Source: Lachnospiraceae bacterium | GTDB taxonomy: Bacteria; Bacillota; Clostridia; Lachnospirales; Lachnospiraceae | DNA: 64,000 nt | NCBI GenBank assembly: GCA_910575255.1 | Contig: CAJTEM010000009.1 | Location: 1 to 64,000, forward strand | Direction of reading: 5' to 3' | Shown here: piece by piece, positions 1 through 64,000 of the stretch | How positions within the stretch are numbered: position 1 is the stretch's first letter | How the letters are laid out: each line of letters starts with the position of its first letter | Translations under genes and position numbers: made by a program | Notes under the pieces: model-generated | Databases searched by the model: none | What the model was told of the DNA's origin: nothing | Seen by the model: the letters and a program-made list of their open reading frames with translations, nothing else

Positions 1-3
1 TTC

Positions 4-44
4 AATAAGATTTTTACTAACCGCCTAAAGTCAGTAATCTTATT
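4..44. terminator. Inverted repeat at left edge, possible terminator
   Basis: The arms AATAAGAT (4-11) and ATCTTATT (37-44) form a hairpin with further pairing inside (TACT/AGTA). It could end a gene lying to the left of the window. The T-rich flank is weak on either strand, so the role is uncertain. Confidence 0.3.
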
Positions 45-164
45 TTACTCTGAGGTATTTTTTTCTCAACCTTCTTTCTTGGAATTTCCTATATTTAAAT
101 TATACAGGAAGCTCCTTTTGATTGGTTGTTTTGTTGTTTGCGTTGTTTGATCTTATGATGGTAT

Positions 165-300
165 TATATAACGATATTGTTATATTGTAAATATCGGAAT
201 AGTACACAGATATATAACGATATCGTATTCTATTTTTATTCACTTTATGTAACGTTATCGTTATATTGACTTTTTCATCCCACTATGATATCGTTATATA
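165..300. promoter_or_regulatory. Cluster of TAACGATATCGTTA-type operators upstream of the RHH gene
   Basis: Four copies of a 14-18 bp palindrome related to TAACGATATCGTTA lie in 135 bp: about 168-183, 214-228, 249-266 and 286-300 (the last a half-to-full site). They sit just upstream of the ribbon-helix-helix gene at 327. RHH regulators commonly bind arrays of short palindromes and repress their own promoter, so these are inferred operators. Two more copies lie downstream of the gene. Confidence 0.6.
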
Positions 301-326
301 TAAATATACAAGAGGAGGGAATATTC

Positions 327-521
327 ATGGAAGAAAAGAAAAAGGTATCCAAGGCCCAAATGAAAGCAACCTCAGAATATGAAAAAAGAAATTATGATAA
401 AGTATTAGTAAGATTTCCCAAAGGAACCAAAGATAAAATCGCGGAAACTGGTATATCACTAAATGGTTTTATTGTTTCTGCTGTAAATGAGAAATTAGAA
501 CATAATAATCAGAAAATATAG
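327..521 (+). CDS. Arc/CopG-like ribbon-helix-helix DNA-binding protein
   Basis: A 64-residue basic protein. The start at 327 is chosen because AGAGGAGGG lies about 8 bases upstream; an upstream in-frame ATG at 285 has no such site and would run through an operator. The segment NYDKVLVRFPKG looks like the DNA-contacting beta strand of an RHH protein, followed by two helices with the conserved LNGFIV stretch typical of Arc-like proteins of plasmids and integrative elements. The gene is flanked on both sides by copies of one palindrome, which suggests autoregulation or a partition/replication-control role. A clear terminator follows directly. Functional assignment is by fold and context only. 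Confidence 0.75.
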   Translation: MEEKKKVSKAQMKATSEYEKRNYDKVLVRFPKGTKDKIAETGISLNGFIVSAVNEKLEHNNQKI

Positions 522-549
522 AGCATTTCTGTATGCTCTTATTTTTTTG
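521..549 (+). terminator. Rho-independent terminator of the RHH gene
   Basis: GAGCAT (521-526) pairs with ATGCTC (533-538) and is followed by TTATTTTTTT. It directly abuts the stop codon of the RHH gene. Confidence 0.8.
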
Positions 550-558
550 TGTATTTTG

Positions 559-622
559 AATAACGCTAGCGTTATATATTTGTGTGTTATTCCGATATTT
601 ACTTTATAACGATATCGTTATA
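559..622. promoter_or_regulatory. Two further RHH-type operator palindromes
   Basis: TAACGCTAGCGTTA (561-574) and the perfect palindrome TATAACGATATCGTTATA (605-622) repeat the motif found upstream of the RHH gene. Their position before the next small genes suggests that the same regulator also controls the downstream transcript. Confidence 0.55.
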
Positions 623-725
623 TAATATCCTTAACAACACATCAACAGCACCTTGATAATTGAATAGACTTTACACTTTGGATGTGATACAATATCCTTA
701 GTTGGAAGAAGGGAGGCATTTCTGA

Positions 726-986
726 ATAAGTGATAATGAGTTGTTGCTTGCTATGTCTGAGATGCTTGACAAAAAATTGAAATCGGTCAACGATAGACTG
801 AAAAAAAATTGAACTTACTCAAAAAACAACATTTTACCACGATTACAAAATATAGAAAGTTGCTATACCACTACATACAAAAGATATTAATCAGGAATTG
901 AACAAATTGAGTCCATGCAAGCTGATATTGATATCATTAAAAAGGTTGTAGCAGAGCATAACGAAAAGTTGCAAATGTTAACGTGA
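726..986 (+). pseudogene. Decayed small coiled-coil protein of mobile elements
   Basis: Reading across the damage gives a protein starting SDNELLLAMSEML, then a segment like ILPRLQNIES, then MQADIDIIKKVVAEHNEKLQ. I recognise this as a small family common in clostridial mobile elements. The expected start codon is ATA (726). Two compensating single-base changes occur in the A-runs near 801-808 and 821-826, and an in-frame TAA lies at 888-890. A good Shine-Dalgarno (GGGAGG, about 710-716) survives upstream. The next gene has the same N-terminal pattern, so this looks like a neighbouring paralogue that has died. Confidence 0.65.
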
Positions 987-1024
987 TTAAAAGACTTCAT
1001 TAAAAATAAAGGGGGGAGGAAATA

Positions 1025-1294
1025 ATGACAGATAGGGAGTTATTGGAAGCATTATATAATGACATGCAAACTCTCAAGCAAAAGGTCACCGGACTGGAAA
1101 TGATGCTTGAAAATGAAACCAATCATAATATACAGCTTTTAGCAGAAAATCATATGAATTTAGTTGATAAACTCAATCAAGCAATAAAAGTACAGGACAA
1201 ATCACTTTTATATGAAGTACAAGTATCTAGCTTGAAAATGAAAGTAGAACGTCTTGAAAAAGAAATAGCAGAAATAAAGTCAAAAATCGCATAA
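1025..1294 (+). CDS. Small coiled-coil protein of unknown function
   Basis: An 89-residue protein preceded by GGGGGGAGGA. It begins MTDRELLEALY and is almost entirely heptad-patterned helix, with a strong coiled coil from about residue 62 to the end (LKMKVERLEKEIAEIKSK). No catalytic or metal motif is visible. Related small proteins occur near replication or integration modules in clostridial mobile elements, where their role is unknown. It lies between a decayed relative and a J-domain gene, all on the same strand. Confidence 0.6.
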   Translation: MTDRELLEALYNDMQTLKQKVTGLEMMLENETNHNIQLLAENHMNLVDKLNQAIKVQDKSLLYEVQVSSLKMKVERLEKEIAEIKSKIA

Positions 1295-1310
1295 CCAATC
1301 ACATCATAAC

Positions 1311-1356
1311 AAAGTGTAAGGTCTATTGAATTATCAAGGGGCTTTACACTTTTTAT
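1311..1356 (+). terminator. Terminator-like hairpin after the coiled-coil gene
   Basis: AAAGTGTAAGG pairs with CTTTACACTTT, and the right arm runs into TTTTTATT. A similar hairpin with AAAGTGTA in its left arm follows the J-domain gene. Confidence 0.5.
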
Positions 1357-1373
1357 TGTGGAGGTTATAGGAT

Positions 1374-1907
1374 ATGGCAAAATACTTTAAGGATATTGAG
1401 ACATTGGAGCAGTTAAGGAAACAATACAGGGACTTACTCAAGAAGTATCACCCGGACAATGCACATGGTAGCACGGAAGCTACTCAGGAGATCAACTCAG
1501 AATATGATCGGTTATTTCGGATGCTGAAAGACAGACATGATCATATGAATGCTGGTAGCAAAGATGGGAAATCTAAAACAGACTTTGACAGTATGAAATA
1601 TGACTTTACAGAAGACGCAAAGCTTAGAGATGTATTACAGAATATCATTACATTTGATGGAATCAATATTGAGATTGTCGGATGCTGGATATGGGTAGAT
1701 GGTAATACCTATGCCTATAAAGCTATTTTAAAGGAATTTGGCTTTAAATGGGCAGGTGAGAAAAAGAAATGGTATTTTCACACAGAAGCATTCAGGAAAA
1801 GAAGCAATAGGAAGCTGAGCATGGAAGATATCAGGAACTATTACGGAAGTACAGAGGTCGAGACAAGCAGAGGAAAGGCAATGAGATTGCAACAGGCATA
1901 TGCATAA
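1374..1907 (+). CDS. J-domain (DnaJ-like) protein of a mobile element
   Basis: A 177-residue protein. Residues 1-55 resemble a shortened J domain: a basic helix (LRKQYRDLLKKY) followed by the diagnostic HPD tripeptide at 26-28 and a second helix. J domains stimulate the ATPase of Hsp70/DnaK. The remainder (about 90-177) has aromatic-rich segments such as CWIWVDGNTY and GFKWAGEKKKWYF that I do not recognise as a named domain. There is no G/F region and no zinc finger, so it is not the housekeeping DnaJ. Similar proteins accompany clostridial plasmid-like elements. GGAGG lies just upstream of the start. Confidence 0.65.
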   Translation: MAKYFKDIETLEQLRKQYRDLLKKYHPDNAHGSTEATQEINSEYDRLFRMLKDRHDHMNAGSKDGKSKTDFDSMKYDFTEDAKLRDVLQNIITFDGINIEIVGCWIWVDGNTYAYKAILKEFGFKWAGEKKKWYFHTEAFRKRSNRKLSMEDIRNYYGSTEVETSRGKAMRLQQAYA

Positions 1908-2366
1908 ATTGGTGTCAGGGTATGGTTAGTAAGGATGATTGATTGGGACTGAAGGGAGTATTGGGAGTATAAAGTGTAGAGGCTATGAGATTATTGCTGC
2001 TCATGGCCTTTACTTTGTGATTGATTCATTGTGATTATAAGGATACTAAATGATTTTAAGCCTAAATTCGGCTTGTAATGGTGTTAGTGGAAAGAATATA
2101 GGGTAGCGGTCAAAAGTGGCTATAATGGCCTGCTAAATATGTTATAACGAGCTTATATGATGGGGATATAGGGCAGCAGGAGGTAAGGTATACTCCCGGT
2201 AGGTTTACATTTTATTTTTAATGCTTTAATTCATGAAAGTGTGTATCTGATCTTCCCACATATCATCTTTAATTTTCAACCTACCGAACTACCCAGGGGG
2301 ATAGGTTTACACTACCTTCCTAAGTGTCTATATAAGGGTATACCCTTAGTTAATAGACACTCAATT
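1908..2366. other. Non-coding stretch with two hairpins
   Basis: No convincing gene is seen. A hairpin at 1969-2018 pairs ATAAAGTGTAGAGGCTATGAG-like and CTCATGGCCTTTAC-like arms and probably terminates the J-domain transcript. A second (2323-2361) has AGTGTCTAT/ATAGACACT outer arms around the inner palindrome AAGGGTATACCCTT and lies just past the stop of the next minus-strand gene. The phrase TAGGTTTACA occurs twice (about 2200 and 2300). Confidence 0.5.
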
Positions 2367-3227
2367 TTATTCTTTACATCCATTTTCTCTGAATATATCA
2401 AATAATCTTCCCACAAAGCTAAATATAAGCCTAAACACTATAATATTTATTATTATAATGGCAGGAATCTTTTTCAAATTATTTTGCATAAATGGTAATA
2501 ATATCAATACAAAGCACAAGCCCAAACATAATTGGCAAAACCATTTACATATATCGATTAGTTCCTTAATATCATATTGATTTTGCACATCAAAAAAATG
2601 ACTAGGATCTATTTTAATCTCAAAATTTTCTTTACGCCAAATCTTGCTCTCAAAAACCAATTTTGTTTGATTAAAAATATAATATCCTTTACATTTTATA
2701 AGTATTTTATTATGTTCTGTATCCATATTACAGCCAAAATCTTTATCATCTAATTTAAGTCTATTAATTTTTTTATCTTTAACTAATTTAAAATTTTTGT
2801 TACTCGATTCTATCTCATAAACTATTTCTATTTCATTTCTTTTCAAATTTAAATCCGTCAATTTAACAATACCATCTTTTGATTCATATGTAGCATTTAC
2901 TAACTGAATATTTCTTTCATCTATCCAAAATAAGTTTGAATGAAAAAGGGAAATAATTGTATTTATAAACAGCATTCTTGCTGCCTTCAAATCATACAAT
3001 TTCAAATCAGGGTATTTAAAGCCAAACAGCACCCTCAAAACAACAGGGCTTTTTCTTACACAGTCATATAACGATAATCCGCTAATTCTGCTAATAATCA
3101 AACTATAAATAGTCATGCCTCCCAGCCCGTAAAACAGGGAAAATGACAATAGTATTTTAATATTAACCAAAACAGTTGCTAATATATCTTTATAATTTAA
3201 ACTTATATATAATATCATTTTTTCCAT
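2367..3227 (-). CDS. Membrane protein of unknown function, paired with a DUF6414-like gene
   Basis: A 286-residue protein, very AT-rich. Hydrophobic segments lie near residues 17-48 and at about 230-248 and 254-273. The middle (about 70-220) is hydrophilic and beta-rich, with many Asn and Lys residues. That layout would place the middle domain on one side of the membrane, anchored at both ends. No catalytic motif is recognised. It begins 43 bases after the stop of the upstream gene on the same strand, so the two are probably co-transcribed. Candidate roles include an anti-phage or competition effector, but this is inference from accessory location only. Confidence 0.5.
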   Translation of the reverse strand: MEKMILYISLNYKDILATVLVNIKILLSFSLFYGLGGMTIYSLIISRISGLSLYDCVRKSPVVLRVLFGFKYPDLKLYDLKAARMLFINTIISLFHSNLFWIDERNIQLVNATYESKDGIVKLTDLNLKRNEIEIVYEIESSNKNFKLVKDKKINRLKLDDKDFGCNMDTEHNKILIKCKGYYIFNQTKLVFESKIWRKENFEIKIDPSHFFDVQNQYDIKELIDICKWFCQLCLGLCFVLILLPFMQNNLKKIPAIIIINIIVFRLIFSFVGRLFDIFRENGCKE

Positions 3228-3270
3228 TGCATACTATAACCCCATTTATTTTAAGAAAGCTTGTATTTTT

Positions 3271-4002
3271 TTATTGATACATTGCAATTATTTCAATTAC
3301 ATAATAATCATCATCTGCCAAAATAGCTTCTAATTCTTTAGGCTTATCCTTCGCTAACAGTTTTCTAAGTTGTCTATTTAAAGTAATATAGTCCTTCAAA
3401 GGATCATAAATAGCTTTATTTTTACTCGTTTTATTCGTCGATATCATTCTTGCTAAAACAGTAATTTCAATATTTTCATAGTCTTCCAATTCCACATAGT
3501 CAATTTTAAGTTTACCAATATCTATTTTGGCACTTAAAAGATTACCATCCAATTCCATTAATAATGGAATTCTGGGAAATTTATCTTCAAGCAATGCTGC
3601 AAATTCTTCATTTTTACCAATAAAAAACTTTTTGTACTTATGTATTGTTTCTGAAATATCGAATCCTTCTGGTATTTCCAATATTCCATCAAATTTAATT
3701 ATATACCCTCTAGGAATTGTACTGATATCACATTGCTCTGAAACAGTAAAATCCAAGTAATCAATCTGTTTTTCATTTAACACACGCTCAAATTCATTGC
3801 ATTCCAAAAGTAAACTATTTTGTATTTCTGCACTATAACTCCTATTTGCTTTAATAGAAGCATTTACAATAGAAATACCTGCAGCTCCCACTTTATCATC
3901 AGAAACTTCTATTTGATTAATTTTGATGTTCTTTTTACCAAGTAATGCAGATTTATATTCATTAATCTTCTCCTCATCAAAATAGATTACTTTTCCAAAC
4001 AT
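3271..4002 (-). CDS. DUF6414-like protein
   Basis: A 243-residue soluble protein starting MFGKVIYFDEEKINEY, which resembles the N-terminus of the poorly characterised DUF6414 family as I remember it. I have not checked this against a profile. The body alternates strands and helices, with a long C-terminal acidic and basic segment (LRKLLAKDKPKELEAILADD). There is no signal peptide or membrane segment. The start is supported by TGGAG about 7 bases upstream. It is the first gene of a two-gene minus-strand unit with the membrane protein below. Confidence 0.5.
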   Translation of the reverse strand: MFGKVIYFDEEKINEYKSALLGKKNIKINQIEVSDDKVGAAGISIVNASIKANRSYSAEIQNSLLLECNEFERVLNEKQIDYLDFTVSEQCDISTIPRGYIIKFDGILEIPEGFDISETIHKYKKFFIGKNEEFAALLEDKFPRIPLLMELDGNLLSAKIDIGKLKIDYVELEDYENIEITVLARMISTNKTSKNKAIYDPLKDYITLNRQLRKLLAKDKPKELEAILADDDYYVIEIIAMYQ

Positions 4003-4103
4003 TTTTTCGCTCCATTTCTTTCCTTAGTTCTACCACAATGTCGCCAAATTCTTTTGGCAATATAATACCACAATCATACTCTAATTTCCATATTTTTACA
4101 AAA

Positions 4104-4153
4104 ATCGAAAAAAATAAGGACATACCAGATTTCTCTATCCGATATGCCCTTAT
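4104..4153 (-). terminator. Terminator of the HNH/AP2-like gene
   Basis: On the minus strand, ATAAGGGCATA (4143-4153) pairs with TATGTCCTTAT (4114-4124) and is followed by a run of seven Ts. It lies 6 bases past the stop codon of the gene above. Confidence 0.75.
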
Positions 4154-4159
4154 CATCAT

Positions 4160-5449
4160 CTAATCCCCCATCTCTATCTTCCAATTCACCATTGCTTCAT
4201 ATACCTTATCCGGCATTTGACCTTGGTACTGTTCCGCTACACTCTTAATAGAATTCTCTTTATATTCTTTGTATTGCGCAAATGCCTCTTCAGCCGTATC
4301 AAATGTCCCCAGCTTCTTTTGACTCCCCATAAATGACATTTCAGCCCGGTATTTTTCCTTACTCTTATCATAGTGGATTCCTAAAGGCAATGCACCCCTA
4401 CTTTTCTTACCGCTAAGAAAGAGTGTATTAACTGAATGAGGGACAAAGCAGCAGGTCTCAGGACTATATACTTTATTACCCTTCCACAAAATATCCTTAT
4501 CCAAATCCAAAGGCATATCATAACTCTTATTCTGATCACACCATACTTTAAAATTACTATAATTCAGCCATTCTTCACAGACTTTACATCCCTTATATTG
4601 CGGCTGTCTCTTATGAAATTTCTCATTATAACAGCGGTTCAGCATGTCACACCATCTATGATAGGATTTTGATGTACAGTCCACATTTTCACTTCCATGA
4701 TATCCCCTCTTACATACGGTAGGCCTCATTGCTCTTTTGCTCCAGTCGTCGGGTTTAAACCGGATATCATTCATTACCTTTACAATAAATTCTTCGGAAT
4801 CATTCCCAGTCTTATTAAAATGATTCTTAACTATCCGGTACTGTTCCTGATTCAATGGATATAAATTTCTATAATAGCAGTCTTCCTTATCATACCCACT
4901 ATGCCATACGTAACTATTATTTTCTTTATCTGGATTTACAATAAACTCCTCTACTACCGCTTTCGCCGCATATAAAGGAACCGTCTTATATATCCACCTG
5001 CCATCCAAAAATATATTCTTTTTCAGGGAATAACGTAGAAATCCATAACTATCATAACCGCCTTGCAGCAGATTATATCTGCTATCAGAAAACCGGATCA
5101 CTCTTCCATAATTTGATATCCATGCATTTTTATAATCCATTAACTTTACGAAAATTTCATCTGTCCCTAAAGGAATTATATCAATTTCTGAAATATCCAA
5201 GATTCTCTCTGGCTTTATTTCTTTATATTTCCTCTGAACTAATATCTCAAGATTGTCTGAAAACTCAACCATATCCTTTTTTTCCAGATATTCCCGTTGA
5301 TATTTATACTCAAATTCTTTGCATTGGCTCAGATAATAAGGATGACAATGCTGCCCTTTAACTAACCGGAACTTCTTAATAGGTAATATCCTGCCGCATT
5401 TCTTACATTGTTTCGATTCTTCGTTCATAATACTTTCTGTAATATTCAT
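4160..5449 (-). CDS. Zinc-finger / HNH-like protein with C-terminal AP2-type DNA-binding domain
   Basis: A 429-residue protein. The N-terminus has a CxxC pair (C15, C18) and a further Cys/His group (H34, C35, C43) consistent with a zinc knuckle. The middle contains an HNH-like region around residues 270-320 (YHRWCDMLNRCY, then CKVCEEWLNYSNFKVWC), as seen in phage HNH and homing-type proteins. The last 75 residues (GIHYDKSKEKYRA, then LGTFDTAEEAFAQY) match the three-stranded AP2 fold used by mobile endonucleases to bind DNA. It is a single-gene unit with its own terminator, so it may be a free-standing selfish endonuclease. Confidence 0.6.
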   Translation of the reverse strand: MNITESIMNEESKQCKKCGRILPIKKFRLVKGQHCHPYYLSQCKEFEYKYQREYLEKKDMVEFSDNLEILVQRKYKEIKPERILDISEIDIIPLGTDEIFVKLMDYKNAWISNYGRVIRFSDSRYNLLQGGYDSYGFLRYSLKKNIFLDGRWIYKTVPLYAAKAVVEEFIVNPDKENNSYVWHSGYDKEDCYYRNLYPLNQEQYRIVKNHFNKTGNDSEEFIVKVMNDIRFKPDDWSKRAMRPTVCKRGYHGSENVDCTSKSYHRWCDMLNRCYNEKFHKRQPQYKGCKVCEEWLNYSNFKVWCDQNKSYDMPLDLDKDILWKGNKVYSPETCCFVPHSVNTLFLSGKKSRGALPLGIHYDKSKEKYRAEMSFMGSQKKLGTFDTAEEAFAQYKEYKENSIKSVAEQYQGQMPDKVYEAMVNWKIEMGD

Positions 5450-5617
5450 TTGATTTTAGACATTCCTTTCTAAAGATAATAGATAGCATTCACTCATAAA
5501 CAAACACTAAAAAAGAGAGCCTGAGCTGACTCCCTGATGTAATTCAAATATTCAATTGTAATATTTTTCGTTTTTAATAACTATTTCACATTCCTGTGTA
5601 ATCATGGCAGGATGACA

Positions 5618-5652
5618 CCCAAATAGGAAATACTAACTTTTCCTATTTTGGG
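5618..5652. terminator. Strong hairpin between accessory genes
   Basis: CCAAATAGGAAA (5619-5630) pairs with TTTCCTATTTTGG (5639-5651). It lies between two minus-strand genes, about 75 bases past the stop of the DUF2971 gene, and probably ends that transcript. Confidence 0.45.
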
Positions 5653-5724
5653 GGGAATGATAAACCATCTTCGCAATGAAAACAACTAACAACACTTTCT
5701 GTATGAACTTCTCACTCGAAATAT

Positions 5725-6561
5725 TTATCTTATTCGTAGTGCACTTTCTCGACATGCCGCCTTAGGACAATACTGTGCCAATAATGCTTGTGCTATATAT
5801 TTTTCAGCTTCACTCATTTTAGGCCCCAGAAGAATTTCTATATCACTTAATGCATCATCAGATATATCCAAAAACAATCGCTCATATAAAGGTTTTAAAT
5901 TTCTATCTTCTATTCGTCTAATTATTTCCTGCTGTTTTTCCCATGAGGGTGGATTTGCATCTTGTATCCCCATAGGGCATAATGTAATAATATATCTCCA
6001 TTCCCTTTGAAATTTCCAATTTTTACGTTTAAATCTCCCTATATCTTGAAACGAATAATTTACTTCTATATTTTTATTCCTTATTTCTTCCATATCCTTT
6101 AATTCTAAAAATTCTTGTATTGCTCCATCAAAAGACTCTGTTCTAATTTGGGGAAATAATTTATTATTGTCTTCTGTATATTCAACTTTGACCAAATGAG
6201 GAGCTGTAGGAACTATGCTAGCTTTATTCTCATCAAAAATTTTTTTCATATTAATATAAGTTTCAATATCCTCACCTAAATAAAATTGTCCCTTTTGATA
6301 CTTTCGTTTTTTAAAAGGAAACTTAGGCATTCGAATTCTAACACCATGCATATTAGGCGTGTACATATTCCATAACGGTATCGATTCCTCTTCGTCATCA
6401 GTCCAACAACTAACATACACGAATTTGCCAAATTCCCCCATATCTCTGGTTTCTGCTTCTTCAATATCATCAACATAAGACAAATTATTAAAACAAATTG
6501 TTTTATTATGAAGAATAAGTGCTAATGTGTCTAAACTCGTATAATGATATAAATATTCCAT
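5725..6561 (-). CDS. DUF2971 family protein
   Basis: A 278-residue protein. The N-terminus LYHYTSLDTLALILHNKTI followed by FNNLSYVDD and VYVSCWTDDEEESIPLWNMY is the typical opening of DUF2971, a family common in phage-defence and mobile regions. The HYTS motif with downstream conserved W and E residues resembles the NAD-binding start of ADP-ribosyltransferase-like folds, but that link is inference. The C-terminal third contains REWRYI, another family hallmark. AGAGGAGAT precedes the start. It stands alone, with no obvious antitoxin-sized partner beside it. Confidence 0.65.
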   Translation of the reverse strand: MEYLYHYTSLDTLALILHNKTICFNNLSYVDDIEEAETRDMGEFGKFVYVSCWTDDEEESIPLWNMYTPNMHGVRIRMPKFPFKKRKYQKGQFYLGEDIETYINMKKIFDENKASIVPTAPHLVKVEYTEDNNKLFPQIRTESFDGAIQEFLELKDMEEIRNKNIEVNYSFQDIGRFKRKNWKFQREWRYIITLCPMGIQDANPPSWEKQQEIIRRIEDRNLKPLYERLFLDISDDALSDIEILLGPKMSEAEKYIAQALLAQYCPKAACRESALRIR

Positions 6562-6795
6562 ACATATCTCCTCTTAATGTAACGTTTATTTCTCACCACA
6601 GATTCCACAAAACATCAAATATTATCTTGCGTTTCAAAAAATTACAGATCTGATTATATTATATGCAATCTATAGGAGATCTTCAATTAAATTTTTCATG
6701 ATAACTATGGTCAAAGCAGACCATTGATACAATTATTTCATCTGATATATGACCTTTCATTCCAGGTCTTTAAATTGCATCTGCTTATCTCCCCT

Positions 6796-6972
6796 TTAAT
6801 TATTTTCTCTTAATGGACACCATTCAGGGCTTGCTTTTGGCAGAAACCCAACACCCAGCTTTCCCATATCATCTACCCGGTCTTCATGGTCACAATAATA
6901 AATTCTGTTGTTGTAATCATACCCTTTCACAAAATCACATCCATTACATTTACGCTGATAACTATTATTCAT
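6796..6972 (-). CDS. Small Cys-rich protein, probable zinc binder
   Basis: A 58-residue protein when started at 6972, where AAAGGGGA lies about 7 bases upstream. A longer frame to 7068 has no ribosome-binding site and a low-complexity basic extension. The residues CNGCDF, YYCDH and WCPL give four cysteines and a histidine arranged like a small zinc-binding fold. Similar small Cys proteins are frequent in clostridial mobile elements. Function unknown. Confidence 0.5.
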   Translation of the reverse strand: MNNSYQRKCNGCDFVKGYDYNNRIYYCDHEDRVDDMGKLGVGFLPKASPEWCPLRENN

Positions 6973-7086
6973 TTTCTCTGTCCCCTTTATCTTTTCTGTT
7001 TGTTTTTTTCTTTTGCCTGCAATACAGTAGCCTATCCTTGTAATATACTCTATCCACTTCCATCTCAACTTTTCTCCTTTTATTGC

Positions 7087-7524
7087 TCATGTCCTTACAG
7101 GAATTCCATGCCTCTTTAAATATTGAATTGCTTCCTTAAGAAGCTCACCATTGTTTATAGTTTTGTCCATCGTATCATCCCATACATGGGGTTTATGGTC
7201 TGTCACTATCCCTCCATGAAGCCCTTCATTTGCCCATTTTGCCACCTGATATCCAGTTACTCCTCGATAGTTGTCCATAGCATCATAATCAATATACACC
7301 ATTGCCTTTACTCCATCCTCACATGGCCGGGCATCTACCTTCACTGCTGAATAAAGAAAATCCTTCGTCCTTTGATAAGACGAAGGTTCATATCCGGAAT
7401 AATAATCCTGTAGAAAATAGTTTAATGTTTCATATACTCTCTTCGCTAATTCATCCACCATTTTTGTCATAACCGGAAAAAGTGCCTTCTGCAGCTGGTT
7501 CATATTACTGATACGAATTGCCAT
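7087..7524 (-). CDS. Phage morphogenesis-like protein (HK97 gp10-type)
   Basis: A 145-residue protein with an amphipathic N-terminal helix (LFPVMTKMVDELAKRVYETL), then a YEPSSYQRTKDFLYSAV segment and a beta-rich C-terminus. This is the pattern of gp10-like head-tail morphogenesis proteins and of related proteins found on integrative elements. Its start codon overlaps the stop of the HU-like gene (TAATG), implying translational coupling. No other structural phage genes are present, so it is either a relic or has a different role in the element. Confidence 0.5.
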   Translation of the reverse strand: MAIRISNMNQLQKALFPVMTKMVDELAKRVYETLNYFLQDYYSGYEPSSYQRTKDFLYSAVKVDARPCEDGVKAMVYIDYDAMDNYRGVTGYQVAKWANEGLHGGIVTDHKPHVWDDTMDKTINNGELLKEAIQYLKRHGIPVRT

Positions 7525-7979
7525 TATTCTTCATCCTCCTCTTCTTCCATCCCTTCATTCTCCGGCAAGTATCCGTTATCTTTTAAAATTTTCATTTGCT
7601 GTTTACTGAATGGCAGCTTGTCCAATCCGTAAATCCCATTTTCCATATTTTTTAGCAGACGGCTGTTCATATGATCCCGCAGGGAGATACTCCGGTTTAT
7701 TTTTAGCTTGGTTGATGGTGGGTTTCCCCCTTCTTTATTACACATGGGAAGGTTGAATGTTCTCATATGGACTTTTATTTCTGGTACGATCATTCCAACC
7801 TTGTCTAATTTTATCTTTTCTCCATCTAACAATGCTTTCCGGCATTCGTCCATGTACATAGAAAGAATATTGCTAATTACCTGCCTGTTAAATATCTTTT
7901 TGTCATAGATATTGTCGCTCCTTTCACAGATCCGCTTCGCCATCTGGAAAGCCGACAATGTTTTTGATGTTTTTGCCAT
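7524..7979 (-). CDS. HU/IHF-like DNA-binding protein
   Basis: A 151-residue protein. Residues about 30-110 follow the HU fold: two helices (QVISNILSMYMDECRKALLDGEKIKL) lead to KVGMIVPEIKVHM, then an arm-like GGNPPSTKLKINRS segment and a closing helix. The C-terminus is a highly acidic tail (EEEEDEE). Such HU-like proteins often accompany mobile-element genes. AGAGGAGGAAC gives a strong ribosome-binding site. A promoter at 8439-8467 points toward it, but the RNA leader would be about 450 bases long. Confidence 0.55.
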   Translation of the reverse strand: MAKTSKTLSAFQMAKRICERSDNIYDKKIFNRQVISNILSMYMDECRKALLDGEKIKLDKVGMIVPEIKVHMRTFNLPMCNKEGGNPPSTKLKINRSISLRDHMNSRLLKNMENGIYGLDKLPFSKQQMKILKDNGYLPENEGMEEEEDEE

Positions 7980-8387
7980 TTTGGTTCCTCCTCTTGTTGA
8001 TTATCTGTTATTCGTTTTGGTTTGCTGCTAATTTCTTGTTACTATTCGTCTGCTATTCATGTTGACGGACAATGAAACTGGAATTTTAAGTTACCCGTTC
8101 TGGAGACTCTGGGTTCTTGACTAAAATGCCTCTCTGACGCTCTGTAAGGTTCCTATGTGGATTTAAAAGATGGTTAATGGAGATTTCTGCCCGTTTAATT
8201 CAGGCACTAAAATAAGCCCACAAACAGCTATGGGGATATAACTGCTTATAGACTTATTTAGATGTCCAAATATTCTATTTTCATATTAAGGCTCTAAACG
8301 GATCTCTATTTGGTGTAGATTTGTGTAAAAATGGTGTAAATCTACCCATCTACCCTCGCGAAATGCTTGATCTTCCTATGTTTTTTG
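7980..8387. other. Non-coding stretch upstream of the HU-like gene
   Basis: No open reading frame with a start signal is evident. The sequence contains TGTAAA/TTTACA motifs and a near-repeat of GGTGTAGATTTGTG and GGTGTAAATCTACC around 8310-8345. It would be transcribed as leader RNA from the promoter at 8439-8467. Confidence 0.35.
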
Positions 8388-8416
8388 AACTGGGACTCTC
8401 ACCCTGCCCCGAAGAA
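8388..8416 (-). promoter_or_regulatory. FMN-riboswitch-like 5' fragment
   Basis: On the minus strand the sequence TTCTTCGGGGCAGGGTGAGA followed by GTCCC matches the opening (P1 and P2) of the FMN (RFN) riboswitch consensus. It starts about 16 bases after a predicted transcription start, as is usual. The following sequence (AGTTCAAAAAACATAGG) does not continue the consensus, and no CCGGCGGT or closing P1 strand follows. It is read as a truncated remnant. Confidence 0.5.
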
Positions 8417-8417
8417 C

Positions 8418-8609
8418 TTATTCTTTCTTATGTGATTCATTATAAGGGGTTTTTAATGAAAAATCAAGGAGATTTCGGGTTTTCAGAGATATTTTAGCTA
8501 AATACAAACGCGAATCTTTTGTCCGTTCATAGTTCTGTTCCCTGATCTTGTGAATATCCTCAATCGTAAAATCAGGACTTTCACAATTTTCAATGTTATA
8601 TATTGTCAT
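8418..8609 (-). pseudogene. Truncated small conserved protein
   Basis: The first 32 residues (MTIYNIENCESPDFTIEDIH, then KIREQNYERTKD) resemble the N-terminus of a small conserved clostridial protein. After that the frame runs into a promoter and riboswitch-like sequence, giving an unrelated tail. This suggests a recombination junction near 8510 that fused the 5' part of the gene to foreign regulatory DNA. Confidence 0.45.
8439..8467 (-). promoter_or_regulatory. Sigma-A promoter on the minus strand
   Basis: TTGATT (8462-8467) and TATAAT (8439-8444) are separated by 17 bases. It would drive the riboswitch-like leader and then the HU-like gene. It lies inside the apparent 3' half of a small open frame, which argues that that half is not coding. 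Confidence 0.65.
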
Positions 8610-8632
8610 AATACGACTTGATATGCTATACT
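8603..8632 (+). promoter_or_regulatory. Promoter for the first epimerase gene
   Basis: TTGTCA (8603-8608) and TATACT (8627-8632) with an 18-base spacer precede the gene starting at 8675. The hairpin ATGCT/AGCAT (8623-8640) overlaps the -10 region and may be an operator. Confidence 0.5.
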
Positions 8633-8674
8633 AAGAGCATACGACTGTTACTAATCAGAGAAAGGTGGCACATT

Positions 8675-9511
8675 ATGAAATTAATCGAAAGAAGCCAGCT
8701 GGCAGGAATGAATATCCATTATCGCTATTTTTCTTTTGAGTACTTTTTGGAGTCTCAGATGCAGGCAGGCTTTCAAACCATTGAGCTATGGGCAGGATCT
8801 CCTCATTTCTTTCTGAGTGATATGGAATATGCGGATTGTGTCCGCATCAGGCACATGCTTCGTGACCGGGGCCTTACGGTAAAGGTGATCACACCGGAAA
8901 ATTGCAGCGTACCTTATCAATTTGCAGCGGCGGATCCGGAGCTTTACCGCAGAAGCTTTTCCTATTTTAGGAAGGGACTGGATGCAGGGGAGGAACTGGG
9001 CTGTGAGATCATGGCTGTCCATTCAGGACGGGGTAATCTCAATGAAGACCGGGAGGAAGCCTGGAAAAGAGGCAGGGATATGCTGGCAAGACTGGCTGAC
9101 TATGCCCGGACAAAGGGAATCACCCTGGCCATGGAGTCTCTGCGCCCCCAGGAAACTAATCTGGCTGTGACCTTAAAGGATGTCAAACGCATGTTTGATG
9201 AGATCAGCCATCCTAATTTTAAGGCTATGATCGATACCTGCGCCATGGGCGTATCCGGAGAAAATCCGGAGCAGTGGTTTCAGGCGATGGGCGCCGGGAA
9301 TATTATTCATATGCATTTTGTGGACGGCCTCCCTTATGGCCATCTGATCTGGGGCGACGGGCGTCATGACCTTGCTTCCTGGCTGAATATCCTGAAAAAA
9401 TATCACTACCATGGTCTGCTGAGCCAGGAGATTACGGCTCTTGATTATTGCTATGAACCAGCCAAGGCAGATCAACGGAATTACCAGATGTTTGTTCCTT
9501 ATATGAACTAA
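8675..9511 (+). CDS. FrlC-like sugar phosphate isomerase/epimerase
   Basis: A 278-residue AP-endonuclease-2-type TIM barrel protein. FrlC interconverts fructoselysine and psicoselysine. The start at 8675 is preferred because AAAGGTGG lies upstream. Family marks are GFQTIELWAGSPHF near the N-terminus, VITPENCSVPY in place of the usual ICFTPEQ..YP, GEELGCEIMAVHSG, and the metal-binding series AMESL, KAMIDTCAM, IIHMHFVDG and LSQEI. Three other FrlC-like genes lie in this window. It heads a plus-strand run with a HAD phosphatase, a PfkB kinase, a GntR regulator and an ABC importer. The exact substrate is not determined. Confidence 0.75.
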   Translation: MKLIERSQLAGMNIHYRYFSFEYFLESQMQAGFQTIELWAGSPHFFLSDMEYADCVRIRHMLRDRGLTVKVITPENCSVPYQFAAADPELYRRSFSYFRKGLDAGEELGCEIMAVHSGRGNLNEDREEAWKRGRDMLARLADYARTKGITLAMESLRPQETNLAVTLKDVKRMFDEISHPNFKAMIDTCAMGVSGENPEQWFQAMGAGNIIHMHFVDGLPYGHLIWGDGRHDLASWLNILKKYHYHGLLSQEITALDYCYEPAKADQRNYQMFVPYMN

Positions 9512-9539
9512 ACCAGCATGCTGACATTCGGGAGGTTTT

Positions 9540-10325
9540 ATGATAAAAGCAGTTATTTTTGATATGGATGGCTTGATGTTTGACACAGAGCATCTCACAA
9601 GCGATGCCTGGATACAGATCGGAATCCGCCACGGGATCCCCATCACGGAAGCCCTGCTGCACCCTATGCGGGGTCTTCCACTTGAGGGATGCATCCGCAT
9701 TTTTAAAGAAAAACTGGGGGATGATTTTGATTACTGGGGCTTGCGCAAGGAACGGGTGGCCTATGTAGACCAATGGATTCAGGAAAACGGCATGCCGGTT
9801 AAGCCCGGGCTGACGGAACTGCTGGAATGGCTGAAAGAGCATGGATACAGGATTGCCCTGGCCACCTCCACCCACCAGAGTCTTGCCGACCACTTTCTCG
9901 ATATCGCGAAGGTCAGCCCCTATTTTACCTGCAGGGTCTACGGGAACATGATAAAGCAGGGGAAACCGGCACCGGATATTTTTCTTCACACAGCCAATAT
10001 GCTTGGCAATCCTCCAGAGGAATGTCTGGTTCTGGAGGATTCCTATGCCGGAGTCGAAGCCGGATGGCGGGCCGGCATGACCGTGATCATGGTTCCCGAT
10101 ATGCTTCCTGCAACCGAAAGAGAATATGCAAGGATCGCCATGTGTGTTCCAAGCCTGAGTGAGGTAATCCCCTATTTGACCAGTCAGACAGATCCTCCAG
10201 GCTTGTCCCTAGTACAGCCTTGCCTAAATTCCGGTGAATCAATTACCCGCTATCAGCGCCCTCTGCACGCCTGCGAAGCTAGACGTAGGCACCACTACGC
10301 CGTCGCTTCGCAGACGCACAGATGA
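9540..10325 (+). CDS. HAD-family phosphatase / beta-phosphoglucomutase-like, 3' end altered by a palindrome
   Basis: A 261-residue HAD hydrolase preceded by GGGAGG. Motif I is FDMDGLMFD; motif II is LATSTH; motif III is KPAPDIF; and motif IV is VLEDSYAGVEAG. All are intact, so the catalytic core (about 215 residues) should be active as a sugar-phosphate phosphatase or mutase. The last 35-40 residues are unlike the family and are encoded within a long palindrome that begins at about 10209, so the natural C-terminus has been overwritten. It lies 28 bases after the epimerase gene and is likely co-transcribed. Confidence 0.8.
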   Translation: MIKAVIFDMDGLMFDTEHLTSDAWIQIGIRHGIPITEALLHPMRGLPLEGCIRIFKEKLGDDFDYWGLRKERVAYVDQWIQENGMPVKPGLTELLEWLKEHGYRIALATSTHQSLADHFLDIAKVSPYFTCRVYGNMIKQGKPAPDIFLHTANMLGNPPEECLVLEDSYAGVEAGWRAGMTVIMVPDMLPATEREYARIAMCVPSLSEVIPYLTSQTDPPGLSLVQPCLNSGESITRYQRPLHACEARRRHHYAVASQTHR

Positions 10326-10375
10326 CACCGATATCAAGCAATTGATTCACCGAAATTTAAGCAATGCTGTACTAG
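10209..10375. repeat. 167-bp palindromic element inserted in a gene 3' end
   Basis: The left arm begins CTAGTACAGC and continues through TTCCGGTGAATCAATT. The right arm is its inverse complement with few mismatches, ending GCTGTACTAG. Inner arms TGCGAAGC/GCTTCGCA extend the stem nearly to the centre. It has no coding capacity of its own. This is the structure of a MITE-like or REP-like element. I see no second copy in the window. Confidence 0.7.
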
Positions 10376-10679
10376 CATGAAGTCCGTTACCTTTGGGGCT
10401 TCACACTGTTCCGATCCATCCTGAACAAGCGCCGCTGGTGCTTATTTAGGAGCATTGCCCACAGGAATACTCGCAGTTACTGTTCACACCCAATGTCAGT
10501 AACTACTCGCAAGAATAAAAAAGTCCATATTGACAAGACGTTGCATAATGTTATATATTGTATTCTATGGAAAACATTCTTTAATTTCCAATATTTTCTA
10601 TCAATGACAACAAACACAAGGATAAACAACCTCACAGCCAGCTGTCGCAGCTTCTGTGAGCCATTTGGGAGGTAGCGCC
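10376..10679. promoter_or_regulatory. Regulatory gap with promoter before the PfkB kinase
   Basis: TTGACA (10530-10535) and TATATT (10554-10559) with an 18-base spacer form a promoter. The adjacent TTATATATTGTATTC resembles the motif found at other promoters in this locus. A short phrase near 10484-10510 (TTACTGTTCACACCCAATGT) matches the outer end of the large palindrome family seen at 34.6 and 52.3 kb. Confidence 0.5.
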
Positions 10680-11546
10680 ATGAAAGAAGCACGAATTATC
10701 GCAATCGGAGACAATGTTGTGGACAAATATCTGTCCAGGGGAAAGATGTACCCGGGAGGCCAGTGCCTGAACACCTGTGTCTATTCCCAGATGAATGGGG
10801 GAACACCTGCCTATCTGGGAAAGTTCGGGGATGACGGGGTAGCCAGATACAACTGTTCCATTTTAGATCAGCTGGGAATCGATTACAGCCATTCCCGTCA
10901 TTTCCATGGAGAGAATGGAGCTGCCATGGTAACTTTGCGGGACGGTGACCGGGTGTTTTTAGGCTCCAACCGGGGCGGCGTGGCAAAGGAACATCTTTTC
11001 AGCTTTACAGAAGAGGATATGAATTATATCGGGGAATTCGATATCATTTATTCCAATACCAACAGTTATATTCTGAATGACCTGCCGCTCTTGCATAGTA
11101 CCGGTGTGCCGATTGCCTTTGATCTGTCTGTGGACTGGGATACGGATCTCTTGAATGCGGTATGCCCCCATATCCAGATCGCGCTGCTCTCCTGTGCCCA
11201 CTTAAGTGATCTGGAGAGAGAAAAAGAGATGCGGCGGGTAGCGGACTACGGAGTGACATTGGTCATCGGCACTGTGGGAGAGGCCGGCTCCTATGCCCTG
11301 TATGAAGGGGAAATGATCTATGTGGAAGCCTGCCGTGCTGAGGATGTAATGGACACCATGGGAGCCGGAGATTCTTATTTTGCCACCCTTCTCACCACTC
11401 TTTTGCAGGACGACGCTCCTCTGTTTGAAACCAATCACGCAAAGATGCGGATGCGTCTGCTCCGCGCCATGAACCGCGGGGCTGAATTCGCCGCTAAGGT
11501 ATGTTCTATGGAGGGAGCATTCGGATACGGGACAGATATTATCTGA
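10680..11546 (+). CDS. PfkB-family kinase (FrlD-like)
   Basis: A 288-residue ribokinase-type sugar kinase. The start at 10680 follows GGGAGG. The N-terminal AIGDNVVDKYLSRGKMYPGGQCLN matches the FrlD/PfkB substrate-binding motif, and DTMGAGDSYFATLL is the second PfkB signature with the catalytic Asp in GAGD. By family analogy it phosphorylates C6 of a fructosamine or related sugar before cleavage by an SIS deglycase. It is one of three such kinases in the window; this one and the one ending at 29799 share the GDNV.D and YPGG..LN patterns, while the third is more divergent. Confidence 0.75.
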   Translation: MKEARIIAIGDNVVDKYLSRGKMYPGGQCLNTCVYSQMNGGTPAYLGKFGDDGVARYNCSILDQLGIDYSHSRHFHGENGAAMVTLRDGDRVFLGSNRGGVAKEHLFSFTEEDMNYIGEFDIIYSNTNSYILNDLPLLHSTGVPIAFDLSVDWDTDLLNAVCPHIQIALLSCAHLSDLEREKEMRRVADYGVTLVIGTVGEAGSYALYEGEMIYVEACRAEDVMDTMGAGDSYFATLLTTLLQDDAPLFETNHAKMRMRLLRAMNRGAEFAAKVCSMEGAFGYGTDII

Positions 11547-11606
11547 TTCCAATCTCTTTCGATTGAATGATAGCAACAGATATTTCTGTGATTTTCCCTG
11601 GAATCC

Positions 11607-11635
11607 TTGCACAATTCTGGTTTTAATGGTATTAT
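11607..11635 (+). promoter_or_regulatory. Promoter of GntR gene
   Basis: TTGCAC (11607-11612) and TATTAT (11630-11635) are separated by 17 bases and lie about 55 bases upstream of the regulator start. Confidence 0.5.
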
Positions 11636-11688
11636 TACATTATAAGATTATTAAAAATGACTACAAAATCCGGATTGTGAGGTAATTT

Positions 11689-12405
11689 ATGGTTAAAAAT
11701 TCAATCATTCCTCTGTATCAGCAACTTTCAGATGAGATCAAAGAACAGATACTTTTAGGAAAGCTAAAAGCCGGAGACCGCCTGATGACGGAGGCTGAAC
11801 TCAGCCAACAATATGAGGTAAGCCGAATTACAGTACGAAAAGCGATCGAACTGCTGGTTGACGAAGGCTACGTATTGCGCAAGCAGGGAATCGGTACCTT
11901 TATCGCGGAAAAGAAGCTGCGCCGGGTGGTTGATTCCGAGAATCTGGTGCGCAGCTTTTCTGAGACCAGCCGTATGAGCGGACAGGAACCCTCCTCGGAA
12001 CTCCTTTCCGTGGAATGGATTTTGCCAGATGCTTCCATCCAGCATCATCTTCATATCGGTGAGGATGAAAAAGTATTAAAGATTGTCCGCCTGCGCAAAA
12101 TCGACGGAGTTCCCGTGATGGTGGAAACCAACCACTATCCGCAGAAAATGGATTTTCTCCTCCAGTCAAACCTGACCGGCTCTACCTATGAAGTATTTCG
12201 CCAACATGAGCTGGTACCCTCCCATGCCGTCAGGACTGTCGAAATCTGCTACGCAACCGAAGAAGAAGCCCGGCTTTTAGGAGTGGAAGAGAATCAGCCC
12301 TTGCTTCTGCAGACAGAAGAGACCACGGATCAGAATCACCAGGTTCTGCACTACAGTAAGGTTGTGGTTAATTCCCAGCGCTACCGGCTGACTATCGTCT
12401 CTTAG
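11689..12405 (+). CDS. GntR/HutC-family regulator with UTRA domain
   Basis: A 238-residue protein. Residues 1-70 are the GntR winged helix (PLYQQLSDEIKEQILLGKL, then SRITVRKAIELLVDEGYV, then KQGIGTFI). Residues about 90-236 are a UTRA ligand-binding domain with the typical end HYSKVVVNSQRYRL. HutC-type regulators of frl loci respond to the phosphorylated substrate. It stands between the kinase and the ABC importer and is the likely repressor of at least one of the repeated A/T-rich operators nearby. A terminator follows. Confidence 0.85.
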   Translation: MVKNSIIPLYQQLSDEIKEQILLGKLKAGDRLMTEAELSQQYEVSRITVRKAIELLVDEGYVLRKQGIGTFIAEKKLRRVVDSENLVRSFSETSRMSGQEPSSELLSVEWILPDASIQHHLHIGEDEKVLKIVRLRKIDGVPVMVETNHYPQKMDFLLQSNLTGSTYEVFRQHELVPSHAVRTVEICYATEEEARLLGVEENQPLLLQTEETTDQNHQVLHYSKVVVNSQRYRLTIVS

Positions 12406-12458
12406 CCAAATCCCCAGAAGCCATTTTTCCAGTTCAACCCGCTGCTGCTTATTGCTGA

Positions 12459-12516
12459 AAAACACACGCCGCCATGTCAAAAGTGACATCCAAAGCGTGT
12501 GTTTCCTTATTTTTAT
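12459..12516 (+). terminator. Terminator of GntR gene
   Basis: AAACACACGC pairs with GCGTGTGTTT around an inner ATGTCA/TGACAT stem, followed by CCTTATTTTT. Confidence 0.75.
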
Positions 12517-12660
12517 AAAATAACTTACAGGCCAATGCAGGTTTTATTGATTTTTTTAATTTTTATCTCTCTGATATCCGCCAAATGCAGCACATTTTTT
12601 TACAGATAGGAAACTTGAAAAAACAATTGGTGAAAGTCACAAATTTTTCTAAAAAAACAG

Positions 12661-12716
12661 TTGCAATATATATAACATCATGATACAATATGTTCCAAGA
12701 TGTTATGTGTTGTATC
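12661..12716 (+). promoter_or_regulatory. Promoter and operator of the first ABC importer
   Basis: TTGCAA (12661-12666) and TACAAT (12684-12689) are spaced by 17 bases. A dyad GATACAA...TTGTATC (12682-12716) overlaps the -10 box and is the best operator candidate for a GntR/UTRA repressor. Related TTGTAT/ATACAA half-sites occur at other promoters of this locus. Confidence 0.6.
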
Positions 12717-12768
12717 TGTACAACTAAAGCAGCAAAATTATTTTTAGAATTGAAAGGAGAGGTTATTT

Positions 12769-14136
12769 ATGAAAAAGAACCTGAAGAAAACACTGAGTGT
12801 CGGTCTTGCAGCCATGATGACACTGAGCCTGGCTGCCTGCGGCGGCGGCTCCTCAGATGCCCCGGCAGACACAACAGCAGCACAGAGCGAAGCAGCAGGG
12901 GTTGCAGCTCCGGAGGCCAAGCCTGAAGCTGCTGCCAGCGGGGATGTTAAGACAATCAAGCTGTTCCATCGCTTCCCGGATGATCCGTGCAATGCTTTTA
13001 TCGAGAAAAAGATTGCTGAGTACGAGGCTGAGCATCCGGACATCAAGTTCGAGGTGACCAGCGCACAGAATCAGCCCTACAAAGAGAAGATCAAGGTTGT
13101 AGTCGGATCTGATGAATGCCCGGACATCTTCTTCAGCTTCTGCGGTGAGTTCTCCGAGCGCTTCATCCGTGAAGGCCTGCTCATGGATCTGACCCCCTAT
13201 CTGGAAGCGGATCCGGAATGGAAGGCCAGCCTGATGGAGACCCAGATGAACGAGTACACTACTGCCGACGGCATGGTATACGGAATTCCCTTCCGTCTGG
13301 ATGCCAAGGAATTCTTCTACAATGTAGATATGTTCAACGATCTGGGACTGAAGGCCCCTGAGACCTGGGATGATTTCATTAAGGTGCTGGATACGATCCA
13401 GGCATCCGGTGTTGTGCCGATTGCCGAAGGCAATCAGGATAAGTGGCCGGGCGCTCATTACTTGGGTGCACTGAACGAGCAGTGTGTTCCGGATGATGTA
13501 AGAGCCAAAGACTACGATCCCAAGACCGGAGAGTTTACCGATGCCGGTTATGTGGAAGCCTTCAAATATTATCAGCAGCTGGTTCCCTACATGAATATGG
13601 GCGTTAATGGCATGACCCATGATATGGCTCGCCTGGGCTTCACTCAAGGACAGAATGCAATCCTGTTTGCAGAGCTGGTAGAGATCACCAACATTAAGCA
13701 GGAGAATCCGGATCTGAACTGGGGCATGTTCAAGTTCCCCACCATCCCGGGCGCAAAGGGTAATCCTGACCTGGTATCCGGTGCTCCGGAAGGCTTTGCC
13801 GTCTCCTCCAAGACCGCTTATCCGGACGAGTGTGTGGAATTCTTAAAGTGGTTCTTAGGCGCTGAGACCGGTGCACAGCAGGCCGCTGAGGTTGGCTGGT
13901 TCAATGCTTCCCTGGGCGTGGATGAGGGCCTGACCGATCCGTCCCTGATCAGCGCTTATGAGGTAATTGCCAATGCCAAGAAGATGGATATCTGGTTTGA
14001 CAATGCCCTGTATTCCACGGTATGTGACGAATATCTGACCCAGATCTCTGACATCACCAACGGAGATGTGACGCCAGAGGAAGCCATGGCAAAGATCCAG
14101 AAAGTGGCTGCCGAAGCTCAGAGCCTGGCTCAGTAA
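12769..14136 (+). CDS. ABC importer solute-binding lipoprotein (family 1)
   Basis: A 455-residue protein. The signal peptide ends in LAAC with the lipidated Cys at 24, followed by a Gly/Ser and Ala/Thr linker. The mature domain has the family-1 pattern (IKLFHRFPDD, DIFFSFCGEFSE, DGMVYGIPFRLDAKEFFYNVDMF). It would capture a sugar or glycated compound outside the cell and deliver it to the two permeases downstream. AGGAGAGG precedes the start. A hairpin-rich 290-base gap separates it from the permeases, as is usual where the binding protein is made in excess. Confidence 0.85.
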   Translation: MKKNLKKTLSVGLAAMMTLSLAACGGGSSDAPADTTAAQSEAAGVAAPEAKPEAAASGDVKTIKLFHRFPDDPCNAFIEKKIAEYEAEHPDIKFEVTSAQNQPYKEKIKVVVGSDECPDIFFSFCGEFSERFIREGLLMDLTPYLEADPEWKASLMETQMNEYTTADGMVYGIPFRLDAKEFFYNVDMFNDLGLKAPETWDDFIKVLDTIQASGVVPIAEGNQDKWPGAHYLGALNEQCVPDDVRAKDYDPKTGEFTDAGYVEAFKYYQQLVPYMNMGVNGMTHDMARLGFTQGQNAILFAELVEITNIKQENPDLNWGMFKFPTIPGAKGNPDLVSGAPEGFAVSSKTAYPDECVEFLKWFLGAETGAQQAAEVGWFNASLGVDEGLTDPSLISAYEVIANAKKMDIWFDNALYSTVCDEYLTQISDITNGDVTPEEAMAKIQKVAAEAQSLAQ

Positions 14137-14429
14137 GTCAACAACCCCGCACAAGCAGTCAAATGCCTCTCTGCAAGCAACGGGGTATTTGACCCTCGCG
14201 GCATTCGCCATATGCTCGTGCAGGCACGGCACTTGGCTCATTGCCCGCGGAAATAAATTGGGGCTGTCATGAAATAATCTCTGAAGTTTAAAACTTAAAC
14301 ATCTGTTTCATGATAGGTCTTAATCATGGAAACCATGGCAGGGAGCAGGGCACTGCTCCCTGTCTTTACCAAAAGCCGCAGGTGCATGACGCGGTTCCCT
14401 GCGGCCCTCATCAAAAAGGTGGTGTCAAC
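14137..14429. repeat. Repeat family C copy plus hairpins between binding protein and permeases
   Basis: 14143-14257 is a copy of a repeat also found at 29498-29628. The shared core runs from GGGGTATTTGACC through GGCATTCGCCA and TGCTCGTGCAGGCACGGCAC to CGCGGAAATAAA. A hairpin CATGAAA...TTTCATG lies at about 14268-14313, and GGGAGCA/TGCTCCC with a T-rich tail at about 14340-14365. These probably attenuate transcription from the binding-protein gene into the permeases. Confidence 0.6.
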
Positions 14430-15311
14430 ATGAAAAAGAAAACGAATTTAGCGCCATATTTATACATCATCCCAGGGCTTATCATGGTGCTCGGCCTGGT
14501 TTATATCCCGGTTATTGTAAATCTGATATACAGCTTTTTCCGCCTGTCGTCCTACTCTTCTTCTATGAAGTTTGTCGCCTTTGACAACTACCGCCGGTTA
14601 TTTACCAGCGATACCTTCCCGATCATGATCCGAAACAACATTTACTATTGTATCATTTCCCTGATCGTACAGGTAGGCTTTGGTACTTTCCTGGCACTGC
14701 TTTTGGAGAGTAAGCTGGCTGGCGAAAGGTTCAAAACCATCTGCCGCAATATTTACTTTATTCCTTCCCTGGTATCTCTGACTGCTGTAGGCCTGATGTT
14801 CAACTTTATCTACAATCCTCAGCTTGGTATGCTGAACACCCTGTTAAAGAATATCGGCATGGCCGATCTTCAGCAAACCTGGCTGGGAGACAAGAATCTG
14901 GCAATCTTCTGCATTATTGCCATGAGCCAGTGGCAGTTCACTGGTTACATCACCCTTCTCATGGTAGTTGCTTTCCAGAATGTGCCTAATGACTATGTGG
15001 AAGCCGCGATCATCGACGGTGCCGGCCCGGTGAAACGTGCCTTAAGCATCATCCTTCCATTAGCTAAAGAACAGCTTCTGGTCTGTACTATCATTACCGT
15101 AATCGGTGCCTTCAAGCTTTTCACAGAGGTGTACTCCACCACAGTCGGAGGCCCCGGAAACTCCTCTCAGGTATTAGGCCTCTTCCTGTATCAGAATGCA
15201 TTTTTACATGATGACATGGGTATGGCTGCCGCAACCGGTGTTCTGATCTTTGTCATTACCGTGACGGCATCCATCTTCCAGTTAAAGATCAGCCGTTCCG
15301 GCGAAGTGTAA
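14430..15311 (+). CDS. ABC sugar permease (MalF-type)
   Basis: A 293-residue inner-membrane protein with six predicted helices, started at 14430 after AAAGGTGG. The cytoplasmic EAA loop is EAAIIDGAGPVKRALSIILPL, which docks with the ATPase. It pairs with the next gene to form the channel. No ATPase gene is present in this operon, as is common for CUT1 systems that share a general MsmK/MsiK ATPase. Confidence 0.85.
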   Translation: MKKKTNLAPYLYIIPGLIMVLGLVYIPVIVNLIYSFFRLSSYSSSMKFVAFDNYRRLFTSDTFPIMIRNNIYYCIISLIVQVGFGTFLALLLESKLAGERFKTICRNIYFIPSLVSLTAVGLMFNFIYNPQLGMLNTLLKNIGMADLQQTWLGDKNLAIFCIIAMSQWQFTGYITLLMVVAFQNVPNDYVEAAIIDGAGPVKRALSIILPLAKEQLLVCTIITVIGAFKLFTEVYSTTVGGPGNSSQVLGLFLYQNAFLHDDMGMAAATGVLIFVITVTASIFQLKISRSGEV

Positions 15312-15322
15312 GGAGGTTCCCT

Positions 15323-16165
15323 ATGAGTACTGAAAAATATGTCCTGAGAACCCGGATTTTAAAGATTCTGCTTTATGTATTCCTGTTGATTCTGGTGGCA
15401 GTCATCCTCTTTCCGGTATGCTGGCTGGTCCTGAACTCCTTAAAGACCAATCAGGAGATGTTCCTGAATTCCCTGTCGCTTCCGAAAAAATGGATGTTTG
15501 AAAACTATGTGACAGCCTGGAATAAAGGACTGGTCTCTTACTTCGCCAACTCCATCATTGTAGGTGTCCTTTCCATTGGTATCATCCTGGCACTGAGTTC
15601 CATGATGGCCTACGGCCTGACAAGGTTCAATCTGCCGGGCAGCGGCTTCCTCTTCATCCTGGTCTTAGGCGGCATGGCCTTGTCCGAGCAGGTAGCCCTG
15701 GTTCCGCTGTACAAGATTCTGCAGGCCGTAAAGCTTTACAATACCCGTGCCGCGCTGGTACTGCCCTATGTGGCCTTCCGGATTCCTTTTACCATGTTTT
15801 TGATGCGCTCCTACTTCATCTCCATTCCCAAGGAGCTGGAAGAAGCTGCTATTGTGGACGGATGTAAGAGCTGGCAACGCTTCACCAAGATTATTCTTCC
15901 CATCAGTAAACCAGTGCTGGCTTCCTGTGCGATCGTTAATCTGAACCATGTGTGGAATGAATTTTTATTTGCCAATGTATTTTTGGAGAACAAGAAGCTG
16001 ATGACCATCCCGCTGGGGCTGATGACCTTCCAGGGCGATCTGAAGTCAGATTACGTGGTAATGCTGTCCGGCATCCTGATCTGCTCACTGCCGATGGTAA
16101 TCCTGTTCTTATGCATGTCCAGACAGTTTGTGCGGGGCCTGACCTCCGGGGCTGTGAAGGGCTGA
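15323..16165 (+). CDS. ABC sugar permease (MalG-type)
   Basis: A 280-residue inner-membrane protein 11 bases after its partner, with GGAGG upstream. It has the EAA loop EEAAIVDGCKSWQRFTKIILP and the usual MalG C-terminus (QFVRGLTSGAVKG). It is the last gene of the importer operon and is followed by a terminator. Confidence 0.85.
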   Translation: MSTEKYVLRTRILKILLYVFLLILVAVILFPVCWLVLNSLKTNQEMFLNSLSLPKKWMFENYVTAWNKGLVSYFANSIIVGVLSIGIILALSSMMAYGLTRFNLPGSGFLFILVLGGMALSEQVALVPLYKILQAVKLYNTRAALVLPYVAFRIPFTMFLMRSYFISIPKELEEAAIVDGCKSWQRFTKIILPISKPVLASCAIVNLNHVWNEFLFANVFLENKKLMTIPLGLMTFQGDLKSDYVVMLSGILICSLPMVILFLCMSRQFVRGLTSGAVKG

Positions 16166-16191
16166 TAAGGTAAAATTATTTTATATCTGTT

Positions 16192-16229
16192 AAAACACCT
16201 GATCACTTTGTTGTGCTCGGGTGTTTTTT
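16192..16229 (+). terminator. Terminator of first ABC operon
   Basis: AAAACACCTGA pairs with TCGGGTGTTTTTT across a 13-base loop. Confidence 0.7.
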
Positions 16230-16257
16230 GTACGAGGGATCTTCCGATTCGTGATTA

Positions 16258-16488
16258 TTCAACAATAATCTTAAAGCAAACACAGAATTATTATACGAAT
16301 TAGCTTATGTAGATCGAAATGGTGAGGTATTAGATATATGGATGAATATAGCTAGTATATATACTTTTGATATATTGATACTCAAGGAAAAAGAGGTTAG
16401 CGAATTGCTTCAGGCCAGTATAGGATATAACAAAAAAAGGGTAAAAGCACTGGCAAAAAAAATGTATAATTCTTTCTATAAAAAATAA
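16258..16488 (+). pseudogene. 3' remnant of an unrecognised AT-rich gene
   Basis: An open frame without a start codon or ribosome-binding site runs from about 16258 to a TAA at 16486-16488. It encodes a plausible C-terminus (ANTELLYELAYVDRNGEVLD, then LLQASIGYNKKRVKALAKK). It is AT-rich unlike its neighbours and abuts a transposon-like remnant, so it is probably the tail of a horizontally acquired gene cut by that insertion. Confidence 0.4.
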
Positions 16489-16576
16489 TCCATAATAGCA
16501 AAAACATCTGCCAAACTGGAAGAATAATACTGTTCTTTTTCAAAATTTATGTATTCCTCTCTTATATTTTCTCTGT

Positions 16577-16830
16577 AAGTCAATACCCCCCGTAAAACGG
16601 GTGACTTGTGGAACGGGTATAACCCTTTGTTGCTAGGCCAGCGTCTCAAGGCGCTGGCTTTCACTTTGTTCAAGCCACTATGCTTTTGACTCGTTGCCGC
16701 CCCTGAAGGGACATTCGTATTACCGCCTAACCCTTAAAAGGGTCCTGATACTCTTTTACACTTAATTTATCCACTAACTTCTGTCGCGCACCCGCATAGC
16801 GGGTGGTTGTTTGTTTCGCATGTCTCCGTT
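16577..16830 (-). mobile_element. Non-autonomous IS200/IS605-like remnant with omega-RNA-like sequence
   Basis: There is no transposase frame, but there is dense secondary structure. One hairpin (AAGTCA/TGACTT around CCCCGTAAAACGGG) lies at 16579-16607 and another (CACCCGC/GCGGGTG) at 16789-16805. Between them the minus strand reads AGGGGCGGCAACGAGTCAAA and GTGAAAGCCAGCGCCTTGAG followed by CGCTGGC, a layout I associate with the 3' guide-RNA scaffold of IS605-type TnpB elements. The family call is from memory and not verified. Confidence 0.4.
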
Positions 16831-16888
16831 TTTCGGATCAGCGAAAAACTCCAACATGCTCAACAGGCTAAAGTCCATAATCAAAAGA

Positions 16889-16907
16889 GGCTGTGCTAAG
16901 CACAGCC
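16889..16907 (-). terminator. Terminator of the SIS gene
   Basis: GGCTGTGC TTA GCACAGCC on the minus strand is followed by TCTTTTG, just past the stop of the gene that begins at 17899. Confidence 0.65.
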
Positions 16908-16930
16908 CCCCTTTTAAGGTTTTGCAACAA

Positions 16931-17899
16931 TTAATACTCCAACTTCCACATATATCTTCTCATTGTCAGAGGATGCTCACGCTTGATCGCAATCTCCTCA
17001 CCCAGGAGTCTGGTCAGGCCGCCGATCATCAACGGGTTGAAGTACTCAACCACTGTGCTCTTGATGTGAGAGCTGAGACCGAAATCCTTGGCATCGATCA
17101 GAGTATACTTAGCGTTCATGCGCTGAATAAAGGTCAGAGCTCTGGCATCCAAAGGACGGGTCGGGCCGTCATTCATCATCAAAACATAGTGAGCGTTCTC
17201 ATCCGCCATCTCAAACGGTCCATGGAAGAACTCGCCGGTGTGGAAGGTACTGGATTCCAACCACTGCATCTCCATCATCAGGAACATGGAAAAACCGTAA
17301 GCGGTATACTGAGTAGCGCCGGAGCTCATCACATACAGAATCGGTGCATTGTAGTTCTCCTCTGCAAACTTTCTGGCAGTGGAGCGGAATAACGGAGCAG
17401 AGGTATTGATCAGATCAAAGATCTTGTTCAAACCATCATGAAGATCATCATAATGCTCATATCCTTCATACTCATTCAAGATCTCGCAGGCCAGCTCCAA
17501 AGCTCTGGCAGGCTTTTCCATCTTGGCGCCGTAGCTCTCATAGAAACCATGGATAATCTGATACTGGGAGTTCTTAGCCAGGCCGGACTCTGCATTAATG
17601 GTGATGGAAATCACGTGAGCGCCCTTCTCAACAGCCAGCTTGGTCGCCGCTACTGTCTCCGGGGTATTGCCGCTTAAAGAGCAGGTAATAACGATAGAGG
17701 TGTTGTCCACCGCAGCAGGAGTGGAATAATTAAAGTTGTTCGCCGTATAGATGCTGGTACGCAGCTTCTTTGCATTGTTCTCCAGGAAATATTTAGCCGG
17801 AAACAGGTCTGACATGGAAGCGCCGCAGCCCACAAAATACACGGTCTTGATCTCCGGCTGCTTTGCCTTAATGGTTGCAACGATCTCTTGAATAGTCAT
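16931..17899 (-). CDS. FrlB-like SIS-domain fructosamine deglycase
   Basis: A 322-residue protein with two SIS domains (about 18-150 and 180-310). In FrlB, SIS folds cleave fructoselysine-6-phosphate to glucose-6-phosphate and lysine. Visible marks are VYFVGCGASMSDLFPAKYFL, the phosphosugar loop CSLSGNTPET, the GEFFHGPFE motif that supplies the catalytic Glu/His pair in the family, and the terminal RRYMWKLEY, matching the RRY..-.EY end of FrlB. It has its own consensus promoter and terminator. Two further relatives end with the same kind of RRY motif. Confidence 0.75.
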   Translation of the reverse strand: MTIQEIVATIKAKQPEIKTVYFVGCGASMSDLFPAKYFLENNAKKLRTSIYTANNFNYSTPAAVDNTSIVITCSLSGNTPETVAATKLAVEKGAHVISITINAESGLAKNSQYQIIHGFYESYGAKMEKPARALELACEILNEYEGYEHYDDLHDGLNKIFDLINTSAPLFRSTARKFAEENYNAPILYVMSSGATQYTAYGFSMFLMMEMQWLESSTFHTGEFFHGPFEMADENAHYVLMMNDGPTRPLDARALTFIQRMNAKYTLIDAKDFGLSSHIKSTVVEYFNPLMIGGLTRLLGEEIAIKREHPLTMRRYMWKLEY

Positions 17900-17937
17900 T
17901 TTTTTATCCTCCTGACTTGCTATAAATGTTTGATTAC

Positions 17938-17966
17938 ATTATATAACATCATATGATATCTGTCAA
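17938..17966 (-). promoter_or_regulatory. Consensus sigma-A promoter of the SIS gene
   Basis: On the minus strand TTGACA (17961-17966) and TATAAT (17938-17943) are separated by exactly 17 bases. The spacer ATATCATATGATGTTA is palindromic at its centre and close to other A/T operator motifs of the locus. A perfect-consensus promoter implies that expression is held down by a repressor. Confidence 0.8.
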
Positions 17967-18091
17967 TAAAATTCCGGAAAGATTTTATGTTTTTTCAGCG
18001 ACAGGATTCCTTTGCGCCACAGACATTGGCTCTCTTAGCGAATGCAATGAGCTTAGCGAACAAGCCCACACCGTGCTGCGATCCCCGCGGA

Positions 18092-18165
18092 ACATTTTGT
18101 ATCATAGGCCGAACTTTCCGATGATACAAAAACAGGATCCCTAAACAACAAGGGATCCCGCAGCC
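18092..18165. terminator. Two adjacent hairpins
   Basis: TTTTGTATCAT pairs with ATGATACAAAA (18095-18131) and GGATCCCT pairs with AGGGATCC (about 18136-18159). They lie beyond the cell-wall-binding fragment, between divergently organised genes, and could act as bidirectional terminators. Confidence 0.45.
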
Positions 18166-18357
18166 TGTGCATCTGCTTCTTCCGGTGTATCTGTCTGGCC
18201 GGCAGTTTCCCCTGCCAAAGATTCTCCCAAAAACAGCCGCGAACAGGACTGCACCTCTGTGCAAACCTGTCCACGACTGGACTTTTGTCGCTTTTCGTTT
18301 TTCGCTGCTTCTTCCTATTCAGAAGTTCTCCAAATCAGTACTGCCCTTATCCTCTTT

Positions 18358-18585
18358 TTATTGGATCCATGCCCCGTCAGCGCCTACCTGATAACTGTCC
18401 TGGGTCGTGGCATTGCTGAGCATGTATCCGTCGCTTCCCAGATAGTACCACTTTCCGTCAGTATGCTCATGCCATGCATTGCTCAGATAAGAACCATCCC
18501 CATTCTGCAGTTTCCAGCCATTGCCGTTCTGTATCCAGGAAGAAGCAGAACCGGCGCCCGAAGCCTCTCCTGCCTCATTGCCTCC
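18358..18585 (-). pseudogene. C-terminal fragment of a cell-wall/choline-binding-repeat protein
   Basis: The minus strand encodes SWIQNGNGWKLQ, NAWHEHTDGKWYYLGSDGYM and DSYQVGADGAWIQ, then stops. This is the W..DGKWYYLG pattern of Gly/Trp-rich cell-wall-binding repeats found at the ends of clostridial secreted proteins. A TAA (18586-18588) lies directly upstream and there is no start codon, so the N-terminal part is missing. Confidence 0.6.
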
Positions 18586-18827
18586 TTAGAAAGCGCCGGA
18601 ACATATCTGAACCTTCAGACATATTCCTGTTATTTCCATTTCATCATACCCCCCGGTAATATTTGTCAAGTTTTTTTACTAATGCCACACGGTAAATGTA
18701 TCCGAAAGTATATAACGGTGTATGGGTATTCATTTCCATACACTGCTGCAAACAATGGGACATCCAATTTTCAACTCATCAAGCTGCGGGGTATTTGGTC
18801 TAACGCTCCGCTTCTGCTTTTGACTTG

Positions 18828-19613
18828 TCAGTAAGGATTAAATCCCTGTACAACCCAAGATGACAGCCTGGCCCCTTCCTCTAAGCACTCTTCCACATCC
18901 TTTCCGCACATCAGCCCCCAGCTGAAGCCTGCTATAAAAGAATCCCCTGCGCCCACTGTGTTTACCACCGGAACCTTGTAGATACCCTGTTCACAGAACT
19001 TTTCCCCGTCATAACACATACTTCCCTCCTCACCAAAGGTAGCCACCACATATTTGGCTCCCAGGGCTTTGGCCTTTTTCAGGAAATCTTTGATCTCCGG
19101 CTGTTTTTTTTCACAGGAAAAGAAGGCACAATGCACATAGGGAAGGATTTGTTTCAGATTTTCCTCCTCCTTATTCATGGAAAAATCAAAGATAATCTTG
19201 CATCCGGCCTCATAAAGCTCCGGAAGGAGATGCAGAACCCGGCCAGTCAAATCCGTGTGTACATACTCAAAACCTTTCACAAATTCCAGATCAGACTGTG
19301 TAGGTGTATAATCAGCCATCACTCCTGGTATATTTTCCACATGCACTCTGTCCACTCCGTTTTTTAATGCCATCCGATAGACAGAAGTCTTTCCCTCCCT
19401 GACCTGAAGATGGGCGGTGTCGATCTTATACTCCCTGCAAAGCTCCAGCATTTCTTTTCCGTATTCGTCAGAACCTATAACTGATACAAGAGCCGTTTCC
19501 ACACCTCTTCTGGCCAGATGGACAATACAGTCCACACCATTTCCTGTAGCATACCTTTTTCCGATATTTTCATAAACATCGATACAACAAAAACCAATGG
19601 CTGCCATGTTCAT
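18828..19613 (-). CDS. FrlD-like PfkB kinase
   Basis: A 261-residue kinase started at 19613, where AGGAGGG lies upstream. A longer frame to 19745 has a low-quality N-terminus. The opening AAIGFCCIDVYENIGKRYATG with NGVDCIVHLARRG corresponds to the FrlD substrate-binding region (GDNCVDIYP..., GGNAVNVAVY). The signature NTVGAGDSFIAGF carries the catalytic Asp. The length equals that of E. coli FrlD (about 261). It is divergently transcribed from the next FrlC-like gene, sharing an A/T-rich control region. Confidence 0.75.
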   Translation of the reverse strand: MNMAAIGFCCIDVYENIGKRYATGNGVDCIVHLARRGVETALVSVIGSDEYGKEMLELCREYKIDTAHLQVREGKTSVYRMALKNGVDRVHVENIPGVMADYTPTQSDLEFVKGFEYVHTDLTGRVLHLLPELYEAGCKIIFDFSMNKEEENLKQILPYVHCAFFSCEKKQPEIKDFLKKAKALGAKYVVATFGEEGSMCYDGEKFCEQGIYKVPVVNTVGAGDSFIAGFSWGLMCGKDVEECLEEGARLSSWVVQGFNPY

Positions 19614-20001
19614 AAATATCCCTCCTCTTTTAGATGTATTGCCATGTGCTGCCTTACAGATTGTTCTATGTCTGTGGCGCAATACCATATAGATATGTTT
19701 TATATATGACATTATATAATATATCATGTGAAATAAGTGTATCATATGTATTCTTTAATGTCAATAATTTGTATTTTATATTCAATATAACAGTCAATTT
19801 TGTCTTGTATATAATACAATATTATGATACAATATAATTACAAAGCAATTATCCTATACACATGTGCTCTCCGAGCCCTTTACATCAGAAAATGTAAGAG
19901 AAATTCCCAGAGTACAACATGAGTACTGGCAGAAAATCAGCCGAAAAGATGGATGCAAAGGAGCTTCCGAGAGTGCTCAACATAATAAAAAGGAGATTTT
20001 T
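19614..20001. promoter_or_regulatory. Divergent control region between FrlD-like and FrlC-like genes
   Basis: Minus strand: TTGACA (19759-19764) and TACACT (19736-19741), 17 bases apart, drive the kinase. Plus strand: TTGTAT (19805-19810) and TACAAT (19828-19833), 17 bases apart, drive the epimerase. The dyad TTGTAT-ATA-ATACAA (19805-19819) overlaps the plus -35 box, and ATGATACAATAT lies over its -10 box. This is the densest operator-like sequence of the locus. Confidence 0.6.
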
Positions 20002-20829
20002 ATGAACAGAGACAGCGTAGTATGCGGCAATTATTCCTATGGTCTTTTTAGTCTGGACTATTTTCTTGATTCTATGAATCGTCTGAACCAAAGAACCATC
20101 GAATTCTGGGGCGCCGGCCCTCACCTGTATCAGGATGAATGTTCTGTGGCAGACGTGGATGCCATTGTAAAAAAAATCCGTGAACATCATCTTCAGGTCA
20201 TTTGTTATACCCCGGAGCAATGTATGTATCCGGTAAATCTCGGCTCCCGTGATCAGATTATTCATGACTGGACCATGCGGTATTTAAAGCGTTCTTTAGA
20301 GATTGCCAACCAGATGGAGGCACCCAGAACCCTGATCACCATCGGACAGGGCTATCGGAATGAATCCAGAGAGGAGGCTTTCCTGCGGTGTAAGGATTCC
20401 CTTTTAGAGCTGGCAGAATACGCCGGAAAGATGGGAACTGCCATTATGTTAGAGCATCTGACCCGCACCACCACCAATCTGTGTGTCACGGCCGCTGAGT
20501 TAAAGTCCATGATAGATCTGGTAGGCGGTCCCCATCTGAAAGCTATGGTGGATGTGGATATGGCTGCCCGGGTGGGAGAAGGACCAAAGGAGTATCTTAA
20601 GCTGATGGGTAAGGATATCTGTCACGTCCACTTTATCGATGGAATGCCGGGGGGCCATCTGGCCTTAGGAGACGGAATCCTTCCCCTGGATCAATATGTG
20701 AAAGATCTGCTTGACTTTGGGTATGATCAGTATCTGACTCTGGAAATTTTAAGTGACCGTTACCATGAGAATCCAGAGCCTGCTTATGCCCAGAGCATTG
20801 GCTGGTTCACTGCAAGAGGATACATTTAA
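20002..20829 (+). CDS. FrlC-like sugar phosphate isomerase/epimerase
   Basis: A 275-residue TIM barrel protein started at 20002 after AAAGGAGA. Family marks are RTIEFWGAGPHLY, VICYTPEQCMYPVN, MLEHLTRTTTNLC, KAMVDVDMAAR, CHVHFIDGMPGGHLALGDG and LTLEILSDRY, which supply the metal and substrate ligands. The FTPEQ.MYPVN motif is shared with two of the other copies. It would interconvert ketoamine epimers so that they enter the FrlD/FrlB route. A strong terminator follows. Confidence 0.78.
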   Translation: MNRDSVVCGNYSYGLFSLDYFLDSMNRLNQRTIEFWGAGPHLYQDECSVADVDAIVKKIREHHLQVICYTPEQCMYPVNLGSRDQIIHDWTMRYLKRSLEIANQMEAPRTLITIGQGYRNESREEAFLRCKDSLLELAEYAGKMGTAIMLEHLTRTTTNLCVTAAELKSMIDLVGGPHLKAMVDVDMAARVGEGPKEYLKLMGKDICHVHFIDGMPGGHLALGDGILPLDQYVKDLLDFGYDQYLTLEILSDRYHENPEPAYAQSIGWFTARGYI

Positions 20830-20851
20830 AAGCATGTACTACCAGGTACGC

Positions 20852-20899
20852 AAAAAAGCTTCCTGCTGCTGCCAGATGACAGAAGCAGGAAGCTTTTTT
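20852..20899. terminator. Bidirectional terminator between convergent genes
   Basis: AAAAAAGCTTCCTGCT pairs perfectly with AGCAGGAAGCTTTTTT, with A- and T-runs on both sides. It separates the plus-strand epimerase from the minus-strand SIS gene. Confidence 0.9.
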
Positions 20900-20904
20900 G
20901 TGAC

Positions 20905-21879
20905 TTAATAGTGTACTTTCCACATATATCTTCTTGTATTATAGTCCTTCTCAATCGCCTTGGACAGCTGTCTCATATAAACATTATTTAATACAGGAGA
21001 GAATATCAGATGGTTAAAATATTCACTGACTGAATCGCGGATCCGGTTGATTCCAAGTTCCTTGGCATCCAGAAGATATATCTTATCTCCGCCGTATTTT
21101 TTCAGAAAGTCCACAGCCCGCTCATCCGCCGGACGGGTTCTTCCCTCTGCAATCAGCTGAAACACCGGCACAGACCGGTCAAGTGTTTCAAAAGGACCGT
21201 GAAAAAATTCACAGCTGTTGACCACCGGAGAATGGATCTGAAGCATTTCCATAATATTGCAGATGGAGAAAATATAGGCAGAACCCATGGCCGGACCGCT
21301 TCCCATCACATAGATGACCTTCTCATCCTTGTTTTCCTCTGCCCATTTCGCTGCCAGAGGGGTTGTGTAAATAACTGCCTTCCGATAAATATCATCCAGA
21401 AGCCGGAAGCCTTCCATGGCATCCTCATAATTTGCATACCCTTCTGTCTCCTCCAAAAGCGTCATGGCCAGGTTCAGCCCGATACTGGAATTTACCTGTT
21501 CCTGGCGGCTCTCATCTTTTGCAATGCTCTGATAAGGAATCTTGTAGTCACAGAGCTCCGTCAGCATTGACTCCTGAACATACAGTCCTATGGTCACAGC
21601 TCCCCGCTCCCCCGCAATCCTTGCCGCCTCACAGGTTTCAGGCGTTCCCCGCATGGAACAGAATACTGCCAGGGTATCCGGCCCGCAAAATGCTGGCGGT
21701 GCATAGACAAACTCATTGCTGGTAAACATCTGAGAACGGATATGGGCTGCTTCCCGGTCCATGAAATATTGTGCCGGATAAAAGCCGCCATTGGAGCCGC
21801 CGGCAGCCACCCACACGATATTCCGGATTCCGCCTGCCTGCTCTTTTGCCTTCAGGATTTCTCTTATGAGACTTTTCAT
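20905..21879 (-). CDS. FrlB-like SIS-domain deglycase
   Basis: A 324-residue two-SIS protein. Marks are IVWVAAGGSNGGFYPAQYFM, CSMRGTPETCEAARIAGERGA, the catalytic-type NSCEFFHGPFETLD motif, and the end RRYMWKVHY. It is the last gene of a long minus-strand operon: FrlC-like, solute-binding protein, two permeases, amidohydrolase, YjbQ, FrlC-like, then this gene. By analogy it releases glucose-6-phosphate and an amine from a 6-phosphofructosamine. Its closest relative here is the SIS gene at 16931. Confidence 0.75.
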   Translation of the reverse strand: MKSLIREILKAKEQAGGIRNIVWVAAGGSNGGFYPAQYFMDREAAHIRSQMFTSNEFVYAPPAFCGPDTLAVFCSMRGTPETCEAARIAGERGAVTIGLYVQESMLTELCDYKIPYQSIAKDESRQEQVNSSIGLNLAMTLLEETEGYANYEDAMEGFRLLDDIYRKAVIYTTPLAAKWAEENKDEKVIYVMGSGPAMGSAYIFSICNIMEMLQIHSPVVNSCEFFHGPFETLDRSVPVFQLIAEGRTRPADERAVDFLKKYGGDKIYLLDAKELGINRIRDSVSEYFNHLIFSPVLNNVYMRQLSKAIEKDYNTRRYMWKVHY

Positions 21880-21897
21880 ATTCCGGTCATCTCCCTT

Positions 21898-22740
21898 TTA
21901 GATATTTTCAATGTAGGAAACCAGCCAGTCAAAGGATTTCTTCATGGCATATTCCGGGTTGCGGGTATACAGATTATTCAAAATCTCCAGGCTGAGATAA
22001 TGGTCATATCCAGCCTTATCCAGCTCATCCATCATATGCGGCAGATCCAGCTCCCCTTCTCCTAAGGCAAAATGTCCGTTGGGCTTTCCGTCCCCCACAT
22101 GGACATGGCGCAGATACGGTCCTAAGTCAGCAATCGCCCCCTCCATAGTCTCATCGGCAAATCCCAGAGTGGCGGTGTCGATCATACCTTTCACCGCAGG
22201 GCTTTTCACATCCTCAATCAGACGCACAATATCCTTTGCTGTGACTGTAGCCGTATATTCCTTCGGTGAAGTCTCCAAAGCAATGGTAAGGCCGTAGCCC
22301 TCTGCAATCCGTCCCAGATAGGACACGGACTCCACAGCCCGTTTCCAGATATCTTCGTCCTTCTCATCCAGGCACCCAAAGCCGGACAAAAACTGACACA
22401 GCTGGATGTCCATCTCAGAAGCAAATTCCATGGACTTTACATAGATCTCCAGGCTCCTCTTTCTGGCCGTCACATCCCTGGATGCAATATTCACCGGATA
22501 AAGGCACTGCTCCGGAGTAAAGCAGATAGGCGTCAGGTGATGGTCCCTTAACTGCTTTTTCACTGCTTTCACCTGGGAAATACCGGCATCATCCACATGA
22601 AGATGCGGATAGCAGGCATAAAATTCCATATGGGAGCCTCCCATGCGCTCTAAGGAATCCAGAGTATATTCCAGCGAATATTTAAAATATGGATAATTGG
22701 AAACTGCAACCTGGCTGGCTTTTAAATGCTTCATCTTCAA
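21898..22740 (-). CDS. FrlC-like sugar phosphate isomerase/epimerase
   Basis: A 280-residue TIM barrel protein with GGAGG upstream. Marks are HMEFYACYPHLHVDD (where relatives have ELWGA.PH), ICFTPEQCLYPVNIAS, LALETSPKEYTA, KGMIDTATLGF, LRHVHVGDGKPNGHFALGEG and LSLEILNN. It starts 5 bases after the YjbQ-like stop and ends 18 bases before the SIS gene, so the three are translated from one message. Confidence 0.78.
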   Translation of the reverse strand: MKMKHLKASQVAVSNYPYFKYSLEYTLDSLERMGGSHMEFYACYPHLHVDDAGISQVKAVKKQLRDHHLTPICFTPEQCLYPVNIASRDVTARKRSLEIYVKSMEFASEMDIQLCQFLSGFGCLDEKDEDIWKRAVESVSYLGRIAEGYGLTIALETSPKEYTATVTAKDIVRLIEDVKSPAVKGMIDTATLGFADETMEGAIADLGPYLRHVHVGDGKPNGHFALGEGELDLPHMMDELDKAGYDHYLSLEILNNLYTRNPEYAMKKSFDWLVSYIENI

Positions 22741-22745
22741 ACCTC

Positions 22746-23174
22746 CTACTCGCCCTGAACCTGAACAAAAATCCGTCTGACCTGGGGACCGTCAAACTCA
22801 GCCAGATAGATATCCTGGGCAAAGCCGCACTGAATCTCTCCGTCCTTGATAGGAAGCACCGCATGGTTTCCACAAAGCAGGGACTTTAAATGTCCTGGCG
22901 CATTTCCCCCTGTAGCACCGTAGCTGGGAAGGAAATGGGCGTGGGCATAAGGATAATTGGTAGGAATCAGTCTCCCTAAGGTCTCCTCAATGTCCGAATA
23001 CAGACAGCTGAGATTTTCGTTGACCGTGATTCCTGTGGTTGTGTGGGATGTGATCACAAATACCACCCCATTCTGGATTCCGCTCTCTGCCACAAAATCA
23101 CGCACCACCTGTGTGACCGGAATCAGCTGAAATTCCTTTTCTGTTATGTATTTCTTCTCCATCATCTTAACCAT
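22746..23174 (-). CDS. YjbQ/UPF0047 family protein
   Basis: A 142-residue protein. The sequence FVITSHTTTGITVNEN followed by YAHAHFLPSYGATGGNAPGH and the late IYLAEFDGPQVRRIFVQV are hallmarks of the YjbQ family, a compact beta-barrel with a conserved His/Asp pocket. Members show weak thiamine-phosphate synthase activity, but the true role is unsettled. It starts 3 bases after the amidohydrolase stop, inside an otherwise sugar-amine operon, which suggests a role in handling a substrate or intermediate of the pathway. Confidence 0.8.
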   Translation of the reverse strand: MVKMMEKKYITEKEFQLIPVTQVVRDFVAESGIQNGVVFVITSHTTTGITVNENLSCLYSDIEETLGRLIPTNYPYAHAHFLPSYGATGGNAPGHLKSLLCGNHAVLPIKDGEIQCGFAQDIYLAEFDGPQVRRIFVQVQGE

Positions 23175-23177
23175 GAC

Positions 23178-24029
23178 TTATGCCTCCAGTCCTAAAAATT
23201 TCAAAGCATTCCCGCCCAGTACCTTCTCTTTGGTCACTGGCTTCCAGTCTAAGGATTCCAGTCCTCTCTTGATCCTTGCCGTGCGGAACCGCGGATTGTT
23301 GGAACCGAACATTACCTTGTCCTGAATGTTGTGTTCAATCCACAGATGGCCCAGCTGCTCTGTCAGTACCTCCCGCAAAAAGATTTCCGGAGAGTCCATG
23401 TACAACATGGCTGTATCTGTATACACATTGGCGTATTTCAACACCAGTGCGGTCGTCTCATGAATCCAGGGCCAGCCAAAATGCGCCAGGCAGAACCTAA
23501 GCTCCGGGTATTTGATGGCTACCTCCTCAAAATTGACCGGCTGAGAATATTTCATCTGACAGTCCGGCTCCCAGGAAAGCCCGGCATGGAACATAATCGG
23601 TTTATTATATTCCATGCATTTCTCATAGATTTTCTCCATCATGGGATCACCGGGATAAAAGACCTGTTTGGAGGGGTTCAGCTTCAGCCCCATCAGCTTT
23701 AGATCCTTAAATGCATAGTCCAATACATCCAGTGCATCCCCGCGGTGGGGATCCACACTGGCAAATCCGTAAAACAGATCCGGAGCCAGATCCATCATCT
23801 TACGTACCTCTTCGTTAGTCACAACCCATCCCTTCATCTGCGTTGTCAGATCCAGCGGAAGAAGCACCAGCTTATCCACTCCTGCAAAATCCATCTGCAC
23901 CCTTGTCAAATCCACTGGGAATGCAGACATCAGATCCCATCCCATTGCTTTTTTTCTGAAATCTATTTCATTTTTATCCTGGCTGATTTCTCCGTAAAAG
24001 CCAGGATGTACATGCATATCAATAACCAT
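23178..24029 (-). CDS. Amidohydrolase_2 family metal-dependent hydrolase
   Basis: A 283-residue TIM-barrel hydrolase. The N-terminal DMHVHPG provides the first metal pair, MFHAGLSW and CLAHFGWPWIHET give further His ligands, and the C-terminal motif is FGSNNPRFR. Many relatives have GSDYP at the last site; here the Asp is Asn, so either a subfamily uses a different geometry or the metal site is altered. AAAGGTGG precedes the start. The gene lies between permeases and YjbQ, so it may cleave or lactonise a transported glycoconjugate; this is inferred from position. Confidence 0.75.
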   Translation of the reverse strand: MVIDMHVHPGFYGEISQDKNEIDFRKKAMGWDLMSAFPVDLTRVQMDFAGVDKLVLLPLDLTTQMKGWVVTNEEVRKMMDLAPDLFYGFASVDPHRGDALDVLDYAFKDLKLMGLKLNPSKQVFYPGDPMMEKIYEKCMEYNKPIMFHAGLSWEPDCQMKYSQPVNFEEVAIKYPELRFCLAHFGWPWIHETTALVLKYANVYTDTAMLYMDSPEIFLREVLTEQLGHLWIEHNIQDKVMFGSNNPRFRTARIKRGLESLDWKPVTKEKVLGGNALKFLGLEA

Positions 24030-24100
24030 TGTTTACCACCTTTCCTGATCAGACTGTAAGTATTTCCTATTCTCACAGCCTGTCGTTTATTTATTATAGT

Positions 24101-24955
24101 TCAACCCTTTACCGCTCCGGCCGTCAGTCCCTGCACAATATATTTCTGCATAAACACAAAGATAAGAATTACAGGAACCACTGCCATACATCCAAAAGCC
24201 ATGGCGCGGCACCATTCGATACCATAACGTCCCACCACATTGTAAATTCCCGTAGTTACCGGCCACATGGAGCTGTCTGTCACATACGTAAGGCTGTACA
24301 TCATGTCCTGATATCCGAAAAGGAAGCTGAACACAAAGGTCACAGCCAGCCCATTAGCGCTCATAGGCAGCATGACGCGGGTAAAAGACTGGAATGCATT
24401 GCAGCCGTCAATCCGTGCCGCCTCATCGATCTCCCTGGGAATCCCCACAAAAAAGGTACGCATCATCATCAGGGAAAACGGTATTGCCAAAGTGCAGTTT
24501 GATAAAATCGGCGCCCAATAAGTATTGTAGATTCCTATTTTCTTAAAAATAATAAAGTTGGGAATCAATGTAAAAATCTGCGGAAGCATCTGAGACACTA
24601 AAAACAAAAATACAATCAGATTTTTCCCTTTCAGGCGGAACCTGGCCAGGCCATAAGCAGCCGGCACCGCCAGTACCACAGATATCACCATCGTGCAAAA
24701 AGAGATCAGCAGACTGTTTTTAAAAGACCCCATAATATCAAAAGTCACCTGCTGCAGCTGAGAAACGTAAGCATCAAAGGTAGGATGCAGGGGAAAAATC
24801 TCCGGTGGTCTGGAAAAAATCGATGCCTCTGTCTTTAAGGAGCTGGAAAAGAGCCAGTACAGAGGAAATATCATAATCAGAAAGCATATCACTGCAGCCG
24901 AAGACTGAATATGCTTCATCCGTTTCTGTGTAAACAAGACTCCGTTCTTTCTCAT
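24101..24955 (-). CDS. ABC sugar permease (MalG-type)
   Basis: A 284-residue inner-membrane protein with the EAA loop DEAARIDGCNAFQSFTRVMLP and terminal KYIVQGLTAGAVKG. Its start overlaps the stop of the upstream permease by 4 bases (ATGA). It forms the second CUT1 importer of the locus together with the next two genes. No ATPase is encoded. Confidence 0.85.
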   Translation of the reverse strand: MRKNGVLFTQKRMKHIQSSAAVICFLIMIFPLYWLFSSSLKTEASIFSRPPEIFPLHPTFDAYVSQLQQVTFDIMGSFKNSLLISFCTMVISVVLAVPAAYGLARFRLKGKNLIVFLFLVSQMLPQIFTLIPNFIIFKKIGIYNTYWAPILSNCTLAIPFSLMMMRTFFVGIPREIDEAARIDGCNAFQSFTRVMLPMSANGLAVTFVFSFLFGYQDMMYSLTYVTDSSMWPVTTGIYNVVGRYGIEWCRAMAFGCMAVVPVILIFVFMQKYIVQGLTAGAVKG

Positions 24956-25833
24956 TCTGCATCCTCCCTTCCCAGCATTTTTGTGTAGAAAAGCCCTACT
25001 GCAAACAAAATCAAAAACAGGATATTGGCAACTGCCGCTCCCTGGGAAAAGTTAAATTCCATGAAAGAAGAGCGATAGGACAAAAGTGTCAGCAATTCCG
25101 TGCCGTTAGCCGGTCCTCCACCTGTCATAACATAAATCATCTCAAAGCAGCGAAACGTATAAACAAACCCCAAAACCAGTATTGCCTCTATGGAGCTGCG
25201 AAGCTGGGGAACCGTAATATAGAAAAACTTCTGAAATATATTAGCCCCGTCCAAAATAGCGCTCTCATAAAGCTCTGTGGGAATCCCTGCCAGGCCAGAT
25301 GATAAGAGAATCATATTAAAGGGAATCCCGCACCAGATATTCCCGATAATAACAGAGATCATAGCCGTCTTTCCTGTCAGCAGCCACTCCACCGGCTGTT
25401 TTATCAGTCCCAGGGCCAGCATGGCCTCATTGGCAATGCCGCCGCTGACATTAAAGATGAACTTGAACAAAATAGCGCTTACCGTGGCAGGCATAATGTA
25501 TGGCACCATCATAACTGCCCGCATAAATTTAAAAGATCTTGATTCCCTGTTAAAAAGCACTGCCAGAAAAAAACCGATTCCAAACTGAAATGCAATACTG
25601 CCAATGGTAAATATAAATGTGTTCTTTAAAGCATTCCAGAACATTTTATCTTGAAAAGCTTTTAAATAATTACCTAAAAATACAAACTCTTTTTCTTCGG
25701 CCAGCAGCGTCATCACATCCACATGCTGTACGCTGAGGATCCCATTGTAAATGACAGGATAGAACATAAACATGGCCATAAACAAAAAAGCCGGTACAAC
25801 AAACCAATATCCTACTTTGTCACTTCGTCTCAT
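24952..25833 (-). CDS. ABC sugar permease (MalF-type)
   Basis: A 293-residue inner-membrane protein with six predicted helices and the EAA loop ESAILDGANIFQKFFYITVP. GGGGG precedes the start. A strong attenuator-like hairpin separates it from the binding protein gene. Confidence 0.85.
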   Translation of the reverse strand: MRRSDKVGYWFVVPAFLFMAMFMFYPVIYNGILSVQHVDVMTLLAEEKEFVFLGNYLKAFQDKMFWNALKNTFIFTIGSIAFQFGIGFFLAVLFNRESRSFKFMRAVMMVPYIMPATVSAILFKFIFNVSGGIANEAMLALGLIKQPVEWLLTGKTAMISVIIGNIWCGIPFNMILLSSGLAGIPTELYESAILDGANIFQKFFYITVPQLRSSIEAILVLGFVYTFRCFEMIYVMTGGGPANGTELLTLLSYRSSFMEFNFSQGAAVANILFLILFAVGLFYTKMLGREDAE

Positions 25834-25868
25834 GCAGTGTCAGGCCCCCTTACCCATCATTCTTCTCC

Positions 25869-25913
25869 TTAAGATGCTGCAGCTTTTGCCAGGCAACGGC
25901 TGCAGCATCTTAA
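25869..25913 (-). terminator. Attenuator hairpin between binding protein and permeases
   Basis: TTAAGATGCTGCAGC pairs perfectly with GCTGCAGCATCTTAA. There is no long T-run, so it probably stabilises the upstream message or partly terminates, raising binding-protein levels relative to permeases. Confidence 0.6.
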
Positions 25914-25927
25914 AGCTTATCCTTTCA

Positions 25928-27250
25928 TCACTTTCCCAGCGCTTCGTCAATAATTCTCTGACCTTCCTTACAAGCCTCCTCCGGAGTCTGCTTCAGCGTC
26001 AATGCATTCTGCAATGCGGTCTGATAGCCCACGGAGATCTCCGGCCACTTGGGCGTTACGTCACGGGCTCTTGTATAAGGAATCTGCTCAATAAATGCCG
26101 GCCAGTACTCTGCCTCTGTATAGTTTGGATCGGTAAGAACCTTTTCCATAGCCGGGAATTCATCTGTGTTTAAGTTCCACTCAGAGTTCTTCTCATAATC
26201 CAGGAACCAGGACATGAACTTAAATGCCTCGTCCACATTCTTTCCCTTAACAATTGCCAGGTTCTCTCCGCCGTAAACATTAGCCTTTACCTGATCGCTG
26301 GGAAGGGGAACCACATCCCAGTTAAATCCTTCCGGTGCATTGTTCTTCATCCACTGAATCCGCCAGCAGCCCATTACCATGGAAGCCACCTGGCCATTGA
26401 TAAACTGGGTGGGAATATCTCCCTGGGTCCAGTTCACCACATCCTTGGGCATAGAGCCATCTTTAATCATATCGGTAAACATGGTAAGAGTTCTTACTCC
26501 AGCCTCACTGTCAAGCTGCATGGAATCGCCGCCTGCTGACCAGAAGAAGGGGATAAACTGAGAGGTTCCCTCCTCGGACGGATGAGCGCAGAATGAGAAG
26601 CCATAGTGATCGGAGGTGGTCATTGCCTTGGCAAATTCCTTTAGCTCCTCAAAATTGGTGGGAGGCTCCACTCCCGCTTCCTTTGCCATGTCCACATTGT
26701 AGTACAGTCCCAGACAGTTGGACTCAGCAGGAAGCGCATAGATCTTTCCTTCATAGGTACAGGTAGCCATGATCTGATCATAGTAGTCATTAAACTGGGG
26801 GAACTGAGCCACCCGATCTGTGATATCCTCAAAAATACCCATAGCGGAATATGCGGAACAGTCACAGTTGTCAATGAACACCAGATCCGGCAGGCTGTCT
26901 GCCACAGCGCTCATGGAAAGCTGCTTTTTGAAATCGGCAAAGGGCAAAACTGTAACCTTCACAACAGCTGTGTCACACTGAGCATTGTACTCATCCACAA
27001 ACTTCTGAAATTCCAGCTGAATGCTCTCGGTTCCGAAATAGTGCCATACATTGATTTCCTGCTTGCCCTCACTCCCTGCTGCCGGATCTGCCGATGCTGC
27101 AGGTGCTTCGGATACAGCAGTGGCGGCTCCGCCTCCTGCCGCTGTTGTGGCTGTGGTCTGGCTTCCGCCGCCGCAGCCAGCTAACATACCGGTAACTACT
27201 GCCCCCAGAGCTGCCAACGTTGTCAATCGTCTTGTGCTGCTTTTTCTCAT
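25928..27250 (-). CDS. ABC importer solute-binding lipoprotein (family 1)
   Basis: A 440-residue protein started at 27250 after AAGGAGGAG. The signal peptide ends LAGC with the lipidated Cys at 26, then a Gly/Thr/Ala linker. The mature part shows INVWHYFGTESIQLEFQKFV, DLVFIDNCDCSAY, YALPAESNCLGLYYNVDMAK and a C-terminal EACKEGQRIIDEAL. It delivers substrate to the two permeases below. It lies between an FrlC-like gene and the permeases, tying the importer to fructosamine metabolism. Confidence 0.85.
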   Translation of the reverse strand: MRKSSTRRLTTLAALGAVVTGMLAGCGGGSQTTATTAAGGGAATAVSEAPAASADPAAGSEGKQEINVWHYFGTESIQLEFQKFVDEYNAQCDTAVVKVTVLPFADFKKQLSMSAVADSLPDLVFIDNCDCSAYSAMGIFEDITDRVAQFPQFNDYYDQIMATCTYEGKIYALPAESNCLGLYYNVDMAKEAGVEPPTNFEELKEFAKAMTTSDHYGFSFCAHPSEEGTSQFIPFFWSAGGDSMQLDSEAGVRTLTMFTDMIKDGSMPKDVVNWTQGDIPTQFINGQVASMVMGCWRIQWMKNNAPEGFNWDVVPLPSDQVKANVYGGENLAIVKGKNVDEAFKFMSWFLDYEKNSEWNLNTDEFPAMEKVLTDPNYTEAEYWPAFIEQIPYTRARDVTPKWPEISVGYQTALQNALTLKQTPEEACKEGQRIIDEALGK

Positions 27251-27300
27251 GTTTCTCCTCCTTTTCTTAATTGTGTTGTTTTGCGGCTCAAATACGTGAC

Positions 27301-28194
27301 TTAAATACATGCGGCTACATAATCAAATGCCTCCCTGGCATATTTGTGAGCCTCCAGAAAATATGCTCTCTGACATATCTCAATGGTAATAAAGCCATCA
27401 TATTTTTCATCGGCTAACTGTTCTAAGTACTGTCCCAAAGGTACATTCCCTTCCCGAAAGCCGATATGCCCTGTTACTTTTCTGCCTTTTTGCAGGCGCT
27501 TTGTCCCTTGCCTCTCGTACCACGTCCGCTCTTGTACGAATGTATTGCCCAAATGTATATGGCGAATCATCCCGGCACCTAATACCTTAAAATTCCCCTT
27601 AATATCCTGGTCAAACTGAGCCAGCTGCACTGTGTCTAACATTGCCTTAACATTGGGATGCCCCACATCCTGCAGCATCCGCTTCTGATCCTCCACAGAA
27701 TTCATAAACAAAGATTCCTCCTGAGACTGTGTTTCAAGCATCAGGCACACTCCACAGTCAGCGGCTGTCCCTGCCAGTTCCGTAATAGAATGACGGCACC
27801 GATCCCAGATCTCATCCTCCGGTTCATCCACATATCCGTTGCCGGGACAGAGAAGCATCTGTTTTGTCCCCAGCCATGAAGTGATCTGGATAGCCTGCTT
27901 CATATGCTCAATGCTTCTCCTTCGTATGGCTTCATTGGCAGTACTGATATCTACTGGATATGTATTCTGCTCCGGACAAAAGCAGATCAGGCTTAACCCT
28001 TTTTCCTCTATTTGTTTCCGAAATTCCCCGACACTTTCCCGGTTCTGGTCATCCACACAAAAATGCGGCTTTGCCCCCCATAATTCAATATTTTCCACAC
28101 CGATCTTTTTTACAGAATCGAGAAAATATTCAAACGACCAGGATACATAATGATAATTGCCAATGGCAATCTGGGATTGTTGAATCGTTCCCAT
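27301..28194 (-). CDS. FrlC-like sugar phosphate isomerase/epimerase
   Basis: A 297-residue TIM barrel protein with GGGGGAGG upstream. Marks are ENIELWGAKPHFCVDD, LICFCPEQNTYPVDIST, LMLETQSQEESLF, KAMLDTVQLAQF, IRHIHLGNTF and ITIEICQRAYF. It is longer than its relatives because of an insertion with many basic residues (YERQGTKRLQKGRKVTG) between the HIHLGN and HIGFREG elements. It is the first gene of the long minus-strand operon. Confidence 0.78.
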   Translation of the reverse strand: MGTIQQSQIAIGNYHYVSWSFEYFLDSVKKIGVENIELWGAKPHFCVDDQNRESVGEFRKQIEEKGLSLICFCPEQNTYPVDISTANEAIRRRSIEHMKQAIQITSWLGTKQMLLCPGNGYVDEPEDEIWDRCRHSITELAGTAADCGVCLMLETQSQEESLFMNSVEDQKRMLQDVGHPNVKAMLDTVQLAQFDQDIKGNFKVLGAGMIRHIHLGNTFVQERTWYERQGTKRLQKGRKVTGHIGFREGNVPLGQYLEQLADEKYDGFITIEICQRAYFLEAHKYAREAFDYVAACI

Positions 28195-28563
28195 AATTTC
28201 CTCCCCCTTTACTTCTGTTATAGGATTTTCATGATGTTTCCGTCCCGATTTACTCTTAGAATGTTTTGTATTATTGTTTGGTTATATATTGTATTATTTC
28301 TTATTGATACATAGTATATCATATTTGTGAAAAATTGCAACATCTTTTTTTATTTTTTTGCTTTTATATGTATTTTTTTACAAAAATCATGTTTTTATTA
28401 TTCAAAAAATTATGTTTTTCAAGTATTCACTGGATTAATTGCTCGAGATTTTTAGATATTATTATTTTTATATACATAATTATAGAATTTTTATAGAACA
28501 AATCATGATATATGTAATCAAAAAAGCGGCGAAACGCTTCGCCGCAATCATTAAGCATAACAT
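28195..28563. promoter_or_regulatory. Promoter region of the long operon, and the terminator of the GntR gene
   Basis: On the minus strand TTGCAA (28335-28340) and TATACT (28313-28318), 16 bases apart, drive the operon starting at 28194. Downstream of it (28280-28310), TTATATATTGTATTA and TGATACAT are locus-type operator motifs. At 28526-28545 GCGGCGAA/TTCGCCGC followed on the minus strand by a T-run terminates the regulator gene. The A/T-rich stretch 28341-28520 shows no gene. Confidence 0.65.
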
Positions 28564-28683
28564 CTGCATTTTTGCTCCTGCTTTTAGCAGATTTCTGCAG
28601 GCCTAGAGTTTCTGCATCCGAAACCCGCAATCCGGGGAACCCTTTTCCGGAGCGTATCTCCCGGCTTCCTCCCTTTCTCCAGG
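28564..28683. repeat. Half copy of palindromic repeat family B
   Basis: The stretch TTTTAGCAGATTTCTGCAGG, then TAGAGTTTCTGCATCCGAAA and GCAATCCGGGGAACCC, matches the right half of the 200-bp palindrome at 52757-52956 closely. Only one arm is present here, so it cannot form the full hairpin. Confidence 0.7.
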
Positions 28684-28720
28684 GCGTACCTCCCGAATCA
28701 CAAAAGCTTGCGTTTACCGT
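28684..28720. repeat. 37-bp repeat forming the 3' end of the GntR gene
   Basis: The sequence beginning GCGTACCTCCCG and ending TTGCGTTTACCGT is nearly identical to 34822-34858, which forms the 3' end of an unrelated AAA+ gene. Here it encodes the tail GKRKLL plus the stop codon. Confidence 0.65.
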
Positions 28721-29459
28721 CTCCCTCCCCCAGCATCATATTATTAGTCAGAACCTTATATTGGTACCGATCCGCATTGATCACCTGTCTCCCGCAATAA
28801 ACCGGATCGCCGGACATATCATATGCCGCATCCTTGGCCAATATCAGAGCATCGTGCTCCTTTATCTTCAGATACTCTGCCTCCTCACGAGTCGCATAGC
28901 AGACACCAATTGTCAGGCTGCCATTTCTCACGGTAATTCCATGCTCATGGAGAATCTGATGCAAGGACCTGGTCAAGTCCTCTGCCAGAAGATATGCATA
29001 TTTTTTTGGAAATCGGGTTTCCTCCACAATTACCGGAACCTCATTACAATACCGAAGGCGCCGGATCCGAATCACTTTATCCTCGTCCTCCAGTCTCAGA
29101 ATTTTGATGTCTGAAGGTTTGGCCTTTACCAGCTCAGCTGACAAAAACTGGGTTCCTGGCTGATTTCCCTCTAATTCGCAGCTTTCAGAAAACCCCATAT
29201 AGCTGTTAAGGCTTCTGGAAATCTTTTTGTCTGAGACAAAAGTCCCTACTCTCTGCCGGCGAACTAAAATCCCCTCATCCACTAAAAGCTCCAATGCTTT
29301 ACGGATCGTAATCCTGCTGACACCGTAATCACTGCTCAGTTCCAGCTCTGTGGGAATCCTTGTATTGGGCTGGATTTCCCCTCGCTCAATTTTAGATTTG
29401 ATATCCCCGGCAATCTGGATATACAGAGGAACTACCGTGTCCCGCATTACTTCTGACAT
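28698..29459 (-). CDS. GntR/HutC-family regulator with UTRA domain
   Basis: A 253-residue regulator started at 29459, where GGAAGG lies about 5 bases upstream. A start 18 bases earlier is possible. The winged helix covers residues 1-75 (SRITIRKALELLVDEGILVRR, then GTFV) and the UTRA domain the rest, ending near VINADRYQYKVL. It is a close paralogue of the regulator at 30798, sharing NTRIPTE.ELS, SRSLNS.MGFS and IGVCYATREEAE. The last residues are encoded by an inserted 37-bp repeat. It lies next to the operon it probably controls. Confidence 0.85.
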   Translation of the reverse strand: MSEVMRDTVVPLYIQIAGDIKSKIERGEIQPNTRIPTELELSSDYGVSRITIRKALELLVDEGILVRRQRVGTFVSDKKISRSLNSYMGFSESCELEGNQPGTQFLSAELVKAKPSDIKILRLEDEDKVIRIRRLRYCNEVPVIVEETRFPKKYAYLLAEDLTRSLHQILHEHGITVRNGSLTIGVCYATREEAEYLKIKEHDALILAKDAAYDMSGDPVYCGRQVINADRYQYKVLTNNMMLGEGDGKRKLL

Positions 29460-29798
29460 ACATACCTTCCTTTCCAAAGCAAGCAGTTCTTAATAAGCCA
29501 AATACCCCGCTGCAAGCAACGGGGCATCCGATTTGCAACGCAGCAAGCTGCGGGGTATTTGACCCCCGTGGCATTCGCCAAATGCTCGTGCAGGCACGGC
29601 ACCTGGCTCATTGCTCGCGGAAATAAAAGATCGGCCAGCAATGCACTGTTTACTTAATATTACAATCATATCATACAGACAGAATTTTCGCCATGCAAAC
29701 TGTCAAATATTTCCATTTTCTGCTGCCGGACAAATACTATCCAAATGCCTTTCCCGGAACGCACGCAGCTCCTGTTCTTCCATTGCGTCCCTTTCCGC
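29460..29798. repeat. Gap holding a copy of repeat family C
   Basis: 29498-29628 contains CAAATACCCCGC/GCGGGGTATTTG arms and then the core shared with 14183-14257. The rest of the gap (29629-29798) shows no gene or clear promoter. Confidence 0.6.
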
Positions 29799-30698
29799 TC
29801 ATCCCTGTACCACCTGTTTTCCATGCCCGAAGGATCCGTCTCTCTGACACTGACAGGAAGAAAATACAGCCGCCCGGTAAAGGCTCACACGAATCAGCGC
29901 ATCCTTATACCCCTCTGCCGTGACGAGCCCCCTCCCACCAGATTTTTCCGGAAAATCCACTGCCATAGATATCCCATCCAGATAATTCACCAAAAAGCTG
30001 GCAATAAAAGAATCACCGGCTCCCATGGTATCCTTCGCCTTCACCAGACAGGGAGACTGTTCATAGAAACTTCCATCCGCCAGCACATATGCTCCCTTGC
30101 TTCCTCTTGTGGCGATCACCATATGTTTACATCCAAACTTCATGATCTGGTCCATGACCTGACGGATCTCCCTCTCATCCATATCACCGCAGGAAATCTC
30201 CCCACAGTCAATATACGGACAGCAGCGTCTCAAATAGTCCTCGTCATACCGGTCAGAAAAATCCATGGATACAAATTTCCCAACCCTTCTTATCTTGGGA
30301 AGTTCCGGCTCCATATGGCTGAAAATACTGGTATGTATCAGGTCAAACCCGGAGATATATGCCTCGTCAAGCTTGCTCAGAACCGGCGGCTTCGCCCCGG
30401 CGATCCCCCCTTGATTCCCTGGAAGAAAAACCCGGTCTCCATCCACCAGCTGTACCCGTGCACAGCCATTTTCCCCTTCCTCCATCCTGCAGTGAGAGAT
30501 ATCGATTCCCAGCTCTCTGATAACCGAATATACATGACGGCCGATTTCATCATCTCCAAAAGTTCCCAGATAGGCAGCCTCTGCTCCCAGAAATCCCCCA
30601 AAGACTGCAACATTCAAAGCGTTTCCGCCTGGATAAATCATCCCTGTGTGGAGATAATGATCACACACATTATCCCCAATCCCCAATACCCGAATCAT
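29799..30698 (-). CDS. FrlD-like PfkB kinase
   Basis: A 299-residue kinase started at 30698 after GGAGGGT. The opening VLGIGDNVCDHYLHTGMIYPGGNALNVAVFG (residues 3-33) is very close to the FrlD substrate-binding region, GENGCARVQLVDGDRVFL is a second conserved block, and DTMGAGDSFIASFL is the kinase signature with the catalytic Asp. The C-terminus is longer than the usual 261 residues by about 35, rich in Gly, Gln and Cys, and may be extended by read-through. It lies between two GntR regulators on the same strand. Confidence 0.75.
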   Translation of the reverse strand: MIRVLGIGDNVCDHYLHTGMIYPGGNALNVAVFGGFLGAEAAYLGTFGDDEIGRHVYSVIRELGIDISHCRMEEGENGCARVQLVDGDRVFLPGNQGGIAGAKPPVLSKLDEAYISGFDLIHTSIFSHMEPELPKIRRVGKFVSMDFSDRYDEDYLRRCCPYIDCGEISCGDMDEREIRQVMDQIMKFGCKHMVIATRGSKGAYVLADGSFYEQSPCLVKAKDTMGAGDSFIASFLVNYLDGISMAVDFPEKSGGRGLVTAEGYKDALIRVSLYRAAVFSSCQCQRDGSFGHGKQVVQG

Positions 30699-30797
30699 AG
30701 TACCCTCCATTCTGTAAAATAAGCCTGCCTGGTATTTTATTCCCAGGCAGGCATTGGCCAGCCGCAGTTCAGCTGCCCTCTCTGTAACCAGCAATCT

Positions 30798-31535
30798 TCA
30801 CGCTTCCTTCCAGACACTGTTTGCCAATATTCTGTACTCATACCGATCTGCATTGATAGTCTCCTTACCACTGTACACCGGCTCCCCTGCTGTATTATAG
30901 ACAACATCCCTCGACACGATCAATGCATCCTTTTCTTTGATTTCCAGCCATTCTGCCTCTTCCCGTGTGGCATAGCAAACCCCTATGGTCTTTGTCCCAT
31001 TGCCCAGGACAATACCATGATTCTGCAAAAGCTGATGCAAAGATATACTCAAATCCTCTGCCAGAAGCCAGGCATACTCTTTGGGAAAATGATTCTCCTC
31101 TAAAATCACCGGCAGATCATCACAGTACCTCAGACGCCGAATCCGGATGGCCATATCTTCCTCCTGAAGCTTTAATGCCTCTCTGTGCATGACGGCCGCC
31201 CTGACCAGCTCTGCTGATAAAAGCCGGGTACCCGGGCGATGTCCTGCCACCTCGCAGGTCTGGGAAAAACCCATAAAGCTGTTTAAGCTTCTGGATAGTT
31301 TCTTATCCGATATAAATATCCCAATCTGCTGCTTCCGAACCAGAATTTCCTCATCCACCAATATTTCCAGTGCCTTTCGAACAGTAATTCTGCTCACTCC
31401 ATAGCGAGTGCTCAGCTCCATTTCTGTGGGAATCCTGGTATTAGGGAGAAGCTCTCCTTTGCCAATCCTGGACTTAATATCCTCGGCAATCCGGATATAA
31501 AGGGGACTTGTCCTGTCCCGTGTCACTTCTGCCAT
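30798..31535 (-). CDS. GntR/HutC-family regulator with UTRA domain
   Basis: A 245-residue regulator. The winged helix shows PLYIRIAEDIKSRIGKGEL and SRITVRKALEILVDEEILVRK; the UTRA domain ends INADRYEYRILANS. It is paralogous to the regulator at 28698 and more distant from that at 11689. It begins 54 bases after the SIS gene stop and 99 bases before the kinase, so it is probably part of the YitT-SIS-GntR-kinase transcript. Confidence 0.85.
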   Translation of the reverse strand: MAEVTRDRTSPLYIRIAEDIKSRIGKGELLPNTRIPTEMELSTRYGVSRITVRKALEILVDEEILVRKQQIGIFISDKKLSRSLNSFMGFSQTCEVAGHRPGTRLLSAELVRAAVMHREALKLQEEDMAIRIRRLRYCDDLPVILEENHFPKEYAWLLAEDLSISLHQLLQNHGIVLGNGTKTIGVCYATREEAEWLEIKEKDALIVSRDVVYNTAGEPVYSGKETINADRYEYRILANSVWKEA

Positions 31536-31589
31536 ATCATCCTTCCCTGGAAATCATCCGGCACTTCCAGATCCTGTGCCTGAAATCCA

Positions 31590-32585
31590 TTAATAGTCCA
31601 GTCTCCGATAATATCTGCGAATCGCCAGAGGATGCCTGCGGCAATGCTCCAGATGTACATTTACCCTCTGGAACGCAGAACGCATCACAATGGGAGCCAG
31701 CATTCCCCGGAATTCATCGCTGATTCCCTTAAGCTTAAAGTTCTTTGTGTCAAATACCGTCACCTTGGCGCTGATGGTATTAACAAATTTCTCCACCCGC
31801 TCCATCTGGGGTCTTGTCATATCCTCACCCTTGATCAAGATAACCGGAATATCTCTCTCAATCACTTCCAGGGTCCCATGGAAGAAGTTAGCCGCAGAAA
31901 TCGGTCTTGTGCGCATCCACTGCATCTCCTCCATAATGCACATTCCATAACAGGTGGCCCAGTCCTCCAAATTGCCAGAACCTACCAGATAGGTGATTGG
32001 CTCATCGCAATACTTTTCTGCATAAGCTCTTGCATCCTCATCTGCATCCTTATAGATCTGCACCACATTGTCCGGCATATGGACAATCTCCTTAAAGAAC
32101 TGGTCATATTTTTCAAACTGCCCTGCATTTTTCAGGAAACGGAGTGTTACGGTGTACCAGAAATAATAGCCTCCACCTACAGTTGTTACCAGATAATCGC
32201 TCTTCTCATACAGAGGAGTCCCCTCTTTCTCCACATACCCGATCACTCTGGCTCCTGCAGCGTGGGCCTTGTCCACTGCCTCCACCACTTCCCTGGTATC
32301 TCCGGAAATCGATTCAATCACCACAACAGATTTCTCATCAAAAAAGGGATTGCCCACCAGATTAAAATCCGCAGCATTCTCTATATAGAGAGGAAGTTTT
32401 GAACCCAGCTGTTTGGCAATATGCATCATCTGATTGGCATACAACACGGTTCCGCCGATTCCAATGTAAAAAATACCGGAATAGCCATCCTTACATACCT
32501 GATCTACATGCTTCTCCACCTGATGGATAATATCCACCCCGTTCTGATGCTCCTGTCTGATTTTTGCCTCATCAAAGTTAAACAT
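31590..32585 (-). CDS. FrlB-like SIS-domain deglycase
   Basis: A 331-residue two-SIS protein with AAAGGAGG upstream. It has GIFYIGIGGTVLYANQMMH, the loop ESISGDTREV, ISAANFFHGTLEVIE (catalytic-type Glu/His region) and the end RRYYRRLDY, closest of the three to the E. coli FrlB end RRYYGGLVEY. It follows YitT by 59 bases and precedes a GntR regulator and a kinase, making a compact deglycase/kinase/regulator set. Confidence 0.75.
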   Translation of the reverse strand: MFNFDEAKIRQEHQNGVDIIHQVEKHVDQVCKDGYSGIFYIGIGGTVLYANQMMHIAKQLGSKLPLYIENAADFNLVGNPFFDEKSVVVIESISGDTREVVEAVDKAHAAGARVIGYVEKEGTPLYEKSDYLVTTVGGGYYFWYTVTLRFLKNAGQFEKYDQFFKEIVHMPDNVVQIYKDADEDARAYAEKYCDEPITYLVGSGNLEDWATCYGMCIMEEMQWMRTRPISAANFFHGTLEVIERDIPVILIKGEDMTRPQMERVEKFVNTISAKVTVFDTKNFKLKGISDEFRGMLAPIVMRSAFQRVNVHLEHCRRHPLAIRRYYRRLDY

Positions 32586-32644
32586 GTCTTTCTTTTCCTC
32601 CTTTTATCAATTATACTCCCGGAGTTTCTCCCGTACTTCTGTCT

Positions 32645-33526
32645 TCAAACCTCCAGGCGTTTCTCAAAATTCCCCAGAATCATGTCCGGAGACATGATCT
32701 GTACAAAAGCATTGGGGTCTTCCTGGCGAATAAGCTTTTTCAATGCTTGCAGCTCATATTTATTGACCACCACCATATGCATCACCTCTTCTGAATGACT
32801 GTACTCTCCCCAGGCATTCCAGCTGGTAACTCCTCTTGATATACCCCGGTTGATTTTTTCTCCAAGTTCCCGATTCTTTGTGACAATAAACACCGATACC
32901 TTAATGTTCTGAAAGTGAATCCGATCCACCATAATCCCTGCCACAAAGGAAAAAACCATGGAGTAAGCCGCCACCTCGATATCATACCGCACTGCTGCGA
33001 TCACGTAAATACACAGATTCATCATCACGCTCAGTCTGCCAACCCCGAATTCGGGGTAATGCTTGGCACAGTACATTCCCACAATATCCGTTCCGCCACC
33101 GGATCCTCCTGCCCGCAGGGTAATCCCCACTCCCCATCCGGAGAGCGCGCCACCAATAATACAATTCAGCAAGATATCATCCAGCAGAGGTTCCTTCGGC
33201 GCCGGGATTGTTGTCAGCAAAAAGGATTGAATGCAGACTGCAATAATAGTCCGGTACAAAAATTTTTTCCCAATGCTTTTGTATCCTAAAACAAACAAAG
33301 GGACATTAATACACCAGAATATCATTCCTGTAACATCAATGCTTTCCGGCATGGGAATATGTAATATCTCTGTGAGAAGCAGCTTGATCAGCTGGGAAAT
33401 TCCTGTAAACCCTCCGCTGTAAAGCCCTTCCGGAACCAGAAACCACCGATAAGCTATGGCAAAAAATACAACGCCCACGATGGCCCAAAGCATATTATAG
33501 GTCTCTTTTTGTATCTGTTTACTCAT
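32645..33526 (-). CDS. YitT/DUF161 family membrane protein
   Basis: A 293-residue protein started at 33526. Five to six hydrophobic helices fill residues 10-200 (FAIAYRWFLVPEGLYSGGFTG is the family opening, LRAGGSGGGTDIVGMY a conserved loop), followed by a soluble DUF2179 domain (SVFIVTKN, ISRGVTSWNAWGEYS, VNKYELQALKKLI). The family is widespread in Firmicutes and its transported substrate, if any, is unknown. Position at the head of an SIS/kinase operon suggests a link with uptake or efflux of the substrate. Confidence 0.8.
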   Translation of the reverse strand: MSKQIQKETYNMLWAIVGVVFFAIAYRWFLVPEGLYSGGFTGISQLIKLLLTEILHIPMPESIDVTGMIFWCINVPLFVLGYKSIGKKFLYRTIIAVCIQSFLLTTIPAPKEPLLDDILLNCIIGGALSGWGVGITLRAGGSGGGTDIVGMYCAKHYPEFGVGRLSVMMNLCIYVIAAVRYDIEVAAYSMVFSFVAGIMVDRIHFQNIKVSVFIVTKNRELGEKINRGISRGVTSWNAWGEYSHSEEVMHMVVVNKYELQALKKLIRQEDPNAFVQIMSPDMILGNFEKRLEV

Positions 33527-33559
33527 AGCCTGCTTTTCCTTTCTCACTCCCACATTACA

Positions 33560-33588
33560 TTTATATAACAATTGGTATGTTTTGTCAA
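33560..33588 (-). promoter_or_regulatory. Sigma-A promoter of the YitT-SIS operon
   Basis: TTGACA (33583-33588) and TATAAA (33560-33565) on the minus strand are 17 bases apart. Confidence 0.7.
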
Positions 33589-33610
33589 TACTTTTTGTAT
33601 GTTTAAAAAG

Positions 33611-33652
33611 TAAAAAGCAACAGGAAATATCTCTGCTGCTTCTTGCCTGTTG
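33611..33652 (-). terminator. Terminator of the MscS gene
   Basis: CAACAGG pairs with CCTGTTG and is followed on the minus strand by CTTTTTACTTTTT, just past the MscS stop. Confidence 0.6.
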
Positions 33653-33679
33653 ATTGTGGCTCCCTGTATCAATATTCTG

Positions 33680-34573
33680 CTAACGGGCATCCGAGGATTC
33701 TTCTCCCTGATGCACCACCACCTGCCGGAAAGGAATCCGGATACCTTCCTCATCAAAACGCAGCTTGATTGTCTCAATGATGTCCCAACGGGCCGGCCAA
33801 TACTCATCTCTCAGCATCCAGCTTCGTATCCCGAGAATCACCGCGCTTTCTCCCAGCTCTTTTACAAAGACCCGGATTCCATCCTCCTTTATCACCTGAG
33901 GATGTTCCTCCAGTATGCTGCCAAGTATTTCCTTCGCCTTTTTCAGATCCGAAGAGTAATCAATCTGAACCTCCAGATCCAGCTGCCTCTTTTCCTGTGC
34001 AGTCACATTAACCACCGTGGCATTGGCAACCGTGCCGTTGGGTATGGTTACCTTCCGGTTATCCACAGTCGTAAGCACGGTATACACCAGACCGATATCC
34101 TGTACCGTCCCCTCCACATTACCGCAGACAATATAATCCTGGATGACAAACGGCCGCGTAAGCATAATCAGGATCCCTCCTGCCACATTTGACAGACTCT
34201 CCTTCAGCGACAGGCCGATCGCCACTCCTGCAGATCCCAGCAATGCTACAATAGATGCTGAAGGAACTCCGAACTTTTCCGCGGCGATAAAAACTACCAA
34301 TGCATACATACCAGCGTTCAACACAGAAAGAAGAAACTTCTTTGCGTTTTCTTCCATGTTCATCCGCTGAAATGTTTTTTTCAGTATTCCCTGAAGTCCA
34401 CGGACGACCCGAAACCCCACAAGCAGAATGATCCCGGCAAAAAAAAGCCGCCAGAAGAATCCCCTCAAACCAGGAGCCCAGCCCTCCAGAGTATCCAACA
34501 GCCAGCTTGGCTCCAGCCGGATCCCGGCCGGACGCGCATTCACTATTCCTGTTATCCTGTCCACATTTCCCAT
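33680..34573 (-). CDS. Small-conductance mechanosensitive channel (MscS family)
   Basis: A 297-residue membrane protein. Two or three N-terminal helices (FFWRLFFAGIILLVGFRVV; MYALVVFIAAEKFGV) lead to the pore helix ASIVALLGSAGVAIGLSLKESLSNVAGG, the classical Gly/Ala-rich MscS pore. The C-terminal cage follows (PFVIQDYI, VYTVLTTVDNRKVTIPNG). It would release solutes on hypo-osmotic shock. The gene stands alone. Confidence 0.9.
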   Translation of the reverse strand: MGNVDRITGIVNARPAGIRLEPSWLLDTLEGWAPGLRGFFWRLFFAGIILLVGFRVVRGLQGILKKTFQRMNMEENAKKFLLSVLNAGMYALVVFIAAEKFGVPSASIVALLGSAGVAIGLSLKESLSNVAGGILIMLTRPFVIQDYIVCGNVEGTVQDIGLVYTVLTTVDNRKVTIPNGTVANATVVNVTAQEKRQLDLEVQIDYSSDLKKAKEILGSILEEHPQVIKEDGIRVFVKELGESAVILGIRSWMLRDEYWPARWDIIETIKLRFDEEGIRIPFRQVVVHQGEESSDAR

Positions 34574-34641
34574 TCTCCTTTATTCCTCCCATCTCTTCCT
34601 GTCGCCACACTGCCTTTTTTCGTTTCCCCGGATTTTCTTAC

Positions 34642-34858
34642 CTGTTACTGTTCACAGGCAATGTCAGTTAGTTAAGCTGTTCCAAAAGGTACGCCAGGGA
34701 AACGGGGATAGCAGCCATCGGAAAGGGTCTGCTGCTTTTTCCGGTTTCGAGATCAAAAATTTCTGAAATTTCTGAATTTTGCTAAAAACGAAACGGAGTG
34801 TACTCCCTCCCTTCCTCTAAGACGTACCTTCCGGATTACAAACGCTTGCGTTTACCGT
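34642..34858. repeat. Half copy of palindromic family A, joined to a 37-bp repeat
   Basis: 34642-34797 matches the left half of the palindromes at 52.4 and 58.9 kb (TTACTGTTCACAGGCAATGT outer end, AAAAGGTACGCC, GGTCTGCTGCTTTTTCCGG, TTTCGAGATCAA, TTTTGCTAAAAACGAAAC). 34822-34858 is the 37-bp repeat shared with 28684-28720 and forms the 3' end of the AAA+ gene. Confidence 0.7.
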
Positions 34859-36418
34859 ACCCTCTGTGGAGCCACTCTTTTCCAGCTGCCTTTGAATCTC
34901 CCGTTCTTCCTGCGAGAACAGCAACTCCCTGTTGTACCGATAATACCGCTCACACTCATATTCCTGCAGAAACCTTATGCTATAAAATCCGGTATTCAGC
35001 TCTGTCACAAACAACACCATCTCCTGGCCTCTGGCAAATGCTGCTTCCATAAAATCAAAAGCATGCTCCAGCTTTTGTCCCGCCTCTGCAAACATCGCTT
35101 CATAGTCATCGCTTTCTTTGCCGAACAGCTCCTGCAGCCGCTTCCACATGGCCTCCGCGCACAAAAAATCCTCATTTTTCAGAGTCTGCAGCTTTCGTTC
35201 CAGCGCCTCAGTTGCCTCCCGGCAGACCGAAAGCTCTCTCCTGGAAAGCAAACCGTTTTCCTGCCTCTGCTCCCATTCCCTGCGAAAATCCTCCGTCATT
35301 CCGGAAAATGCACCGATCACCTGATCCTTTGGCTCCTCTCCTGGCCTTTTGGGCTCCAATCCTCCCTCACTCTCAAAGGCACCCTGGCTCTGCAATTCCC
35401 TCAGCTTTTTCCTCTGCAGCTCCAGCCGTTCCTCCGCCTGACAAATTCTTCTAAACTGCTCATTCAGTCCGGAAAACAGCAGGCCGATCACACTGACCCG
35501 TTCGTCAAAAGCCGCACGCTCAAGCTTTTCATACACCCCTGGCCTTATCTGTCCGTTTAGAATCCCCTCTACCTGATAGTCCTCCTGATACTTCCGGTAA
35601 AGCTCCAGATAGCTGGCAAAATCTCTGGCAATCTTCGGGAACTGGATATATTCTGACACAATCTCCCGGTCTGCCGCAAGACCTAACTGCCCATAGACTT
35701 CAATCAGCTGAGAAAGGTCCTCCCAACCCCGGGGAGTTGCAAACAATTTCCCGTCCACTGTCGTCTCAATCCGGCAGAAGTTCTGCTGCCGCACACTCAG
35801 ATAAGAACAGATCGCCGGATGGACTCCTGCCTGCAGGGCATATTCCTTCCAAACCTCAAAATCCGGTTCCACATCAATCCTGCGGATCCGATCCAGTGTC
35901 ACAATATCAAATTCCCGCACCGATTTGTTGTATTCCGGCGGATTCCCTGCTGCCACAATGATCCATCCCTCCGGGATTCGATGACTGCCAAAGCTTTTTC
36001 CCTGCAGAAACTGCAGCATCGTCGGCGCCAGAGTCTCCGAAACACAGTTGATCTCATCGATGAACAAAATCCCCTCCGACAGACCTGTCTTACTGATTTT
36101 ATCATAGACAGACGCCACAATCTCGCTCATCGTATATTCCGTGGCACTGTATTCCCTCCCGCCGAACATTTTCTGCTCAATAAGCGGCAGGCCGATAGCG
36201 CTCTGACGGGTATGATGCGTGATAGTATAGGCCACCAGCCCGATCTGGCATTCCTGAGATATCTGCTCCATGATCTGGGTCTTACCCACTCCGGGCGGCC
36301 CGATCAGGAGGATCGGCCGCTGACGGATCGCCGGCATTACATAATCCCCATAATCATCCTTCATCAGATAAGCCCGGATGCTGTCCTTAATTTCCTGTTT
36401 CGCTCGTTTGATGTTCAT
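34817..36418 (-). CDS. MoxR-type AAA+ ATPase
   Basis: A 533-residue protein. Walker A is GPPGVGKT (40-47), Walker B is ILFIDE (117-122), and a sensor region VAAGNPPEYN follows. MoxR ATPases act as chaperones that insert cofactors or remodel partner complexes with VWA proteins. The C-terminal half is long and coiled-coil-rich (QAEERLELQRKKLRELQ). The last 14 or so residues (GTVNASVCNPEGTS) come from an inserted repeat. It overlaps the stop of the VWA gene by 4 bases, so the two are translationally coupled. Confidence 0.85.
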   Translation of the reverse strand: MNIKRAKQEIKDSIRAYLMKDDYGDYVMPAIRQRPILLIGPPGVGKTQIMEQISQECQIGLVAYTITHHTRQSAIGLPLIEQKMFGGREYSATEYTMSEIVASVYDKISKTGLSEGILFIDEINCVSETLAPTMLQFLQGKSFGSHRIPEGWIIVAAGNPPEYNKSVREFDIVTLDRIRRIDVEPDFEVWKEYALQAGVHPAICSYLSVRQQNFCRIETTVDGKLFATPRGWEDLSQLIEVYGQLGLAADREIVSEYIQFPKIARDFASYLELYRKYQEDYQVEGILNGQIRPGVYEKLERAAFDERVSVIGLLFSGLNEQFRRICQAEERLELQRKKLRELQSQGAFESEGGLEPKRPGEEPKDQVIGAFSGMTEDFRREWEQRQENGLLSRRELSVCREATEALERKLQTLKNEDFLCAEAMWKRLQELFGKESDDYEAMFAEAGQKLEHAFDFMEAAFARGQEMVLFVTELNTGFYSIRFLQEYECERYYRYNRELLFSQEEREIQRQLEKSGSTEGTVNASVCNPEGTS

Positions 36419-37851
36419 AACTTCTTGTCTCCTGCCTTTTCTTTTGCTGCTGTCGCGGCTGATTTCCCATGCTTTTCTTTTGTCGCTGCCTCGGCTGGTT
36501 TCCCATATGCTTCCTTTGCGGATTCCGGCGCGGATCCCGTCAGCTGTCCTGGCTCCAGTATCAGCTTCATTGCCCAGGGCGGCACGGAAATGTCGGTATA
36601 CTGATCCTTCACAAAGATAAATACGGTGTCATACACCGGCTTTTTCACCGGATAAATCCCCTCGCCGTCTGTAAAATACAAAAGCCCCCGCAATCGGTGA
36701 AACATCCCCTGCCGAACCATACGGTTCACATACTCAAAGGCCGGTCTGAAGTCCGTCCCTCCCTGGCCGATTATCACAAAGTTCTCCATATATGCCTTCA
36801 TCTCCTCCTGGCTGGCAATCCGGCAATCCTGCCGGATCTGCTCATCACACTGAAGGATATGAATATTGGTCTTTTTAAAATAACTGTCCGTCTCACACAG
36901 CACATCATAGGTTTCCTCCAAAAACCGCCGGACCAGCTCTCCCGAACAGGACATGGAGGTATCAATCACAATCACAAAGTCTTCAATCCGGCTGATCTCT
37001 TTCGATTCCAGCGGCTCCACCAACGGCATATTGCCGTACAGTGATATGCCATAGCTGTAGAACCCATAATCAAAGGAATCCGGATCCACCTGCATCTCTT
37101 CCTTCCACACAGAAAATTTCCTCAGAAACTGCCGGTAATCATAGCGTTCCCTGTTCTCCACCTGCACATGCTCCAAAAGGCTTTTCGAATCTTCATTCTG
37201 CTGGTTACCTATGGTCTCCATCTCTGTCTGCATCCGTTCCCGGTTCCGGCTCCACTGATTCTGCCTGGTGATACAGCGCTTCGGATCCTCATCCGGCAGC
37301 TCCCAGTACTGATGGCTGTCCACAGTAAACTCTGCTTCCAGCCGTTCTTTCTGCTCAGAAGACAGCTCCGTCTCCTGAAGGATGTGAAAGACACCCTCAG
37401 CATTCATCACCGACAGCTGCTTTTTCATCCTCCCATACCAGTCCTGCCGGTATAGAGATAACGGATGATGGATACAGCGCAGATACAATCCGTCAATCAC
37501 AGACTCCACCGCAATATCACATGCCAGATTCCAGTCCCTCATCTCCCTCCTGCCCCGGGTATCCGGATGGCAGAACAGGCAATGCAGCACCATATGCAGA
37601 TAACTGCGGTTTACCAATACCCGTCCTCTCTGAAAAAGCCTGGCAAGAGCCTCCGGACGATAATAGATGACAAAGCCATCCGTCCCCACTCCCTGGCAAT
37701 CCGGCGCTGCCTCATAGCCCAGACTGCTCAATGCCACATCCAGATACAGCATGTTCATATACAGTTCATTTCTGGCATTGGAAAGAATCCTTGTACACAG
37801 CTCCACCATATTCAGCTCTTCCAGCTGACGGTGCCTTGTCGGATCGATCAC
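36415..37851 (-). CDS. VWA-like / DUF2201 metallopeptidase-like protein
   Basis: A 478-residue protein. The N-terminal domain contains HMVLHCLFCHP (H86, H90, H95), the putative metal site of DUF2201. A VWA-like domain starts near residue 290 with VIVIDTSMSCSGE, which carries the MIDAS motif DxSxS (297-301), and continues with VIIGQGGTDFRPAFEYV. The C-terminus is a Lys/Ala/Glu-rich tail. With the MoxR ATPase it makes the common MoxR-VWA pair, thought to remodel a target protein; the target is unknown. Confidence 0.8.
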   Translation of the reverse strand: MIDPTRHRQLEELNMVELCTRILSNARNELYMNMLYLDVALSSLGYEAAPDCQGVGTDGFVIYYRPEALARLFQRGRVLVNRSYLHMVLHCLFCHPDTRGRREMRDWNLACDIAVESVIDGLYLRCIHHPLSLYRQDWYGRMKKQLSVMNAEGVFHILQETELSSEQKERLEAEFTVDSHQYWELPDEDPKRCITRQNQWSRNRERMQTEMETIGNQQNEDSKSLLEHVQVENRERYDYRQFLRKFSVWKEEMQVDPDSFDYGFYSYGISLYGNMPLVEPLESKEISRIEDFVIVIDTSMSCSGELVRRFLEETYDVLCETDSYFKKTNIHILQCDEQIRQDCRIASQEEMKAYMENFVIIGQGGTDFRPAFEYVNRMVRQGMFHRLRGLLYFTDGEGIYPVKKPVYDTVFIFVKDQYTDISVPPWAMKLILEPGQLTGSAPESAKEAYGKPAEAATKEKHGKSAATAAKEKAGDKKL

Positions 37852-37863
37852 TGCTTCACCTCC

Positions 37864-38814
37864 TCATAATTCAAAGCGTCGTCTTTTGGGAGTGGAACTC
37901 TGATGCTGAAAATTCATCAGCCAGGCTACCGCCTCCGTATCTCCTGCCTGCTGCGCCATCCGGGCCAGCTTCCGCAGCTTATCCTCCTGCTCTGCATTCT
38001 CAGAAGAATTTTCCTCTTTACTTCTCCCACCCTTCAGAACCTCCTGCACCAGCCAGGGAATTCCTCCCGGATCCACAAGGCTTCCTTCCCTCCCTGCAAG
38101 GCTATCTGCCTCAAGCATCAGCCGGGCTGCCGTCTGCCAGTGCTCTGCCACATATTCCCGGTACATCCTTTCATTCTTCTCAGTCAGGCCATAGGGATAT
38201 CGCAGCCGCCCAATAGCCAGCTCCGCCACCAATGCCTCCGGCTCCTGAACCTTTGCATGGCAAAACAGCTCATCATAGCTCTGATATGGAAACTGCGTTC
38301 CCGAAAAACAGTAACGATACCGGTGTCCGCAGCCATGAGTTTCAATATACAGAATCCGGGCTGGTGTATTTTCCACAGATTCCTCAAAATATTCCGGAAA
38401 GATCAGCCGGGCCTCCCTCCCACTCCCCGCCAGATGGATCCGCACCCGCAAGGTCTGCCGCAGCTCAGACAGCAAATCCTTCAGGCATGATTTCTCCCCC
38501 TCAAAAAGAGTAAAATCCAAAAGCTCCACACCACCCGCCCCCGCGAACAAGCCTGCTCCCAGATCCAGGATCCTGCTGCCGCAAAAAATCCGCCGCAATT
38601 GCCCGCAATTATAAAATGCGTAAGCGCCGATCTTCTTAAGCCGCACTGGCAGATGCAGCTCCTCTACATCGCTTCCGGCCAGTGCATACGCTCCCAGGCT
38701 GGTCACCGGATATCCGCCGATATTTTCCGGAATCACTGTCAATGTCTTCGGTCTCCTCACCTTATCAATCCTTGCCGTACCCTTTTCTATCGTATATACA
38801 AATTCTTCATCCAT
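37864..38814 (-). CDS. Leucine-rich-repeat (BspA-type) protein of the MoxR-VWA operon
   Basis: A 316-residue cytoplasmic protein. Residues 25-110 hold BspA-like LRRs (VTSLGAYALAGSDVEELHLP, then LKKIGAYAFYNCGQLRRIF). The rest is a unique domain with ILYIETHGCGHRYRYCF and a Glu/Ser-rich stretch near the end. There is no signal peptide, unlike secreted BspA proteins. It ends 12 bases before the VWA gene start and is the first gene of the three-gene unit, suggesting it is a substrate adaptor. Confidence 0.7.
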   Translation of the reverse strand: MDEEFVYTIEKGTARIDKVRRPKTLTVIPENIGGYPVTSLGAYALAGSDVEELHLPVRLKKIGAYAFYNCGQLRRIFCGSRILDLGAGLFAGAGGVELLDFTLFEGEKSCLKDLLSELRQTLRVRIHLAGSGREARLIFPEYFEESVENTPARILYIETHGCGHRYRYCFSGTQFPYQSYDELFCHAKVQEPEALVAELAIGRLRYPYGLTEKNERMYREYVAEHWQTAARLMLEADSLAGREGSLVDPGGIPWLVQEVLKGGRSKEENSSENAEQEDKLRKLARMAQQAGDTEAVAWLMNFQHQSSTPKRRRFEL

Positions 38815-38949
38815 TTCTCAGTCTCCCATCTTCCCCTATTATATATCATTTTCCGATTTTATAAATCAAAAATTACTGCAATTCCAGTTTTACCTTTTCA
38901 AAACTGATTTTCCGATGTAAAATAGAAAAAAGTTTTCTGAGGTGAAAAA

Positions 38950-39828
38950 ATGTCTCTTATCAATGATCTGAAAAACGCATCGCAGCTTACCGAACGGGAG
39001 AACGATATCCGCTCTTATATTCTCAGCCATCCGGAATATATTGTCAATATGTCCTGTCAGAGTGTCGGAAAGGCCACCTTCACCAGCGCCTCCTCCGTCA
39101 CCCGTTTTTGCCAAAAATTCGGATGCAAGGGCTACCCGGATTTTAAGGTGCGCTTCTTAAGTGACATAAAGAGCGGGAAGCTTTTGGATGATCCTGCTTC
39201 CGTCCAGCTATCCGAACGTGAAAACATGGTAACACTCCTGAAAAAAGTCAGCGAGGTACAAGCTCAGGCTCTGGATGCAACCCAAAAGGCCCTCTCTCTG
39301 TCCCGGCTGCTGCGAATCCGTCAGCTTTTGCTGGAACATCCCTGTATTGATTTCTATGCCTATGACACCAACATTCACCTGGCCCGCTACGCCGTCAGCC
39401 AGTTTTTCCATGCCGGGAAAATCGCTGCCGTCTACTCAGAGACAGATATTCAGGTTCTGAATACACTCATTGCATCAGAGGGGCATCTGGCTGTCCTCAT
39501 CAGTCACACGGGCGAAAATTTCAAGCTGATCGAATTGACCCGCCTGCTGCGCCGGAGCGGAACAAAGACCATCATCATTACCTCCGGAAAAGAAACCACG
39601 CTGGGAAAAATGGCTGATGAGTTTTTATACGCCCCACGCCCTGCTACCATTGGCGAGGTGGAAACCGACAAATTATCCATTCCCACCTTTTTCACTGCCG
39701 CCAAATACCTGCTGGATCTGTTGTTCTCTATCGCATTCAGCGCTCAGTATACGGAAAATATGTCCCTGAATCATCGTTACGACACCATTGGTGCTGCTAC
39801 CTTCTGGGAATTGAACGAGTCTGGCTAG
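38950..39828 (+). CDS. RpiR-family regulator
   Basis: A 292-residue regulator. The N-terminal helix-turn-helix (LTERENDIRSYIL, then FTSASSVTRFCQKFGCKGYPDFKVR) is followed by an SIS sugar-phosphate domain (about 125-250; LAVLISHTGENFKLIEL). It precedes the PTS and 6-phospho-beta-glucosidase genes on the same strand and probably senses their phosphorylated substrate. GAGGTG lies upstream of the start. Confidence 0.85.
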   Translation: MSLINDLKNASQLTERENDIRSYILSHPEYIVNMSCQSVGKATFTSASSVTRFCQKFGCKGYPDFKVRFLSDIKSGKLLDDPASVQLSERENMVTLLKKVSEVQAQALDATQKALSLSRLLRIRQLLLEHPCIDFYAYDTNIHLARYAVSQFFHAGKIAAVYSETDIQVLNTLIASEGHLAVLISHTGENFKLIELTRLLRRSGTKTIIITSGKETTLGKMADEFLYAPRPATIGEVETDKLSIPTFFTAAKYLLDLLFSIAFSAQYTENMSLNHRYDTIGAATFWELNESG

Positions 39829-39997
39829 GAATGAAAGAGTTTTTCATCCAAACCGCAAAAAAACAGACTTTTTTTGCAAAGCGCCACCAACCGCGCCTCC
39901 ACCTCTTGCGGCAGGCTGCTTTATCGTGTAAGATAACACCAACAAAGCGGCAGCCGCATTACTCCCGACGGGGAGCCCACAGATTGGAGGAAAAAAT

Positions 39998-44113
<4,116 letters not shown>

Positions 44114-44190
44114 TACCATCTCTCCTTTTCTTAATTGATAAAATCTTGTGACCGCAATCCCATAAGCTTCCGTTGACGGATTGTTCCTGT

Positions 44191-45474
44191 TCACACCAGC
44201 AAATCCGGGATAAAGGTTACCAATGCCGGGCAATAAGTCAGCAGCATCAAAAACACAAACAGCATCACCAGCATGGGAAATATTTCTTTTATAATATCCC
44301 CTACCTTAACCCCTGAAACAGCCGAAGTTACAAACAATAATTGCCCATAAGGCGGCGAAATCATGCCAATCATCATGTTTACACAAAAGATAACTCCGAA
44401 ATGAACCAGATCAATATGAAATGCCTGCACCAGGGGCAATATGATGGGAATAAATACCAGGGTAATGGTATTGGTTTCCAAAAACATACCCATAAAGATA
44501 AACAACAAATTGACCAACAGTAAAAACACATATTTGTTGGATGCCAGATTCAGCACCAGGGAACCAAACAATGCCGGTATTTTCTCACGGCCGGAAATAT
44601 ACTGGATCGCGGAAGCACATCCAATGGTAATTGCCACCATTCCGATTCCCTGAATCGTATCCTTTAATACCTGGAACAATGCTTTCGGGGAAATCGCCCG
44701 GTATACCAAAGCCGATACCACTAACGCATAGACCCCTGCCAATGCCCCCGCCTCTGTAGGAGTAACCACACCTGTATAAATGCAAGCCAGCAGGATAACC
44801 GGAGTCATCAATGCCGGAACTGCCTGAATGGTAAATCTGAGAAAAACACGGATCGCATACGTCGTGCCATAAGGAAGCTTTTTCTTTTTTGATACCAGAG
44901 CAATATAAAGACACAGCGCACCAGCCATTCCCATCGCCGGAATCATCCCTCCCATAAACAGCTTCCCTACCTGTGCCCCTGTCAGTGAGGAATATAACAG
45001 CATAATAATACTTGGCGGGAATATGGGGCTCAAGGTTGCCGAAGCTGCGGTAACTGCACAGGAAAATGCCGGATCATATCCTTTTTTTCTCATTTCGGCA
45101 ATTTCCATATTGCCAAGGCCAGAGGCGTCAGCGGATGCAGAACCTGACATTCCGGCAAATATCAAAGAGGCTAAAACATTCACATGTGCCAGTCCCCCGC
45201 GGAAACGCCCAACAATGCCATCTGTAAAATCAAATATCTTTTCCGTGATCCTTCCGCTGTTCATTACATTGGCTGTAAACAAAAACAGGGGAACTGCAAT
45301 TAAAATATAGTTTGAGTAATAAAGATTCAACACCCCGGTTGCAATGATCTTCAAATTTCCGCCGGTAATCATCATATAGATGACTCCCATGGACAGCATG
45401 CCGATCCCGACAGGTAAACGGAATACCAGAATCACTGCCAACATAATGAAGAAAATAATCACACCAACATTCAC
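44191..45474 (-). CDS. TRAP transporter large permease (DctM)
   Basis: A 427-residue membrane protein with a GTG start at 45474, chosen because GGGGGAG precedes it and the length then equals the family norm. A longer frame upstream is non-homologous. Marks are AGMSGSASADASGLGNMEIAEM, FPPSIIMLLY and GMISPPYGQLLFV. DctM is the channel half of TRAP importers for organic acids. Its start overlaps the stop of the DctQ gene by 4 bases. Confidence 0.85.
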   Translation of the reverse strand: MNVGVIIFFIMLAVILVFRLPVGIGMLSMGVIYMMITGGNLKIIATGVLNLYYSNYILIAVPLFLFTANVMNSGRITEKIFDFTDGIVGRFRGGLAHVNVLASLIFAGMSGSASADASGLGNMEIAEMRKKGYDPAFSCAVTAASATLSPIFPPSIIMLLYSSLTGAQVGKLFMGGMIPAMGMAGALCLYIALVSKKKKLPYGTTYAIRVFLRFTIQAVPALMTPVILLACIYTGVVTPTEAGALAGVYALVVSALVYRAISPKALFQVLKDTIQGIGMVAITIGCASAIQYISGREKIPALFGSLVLNLASNKYVFLLLVNLLFIFMGMFLETNTITLVFIPIILPLVQAFHIDLVHFGVIFCVNMMIGMISPPYGQLLFVTSAVSGVKVGDIIKEIFPMLVMLFVFLMLLTYCPALVTFIPDLLV

Positions 45475-45965
45475 CTGGCTCCCCCCTTTTCCTTCCCACC
45501 TGCCAGAAGCAAGATATCCTTTATCAGATCCCGCAGGGCATAAAGCATCACACTGCCGATGAACCATAAAATCGGAGCATAATAAAAGCTTAAAGGCAGC
45601 TGTAAAGCCGGACTGATTGTTTTCAGATGAACAATATACCGGTACGTAGGTCCCAGAAGACAGGCAAAGGGAACCACAATGAGCAGATTCGATATCACCC
45701 GCATCAGGCACTGGATCCGGGGATTCATCATATCATAAACAATACTGAATCTTACATGCTTGTCTTTGCGCATCACATAAGACGCGGCCAGCAAAACAGT
45801 CCAGATATAACACCCCAGCTCCACATCCGTTGCCCAGCCACAGGGCCTTCCCAGAATGTATCTGGAAAATACAGACCAGGCAAAGGTTAAAAACAGAATG
45901 CCAAACGCTGTCAGCGGAAGGTAAAGTTCAACCAGATCCAGGAAAAAAACAACTGCTTTTTTCAA
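45471..45965 (-). CDS. TRAP transporter small permease (DctQ)
   Basis: A 164-residue protein with four predicted helices. The start is a TTG at 45965 (AAGGAGGG about 6 bases upstream) overlapping the stop of the truncated DctP. The marks FAWSVFSRYILGRPCGWATDVELGCYIWTVLL and KDKHVRFSIVYDMM (about residues 33-80) are typical of DctQ. It bridges DctM and the binding protein, but the binding protein gene is broken. Confidence 0.75.
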   Translation of the reverse strand: MKKAVVFFLDLVELYLPLTAFGILFLTFAWSVFSRYILGRPCGWATDVELGCYIWTVLLAASYVMRKDKHVRFSIVYDMMNPRIQCLMRVISNLLIVVPFACLLGPTYRYIVHLKTISPALQLPLSFYYAPILWFIGSVMLYALRDLIKDILLLAGGKEKGGAR

Positions 45966-46305
45966 CGAATTCCCTCCTTGATTTGTCTGTAAAGCTCCAT
46001 ATCCCAATACTGTGCATCCTCGCTGTTCAGATAATATTCCTGCGCATATTCGCGGAATGCGGTCAGATCCGGCTCCTGAATCGTAATTTTGTATTTTTCT
46101 TCGCATTCCTTTAATATCTCAGATTCCTTTTCCAGAATTTCCGAATCGTTTTTATCAATGGCATCTGTAATAATCTCTGTCAGTGTCTCCTTCTGCTTCT
46201 CACTTAACGAGTCCCACACCTCTCCGGCCACGCATACCAGATTGAAGGTATATTGATGCTCCGTCTTCACAATTGTTTTGGTTACCTCCTGAAAGGAGTT
46301 GGAAT
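45962..46305 (-). pseudogene. C-terminal remnant of TRAP solute-binding protein (DctP)
   Basis: About 110 residues remain (FQEVTKTIVKTEHQYTFNLV, then EVWDSLSEKQKETLTEIITD, ending YRQIKEGIR), matching the C-terminus of DctP proteins. The signal peptide and first two thirds are absent. Upstream sequence in another frame belongs to a KDPG aldolase, so an internal deletion joined the two genes. Confidence 0.7.
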
Positions 46306-46436
46306 ATTTCAAAAAAACGTATCCCCCCTTCCGCCAACGCCCTTGCCACAGGCCCTGCTTCTGTTTTGGGCACTCCCCGGAATATGGCAATCAGCTTGCT
46401 GTCCCATAACTGTATAAGTGCATTTTTAGTATCCAT
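46305..46436 (-). pseudogene. N-terminal remnant of KDPG/KHG aldolase
   Basis: From the ATG at 46436 (AGGAGAAG upstream) the frame reads MDTKNALIQLWDSKLIAIFR, then PVARALAEGGIRFFEI, the exact opening of bifunctional KDPG/KHG aldolases. After FFEI the frame enters DctP sequence out of frame and stops at 46200. The Lys catalytic residue and most of the barrel are lost. Confidence 0.7.
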
Positions 46437-46542
46437 CTTCTCCTCCATTTTTCTCTGTCTCTGGCCATCTAAGAGCAAAAAATAATCCCGGGAAAGCAAA
46501 TTATACAAGTTTTATGTGATTTTCTCAAAATTTATATTCAAC

Positions 46543-46571
46543 TTGTCTTATTTACTTGCATATATTATACT
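46543..46571 (+). promoter_or_regulatory. Promoter of the LysR gene
   Basis: TTGTCT (46543-46548) and TATACT (46566-46571) are 17 bases apart in the gap between the divergent LysR and aldolase/TRAP genes. Confidence 0.55.
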
Positions 46572-46645
46572 AACTATATATCAAAATTACCAACACAAAA
46601 AATTAAACGATTTGATTAGAAAAACTGATCGGTAAAGGAGTCAGG

Positions 46646-47539
46646 ATGAATACACGGCAGATCGAATATATTCTTGCTATTGCAGAGGAAAAGAACATGC
46701 AACGGGCTGCGGAACGACTGTTTGTTACACAATCTACCCTAAGCCAGACATTAATCAAGCTGGAAAGGGAACTGGGCTGCCAGCTGTTTGTACGGAATTC
46801 ACGGGAAATGACCTTAACCCAGGCCGGACAGGCTTATGTAAATGGCGGGCAAAAAATACTCGGTATCAAGGAAGACACCTATCAGACCATCCACGCATTG
46901 AAAAATCAGCACCAGCGAATTTATCGGATCGGGATTTCCAGCCATTCCAGTATGGAGCGATTTCTGATGGTATCCGGAGAATTACAAAAGGTCTGGCAGG
47001 ACATTGAAATATATGCAATTGAGGATCATTACAAAAATTTAATCAACAAACTTTCAAAAAAGGAATTGCAGCTGATTATCATCACATGGGGATCCCTTTC
47101 CGATATTCCCTCTCCCTATAAGGTAATCAAAAAAGAGGAGATTAAGCTGGTGGCCCCGGCTGACTGGCATCCCAGACAAAGCAGCTCGGAAAGTCCGTCT
47201 GTCACCTGGGAACAGTTAAGTGAGGAACGGCTTATCTTACCTCCCCAGGGTTCTACGGTACGCAGCATTGCTGACAGTATGCTCTCCCGGTTTAGTTTTT
47301 ATCCCCGCATCACATACGAAACCGGCAACATTGAGACTACATTAATGATTGTACAGCAAAAACGCGGCCTTGGTTTTCTGCCGGAAAATTTATTGCCGCA
47401 AAATACGAGCCATTGCTTTTATAGTCTTGACCCTCCTTTCATCCGTTATCAGGTAATCGTCTATAACCAGGAAGCAGAACAAGATGAAATCCTGCAACAG
47501 TTTATTGCCCTGTCCGTTTCTCCGGATCTGTTGTTGTAA
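46646..47539 (+). CDS. LysR-family regulator
   Basis: A 297-residue regulator. The N-terminal winged helix (MNTRQIEYILAIAEEKNMQR, then LFVTQSTLSQTLIKLERELG) is typical, followed by a periplasmic-binding-type effector domain. LysR regulators usually control the divergent neighbour, here the damaged KDPG aldolase/TRAP operon. AAAGGAG precedes the start. It appears intact. Confidence 0.88.
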   Translation: MNTRQIEYILAIAEEKNMQRAAERLFVTQSTLSQTLIKLERELGCQLFVRNSREMTLTQAGQAYVNGGQKILGIKEDTYQTIHALKNQHQRIYRIGISSHSSMERFLMVSGELQKVWQDIEIYAIEDHYKNLINKLSKKELQLIIITWGSLSDIPSPYKVIKKEEIKLVAPADWHPRQSSSESPSVTWEQLSEERLILPPQGSTVRSIADSMLSRFSFYPRITYETGNIETTLMIVQQKRGLGFLPENLLPQNTSHCFYSLDPPFIRYQVIVYNQEAEQDEILQQFIALSVSPDLLL

Positions 47540-47708
47540 ACGCAGTCACGCGGCATCCCTTCCCGGACAGTCAGCGCAAAAATCAGCATCATGACCATAT
47601 CATCCGGGTAAAACCCGGGACATTTTCTTCCTACTCTAATAAATGCGGGAACGCCTGCGCGCTCCCGCATATATTACAGTAAAGCCCTGTAAAGGAAAAC
47701 GAACCACT

Positions 47709-48209
47709 ATGCCGAATCCACATCCGACTCCCCGTCTCGCCTTTGTCCATCTTCTCGAGGAGAATCGCCCGCAGGCCATTGCCTGGCTTCAGGGTGGTTC
47801 TGCTTATTCGCAGATCAGCGGACTGGTAAAATTCTATGAGACCCCCTACGGCGGAGTCCTTATTGAAACCGAGATCTTCAACCTTCCGGGAATTACGGTT
47901 CCCGGAAGCACCGGTTTCTATGCTCTCCATATTCATGAATACGATGATTGCTCAGAAGATTTTTCCCGAACCGGCGACCATTACAATCCAGATGCCAGGC
48001 CTCATCCCCAACATGCCGGTGACCTGCTCCCGCTTTTAGGCAACCAGGGCTATGCCTGGGAAGTCTTCTATGACAAACGCTTTCAGATCCGGGATATCCT
48101 CAACCGCTCTGTTGTGATTCACGCCAATCGGGATGATTTCACCACACAGCCCTCTGGCGATGCCGGACAGAAGATTGCCTGCGGCATCATCCGAAGCAAT
48201 CATACCTGA
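47709..48209 (+). CDS. Cu/Zn superoxide dismutase-like protein
   Basis: A 166-residue protein started at the ATG at 47709. The copper ligands would be H74, H76 (ALHIHEYDDC), H91 (GDHYNP) and H138 (VVIHAND-like), and the zinc ligands H91, H99, H102 and D105. C81 and C158 (KIACGII) fit the conserved disulphide. The key GDAG and late Arg-type residues of classical SodC are only partly present. Unusually there is no signal peptide, although most bacterial Cu/Zn SODs are exported. A hairpin TGCGGGA/TCCCGCA (about 47643-47669) lies just upstream. Confidence 0.75.
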   Translation: MPNPHPTPRLAFVHLLEENRPQAIAWLQGGSAYSQISGLVKFYETPYGGVLIETEIFNLPGITVPGSTGFYALHIHEYDDCSEDFSRTGDHYNPDARPHPQHAGDLLPLLGNQGYAWEVFYDKRFQIRDILNRSVVIHANRDDFTTQPSGDAGQKIACGIIRSNHT

Positions 48210-48312
48210 CAATAGTTGAAATACCGTTTTCATAAAAGTGCCTAATCGGTATATTGACATGTTTACCCGGTCTCTTGAGGCCTCCGGTCATATGCTCTTC
48301 CTTGTACTGTGC

Positions 48313-49296
48313 TTACCGCAAAAACAGTTGTACCCAGTAGTCAACACCTGCACTGTTCTGATAATGTCCGACGGCAATCGAGGTAAAACCAGTATTCAGA
48401 ATATTGGCCCGATGGCCGGAGCTGTTCATCCAGTCTTTCATCACCAGCGCCGGTGTTTTCTGTCCATATGCAATGTTTTCTCCTGACGACTGGAAACTGA
48501 TTCCCGCCGAGCTTAATGCCGTGGAGAAATTACTGCCGTTGGGACGGGTATGAGAAAAACTTTGCTCAATCTCCTTTGCCCGCAAAAGCGCAGCGCTTTC
48601 TGCCTTTGTATGTACCTTGAGGGAAGGCAATCCCGCTTTTGCCCGCTCTTCATTCACCAGACGGACCACCTCGTCTGCGTAGGCATCCTGGCTTCCGCCC
48701 AAATCCGGGATTTCGGGTTCATCCGGAATGACTGGCTTGTCCGGAATAACCGGTTTATCCGGGATCTCCGGTTTGTCAGGAATCTCCGGCTTGTCCGGGA
48801 TCTCCGGTTTGTCAGGAATCTCCGGCTTGTCCGGGATCTCCGGTTTGTCAGGAATCTCTGGCTTGTCCGGGATCTCTGGTCTGTTCCAGCAGTCCGAATC
48901 ATTTCCCCCGATGCCGATTCCCGGAAAACAGTCCTCAAAAGAATCGAATCCAGGGCAGCTGCTTCCCCCGTTTCCGGATGACGAACCGCCAAAGCAGTTG
49001 TTTCCCCCAAAGTTCCAGGAAGGCGAACCGCCAGAGCAGCTTCCCCCAAAGAAAGAATTCCCGGAATTGCTGCCCCCCTGGCCATTCCAGGCGTCATTTC
49101 CCGGGCAGGAGCCTCCCCGGCTGCCCTGCAGCTGTCCCAGCATATCTTTTAAGTCTCCCAGGCTGCCTCCTCCAATCACTACTGTTCTTCCTCCAGGAAG
49201 GTTACAGGTGCCGGCATTCGCTGCATAAACAGTATTCGTCATAGCTCCTGCTGCCAAGACAGCGATTGCACATCGGTAGATTGTCTTTTTTTTCAT
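48313..49296 (-). CDS. Secreted CAP-domain protein with PEIPDK repeats
   Basis: A 327-residue protein with a signal peptide (residues 1-25, cleaved near VYAAN). Residues 28-137 are Gly/Ser/Cys-rich. Residues 140-198 are ten tandem six-residue units, mainly PEIPDK. Residues 205-327 form a CAP (SCP/PR-1-like) domain: ADEVVRLVNEERAKAGLPSL, SHTRPNGSNFSTAL, SSGENIAYG and SSGHRANILN, carrying the family His and Glu. The function of bacterial CAP proteins is mostly unknown. It is a single gene. Confidence 0.85.
   Translation of the reverse strand: MKKKTIYRCAIAVLAAGAMTNTVYAANAGTCNLPGGRTVVIGGGSLGDLKDMLGQLQGSRGGSCPGNDAWNGQGGSNSGNSFFGGSCSGGSPSWNFGGNNCFGGSSSGNGGSSCPGFDSFEDCFPGIGIGGNDSDCWNRPEIPDKPEIPDKPEIPDKPEIPDKPEIPDKPEIPDKPEIPDKPVIPDKPVIPDEPEIPDLGGSQDAYADEVVRLVNEERAKAGLPSLKVHTKAESAALLRAKEIEQSFSHTRPNGSNFSTALSSAGISFQSSGENIAYGQKTPALVMKDWMNSSGHRANILNTGFTSIAVGHYQNSAGVDYWVQLFLR
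48703..48879. repeat. 18-bp tandem repeat encoding PEIPDK
   Basis: Ten 18-bp units alternate slightly (TTGTCCGGGATCTCCGGT and TTGTCAGGAATCTCCGGC types), giving a 36-bp higher-order period. Such arrays vary in copy number by slippage. Confidence 0.85.
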
Positions 49297-49441
49297 GCCT
49301 TGTCATCCTTTCTGATTTTCCATGGTTTGCTGAATGATTTCCTAAATGTTACAAATCTGTTACAAAGCCATCATAACACATAATTCATGGAAAATAACTA
49401 GGAGATAGATGGCAGAACCTGCAGCACCTTCCAGAAAAGGC

Positions 49442-49480
49442 AAAAAAAGAAACCGAATCCAAAAATCGGAATTCGGTTTC
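49442..49480 (-). terminator. Terminator of the TM1266-like gene
   Basis: GAAACCGAAT pairs with ATTCGGTTTC, followed on the minus strand by TTTTTTTG. Confidence 0.85.
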
Positions 49481-49494
49481 TTTTTGCTGATTCT

Positions 49495-49776
49495 TTACTT
49501 CTGCTTTGAATACAATGCTTTGGAACTCACCCCCGGCAGCCGTCCCAGCTTGCCGGACACAGCACTGATCACATCTGCGGGAGCATCCAGAACCACACTG
49601 ATGATATTCACCTGCTTTTCCCGGTAGGGCAGCCCCATACGCCCGATCACATAATCGCTGTACTGGTGAAGGATCTCATTTACCAATCCTGCTGCCTCCA
49701 GCCTCTCGACAATAATCCCAACCACAGCAATCCGGCTCTCAGCCATGCTCTCCTGCTTGTCCTCTCCCATCCCCAT
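49495..49776 (-). CDS. TM1266-family (iron-only hydrogenase system) putative regulator
   Basis: A 93-residue ACT-like protein. The stretch ESRIAVVGIIVERLEAAGLV, then HQYSDYVIGRMGLPYREKQVNIISVVLDA and SAVSGKLGRLPGV, matches the TM1266-like family, usually next to [FeFe]-hydrogenase maturation genes. No such genes lie nearby, so the link is only by family. The likely real start may be the second Met near residue 11. Confidence 0.75.
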   Translation of the reverse strand: MGMGEDKQESMAESRIAVVGIIVERLEAAGLVNEILHQYSDYVIGRMGLPYREKQVNIISVVLDAPADVISAVSGKLGRLPGVSSKALYSKQK

Positions 49777-49819
49777 CTCCTTTTCTGCCTTTAAGCATAC
49801 ATTCCCTGAAACGTATTCT

Positions 49820-51763
49820 CTATCTCACAATCTCCATCTCCCCGTCTGCCTCCGGCATGCTGCTGACCGGATTCTGACGGATATCCAGATATTTCAGGCC
49901 TTCCACCTGATTCAGCGGAGCCAGATCCGTCACATAATTATTGTTCAGGCTCAGCCGCGTAAGCTTTTTCAAATCCGAGGCAAACTGAATATTGGTCAGC
50001 TGATTTCCATCCAGATCAAGTTCCTCCAGATTAGGATAAAGCTTCAGAAATCCGGTATGCTCATCCATTGTCACATCATCATACCAGATATCCGTCATCC
50101 CCAAATTCGATTCCACATGGAAATTCTTTTTCAGGCTGACATTTTTAAGCTGCAGCTTTCTCAGTGACGGATTCTCCTGCAGCTGGCCAAAATCAATCTC
50201 AAACATACTGTCATTCAGATACAGCTCCTCCAGGCCGGCATGGTTCAGCGCATGGGAAATATCCCCATAAATCTCCGTCTTGCGTCCGTAACCACTCCAG
50301 CCGCTCCCGTCGCTGGCACCGCACAGATCCAGATATTTCAGACCAGTCATCCCATCCAGGAAGCGGACATCCTTAAGTGGCGTGGAATACGTCCAGACCG
50401 AATAACAAGCCAGACGGGAAAGCTTTGTCAGCGATGAGATTGACCGGATCTCATCGATATTACACCCATGGATAGACAAAGTCTTCAGATTCGTCAGGCG
50501 TCCCAGGGGAGCCACAGATATCAGGCCGCTCACATCCAGCTCCTCCAGCCGGCTAAGGGCCGACAGATCCGGATCCGGCTGGGAGGTGTACTTATCCAGT
50601 TTCAGTGACTGAAGACCCGACAATGCGGAAAGAAATTCATAATCTTTAAGGGAAGAATTATCCTCCAGGCTCAGAAATGTCAGCTGCGGGAAATCCGCCA
50701 ACGGTTCCATGCTGATAGCCTCCGTCTCCTTCAGGGACAGTTCCGTAAGGCTGGTAAGCGGCTTCAGGAAACTGACCTCCCGGATAGCCTCTGACTTCAG
50801 ATCGAGCTTTTCCAGACCTGTGAGCACAGACAGCGCCGAATAATCGGTCATGCTGTGGGTCTCTTCCTGCGAAAAAGAATCACCGCTATCCACCTTTTCC
50901 ACGATCTTCAGAGAACGCAGCTTCCCCAGTGCAGCCAACTGCCGCAGGTCAGGCGCCATCACATCCTCCAGAGCTAAAATCTCCAGGTTTTCAAAACCTG
51001 ACAGCCCTTCCAGACTCTCCGGCCCATCCATCCGCAGCTCCACCAGCTGTTCCGGCTCCAGCCACTGTGCCAGTTCCGCCGGACTTCCTCCATGACAGGA
51101 CAACCCCTTCAGCTTCTTAAGCTTTCCCAAAACCGCTCCGTCTGCCCAGCGATAAGACAGCTCCAGCTTCTCCAGATTCGGAAAATTGGCCAGGTCATCC
51201 GTATCCCAGTCCTTCGGCTCAAGACCTGCTGACTGTACTGCCGCCAGCCCTTCCCCGTAAGGATCCCCGAAGCTAAAATCCACAAAAAAGGTATCCCTGG
51301 TATTACGAATGCTTAAGTAGCGCAGCCTTTGAAGTTCCTCTGCCGTAACCATATCTGCTGTCTTTCCATAGATCCCCTCAATCAGCTCCTCATAAAACGG
51401 TGAACAGGCCGATGTATACTCCTCTTCTTCCTCAGCTGCCGGCACCGACGCCGACAAGTAACGATAGCTCTGAGCCGGCGCAAGTATATCCCGGCTGATG
51501 ATCCCTGCCCCGATCAGGAACAAAAATCCCGCTCCGGCAAAGATCAGCGTCGCCCATACAGCTGATACAGCGCCTGAGAAATCCTTCCGGCTGTTCCCAC
51601 TGCCGGGGGATTCGATGTGCTGATGCACATGGTAATTGATCACCCGGTCATCCTCCAGAATATACTGGCTTTTGCAGTACTCGCAGGCAACGATTTTGGT
51701 GTTCCCCTCCACCGGCATCAGGCGTCCGCCGCAGTTCGGACATTTCAGGTCTACAAACTTCAT
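49820..51763 (-). CDS. Zinc-ribbon, membrane-anchored leucine-rich-repeat protein
   Basis: A 647-residue protein. The N-terminus has a zinc ribbon (C8, C11, C27, C30; LKCPNCGGR, then CEYCKSQY). One membrane segment lies at about residues 67-90 (SAVWATLIFAGAGFLFLIGA). The remainder, about 180-640, is a run of LRRs of the 22-residue type (LEKLDLKSEAI, LTELSLKETEAI, LKYLDIRQNPV), likely outside the membrane if the ribbon is cytoplasmic. It looks like a surface or signalling scaffold. It is followed on the same strand by the TM1266-like gene 43 bases away. Confidence 0.75.
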   Translation of the reverse strand: MKFVDLKCPNCGGRLMPVEGNTKIVACEYCKSQYILEDDRVINYHVHQHIESPGSGNSRKDFSGAVSAVWATLIFAGAGFLFLIGAGIISRDILAPAQSYRYLSASVPAAEEEEEYTSACSPFYEELIEGIYGKTADMVTAEELQRLRYLSIRNTRDTFFVDFSFGDPYGEGLAAVQSAGLEPKDWDTDDLANFPNLEKLELSYRWADGAVLGKLKKLKGLSCHGGSPAELAQWLEPEQLVELRMDGPESLEGLSGFENLEILALEDVMAPDLRQLAALGKLRSLKIVEKVDSGDSFSQEETHSMTDYSALSVLTGLEKLDLKSEAIREVSFLKPLTSLTELSLKETEAISMEPLADFPQLTFLSLEDNSSLKDYEFLSALSGLQSLKLDKYTSQPDPDLSALSRLEELDVSGLISVAPLGRLTNLKTLSIHGCNIDEIRSISSLTKLSRLACYSVWTYSTPLKDVRFLDGMTGLKYLDLCGASDGSGWSGYGRKTEIYGDISHALNHAGLEELYLNDSMFEIDFGQLQENPSLRKLQLKNVSLKKNFHVESNLGMTDIWYDDVTMDEHTGFLKLYPNLEELDLDGNQLTNIQFASDLKKLTRLSLNNNYVTDLAPLNQVEGLKYLDIRQNPVSSMPEADGEMEIVR

Positions 51764-51787
51764 GACACTCTGTCTTCTCCCTTAGTT

Positions 51788-52207
51788 CTAAAGAGCCTGC
51801 CGAATCTTCTCTGCAATCTCCTCATACTCTGCATCTGTCAAAAGCACCTTGCCCGGATTCATCTCAAACACGCCGCCCCACTCCGGTCCGCCTTCATACT
51901 TGGGTACCAGATGCATATGCAGATGGCATCCGGTGTCGCCATAAGCGCCGTAATTCACCTTGTTCGGCCGATATACCTTGTGAATCGCTCTTGCCGCCTT
52001 TGCCACATCTGCAAAAAATGCATTCCGCTCCTCGTCTGTCAGCTCGATCATCTCACTGATATGCTTGTCATGAGCCAGAATCAAACGCCCCGGATGGCTC
52101 TGCTCCTTGAACACATACAAAAATCCGGTATCCATCTTACAGATCGGATAAGCAAACTTCGCCACCAGCTCGCCTTGCATACAATACGCGCAATTCACAT
52201 CTTTCAT
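51788..52207 (-). CDS. HIT-family nucleotide-binding protein
   Basis: A 139-residue protein with the histidine triad HLHMHLV (H95, H97, H99) near the C-terminus and the preceding VNYGAYGDTG loop. HIT proteins hydrolyse nucleotide phosphoramidates and related substrates. A CxxC-like pair (C6, C9) at the N-terminus could bind zinc. It precedes the LRR gene by 24 bases. Confidence 0.85.
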   Translation of the reverse strand: MKDVNCAYCMQGELVAKFAYPICKMDTGFLYVFKEQSHPGRLILAHDKHISEMIELTDEERNAFFADVAKAARAIHKVYRPNKVNYGAYGDTGCHLHMHLVPKYEGGPEWGGVFEMNPGKVLLTDAEYEEIAEKIRQAL

Positions 52208-52329
52208 AATCCATACCTTCTCTTTCTTAAAATATAGATAACGACAGGTTCCATTTCTCTTATTTTACCCTTTTTATTTCCGCAGCGCAAGCTATACTTT
52301 TAATATTACACAGCTCATTTCCCCGGCTG

Positions 52330-52640
52330 TTACTTTCCGCAGACAATGACATTAACTCAAGCTGTCGCAAAAGGTACGCCTTGGAACAAGGGGAGAGAGG
52401 CCGCCGGGAATGGTCTGCTACTTTCTCCAGTTTCGAGATCAAGAATTCCTAAAATTTCTGATTTTTGCTAAAAACGAAACGAAAATTCACAAACTCGCTC
52501 CGCTCAAACAGTGTGAATTTTCGTTTCAACGCAAAACTCAGAAATTTAAGGACTTCTAAATCTCTGCAAAGTCAAAATCCGCAGACCATTCCCGGCGGCC
52601 TCTCTCCCCTTGTTCCAAGGCTGAATATCCCTTTCTCCGA
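52330..52640. repeat. Palindromic repeat family A, full copy (52379-52620)
   Basis: The arm at 52379-52418 (CCTTGGAACAAGGGGAGAGA to TGGTCTGC) is the exact inverse complement of 52581-52620, 40 of 40 bases. The inner sequences also pair, with AAACGAAAATTCAC/GTGAATTTTCGTTT flanking a GCTCCGCTCAAACAG loop. The whole is a near-perfect palindrome of about 240 bp. It has no coding capacity. Confidence 0.85.
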
Positions 52641-52756
52641 AAACCATAATCCAGACAATCCTTTTCCAAAGTGCTTTTTCCGAAATCTTCCTCCCGAAAA
52701 TACAGCTTACTGACACTGTCTCACAGAAATAATTTCTTAGAAACTGATAGCCACCA

Positions 52757-52956
52757 GCTCTGGAAAAAGGGTTCCCCGGATTGCGTTTGCAGGATGCCTA
52801 GAAACTCTTAGCTCGCAGGAATCTGCGTCAGGAACAAAAATACAGCTGTCTGAGCGAAGCGAGTTCTGTATTTTTGTTCCTGCTTTTAGCAGATTCCTGC
52901 AAGCTTAGAGTTTCTGCATCCGAAACTCGCAATCCGGAGAACCCTTTTTCCAGAGC
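52757..52956. repeat. Palindromic repeat family B, full copy
   Basis: The left arm (GCTCTGGAAAAAGGGTTCCC onward, through CTCGCAGGAATCTGC and GGAACAAAAATACAG) is the inverse complement of the right arm ending CCCTTTTTCCAGAGC with few mismatches over about 90 bp. The loop region is CTGTCTGAGCGAAGCGAGTT. A half copy lies at 28564-28683. Confidence 0.8.
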
Positions 52957-53001
52957 GTGCCTCTCGGAACCTCTCAGAACCTCCCGGAACCTCCGTCCTT
53001 T

Positions 53002-54477
53002 TTATGCAGCCTTCGCTTCTCCCTGCCCTGCTGCCTCTGCCTTCGGTTTATCCGGCTTCTTCCACGCATGCATTGCCAATGCCAGCGCAATCACGCCGTA
53101 GGACACAAACACGCGGAAATACTCACCGATTACCGGATCCCCGAACAGCTCCTTACCTGCCAGCGGCGATACGATAAACAGGGTGTGGAACAGCACAATT
53201 CCCAGAAGGGCCTGCTTATTCGTGGCCTTCTGCACAGAAGCGCCGCCTACCAGCAATGCCGCAATCGCAAACTGTCCCACCTGTGTATGCGCGCCATAGG
53301 TAGAGATCGTACCCACATTCTGCAGGAATATCAGCTGCCCCCAACTCGCAAGCACGGTCGAAAAAATCATGGCAATGATACGGGTCTTGTCCACATCAAT
53401 GCCTGCCGCATTCGCCACCACACGGCTTTGCCCGACGGTCCTCATATTCTGCCCCAGACGGGTCTTCATCAGAATATTGTTGAAAATGCAGAGTGCGCCG
53501 ATACAGAGATATGTCATCACGGGCAGTTTCACAACAATCAGCACATTATAAATCGTCGGCACATAGGTCAGTGCGTAGACAACTGCCGCCAATATCACAT
53601 TGACGCCTGCCTTCAGCGGCTTAAAGGTTCCCGGACCTGCTTCCTCGCCGCCCTTCTTTGCCTGCAGCTTCCATTTCACAAAGCCGTACAGCTGCCAGAG
53701 AACAGTACCCAGGCATCCCAGCTCCACTGCCGATAACAACAGCAGACGGTCAGCCGCCAGGAACCGCTCCACCGGCCCGATATAGGTCAGGGCATAGATC
53801 ACCACCGCTGCCACAGCCCTGGCTCCCACAGACTTCCAGTCCACGGTCTGCTTCTTCGCCAGCTTGACAATCACGGAACACGCCATAATAATCAGCATCA
53901 GATAAAAGCCCAGCTCCACAATCGTCAGCATCGGAATCGTATCCAGAGCATATTTTACGGTATCCTTCAGATCAATGGTATTCTTGACCCCGATGCCGGT
54001 CGGGATCATCAGGGTGGAATTGTTCATCTTGATCACGCCGCCGAAGATAAACAGAAATACCAGCTGATAGATACCATCTGCAAAATATCCCAGCACCAGA
54101 CCACCGATCATCTCATTGCCCTTCATATAGTTAAACAGTTTTCCTACCAGAAAACCAAAGAACACGGCAAAGGGTGTCGCCAGCACCACGGTAAGCAAGA
54201 AGCCGGAGATCCCGGTCAATCCCCAGTACGTGGTCAGAAAGATCGCCAGCTGTGCCGCCATAGCGCCGATAACAATACCAAAATTCAGTCCCATTCCGGC
54301 AATAACCGGAATGATCAGGGACAGCACAATAAAGGAATTCCGGGCAATACGGGTGAACAACTCCGAAACCACAAACGTCAGTGGCTGCTTGGAAAAATAT
54401 GTCGCCAGCACACAGAGGATCAGGAACAAAAATACCACCATATTATGAAACAGAAAATCCGTTACTTTTTTATTCAC
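53002..54477 (-). CDS. ABC transporter permease (RbsC-type)
   Basis: A 491-residue permease with a GTG start at 54477, overlapping the previous gene by 8 bases. It has about ten hydrophobic helices, the repeated Gly-rich segments MGLNFGIVIGAMAAQLA and NAAGIDVDKTRI, and a large central insertion (residues 205-300) not seen in typical RbsC. The C-terminal tail is Ala/Glu/Lys-rich. It pairs with the next permease. Confidence 0.8.
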   Translation of the reverse strand: MNKKVTDFLFHNMVVFLFLILCVLATYFSKQPLTFVVSELFTRIARNSFIVLSLIIPVIAGMGLNFGIVIGAMAAQLAIFLTTYWGLTGISGFLLTVVLATPFAVFFGFLVGKLFNYMKGNEMIGGLVLGYFADGIYQLVFLFIFGGVIKMNNSTLMIPTGIGVKNTIDLKDTVKYALDTIPMLTIVELGFYLMLIIMACSVIVKLAKKQTVDWKSVGARAVAAVVIYALTYIGPVERFLAADRLLLLSAVELGCLGTVLWQLYGFVKWKLQAKKGGEEAGPGTFKPLKAGVNVILAAVVYALTYVPTIYNVLIVVKLPVMTYLCIGALCIFNNILMKTRLGQNMRTVGQSRVVANAAGIDVDKTRIIAMIFSTVLASWGQLIFLQNVGTISTYGAHTQVGQFAIAALLVGGASVQKATNKQALLGIVLFHTLFIVSPLAGKELFGDPVIGEYFRVFVSYGVIALALAMHAWKKPDKPKAEAAGQGEAKAA

Positions 54478-55561
54478 GTCCGCTGCCTCCTTTCACCTGG
54501 CTGAGCGCATATATGATAATTCCGTTGGAGATAATCAGACGTGCGACCTCGGACAGGTTGCTCTCTGGAATGAACTGATTCGCCACCGGCAATCCCAACG
54601 CCAGAATCCCCTGGAACAGAAAGGTACCGATCAGCACATGCGTAATCCGTGCCCGCTTGGGACTGGCCCCGCCGATCAGCACAGCCGCCACGGAAGTAAA
54701 GCCCATCATCATCGGGCCGTTATACAGCTGCATAAAGCCAAAGCCCTGGGCATATACCAGGATTCCCACTGCTGCCAGCACCGTAGACAAGGTAGTCCCG
54801 ATCAGGCGCATCTTATTAACATTGATGCCTGCTGCTTTGGCAAACATGGGATTCGCCCCTGCCGCGCTCATCGCTATCCCTGTCTTGGAATGCATAAACA
54901 GCCATACCAGAAAACACATCAGGAAGAAAAAGAGCAAAAGCCCCGTGGGAATCGTAAGGTTTCCAATATTAAAGGCCAACGTTTTGTTCATCACATTGCT
55001 GTAGGAAGAGGCCAGAGAAATCGTATTACGAAGCCCCTTTCCTGCATTCGGCCAGATCAATTCCCCATCCGTAAAGGGCAGCAGCATCCACCACATATTC
55101 ATGAACGCAATGATAGAAAATCCCACATACGTAGTCACAGTCATCTCGGATCCCTTTACACGGTTTAACAGCTGGCCATACAAATAGCCGATCACAGTGG
55201 CCAGTACCACCCCAATCAGAATAGCTGCCAGAATCGCAACCCACATAGCAAACAAGGGGTGAATCGCAACCAGGGATGGGTTCTGGGCAATCTGCAGCTG
55301 GATCACAATCAGTCCGCCTAAAAGCCCTCCCACAATCCCCATGGAGATCCCGAAATTCAATCCGATTCCGCACTGCACAGCCGGCACCATGGCCAATGCC
55401 AGAATCCCAAACATCCCCCATCGCCGGATACAGTCACTCAACAGCTGCATCAGGTTCATGTGGAACCCCCCTGCCGCTACTACCAGAAACAGAAAGAACG
55501 ACACAATAATGATACGGGGCAATCCAAACTTTTGTACCAGTGGTTTCAATGGATTACGCAT
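54470..55561 (-). CDS. ABC transporter permease (RbsC-type)
   Basis: A 363-residue permease started at 55561 (the frame overlaps the ATPase stop by 8 bases, GGAAG upstream). Marks are NFGISMGIVGGLLGGL and MSAAGANPMFAKAAGINVNK. It is the first permease of the two. Both lie downstream of the ATPase gene in an operon headed by the DUF3798 binding protein. Confidence 0.8.
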   Translation of the reverse strand: MRNPLKPLVQKFGLPRIIIVSFFLFLVVAAGGFHMNLMQLLSDCIRRWGMFGILALAMVPAVQCGIGLNFGISMGIVGGLLGGLIVIQLQIAQNPSLVAIHPLFAMWVAILAAILIGVVLATVIGYLYGQLLNRVKGSEMTVTTYVGFSIIAFMNMWWMLLPFTDGELIWPNAGKGLRNTISLASSYSNVMNKTLAFNIGNLTIPTGLLLFFFLMCFLVWLFMHSKTGIAMSAAGANPMFAKAAGINVNKMRLIGTTLSTVLAAVGILVYAQGFGFMQLYNGPMMMGFTSVAAVLIGGASPKRARITHVLIGTFLFQGILALGLPVANQFIPESNLSEVARLIISNGIIIYALSQVKGGSGRE

Positions 55562-57167
55562 CTTCCTTTCCTCCTTTCCAGGCACCTGACATCGCAAGTC
55601 CGAAATCAGCATCGGAATCATCCGGCTTCAGAATACAGGCCAGCTTTCCATCCGAAATAATCGCAATCCGATCCGAGACCGAACGCAGTTCCATCAGCTC
55701 AGAAGACACGATCACAACCGTCATACCCAGCTCTCGGTTCAGCTTCGTCAGATATTCCAGCACCAGCTTCTTCGCACCGATATCAATCCCCCTTGTCGGC
55801 TCTGACACAAACAACACCTCCGGCTCTAAGGTCAGCGCCCGGGCCAGACATACCTTCTGCTGATTGCCGCCGGACAACGCGCCTGCCGGCTGACGGATCC
55901 CGGTGCAGCGGATATCCAGTGTCTTCACCATCTCCTCCGCATGGGCATGAGCCGCCGCGGCATCATACAGCTTCATCCAGGCAACCTTTTTGAGAAATTT
56001 ACCATTGGTCTGCATGGCTGAGAAAATAATATTCTGTTCAATGCTTTCGTCCAGCAGAAGCCCGACTCCCCGTCGGTCCTCAGATACAAAGGCCACCTTG
56101 TGATCCAATGCATCTCCCAACTTGCTCAGATTCAGAACCTGTCCCTGAATCTTCACCTCTCCCTCGGCCTCATAAAGCCCCATAATTCCATTCGGAATGC
56201 CCAGCTTGCCCTGGCCTGCCAGGCCGCCGATGCCGAAGATCTCTCCCTTGCGGATATCCAGGTCGATTCCCTTAACCTTTTCTCCCGGCATATTTACCCG
56301 GTAATCCTTAAGGCTCACGGCAATCTCATCCTCACGGATCGAGCGGTTGTCCGCCGTGCTGTCATCCACCAGCTTCTCCATCTTCCGTCCGATCATAAGC
56401 TCGGCAATCTCTACCACATTCGTATCCTTGATTTCTTTTCTGGCCACGAATTCTCCGTCACGCAGAATCGTCATGGAATCCGCTACTGCCATCACCTCGT
56501 CCAGACGGTGAGTGATGAAAATGATCGCAATTCCCTGAGAGGAAATCACCCGCATTGCCTCTAACAGACGATCCGCCTCTGACTCGGTCAGAACTGCCGT
56601 CGGTTCGTCAAATACCAGGATACGGATTCCGGTCTTATCCAGCTCTCTGGCAATCTCGATAAACTGCATATAGCCTACCGGCAATCCCGCAACCTTTACA
56701 TATTCCTCGATCTGCAGTCCGATGGTCTTAAGCGCTTTCTTTGCATCCCGGCGCATCTGCTTAAAATCCAGTGACTCCATTGAACGTCCGAATACACGGC
56801 TGACCAGATTCGGGGTGCTGATCTCACGTCCGACCTTAATATTTTCTGTCACGGAAAATCCAGGAATCAGCATGAATTCCTGATGCACCATCCCAATCCC
56901 CATCTCCATGGCCTTCAGCGGGGTGTCAATCTGTACCGGTTCTCCGTTCACCTCTACCGTTCCTTCAAATCCTCCGGTGTTGTGAATCACCGGCATGCCA
57001 AACAGAATATTCATCAGCGTAGACTTTCCTGCACCATTCTCTCCCATCAGAGCATGGATCTCGCCGGGACGGATATGGAGCTTTACCCCTTTCAGTACCC
57101 GGTTGCCATAATATTCCTTGGCAATGTTGTCCATTTTCAGAACATAGCTTTCCTTCGCTTTTTCCAA
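55554..57167 (-). CDS. ABC transporter ATPase with two nucleotide-binding domains (RbsA-type)
   Basis: A 537-residue protein. The first NBD has Walker A GENGAGKST and a Walker-B-like ILVFDEPTAVLTESEADRLL. The second has ALSGGNQQKVCLARAL (signature) and VLFVSEPTRGIDIGAK (Walker B), while its own Walker A is degenerate as in the family. It powers uptake by the two permeases below. Confidence 0.88.
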   Translation of the reverse strand: MEKAKESYVLKMDNIAKEYYGNRVLKGVKLHIRPGEIHALMGENGAGKSTLMNILFGMPVIHNTGGFEGTVEVNGEPVQIDTPLKAMEMGIGMVHQEFMLIPGFSVTENIKVGREISTPNLVSRVFGRSMESLDFKQMRRDAKKALKTIGLQIEEYVKVAGLPVGYMQFIEIARELDKTGIRILVFDEPTAVLTESEADRLLEAMRVISSQGIAIIFITHRLDEVMAVADSMTILRDGEFVARKEIKDTNVVEIAELMIGRKMEKLVDDSTADNRSIREDEIAVSLKDYRVNMPGEKVKGIDLDIRKGEIFGIGGLAGQGKLGIPNGIMGLYEAEGEVKIQGQVLNLSKLGDALDHKVAFVSEDRRGVGLLLDESIEQNIIFSAMQTNGKFLKKVAWMKLYDAAAAHAHAEEMVKTLDIRCTGIRQPAGALSGGNQQKVCLARALTLEPEVLFVSEPTRGIDIGAKKLVLEYLTKLNRELGMTVVIVSSELMELRSVSDRIAIISDGKLACILKPDDSDADFGLAMSGAWKGGKEDA

Positions 57168-57359
57168 GTCACCAACCTCTTTCTACACATATTTTGCTAA
57201 GAAACGTCGTGCTTCGTAACAGCTCAGATACCCCATGAACTATTACTGTGCTTCTTCCCTTAAATACTCCCTGTGCCATTCCCATATCTGTAAGGCACAA
57301 ATCCACGCAGAAGCTTTTGAGACTCCTGAGTGAAATCCTGATATCTTTATATACAGAAA

Positions 57360-57400
57360 GTTCTGCCAACTGATGTCTCAAAGACTCCTGTCGGCAGAAC
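57360..57400 (-). terminator. Attenuator hairpin between binding protein and ATPase
   Basis: GTTCTGCC pairs with GGCAGAAC within the 317-base gap. The rest of the gap (57168-57359, 57401-57484) shows no gene. The hairpin may allow the binding protein to be made in excess. Confidence 0.45.
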
Positions 57401-57484
57401 TCCAGATACCATCACATTATTCCGTTTTCAGGAATTGTGTCACTGTTCACAATTCTTTACAGCTATGGCATTCCTGCTGGCAGA

Positions 57485-58729
57485 TTACTCAAAGGTAACG
57501 AAATCAGACATTACCAGGAAATGATTCTCCTTGGCATTGCCGTCGTCATCCACATAGTAATCCAGGGTCATCTGAGCGCCGGGAGTGAACTGCTCTGCAC
57601 ACTCCTGAATGGTAGAGCGCAGCAGCGCCTCATCCAGAACCGCACCGCTTGTCTCGCCCTCAAGTACTTTCTTCGCATATTCTACACCAGCGCTGATGAA
57701 CAGCATGTTACAGGGAACGCCCCAGGTAGATACGCGGCCGCCCATATTGGCCTCCGTAACCTTTGCCTGAAGCTGCTCCATCATGTAATCCACGTCAGCC
57801 TCATGGCCTGCCATATCGATATTCAGAGCAGCCGGGAAGGCATGGAACGGGGACGGGCAGCACTGCAGGCTGTAGATTGCACCATTCTCAAATACGGAAC
57901 GAATCAGCGGCTCCTGCATACCACAGTTGGTGGTAAAGAACACCGTGTCCTTGCCGTACTTCTCGATCTGACGCGGAACATCCTCCAGGATGAACTGCTG
58001 AGCGCCGGTAATACCGGAATCGCCGGTCGGATCCGGAGCGGTAACGTCTACCAGCTCGATGTCATTCTCTGCACAGTATTTCTTAAGATTCTCGTGACGG
58101 GCTACGATCAGGGCATAGCTCATATGACGCGGGAAGGAATAGTGGATCATGGTCTTCGCGCCCTGCTTTTTCGCCTGCGGCGGAATCACGATTCCGCATC
58201 CCGGCTCATCTACCTGCAGAACGATATCCGCCTTGGGGTTGATAACGCCCGGGTCCTCACCAGGGGTACCTACAATGAAAATCATATCCGGACGGGTCTC
58301 ACGGACCTTATCGATAGCCGCTGCCGTACCCGGAATCGCCTGACACCAGATGATCGCCTTCACGGCCGGATCCGAAGCCATCGCCACGGTATTGGAGATA
58401 ACGGTCTCCGTCTCGGTCGTAAAGTTATCCGGATAGGTAGAGGTAACGATCATGTCACCATACTTTTCCTTCATCTTGTTCGCCTGGGTAATCTCCTCAT
58501 CGCCCTGAGAAGCGGTACCCGTAATAATACCGATCTTAAAGTCCTCTGTTGCTGCTGCGGCCTCGGTCTCGGCCTCATCGCTCTTCTCCGCCTCTGTCGT
58601 ATCCGCTGCCGCTGCGGTAGTGGTCTCGGCGGGCGCCGCCGTCGTCGCAGCCGGCTCTGCCCCACGGCATCCAGCCATGGAAAGCACCATTGCTGCTGCC
58701 AGTGTCAAACTCAGTAATCTCTTTTTCAT
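57485..58729 (-). CDS. DUF3798 solute-binding lipoprotein
   Basis: A 414-residue lipoprotein. The signal peptide ends LSMAGC with Cys 21, followed by an Ala/Thr/Glu linker. Marks are IGIITGTASQGDEE, TYPDNFTTETETVI, VKAIIWCQAIPGTAAAI, ADIVLQVDEPGCG and THE-like MSYALIVARHENLKKYC segments of the DUF3798 family. It is the binding protein for the RbsA/RbsC-type importer downstream; its ligand is unknown. AGGAGG precedes the start. Confidence 0.8.
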   Translation of the reverse strand: MKKRLLSLTLAAAMVLSMAGCRGAEPAATTAAPAETTTAAAADTTEAEKSDEAETEAAAATEDFKIGIITGTASQGDEEITQANKMKEKYGDMIVTSTYPDNFTTETETVISNTVAMASDPAVKAIIWCQAIPGTAAAIDKVRETRPDMIFIVGTPGEDPGVINPKADIVLQVDEPGCGIVIPPQAKKQGAKTMIHYSFPRHMSYALIVARHENLKKYCAENDIELVDVTAPDPTGDSGITGAQQFILEDVPRQIEKYGKDTVFFTTNCGMQEPLIRSVFENGAIYSLQCCPSPFHAFPAALNIDMAGHEADVDYMMEQLQAKVTEANMGGRVSTWGVPCNMLFISAGVEYAKKVLEGETSGAVLDEALLRSTIQECAEQFTPGAQMTLDYYVDDDGNAKENHFLVMSDFVTFE

Positions 58730-58833
58730 TACTTGTCTCCTCCTTTTTTATTCTTGGCTCCTTTTTATATCCCCATATGAGCACATAAAACCTGCCAATC
58801 CCTCATCTGACTGCTTTGGCCAGATAAAGTGTT

Positions 58834-58866
58834 ACCAGTATAACACATATACTGGTCATTTGTCCA
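58834..58866 (-). promoter_or_regulatory. Promoter and operator of the DUF3798 operon
   Basis: On the minus strand TGGACA (58861-58866) and TATACT (58837-58842), 18 bases apart, precede the lipoprotein gene. The inverted repeat ACCAGTAT/ATACTGGT (58834-58855) covers the -10 box and spacer, the position expected of a repressor site of GntR or LacI type. Confidence 0.6.
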
Positions 58867-58927
58867 GCTACATTTGTATTTCAGAGGCGGATTTTTATGG
58901 AAAAGCTGCTTTTCGCGGGGTGGGTTC

Positions 58928-59180
58928 CGAGAGGTACGCCAAGGAAAGGGGAGAGCGGCAGCCAGGACGGGTCTGCTGATTTTTCCGGTTTCGAGATTAA
59001 GAATTCCTAAAATCCCCGAGTTTTGCTAAAAACGAAATGAAAATCCCCGAACTCGCTTCGCTCAAACAGCAGGGATTTTCATTTCAACGCAAAATTCGGA
59101 AATTTAAGGACTTCTAAATCTCTGCAAAGTCAAAATCTGCAGACCCGTCCTGGCTGCCGCTCTCCCCTTTCCTTGGCTGC
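58928..59180. repeat. Palindromic repeat family A, second full copy (58938-59177)
   Basis: The arm at 58938-58976 (GCCAAGGAAAGGGGAGAGCG to GGTCTGC) is the exact inverse complement of 59139-59177, 39 of 39 bases. The arm sequences differ from the copy at 52379 yet each copy is internally perfect, while the inner parts (TTTCGAGATTAAGAATTCC, TTTTGCTAAAAACGAAA) are alike. Confidence 0.85.
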
Positions 59181-59517
59181 GTTTTCGTTTCTTTGACATA
59201 CTGCCATTGTTTTGCAGGGTGGAATTCCGGTTCCAAAACTTAAATCTTCCGACCTCGAAAAAACAGCCCCCTGAAACAATGACATAATACTGATACCAAA
59301 AGGCCATCTATAAATAAATTGTGTTAAATCAGTAAAAATTGTATTAAAAATCGTTCTTATACCTTATATCTTTGGGCCTCAGCACGCAGAAAAGCTGCCA
59401 GTGGCAGGTTTTCTGTGAATCTCGAAACCGGAAAAAGCGGCAGACCATTTCAGACGGCTGCTCTCCCTTTGTTCCAAGGCGTACCTTTAGCAACAGTTGA
59501 AATAAACGGTTCCTCCT
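59181..59517. repeat. Gap with a half copy of family A and a hairpin
   Basis: 59419-59490 is a single arm of family A in reverse orientation (ATCTCGAAACCGGAAAAAGC, then GCAGACCATTTC, ending GTTCCAAGGCGTACC). AGAAAAGCTGCCA/TGGCAGGTTTTCT (59388-59415) forms a hairpin that may end the TRAP transcript. The remainder shows no gene. Confidence 0.6.
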
Positions 59518-60798
59518 CTATTTCATGAGACCGGGAATAAAGGTAACGGTGGCCGGGATATAAGTTATCACTAAGAGCACGGCTACTGCCGTGACAACAA
59601 ACGGCCAGACGCTCTTATACAATTCACTCAGCCTGGTCCCTGTCACATTCGATGCGACGAACAGGAGAATGCCGATCGGTGGGGTGATCAGGCCGATGGT
59701 CAGGTTCATGCACATGACTATGCCGAAATGGACCGGATCAATCCCATAGGCGGCTGCCACCGGACAGAGAATCGGAGCCAATAAAAGCACGGCCGGAGCG
59801 CCGTCCAGCAGGCATCCCACAATCAGCAAAAGAATGTTGACAAACAAAAGGAACAGGATCGGCGTGGTAATGAATTCCAGGCAGAATATCGCCAGCTTCT
59901 GCGGGATCTGGAGCGCCGACACCACCCATCCCATGGCACAGGCCGTCGCCACAATAAAGGTAACGGAAGCAGTAAGGCGAGCCGTATTCACCAGACATCG
60001 GAATAAGCCTTTCAGGTTCATGCGCTTCTGCACAAAGGTGATTGCCAGCGCATAACACACCGCCAGCGAACCCGCTTCCGTGGCGGTGCAAATCCCGGTG
60101 ACAATGGAACCGAATATAATCACCGGCAGGGCCAGTACCTGGGCAGAGATCCGAAACACCGACCATATTTCCTTTAATGAGGCCCGACGCCCGGTAGACG
60201 GGAAATCGTACTTCCGGGCATAATAAGAGCAGATGGCGATCTGAGCCAGGCCGTATACTACCCCTGGCAAAAGTCCGCCGGCAAACATCTTCCCGATCGA
60301 GACACCTCCGGCCGCTGAAGCAAAAATAATCATGATCGTTGACGGGGGGATCAACGGAGCAATCGTGGCCGATGCCGCCGACAGGGTAACAGAGAATCTC
60401 CGGTCATACCCTGCGGCTGTCATCGTGTCTGCCATAATCAGTCCCAGACTTGCCATGTCCGCAGACGCTGAACCTGATATCCCTGCAAACACCATACTTC
60501 CCAGTACATTCACATAGCCCAGGCCGCCCTTTACATGGCCGATCAGCACATTGCAAAACTCCACAATCTTATTAATCAGCTTCCCGCGGGTCATGATCTC
60601 CGCACAGAGCACAAACAGCGGAATACACAGATAGGAAAAGCTGTTGACACCGGAAAACAGCTTCTGTGCCAGTACAATCATCTTGCCATCCAGCAAAAGA
60701 AAGGCGATCCAGGTGGTAAAGCCGATGCAGAAACCCACCGGTATGCCGATAAAACAGCATAACAGAAATAATAAAAGCAGCAAAAAAGGCAGCAGCAT
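59518..60798 (-). CDS. TRAP transporter large permease (DctM)
   Basis: A 426-residue membrane protein with GAGGAGGAG upstream. Marks are FAGISGSASADMASLGLIMADTM, LIPPSTIMIIFASAAGG and LITPPIGILLFVASN. It is intact and related to the DctM at 44191. The adjacent small subunit is only a remnant and no binding protein gene is found. Confidence 0.88.
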   Translation of the reverse strand: MLLPFLLLLLFLLCCFIGIPVGFCIGFTTWIAFLLLDGKMIVLAQKLFSGVNSFSYLCIPLFVLCAEIMTRGKLINKIVEFCNVLIGHVKGGLGYVNVLGSMVFAGISGSASADMASLGLIMADTMTAAGYDRRFSVTLSAASATIAPLIPPSTIMIIFASAAGGVSIGKMFAGGLLPGVVYGLAQIAICSYYARKYDFPSTGRRASLKEIWSVFRISAQVLALPVIIFGSIVTGICTATEAGSLAVCYALAITFVQKRMNLKGLFRCLVNTARLTASVTFIVATACAMGWVVSALQIPQKLAIFCLEFITTPILFLLFVNILLLIVGCLLDGAPAVLLLAPILCPVAAAYGIDPVHFGIVMCMNLTIGLITPPIGILLFVASNVTGTRLSELYKSVWPFVVTAVAVLLVITYIPATVTFIPGLMK

Positions 60799-60816
60799 AT
60801 CTTCTCCTCCTCGTAG

Positions 60817-60993
60817 TTATAACGCTTTTTTGTCATTCTTTTGCGCATCGGCAGAATCCTCCTCTGGCCTGGCCAGGCTTTCAAAGGGCTGTACCTCGCC
60901 GCAGAGCACTCCCAAAAGCTCGGTTATCAGTTCATAGCTGATCAGAATGGCGCCCGCTACCGGTATCAGGTATAAAATTTTGATCCTGAGCCT
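60817..60993 (-). pseudogene. C-terminal remnant of TRAP small permease (DctQ)
   Basis: The minus strand encodes ILYLIPVAGAILISYELITE, LLGVLCGE and a hydrophilic tail ending KNDKKAL before a TAA at 60817-60819. This resembles the last helix and tail of a DctQ. Its N-terminal three helices are missing; upstream sequence belongs, in another frame, to an HpaI aldolase. Confidence 0.55.
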
Positions 60994-61726
60994 TCAAAAC
61001 TTTTCCGATCTCCTCACGGATGGAGCGGACGCTGGCACTCCATATATTAAAATCACTGGACATAATAATCATCGTCGCGCCTTTATGGATCAGGTCCATC
61101 GCACTGTCAAGCGTCGGCGGATTGGCCGGAGCCATGATGCCGATCCCTTTCGGCTCACAGCAGGCTCTGAGCTTTTGCATGGCATCATAGACCTGAGGTT
61201 CATCCGTGCTGTAGCCTGTACGCAATGCCAGAGAATTGGCATAATCCGCCGGACCAAAATTAATCGCATCAATTCCCGGTACTGCCATCAGCTCATCCAT
61301 CCTGGCTGTAAACTCAAAATCCTCCATCATGGGAATGACCAGCTCTGTGTCATTGCTGTAACTGATATAATCCGAATTTTCATATTCCCGCAGTCCGTAG
61401 CCGGCGGATCGGACACCGAAATCCAGACCCCGGCGGCCCAGAGGCGGAAATTTGGCTCCCCGCACACAGGCCTCCATCTCCTCCACTGTCTTAATATGGG
61501 GAATAATCACGCCTTCTGCTCCCAATTCCAAAGCCTTTCGGATCTCCACCTCATCCGGACTTCCCACCCGCACCAGAGGCGCGACATTTCCCATGCGTGC
61601 GGCCAGTATCAGCTCCCGGCAGTCACCAACCCCGTTAGAATTATGCTCGGTATCAATAAACGCAAAATCCAGTCCGCCATATCCCAGCATCTCGATAATC
61701 GCCGGTGAACCGCTGCAAATCGTCAT
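60932..61726 (-). CDS. HpaI-type aldolase, truncated at the 5' end and fused at the 3' end
   Basis: A 264-residue frame. The core is typical of HpcH/HpaI aldolases: FAFIDTEHNSNG, PLVRVGSPDEVEIRKALELGAEGVIIP, FPPLGRRGLD, MMEDFEF, INFGPADYA and TMIIMSSDFN. The frame is open upstream as TRPVFG before the Met, meaning the first 15 or so residues of the usual N-terminus are gone and a stop lies just before. At the other end the last 18 residues (DQNFIPDTGSGR and on) are out-of-frame DctQ sequence. Possibly still folded, but probably damaged. Confidence 0.6.
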   Translation of the reverse strand: MTICSGSPAIIEMLGYGGLDFAFIDTEHNSNGVGDCRELILAARMGNVAPLVRVGSPDEVEIRKALELGAEGVIIPHIKTVEEMEACVRGAKFPPLGRRGLDFGVRSAGYGLREYENSDYISYSNDTELVIPMMEDFEFTARMDELMAVPGIDAINFGPADYANSLALRTGYSTDEPQVYDAMQKLRACCEPKGIGIMAPANPPTLDSAMDLIHKGATMIIMSSDFNIWSASVRSIREEIGKVLKAQDQNFIPDTGSGRHSDQL

Positions 61727-61764
61727 ACCAAATACCGGCCGCGTTTACGCCAGAAAGGATATAT

Positions 61765-62574
61765 ATGAAAGAGTCCATCCAAACCATGTTTGATTTGTCC
61801 GGGAAGGTAGCGCTGATCACAGGCGGCCATTCCTGGCTGGGTTTTGATATGGCCGGGGCGCTGGCCGCTATGGGGTGCCATATTGCCCTGGCTTCACGCA
61901 ATCAGGAAAAGCTTGAAAAGGCTGCTGCAGAGCTTTCTGAAAATTATGGGATCCAGGTTTTTCTTTTTCAGGCTGATCTGCGTTTCCCTGGACAGGTACA
62001 GGCCATGGCTGACGCTGTGTACGCCTGGAAAGGACATATTGATATTTTGATCAACAATGCCGGCGGCGGATCCGGCGCCTCTGAAGGCAACTTTTTCAAA
62101 CGGGATCCCCGGGATATCTCCGACATGATCACCGTTAACCTGCTCGGCCCTTTATATTGCTGCCAGTCCGTAGGCCGCTATATGGCCAGACATAACAGCG
62201 GCAAGATCATCAATATCGGCTCCATTGCCGGCATCGTCGGCCGGGATCGGGACATGTACCGCCGGAATCATAAGATGGAACAGCCTGTCGATTATGCTGC
62301 CTCCAAAGCCGGTATCATCGGTATGACGCGGGATCTGGCCGCTTTCATGGCGCCTTATCAGGTTCAGGTCAACTGTATATCTCCCGGAGGCTTTGACAAG
62401 GGAGATCTGCCGCAGGGCTTTGTCAGTGATTATGCCAATGCCACTATGGCGGGGCGCATGGGAACCATGGGGCTGGACATCAAAGGGGCTGCCCTGTTTT
62501 TGGCCTCGCCGGCCTCCGATTACGTAACCGGACATAATCTGATGGTGGACGGCGGTTTTTCTGTCTTTAAGTGA
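61765..62574 (+). CDS. Short-chain dehydrogenase/reductase
   Basis: A 269-residue SDR started at 61765 after AAAGGA. The Rossmann motif is TGGHSWLGFDMA (an unusual form of TGxxxGxG), then NNAGGGSG, a Ser in INIGSIAGIVG and the catalytic Tyr/Lys in VDYAASKAG. The last residues MVDGGFSVFK are typical. It probably oxidises or reduces a sugar-acid intermediate. It lies back to back with the truncated aldolase. Confidence 0.85.
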   Translation: MKESIQTMFDLSGKVALITGGHSWLGFDMAGALAAMGCHIALASRNQEKLEKAAAELSENYGIQVFLFQADLRFPGQVQAMADAVYAWKGHIDILINNAGGGSGASEGNFFKRDPRDISDMITVNLLGPLYCCQSVGRYMARHNSGKIINIGSIAGIVGRDRDMYRRNHKMEQPVDYAASKAGIIGMTRDLAAFMAPYQVQVNCISPGGFDKGDLPQGFVSDYANATMAGRMGTMGLDIKGAALFLASPASDYVTGHNLMVDGGFSVFK

Positions 62575-62621
62575 TAACATCAATATTTCGTATATCATTC
62601 ATGCAAAAGGAGAATTCACAT

Positions 62622-63683
62622 ATGCTGCGCTATATGGAGATCAAACAGGCCCTGCTTCAGGAAATCAGCAAATATATGCCCGGAGAGAGGCTTCCCTCCC
62701 GTCCGGTTCTCTGCCGGAAGCTGGACACCACCCGCACAACCCTGGATAAAGCGATCCGTGAGCTGGAAGAGGAGGGCTTTCTCGCCTCCCGCAACGGCAG
62801 CGGGACTTATGTCGTGGGCCTGACGGACGGAGGCCTGTCACCGGTCGGCACCTGGGGCGTCATCGTCCCCAATGTTATGGACGCCGTTTATCCCGGTCTG
62901 GTTCGTGGGGCGGAAAATGTAGCTCAGCGTTACGGGATCAATATTATCATCTGTAATTCGGATAATGATTCTGATAAACAGGAGCAGTATGTAAAGCGCC
63001 TGCTCTGTTCCGGCGTATCCGGCATGATTATTGTACCCGTAGTGTCCAATGATATCCGGGTCAATTTCCGGCTCTATAACCAGCTTGCTTCCGCCAGGAC
63101 TCCTTTTGTCTTCTGTAACCGCAGCGTAGAGGGCATCAACGTGCCCACGGTTACCTCCAATGACTTCTATGGCGGATACATTGCCACCAAGCACCTGATC
63201 CGCCATAACTACCGCAATATCGCCTATCTGGCGCGGTTAAAATATAAAACCAGTATCGACCGCTGTCAGGGTTATATCTCCATGCTGATGGAGGAAGGTA
63301 TTCCCATCAATCGCCGCCTGATCCGCTTTGAGCCGGATATAGCCCAGGCCACCAGAGAACTGCTGCATGGGGAAGATGCTCTGGACGCAGTCTTCTGTTT
63401 CAACGATCAGGTGGCCGAGGAGTGCTGTCAGACCATTCTGAAACATGGCTTAAGCATTTCTGATGATATTGGTATCATCGGCTATGACAACACAGATATC
63501 TGCAATCGCCTTCCGGTCTCTCTCTCCTCTGTATCCTATAAAAATTATGAGATCGGGGAGAAGGCTGCAGAACTTCTCTGGGGAATTTTAAACGAGAAGA
63601 CTCTGCTGGATTTTGAATATTATCTCTTTCAGCCTGGCATTGTAGAACGGGAAAGCTGCAAAGGTCCCCGTCTCCGGATTTGA
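62622..63683 (+). CDS. GntR-type winged helix fused to LacI-type sugar-binding domain
   Basis: A 353-residue regulator started at 62622 after AAGGAGA. Residues 1-65 are a GntR-like winged helix (ERLPSRPVLCRKLDTTRTTL, then AIRELEEEGFLASRNGSGTYVV). Residues 80-340 are a periplasmic-binding-protein-like domain (WGVIVPNVMDAVYPGLVRGAE, DAVFCFNDQVAEECC, IGIIGYDNTDICN). This is the AraR architecture. It probably controls the SDR and the DapA-like gene that follow the same strand. Confidence 0.85.
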   Translation: MLRYMEIKQALLQEISKYMPGERLPSRPVLCRKLDTTRTTLDKAIRELEEEGFLASRNGSGTYVVGLTDGGLSPVGTWGVIVPNVMDAVYPGLVRGAENVAQRYGINIIICNSDNDSDKQEQYVKRLLCSGVSGMIIVPVVSNDIRVNFRLYNQLASARTPFVFCNRSVEGINVPTVTSNDFYGGYIATKHLIRHNYRNIAYLARLKYKTSIDRCQGYISMLMEEGIPINRRLIRFEPDIAQATRELLHGEDALDAVFCFNDQVAEECCQTILKHGLSISDDIGIIGYDNTDICNRLPVSLSSVSYKNYEIGEKAAELLWGILNEKTLLDFEYYLFQPGIVERESCKGPRLRI

Positions 63684-63694
63684 TCTGCCTCACC

Positions 63695-63735
63695 CTTCCG
63701 GACAGCCAAAAACCCCGCTGCAGGCAACGGGGTAT
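63695..63735 (+). terminator. Terminator-like hairpin after the AraR-type gene
   Basis: ACCCCG pairs with CGGGGT around CTGCAGGCAA. It echoes the GCAACGGGG motif of repeat family C. Confidence 0.45.
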
Positions 63736-63770
63736 CAATCATCCATATTCTCTGCAAAGAAAGGATTGTC

Positions 63771-64000
63771 ATGAACAATAAATTAACTTATACCGGCATT
63801 ATTCCCCCCATTGTCACTCCGCTTACTCCACAGGAAGAGCTGGACTCCGATGCCTTACAAAAACTGATTTCTTTCGATATCGAAAACGGAGTCTCCGGAA
63901 TCTTTGTTAATGGTACTTCTGGTGAAGCCTTGCGTCTGCCGGATCACGTCTGGCAGGAAACAATGAGGACCGCCCTGGCCGCATCCTTTGGCCGGATCCC
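63771..64000 (+). CDS. DapA/NAL-family lyase, 5' part only (cut by window end)
   Basis: The frame starts at 63771 after AAAGGATTG. The 76 residues seen include YTGIIPPIVTPLTPQEELDS and GIFVNGTSGEALRLP, the opening of dihydrodipicolinate synthase/N-acetylneuraminate lyase-type TIM barrels (the GTTGE-like loop is GTSGE). In this sugar-acid context it more probably cleaves a 2-keto-3-deoxy sugar acid than makes dihydrodipicolinate. The gene runs beyond the window. Confidence 0.8.
   Translation, partial: MNNKLTYTGIIPPIVTPLTPQEELDSDALQKLISFDIENGVSGIFVNGTSGEALRLPDHVWQETMRTALAASFGRI

Follow-up and report, generated by a model that had tools for sequence, protein, structure and literature searches.

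The first 64,000 nt of contig CAJTEM010000009.1 (forward strand) from a Lachnospiraceae bacterium (GCA_910575255.1), hereafter denoted the window, probably harbor a composite island for the catabolism of glycated amino acids, i.e. fructosamines and related ketoamines. Heating of food generates glycated amino acids, which sustain some gut bacteria. Between positions 8675 and 32585 lie genes for four FrlC-like TIM barrel proteins, three FrlB-like SIS proteins and three FrlD-like PfkB kinases, accompanied by three GntR/UTRA regulators and two CUT1 importers devoid of an ATPase.

Gene content and organization

Pfam and NCBIfam scans covered 20 of the island's 23 genes; the other three, all permease genes, were assigned via translation and phmmer. 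Scans and translations bear out the gene counts and coordinates given for this 25-kb cluster in a first-pass annotation, and the divergent motifs quoted there are present (WGAGPH in TIM2, ACYPH in TIM3, RRYMWK in SIS1 and SIS2, RRYYRR in SIS3). The top-scoring NCBIfam family is FrlB for all three SIS, FrlC for all four TIM barrel and FrlD for all three PfkB proteins. All SIS and TIM barrel scores stay below the curated NCBIfam cut-offs, as do those of two of the three kinases. Judged from intergenic gaps, unit A lacks a SIS gene, unit D lacks a kinase gene, and unit E contains neither a TIM barrel gene nor a CUT1 importer; the sets of the island are not tidy FrlB/C/D operons.

Several genes had gone unmentioned in the first-pass annotation: a HAD phosphatase gene in unit A (9540-10325, +; PF13419/PF00702), yjbQ (UPF0047; 22746-23174, -) and a gene for an Amidohydro_2-family protein, AmdH2 (23178-24029, -), both in unit D, and a gene for a YitT-family membrane protein (32645-33526, -; PF02588), located 59 bp upstream of SIS3. 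Roles for all of them are putative. The HAD slot of unit A is occupied by a SIS of the 9otj clade in loci G015 and G021, and the YitT gene adjoins a same-strand FrlB-type SIS gene in 8 of 79 related loci.

Deglycases, kinases and epimerases

SIS1 (16931-17899, -) and SIS2 (20905-21879, -; unit D) are of the FrlB/FraB type, with 9otj, 3fkj, and 3eua as best PDB matches of SIS1 and 9otj (255 bits) as that of SIS2; SIS3 (31590-32585, -) belongs to the Salmonella 2a3n/8glr group (2a3n, 210 bits). Their NCBIfam FrlB scores (71, 47, and 82 bits) do not reach the cut-off of 430, which may simply be narrow. In an alignment of SIS1-3 and E. coli FrlB, a Glu/His pair with a spacing of 16 residues is invariant (E210/H226 in SIS1, E220/H236 in SIS3). 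We take these to be the catalytic residues, a role supported by PDB entry 9otu, a variant of 9otj with Ala at the catalytic-Glu position. One relative in the SIS2 clade (L131) has the catalytic His replaced by Asn. The Glu of the EFFHG motif gives way to Asn in SIS3, as in 10 of the 11 relatives aligned with it, so the chemistry of SIS3 may differ.

In the SIS tree the three proteins fall into well-supported clades among 2a3n, 3eua, 3fkj, and 9otj: SIS1 in a 20-row clade (support 100/100), SIS2 in a 10-row clade (100/100) together with SIS proteins from PTS loci of Collinsella, Enterococcus, and Lactobacillus, and SIS3 in a 23-row group (100/100) including Salmonella 2a3n, presumably GfrF/FrlB. 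Among these anchors the PDB label 'deglycase' applies to 3eua only, 2a3n, 3fkj, and 9otj (probably FraB) being presumed deglycases, and E. coli FrlB forms a long branch. Pairwise identity of SIS1-3 is 24-35%.

PfkB1 (10680-11546, +; unit A), PfkB2 (18828-19613, -) and PfkB3 (29799-30698, -; unit E) score 169, 249, and 184 bits with the FrlD profile NF007321 (cut-off 247), which is exceeded by PfkB2, the FrlD-type kinase of the AmdH2/YjbQ module, alone. Across the 5.14-Mb genome the profile yields about 168-249 bits for PfkB1-3 and 68 for the next kinase. The kinase tree assigns PfkB1, PfkB2, and PfkB3 to clades of 8, 20, and 12 rows (each 100/99), that of PfkB2 joining the group of E. coli FrlD at 95/94. 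The trees thus place SIS and PfkB copies in separate clades within the fructosamine-6-phosphate deglycase and kinase families. Membership in these families is supported at the sequence level, with deglycase activity predicted for SIS1-3, and it is plausible that the divergent copies act on distinct substrates.

The four TIM barrel proteins all contain PF01261: TIM1, an FrlC-related sugar epimerase/isomerase (8675-9511, +; unit A), and the FrlC-related epimerases TIM2 (20002-20829, +; a single gene, scan start 19999), TIM3 (21898-22740, -; unit D), and TIM4 (27301-28194, -; first gene of unit D). With the fructoselysine 3-epimerase profile NF007360 (cut-off 305) they reach 106, 127, 110, and 120 bits, the next TIM barrel of the genome scoring 42. 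E154, D187, H212/H214, and E252, presumably the metal ligands of the epimerase family, are invariant in all five aligned TIM sequences. In the TIM tree, TIM1 clusters with TIM1 proteins from Bacillaceae and Lachnospiraceae loci, the nearest row of TIM2 is L099, and none of the four lies inside the E. coli FrlC clade (6 rows, 100/100). The proposal of complete FrlB/C/D sets therefore stands for the SIS and PfkB proteins as members of the deglycase and kinase families and fails for FrlC: with no TIM barrel protein in that clade or above the cut-off, a designation as true FrlC is unsupported.

The AmdH2-YjbQ pair

The newest element of the island is the pair formed by AmdH2 (PF04909, 124 bits) and YjbQ (TIGR00149 above cut-off; the one PF01894 match found in the genome), for which a literature search turned up no earlier report. 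YjbQ was found in 10 of 14 control genomes; its function is given as unknown in the accessible text of PMC7954711. The two genes are adjacent in all 35 related loci, with a PfkB2-type kinase in 29 and an FrlB-type SIS gene within 9 kb in 28. The remaining seven include L164, which contains a glycyl radical enzyme (Pfam), and a second locus with the same gene lengths; the pair is therefore not tied to fructosamines alone.

AmdH2 was also considered as a standard metal-dependent amidohydrolase. The Asp of the GSDxP motif after strand 8, which we take to be the catalytic Asp of these enzymes, is present in just 1 of 36 sequences (Asn 28, Gly 4, Ala 2, Ser 1), which does not support this assignment. 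The metal-type His residues are mostly retained (29-31 of 36), and the GSDxP Asp is likewise missing from BB4693 and from the genome's three further Amidohydro_2 proteins.

Uptake and regulation

Importer 1 (12769-16165, +; PF01547, PF00528, second permease by translation) consists of a CUT1 binding protein and two permeases without an ATPase, importer 2 (24101-27250, -; unit D; PF13416/PF01547, permeases by translation) likewise of CUT1 permeases and a binding protein; the binding proteins are 27% identical. Two UgpC/MsmX-type ATPases above the NF008653 cut-off are encoded on other contigs of the genome, in agreement with the earlier suggestion of ABC uptake served by a distant ATPase. The claim that an amino-acid-type permease is missing also held, as E. 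coli FrlA gave no tblastn match within the window (E<=1e-3). The arrangement is supported by analogy with the B. subtilis FrlONM importer, powered by FrlP or by MsmX (PMC12632257, accessible text), and Intestinimonas offers a second precedent for ABC uptake (PMC4697335, accessible text).

GntR1 (11689-12405, +) contains PF00392 and PF07702; GntR2 (28698-29477, -) and GntR3 (30798-31535, -), identified by Pfam scan, share 63.7% identity. A 17-bp candidate operator/promoter element occurs five times in the 64 kb versus 0.19 times expected (at least five in 0 of 100 shuffles), each time upstream of a cluster gene: TIM1 (8593-8609, +), PfkB1 (10548-10564, +), SBP1 (12700-12716, +), SIS1 (17933-17949, -), and TIM4 (28279-28295, +). 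It recurs in relatives at SIS1, SBP1, TIM1 or PfkB1. The shared motif suggests a common regulator for the five units, and the island may be under GntR control.

Related loci and the 10.8-kb cassette

The gene kinds of the island also cluster in related loci. Of 79 such loci collected with a SIS query, 33 contain two or three FrlB-type SIS genes; all three clades are present within a single locus in L099 and L100, and the clades remain separate across several families. The uniqueness of multiple sets was hence overstated, and the statement that known loci carry one set was too strong, the Salmonella gfr operon containing two deglycases (PMC12675984, accessible text).

In L059, window segments 8660-17973 and 28737-38736 adjoin each other, and the intervening 10.8 kb (17973-28737) are absent. 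Relative to L059, the locus appears to consist of a resident system of two parts and, in addition, a cassette with PfkB2, TIM2, SIS2, TIM3, YjbQ, AmdH2, importer 2, and TIM4. We infer gain as the direction of change; the island would probably have grown by insertion of the cassette between SIS1 and GntR2. Positions 20223-28204 align with L099 in three blocks (74-79% nucleotide identity), L099 harboring an extra kinase gene.

Comparison with known systems

The B. subtilis frlBONMD-frlP/msmX system likewise combines an FrlB-type deglycase, an FrlD-type kinase, a repressor, and a CUT1-type importer able to use the distant MsmX, but comprises one set and has a second ATPase of its own, FrlP; the main text of PMC12632257 contains neither 'frlC' nor 'epimerase'. 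Salmonella gfrABCDEF (fructoselysine/glucoselysine) also has multiple SIS genes, two in its locus, and SIS3 groups with Salmonella 2a3n; in contrast, uptake and phosphorylation proceed via a mannose-type PTS (PMC12675984, accessible text), and four PTS subunits from an Enterococcus faecium plasmid had no tblastn match within the window (E<=1e-3). Salmonella fra (fructose-asparagine) shares a SIS deglycase and a PfkB kinase with the island, and 9otj is the best solved relative of SIS1 and SIS2, but both lie outside the 9otj clade. The fra system further employs a DcuC-type transporter and an asparaginase, neither of which is among the 20 scanned island genes. E. coli frlABCDR encodes the same enzyme and regulator families and differs by the amino-acid-type permease FrlA, an FrlC in a separate clade, and a single set. 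On E. faecium DO plasmid 2 (NC_017962), AmdH2, YjbQ, an annotated frlD, SIS, and GntR occur together as in the island, but in one set and with an annotated amino acid permease replacing the ABC importer. Agrobacterium pTiChry5 likewise carries SIS, an annotated fructoselysine 6-kinase, and an ABC importer, the latter with its own ATPase, and differs further by an extra C-N hydrolase and hydantoinase/oxoprolinase.

Proposed pathway and alternative explanations

In the proposed pathway, whose substrates and order of steps are predicted, glycated amino acids would be imported by the two ABC importers, powered by an ATPase encoded elsewhere. The FrlC-related TIM barrel proteins may convert some epimers ahead of phosphorylation; each PfkB kinase would phosphorylate a ketoamine, whose phosphorylated form would be cleaved by the cognate SIS deglycase to release the free amino acid and a hexose 6-phosphate. 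The HAD phosphatase may ease accumulation of the phosphorylated intermediate, and AmdH2-YjbQ might handle a further substrate form (e.g. a cyclic amide, lactone or other sugar epimer) before or after PfkB2.

The three sets could instead be partly redundant, serving the same few compounds, e.g. fructoselysine, with copies arising from gene gain and not from substrate differences. This reading has a modest chance of being correct: the sets kept vary within the genus, as gain and loss predict, and a Salmonella gfrF mutant shows residual growth on fructoselysine, for which relaxed specificity of GfrE or another deglycase was suggested (PMC12675984, accessible text). The low identities among SIS proteins and between binding proteins argue against it, as do the persistence of distinct SIS clades over several families and the retention of all three in L099 and L100. 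It is unlikely that a portion of the island, chiefly the cassette with TIM2-4, YjbQ, and AmdH2, acts on sugar phosphates or amino sugars in a pathway that has nothing to do with Amadori products. The position of the TIM barrels outside the FrlC clade and the seven AmdH2-YjbQ loci without an FrlB-type SIS gene within 9 kb, among them L164 with its glycyl radical enzyme, would fit such a pathway, but the FrlB-type SIS2 is embedded in an 8-gene run of the cassette with gaps of <=94 bp, and most AmdH2-YjbQ loci have a SIS gene nearby.

Similarly improbable is a SIS-independent second route, in which PfkB2, AmdH2, and YjbQ would perform other chemistry on a phosphorylated ketoamine. Five loci (L153, L158, L162, L166, and L180) contain this triad without an FrlB-type SIS gene within 9 kb, and a pdxB defect of E. 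coli is relieved by overexpression of any one of seven genes, including yjbQ and php (PMC7954711, accessible text). Against this route, a SIS gene is present in 28 of the 35 loci, and the pairs of L153 and L166 are located <=3 kb from the start of their contigs, which may have cut off a SIS gene. A slightly better, though still doubtful, prospect is a separate, undescribed catabolic module, in which PfkB2 would phosphorylate a glycated or cyclised amino acid, to be converted by the Asp-less amidohydrolase-fold AmdH2 with YjbQ through non-SIS chemistry; if so, the widespread UPF0047/YjbQ family would gain a physiological substrate class.

For the favored reading of a composite island for glycated amino acids, a single Lachnospiraceae locus combines three deglycase types, apparently acquired in part by cassette insertion and in part subject to a single regulatory motif. 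With three SIS clades and four epimerase types, the island constitutes a ready panel for substrate assignment, and the association of AmdH2-YjbQ with PfkB2 provides a testable context for YjbQ.

Gene content and family assignment of the island

All the genes listed by the first-pass annotation are present at window 8675-33526: three FrlB-like deglycase genes (SIS1 to SIS3), three FrlD-like kinases (PfkB1 to PfkB3), four FrlC-related TIM barrels (TIM1 to TIM4), three GntR/UTRA regulators (GntR1 to GntR3) and two ATPase-less CUT1 importers with their binding proteins (SBP1, SBP2). Unit A, on the forward strand, comprises TIM1 and a HAD phosphatase gene, PfkB1-GntR1, and SBP1 followed by two permease genes. 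PfkB2 lies on the reverse strand, with SIS1, also reverse, 928 bp further on, and TIM2 stands alone as a single forward gene. The two remaining units are on the reverse strand: unit D reads TIM4-SBP2-permease-permease-AmdH2-YjbQ-TIM3-SIS2 (gaps of 50, 94, -4, 71, 3, 5, and 18 bp) and includes an Amidohydro_2-family protein (AmdH2) and a UPF0047 protein (YjbQ), while unit E reads YitT-SIS3-GntR3-PfkB3-GntR2 (gaps of 59, 54, 93, and 321 bp). For the gap calculation, TIM2 and PfkB3 were taken to begin 3 to 6 bases ahead of their ATG codons.

In line with the claim that an amino-acid-type permease is absent, no FrlA-type permease was found in the window; nor were PTS subunits found there. Two UgpC/MsmX-type ATPases scored over the cut-off, both on contigs other than the window's. 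The YitT-family membrane protein (window 32645-33526) is encoded directly upstream of SIS3. Among 79 related loci taken from the best 80 matches, eight have a YitT gene adjoining a co-oriented FrlB-type SIS gene, and the protein is possibly a transporter for the pathway. Elsewhere in the window, translations read by eye indicate two HpcH/HpaI-like aldolase copies beside a TRAP-type large permease (43286-45711 and 59518-61726) and a secreted CAP-domain-like protein containing consecutive KPEIPD-type repeats (48313-49296).

The best NCBIfam family was FrlB for all three SIS, FrlC for all four TIM, and FrlD for all three PfkB proteins; among these ten, only PfkB2 passed the curated cut-off (249 vs 247 bits). 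Searches with the same kind of profiles were extended to all 5.14 Mb of the host genome, which has 106 contigs. FrlD returned the window's kinases at 249, 184, and 168 bits, with the next best at 68, and FrlC returned the four TIM barrels at 127, 116, 110, and 106 bits, with the next best at 42. The window's four TIM barrels and three kinases are the only strong FrlC/FrlD profile members of this genome. As a domain, SIS also occurs outside the locus: the SIS Pfam search gave 15 genome matches. With SIS2 as query (E<=1e-40), SIS1 and SIS2 were the only matches in the host genome. One SIS match lies in a regulator within window 38950-43349, a stretch that by eye encodes this regulator, of RpiR type, with a PTS beta-glucoside permease and a 6-phospho-beta-glucosidase.

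Phylogeny and active-site residues

In the family trees proposed by the first-pass annotation, the SIS and PfkB copies of the window each fall in separate clades. The SIS tree (82 rows) places SIS1 in a 20-row clade and SIS2 in a 10-row clade (100/100 each), and SIS3 in a 13-row clade nested in a 23-row group with the solved Salmonella protein 2a3n, again each at 100/100. The clade of the solved relative 9otj is separate and includes the unit-A SIS genes of two related genomes (G015 and G021), in which a SIS gene occupies the slot held by the HAD gene in the window. The places of E. coli FrlB and the pTiChry5 protein are unsure because of long branches. A firm naming of the Salmonella GfrE or FraB clades was dropped, the tree being without a named Salmonella locus; a K. 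pneumoniae SIS protein tried as a proxy matched 9otj at only 333 bits. In the kinase tree (74 rows), PfkB1, PfkB2, and PfkB3 belong to three clades, that of PfkB2 joining the group of E. coli FrlD at 95/94. None of TIM1 to TIM4 lies inside the FrlC clade of the epimerase tree (51 rows), and this tree together with the NCBIfam cut-off rules them out as true FrlC.

A Glu/His pair 16 residues apart is kept in SIS1 (E210/H226), SIS2 (E211/H227), and SIS3 (E220/H236). The equivalent Glu is chain residue 234 in PDB 9otj and is Ala in 9otu; by this numbering, E214 plus a 20-residue tag, 9otj is a candidate FraB, and PMC9609667 mentions a FraB construct of 325 aa. Of the 82 SIS rows, 60 have E and H in the EFFHG-type motif, 13 have N and H (as many rows as the SIS3 clade holds), and five have D and H; in one (L131, SIS2 clade) E is paired with N in place of His, and three rows do not match the pattern used.

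Related loci and assembly of the island

The island is a richer, probably cassette-built variant of known fructosamine loci and not a new kind of system. A reading as a unique supercluster was rejected: at least two FrlB-type SIS genes occur in 33 of the 79 related loci, which come from the best 80 matches of a scan of named genomes by SIS query and are not a random sample (one gene in 46, two in 24, three in nine). A SIS2 search of 61 genomes gave matches in 13, with three within 18 kb in G019 and two within about 12 kb in G004, G015, and G021. Several Collinsella, Lactobacillus, and Enterococcus loci carry a SIS2-like and a SIS1-like gene around mannose-type PTS genes. A 2019 paper reportedly links Collinsella to fructoselysine; no report on fructoselysine with a PTS and transporter in this genus was found in the open-licence PMC literature.

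In an uncultured Lachnospiraceae locus (L059), the counterparts of window 8660-17973 and 28737-38736 adjoin each other and SIS1 abuts a single GntR gene, so the window holds an extra 10.8 kb (17973-28737) and one GntR gene. This difference may be a gain by the window or a loss from L059. GntR2 and GntR3 are 63.7% identical. The Clostridium sp. 1001271st1 H5 locus (L099), whose compared stretch ends inside TIM2, matches window 20223-28204 in three blocks of 74-79% nucleotide identity and has an additional PfkB3-like gene between TIM3 and SIS2. Comparison of window 17900-18900 with 28150-29810 revealed an exact 18-bp direct repeat, CAAGCTGCGGGGTATTTG (18780-18797 and 29544-29561), which flanks the cassette plus GntR2, and two 13-bp inverted repeats with the inverted copy in the second region. 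The 18-bp repeat may mark an insertion end or be a terminator-like element.

A shared 17-bp element

The 17-bp element ATGTTATATATTGTATT came from comparing intergenic regions of the window with one another, and the test was run on this same sequence: it has five matches with up to three mismatches in 64 kb vs 0.19 expected, a number reached by none of 100 shuffles. Its sites lie upstream of TIM1, PfkB1, SBP1, SIS1, and TIM4, and it has an AT-rich, promoter-like core. A matrix built from these five sites found a sixth, weaker one in the window (15.5 bits, between PfkB2 and TIM2) and was run on 16 loci, among which L048 and L061 share a contig and L046 and L047 a genome. The best sites were at or shortly upstream of SIS1, SBP1, TIM1, or PfkB1 in L055, L056, L057, L059, and L060, and likewise in L061/L048 (SBP1 site just inside the ORF as called), L050, L064, L046, and L067; these are not independent, because the relatives are homologous. 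L099 has one site (14.9 bits, at SIS1), and none above 14 bits was found in L047, L085, L089, and L100. Another candidate, TGATACAATATGTT, is weak, with 13 matches vs 7.28 expected and as many in 2 of 100 shuffles.

The AmdH2-YjbQ pair

Relatives of AmdH2 were found in 9 of 392 genomes of the order sample (E<=1e-40). With the cut-off at E<=1e-35, the class sample gave 5 of 391, the phylum sample 3 of 398, and the family sample 19 of 397; the samples overlap, and each counts the host. The 35 AmdH2 loci collected exclude the window, represent 34 distinct ones (L152 repeats L100), and include six from other searches (L046, L063, L099, L100, L138, L139). YjbQ is adjacent in all 35, and within 9 kb a PfkB2-type kinase is present in 29 and an FrlB-type SIS gene in 28, the latter being missing in L153, L158, L162, L164, L165, L166, and L180. 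The pair has a second context, since in L164 (9893-16295) it precedes genes for a LacI regulator, a glycyl radical enzyme, and a radical-SAM protein (Pfam); L165 has genes of the same lengths. In seven loci (L157, L159, L160, L161, L176, L177, L179), PfkB2-AmdH2-YjbQ is combined with E. coli-like FrlA and FrlD genes and a SIS3-like gene; six of them also have FrlC. Plasmid 2 of E. faecium DO (NC_017962, L138) carries AmdH2-YjbQ, a permease, frlD, two GntR genes, and a SIS gene at 6082-14136, near transposase and resistance genes.

Hydantoinase/oxoprolinase A and B accompany the triad and a SIS gene in L174, and pTiChry5 similarly has hydantoinase/oxoprolinase beside SIS and frlD. Since additional C-N hydrolases turn up repeatedly in fructosamine loci, we favour a role in which AmdH2 would act on an amide, a lactam, or a lactone. 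It speaks against such a role that 35 of 36 sequences lack the usual catalytic Asp. The missing Asp was discarded as a peculiarity of AmdH2, the three other Amidohydro_2 proteins of the host genome also being without it. No report tying YjbQ or an AmdH2-type amidohydrolase to fructosamines was found among the open-licence PMC papers listed. The association of AmdH2, YjbQ, and PfkB2 is the most interesting part of the island.
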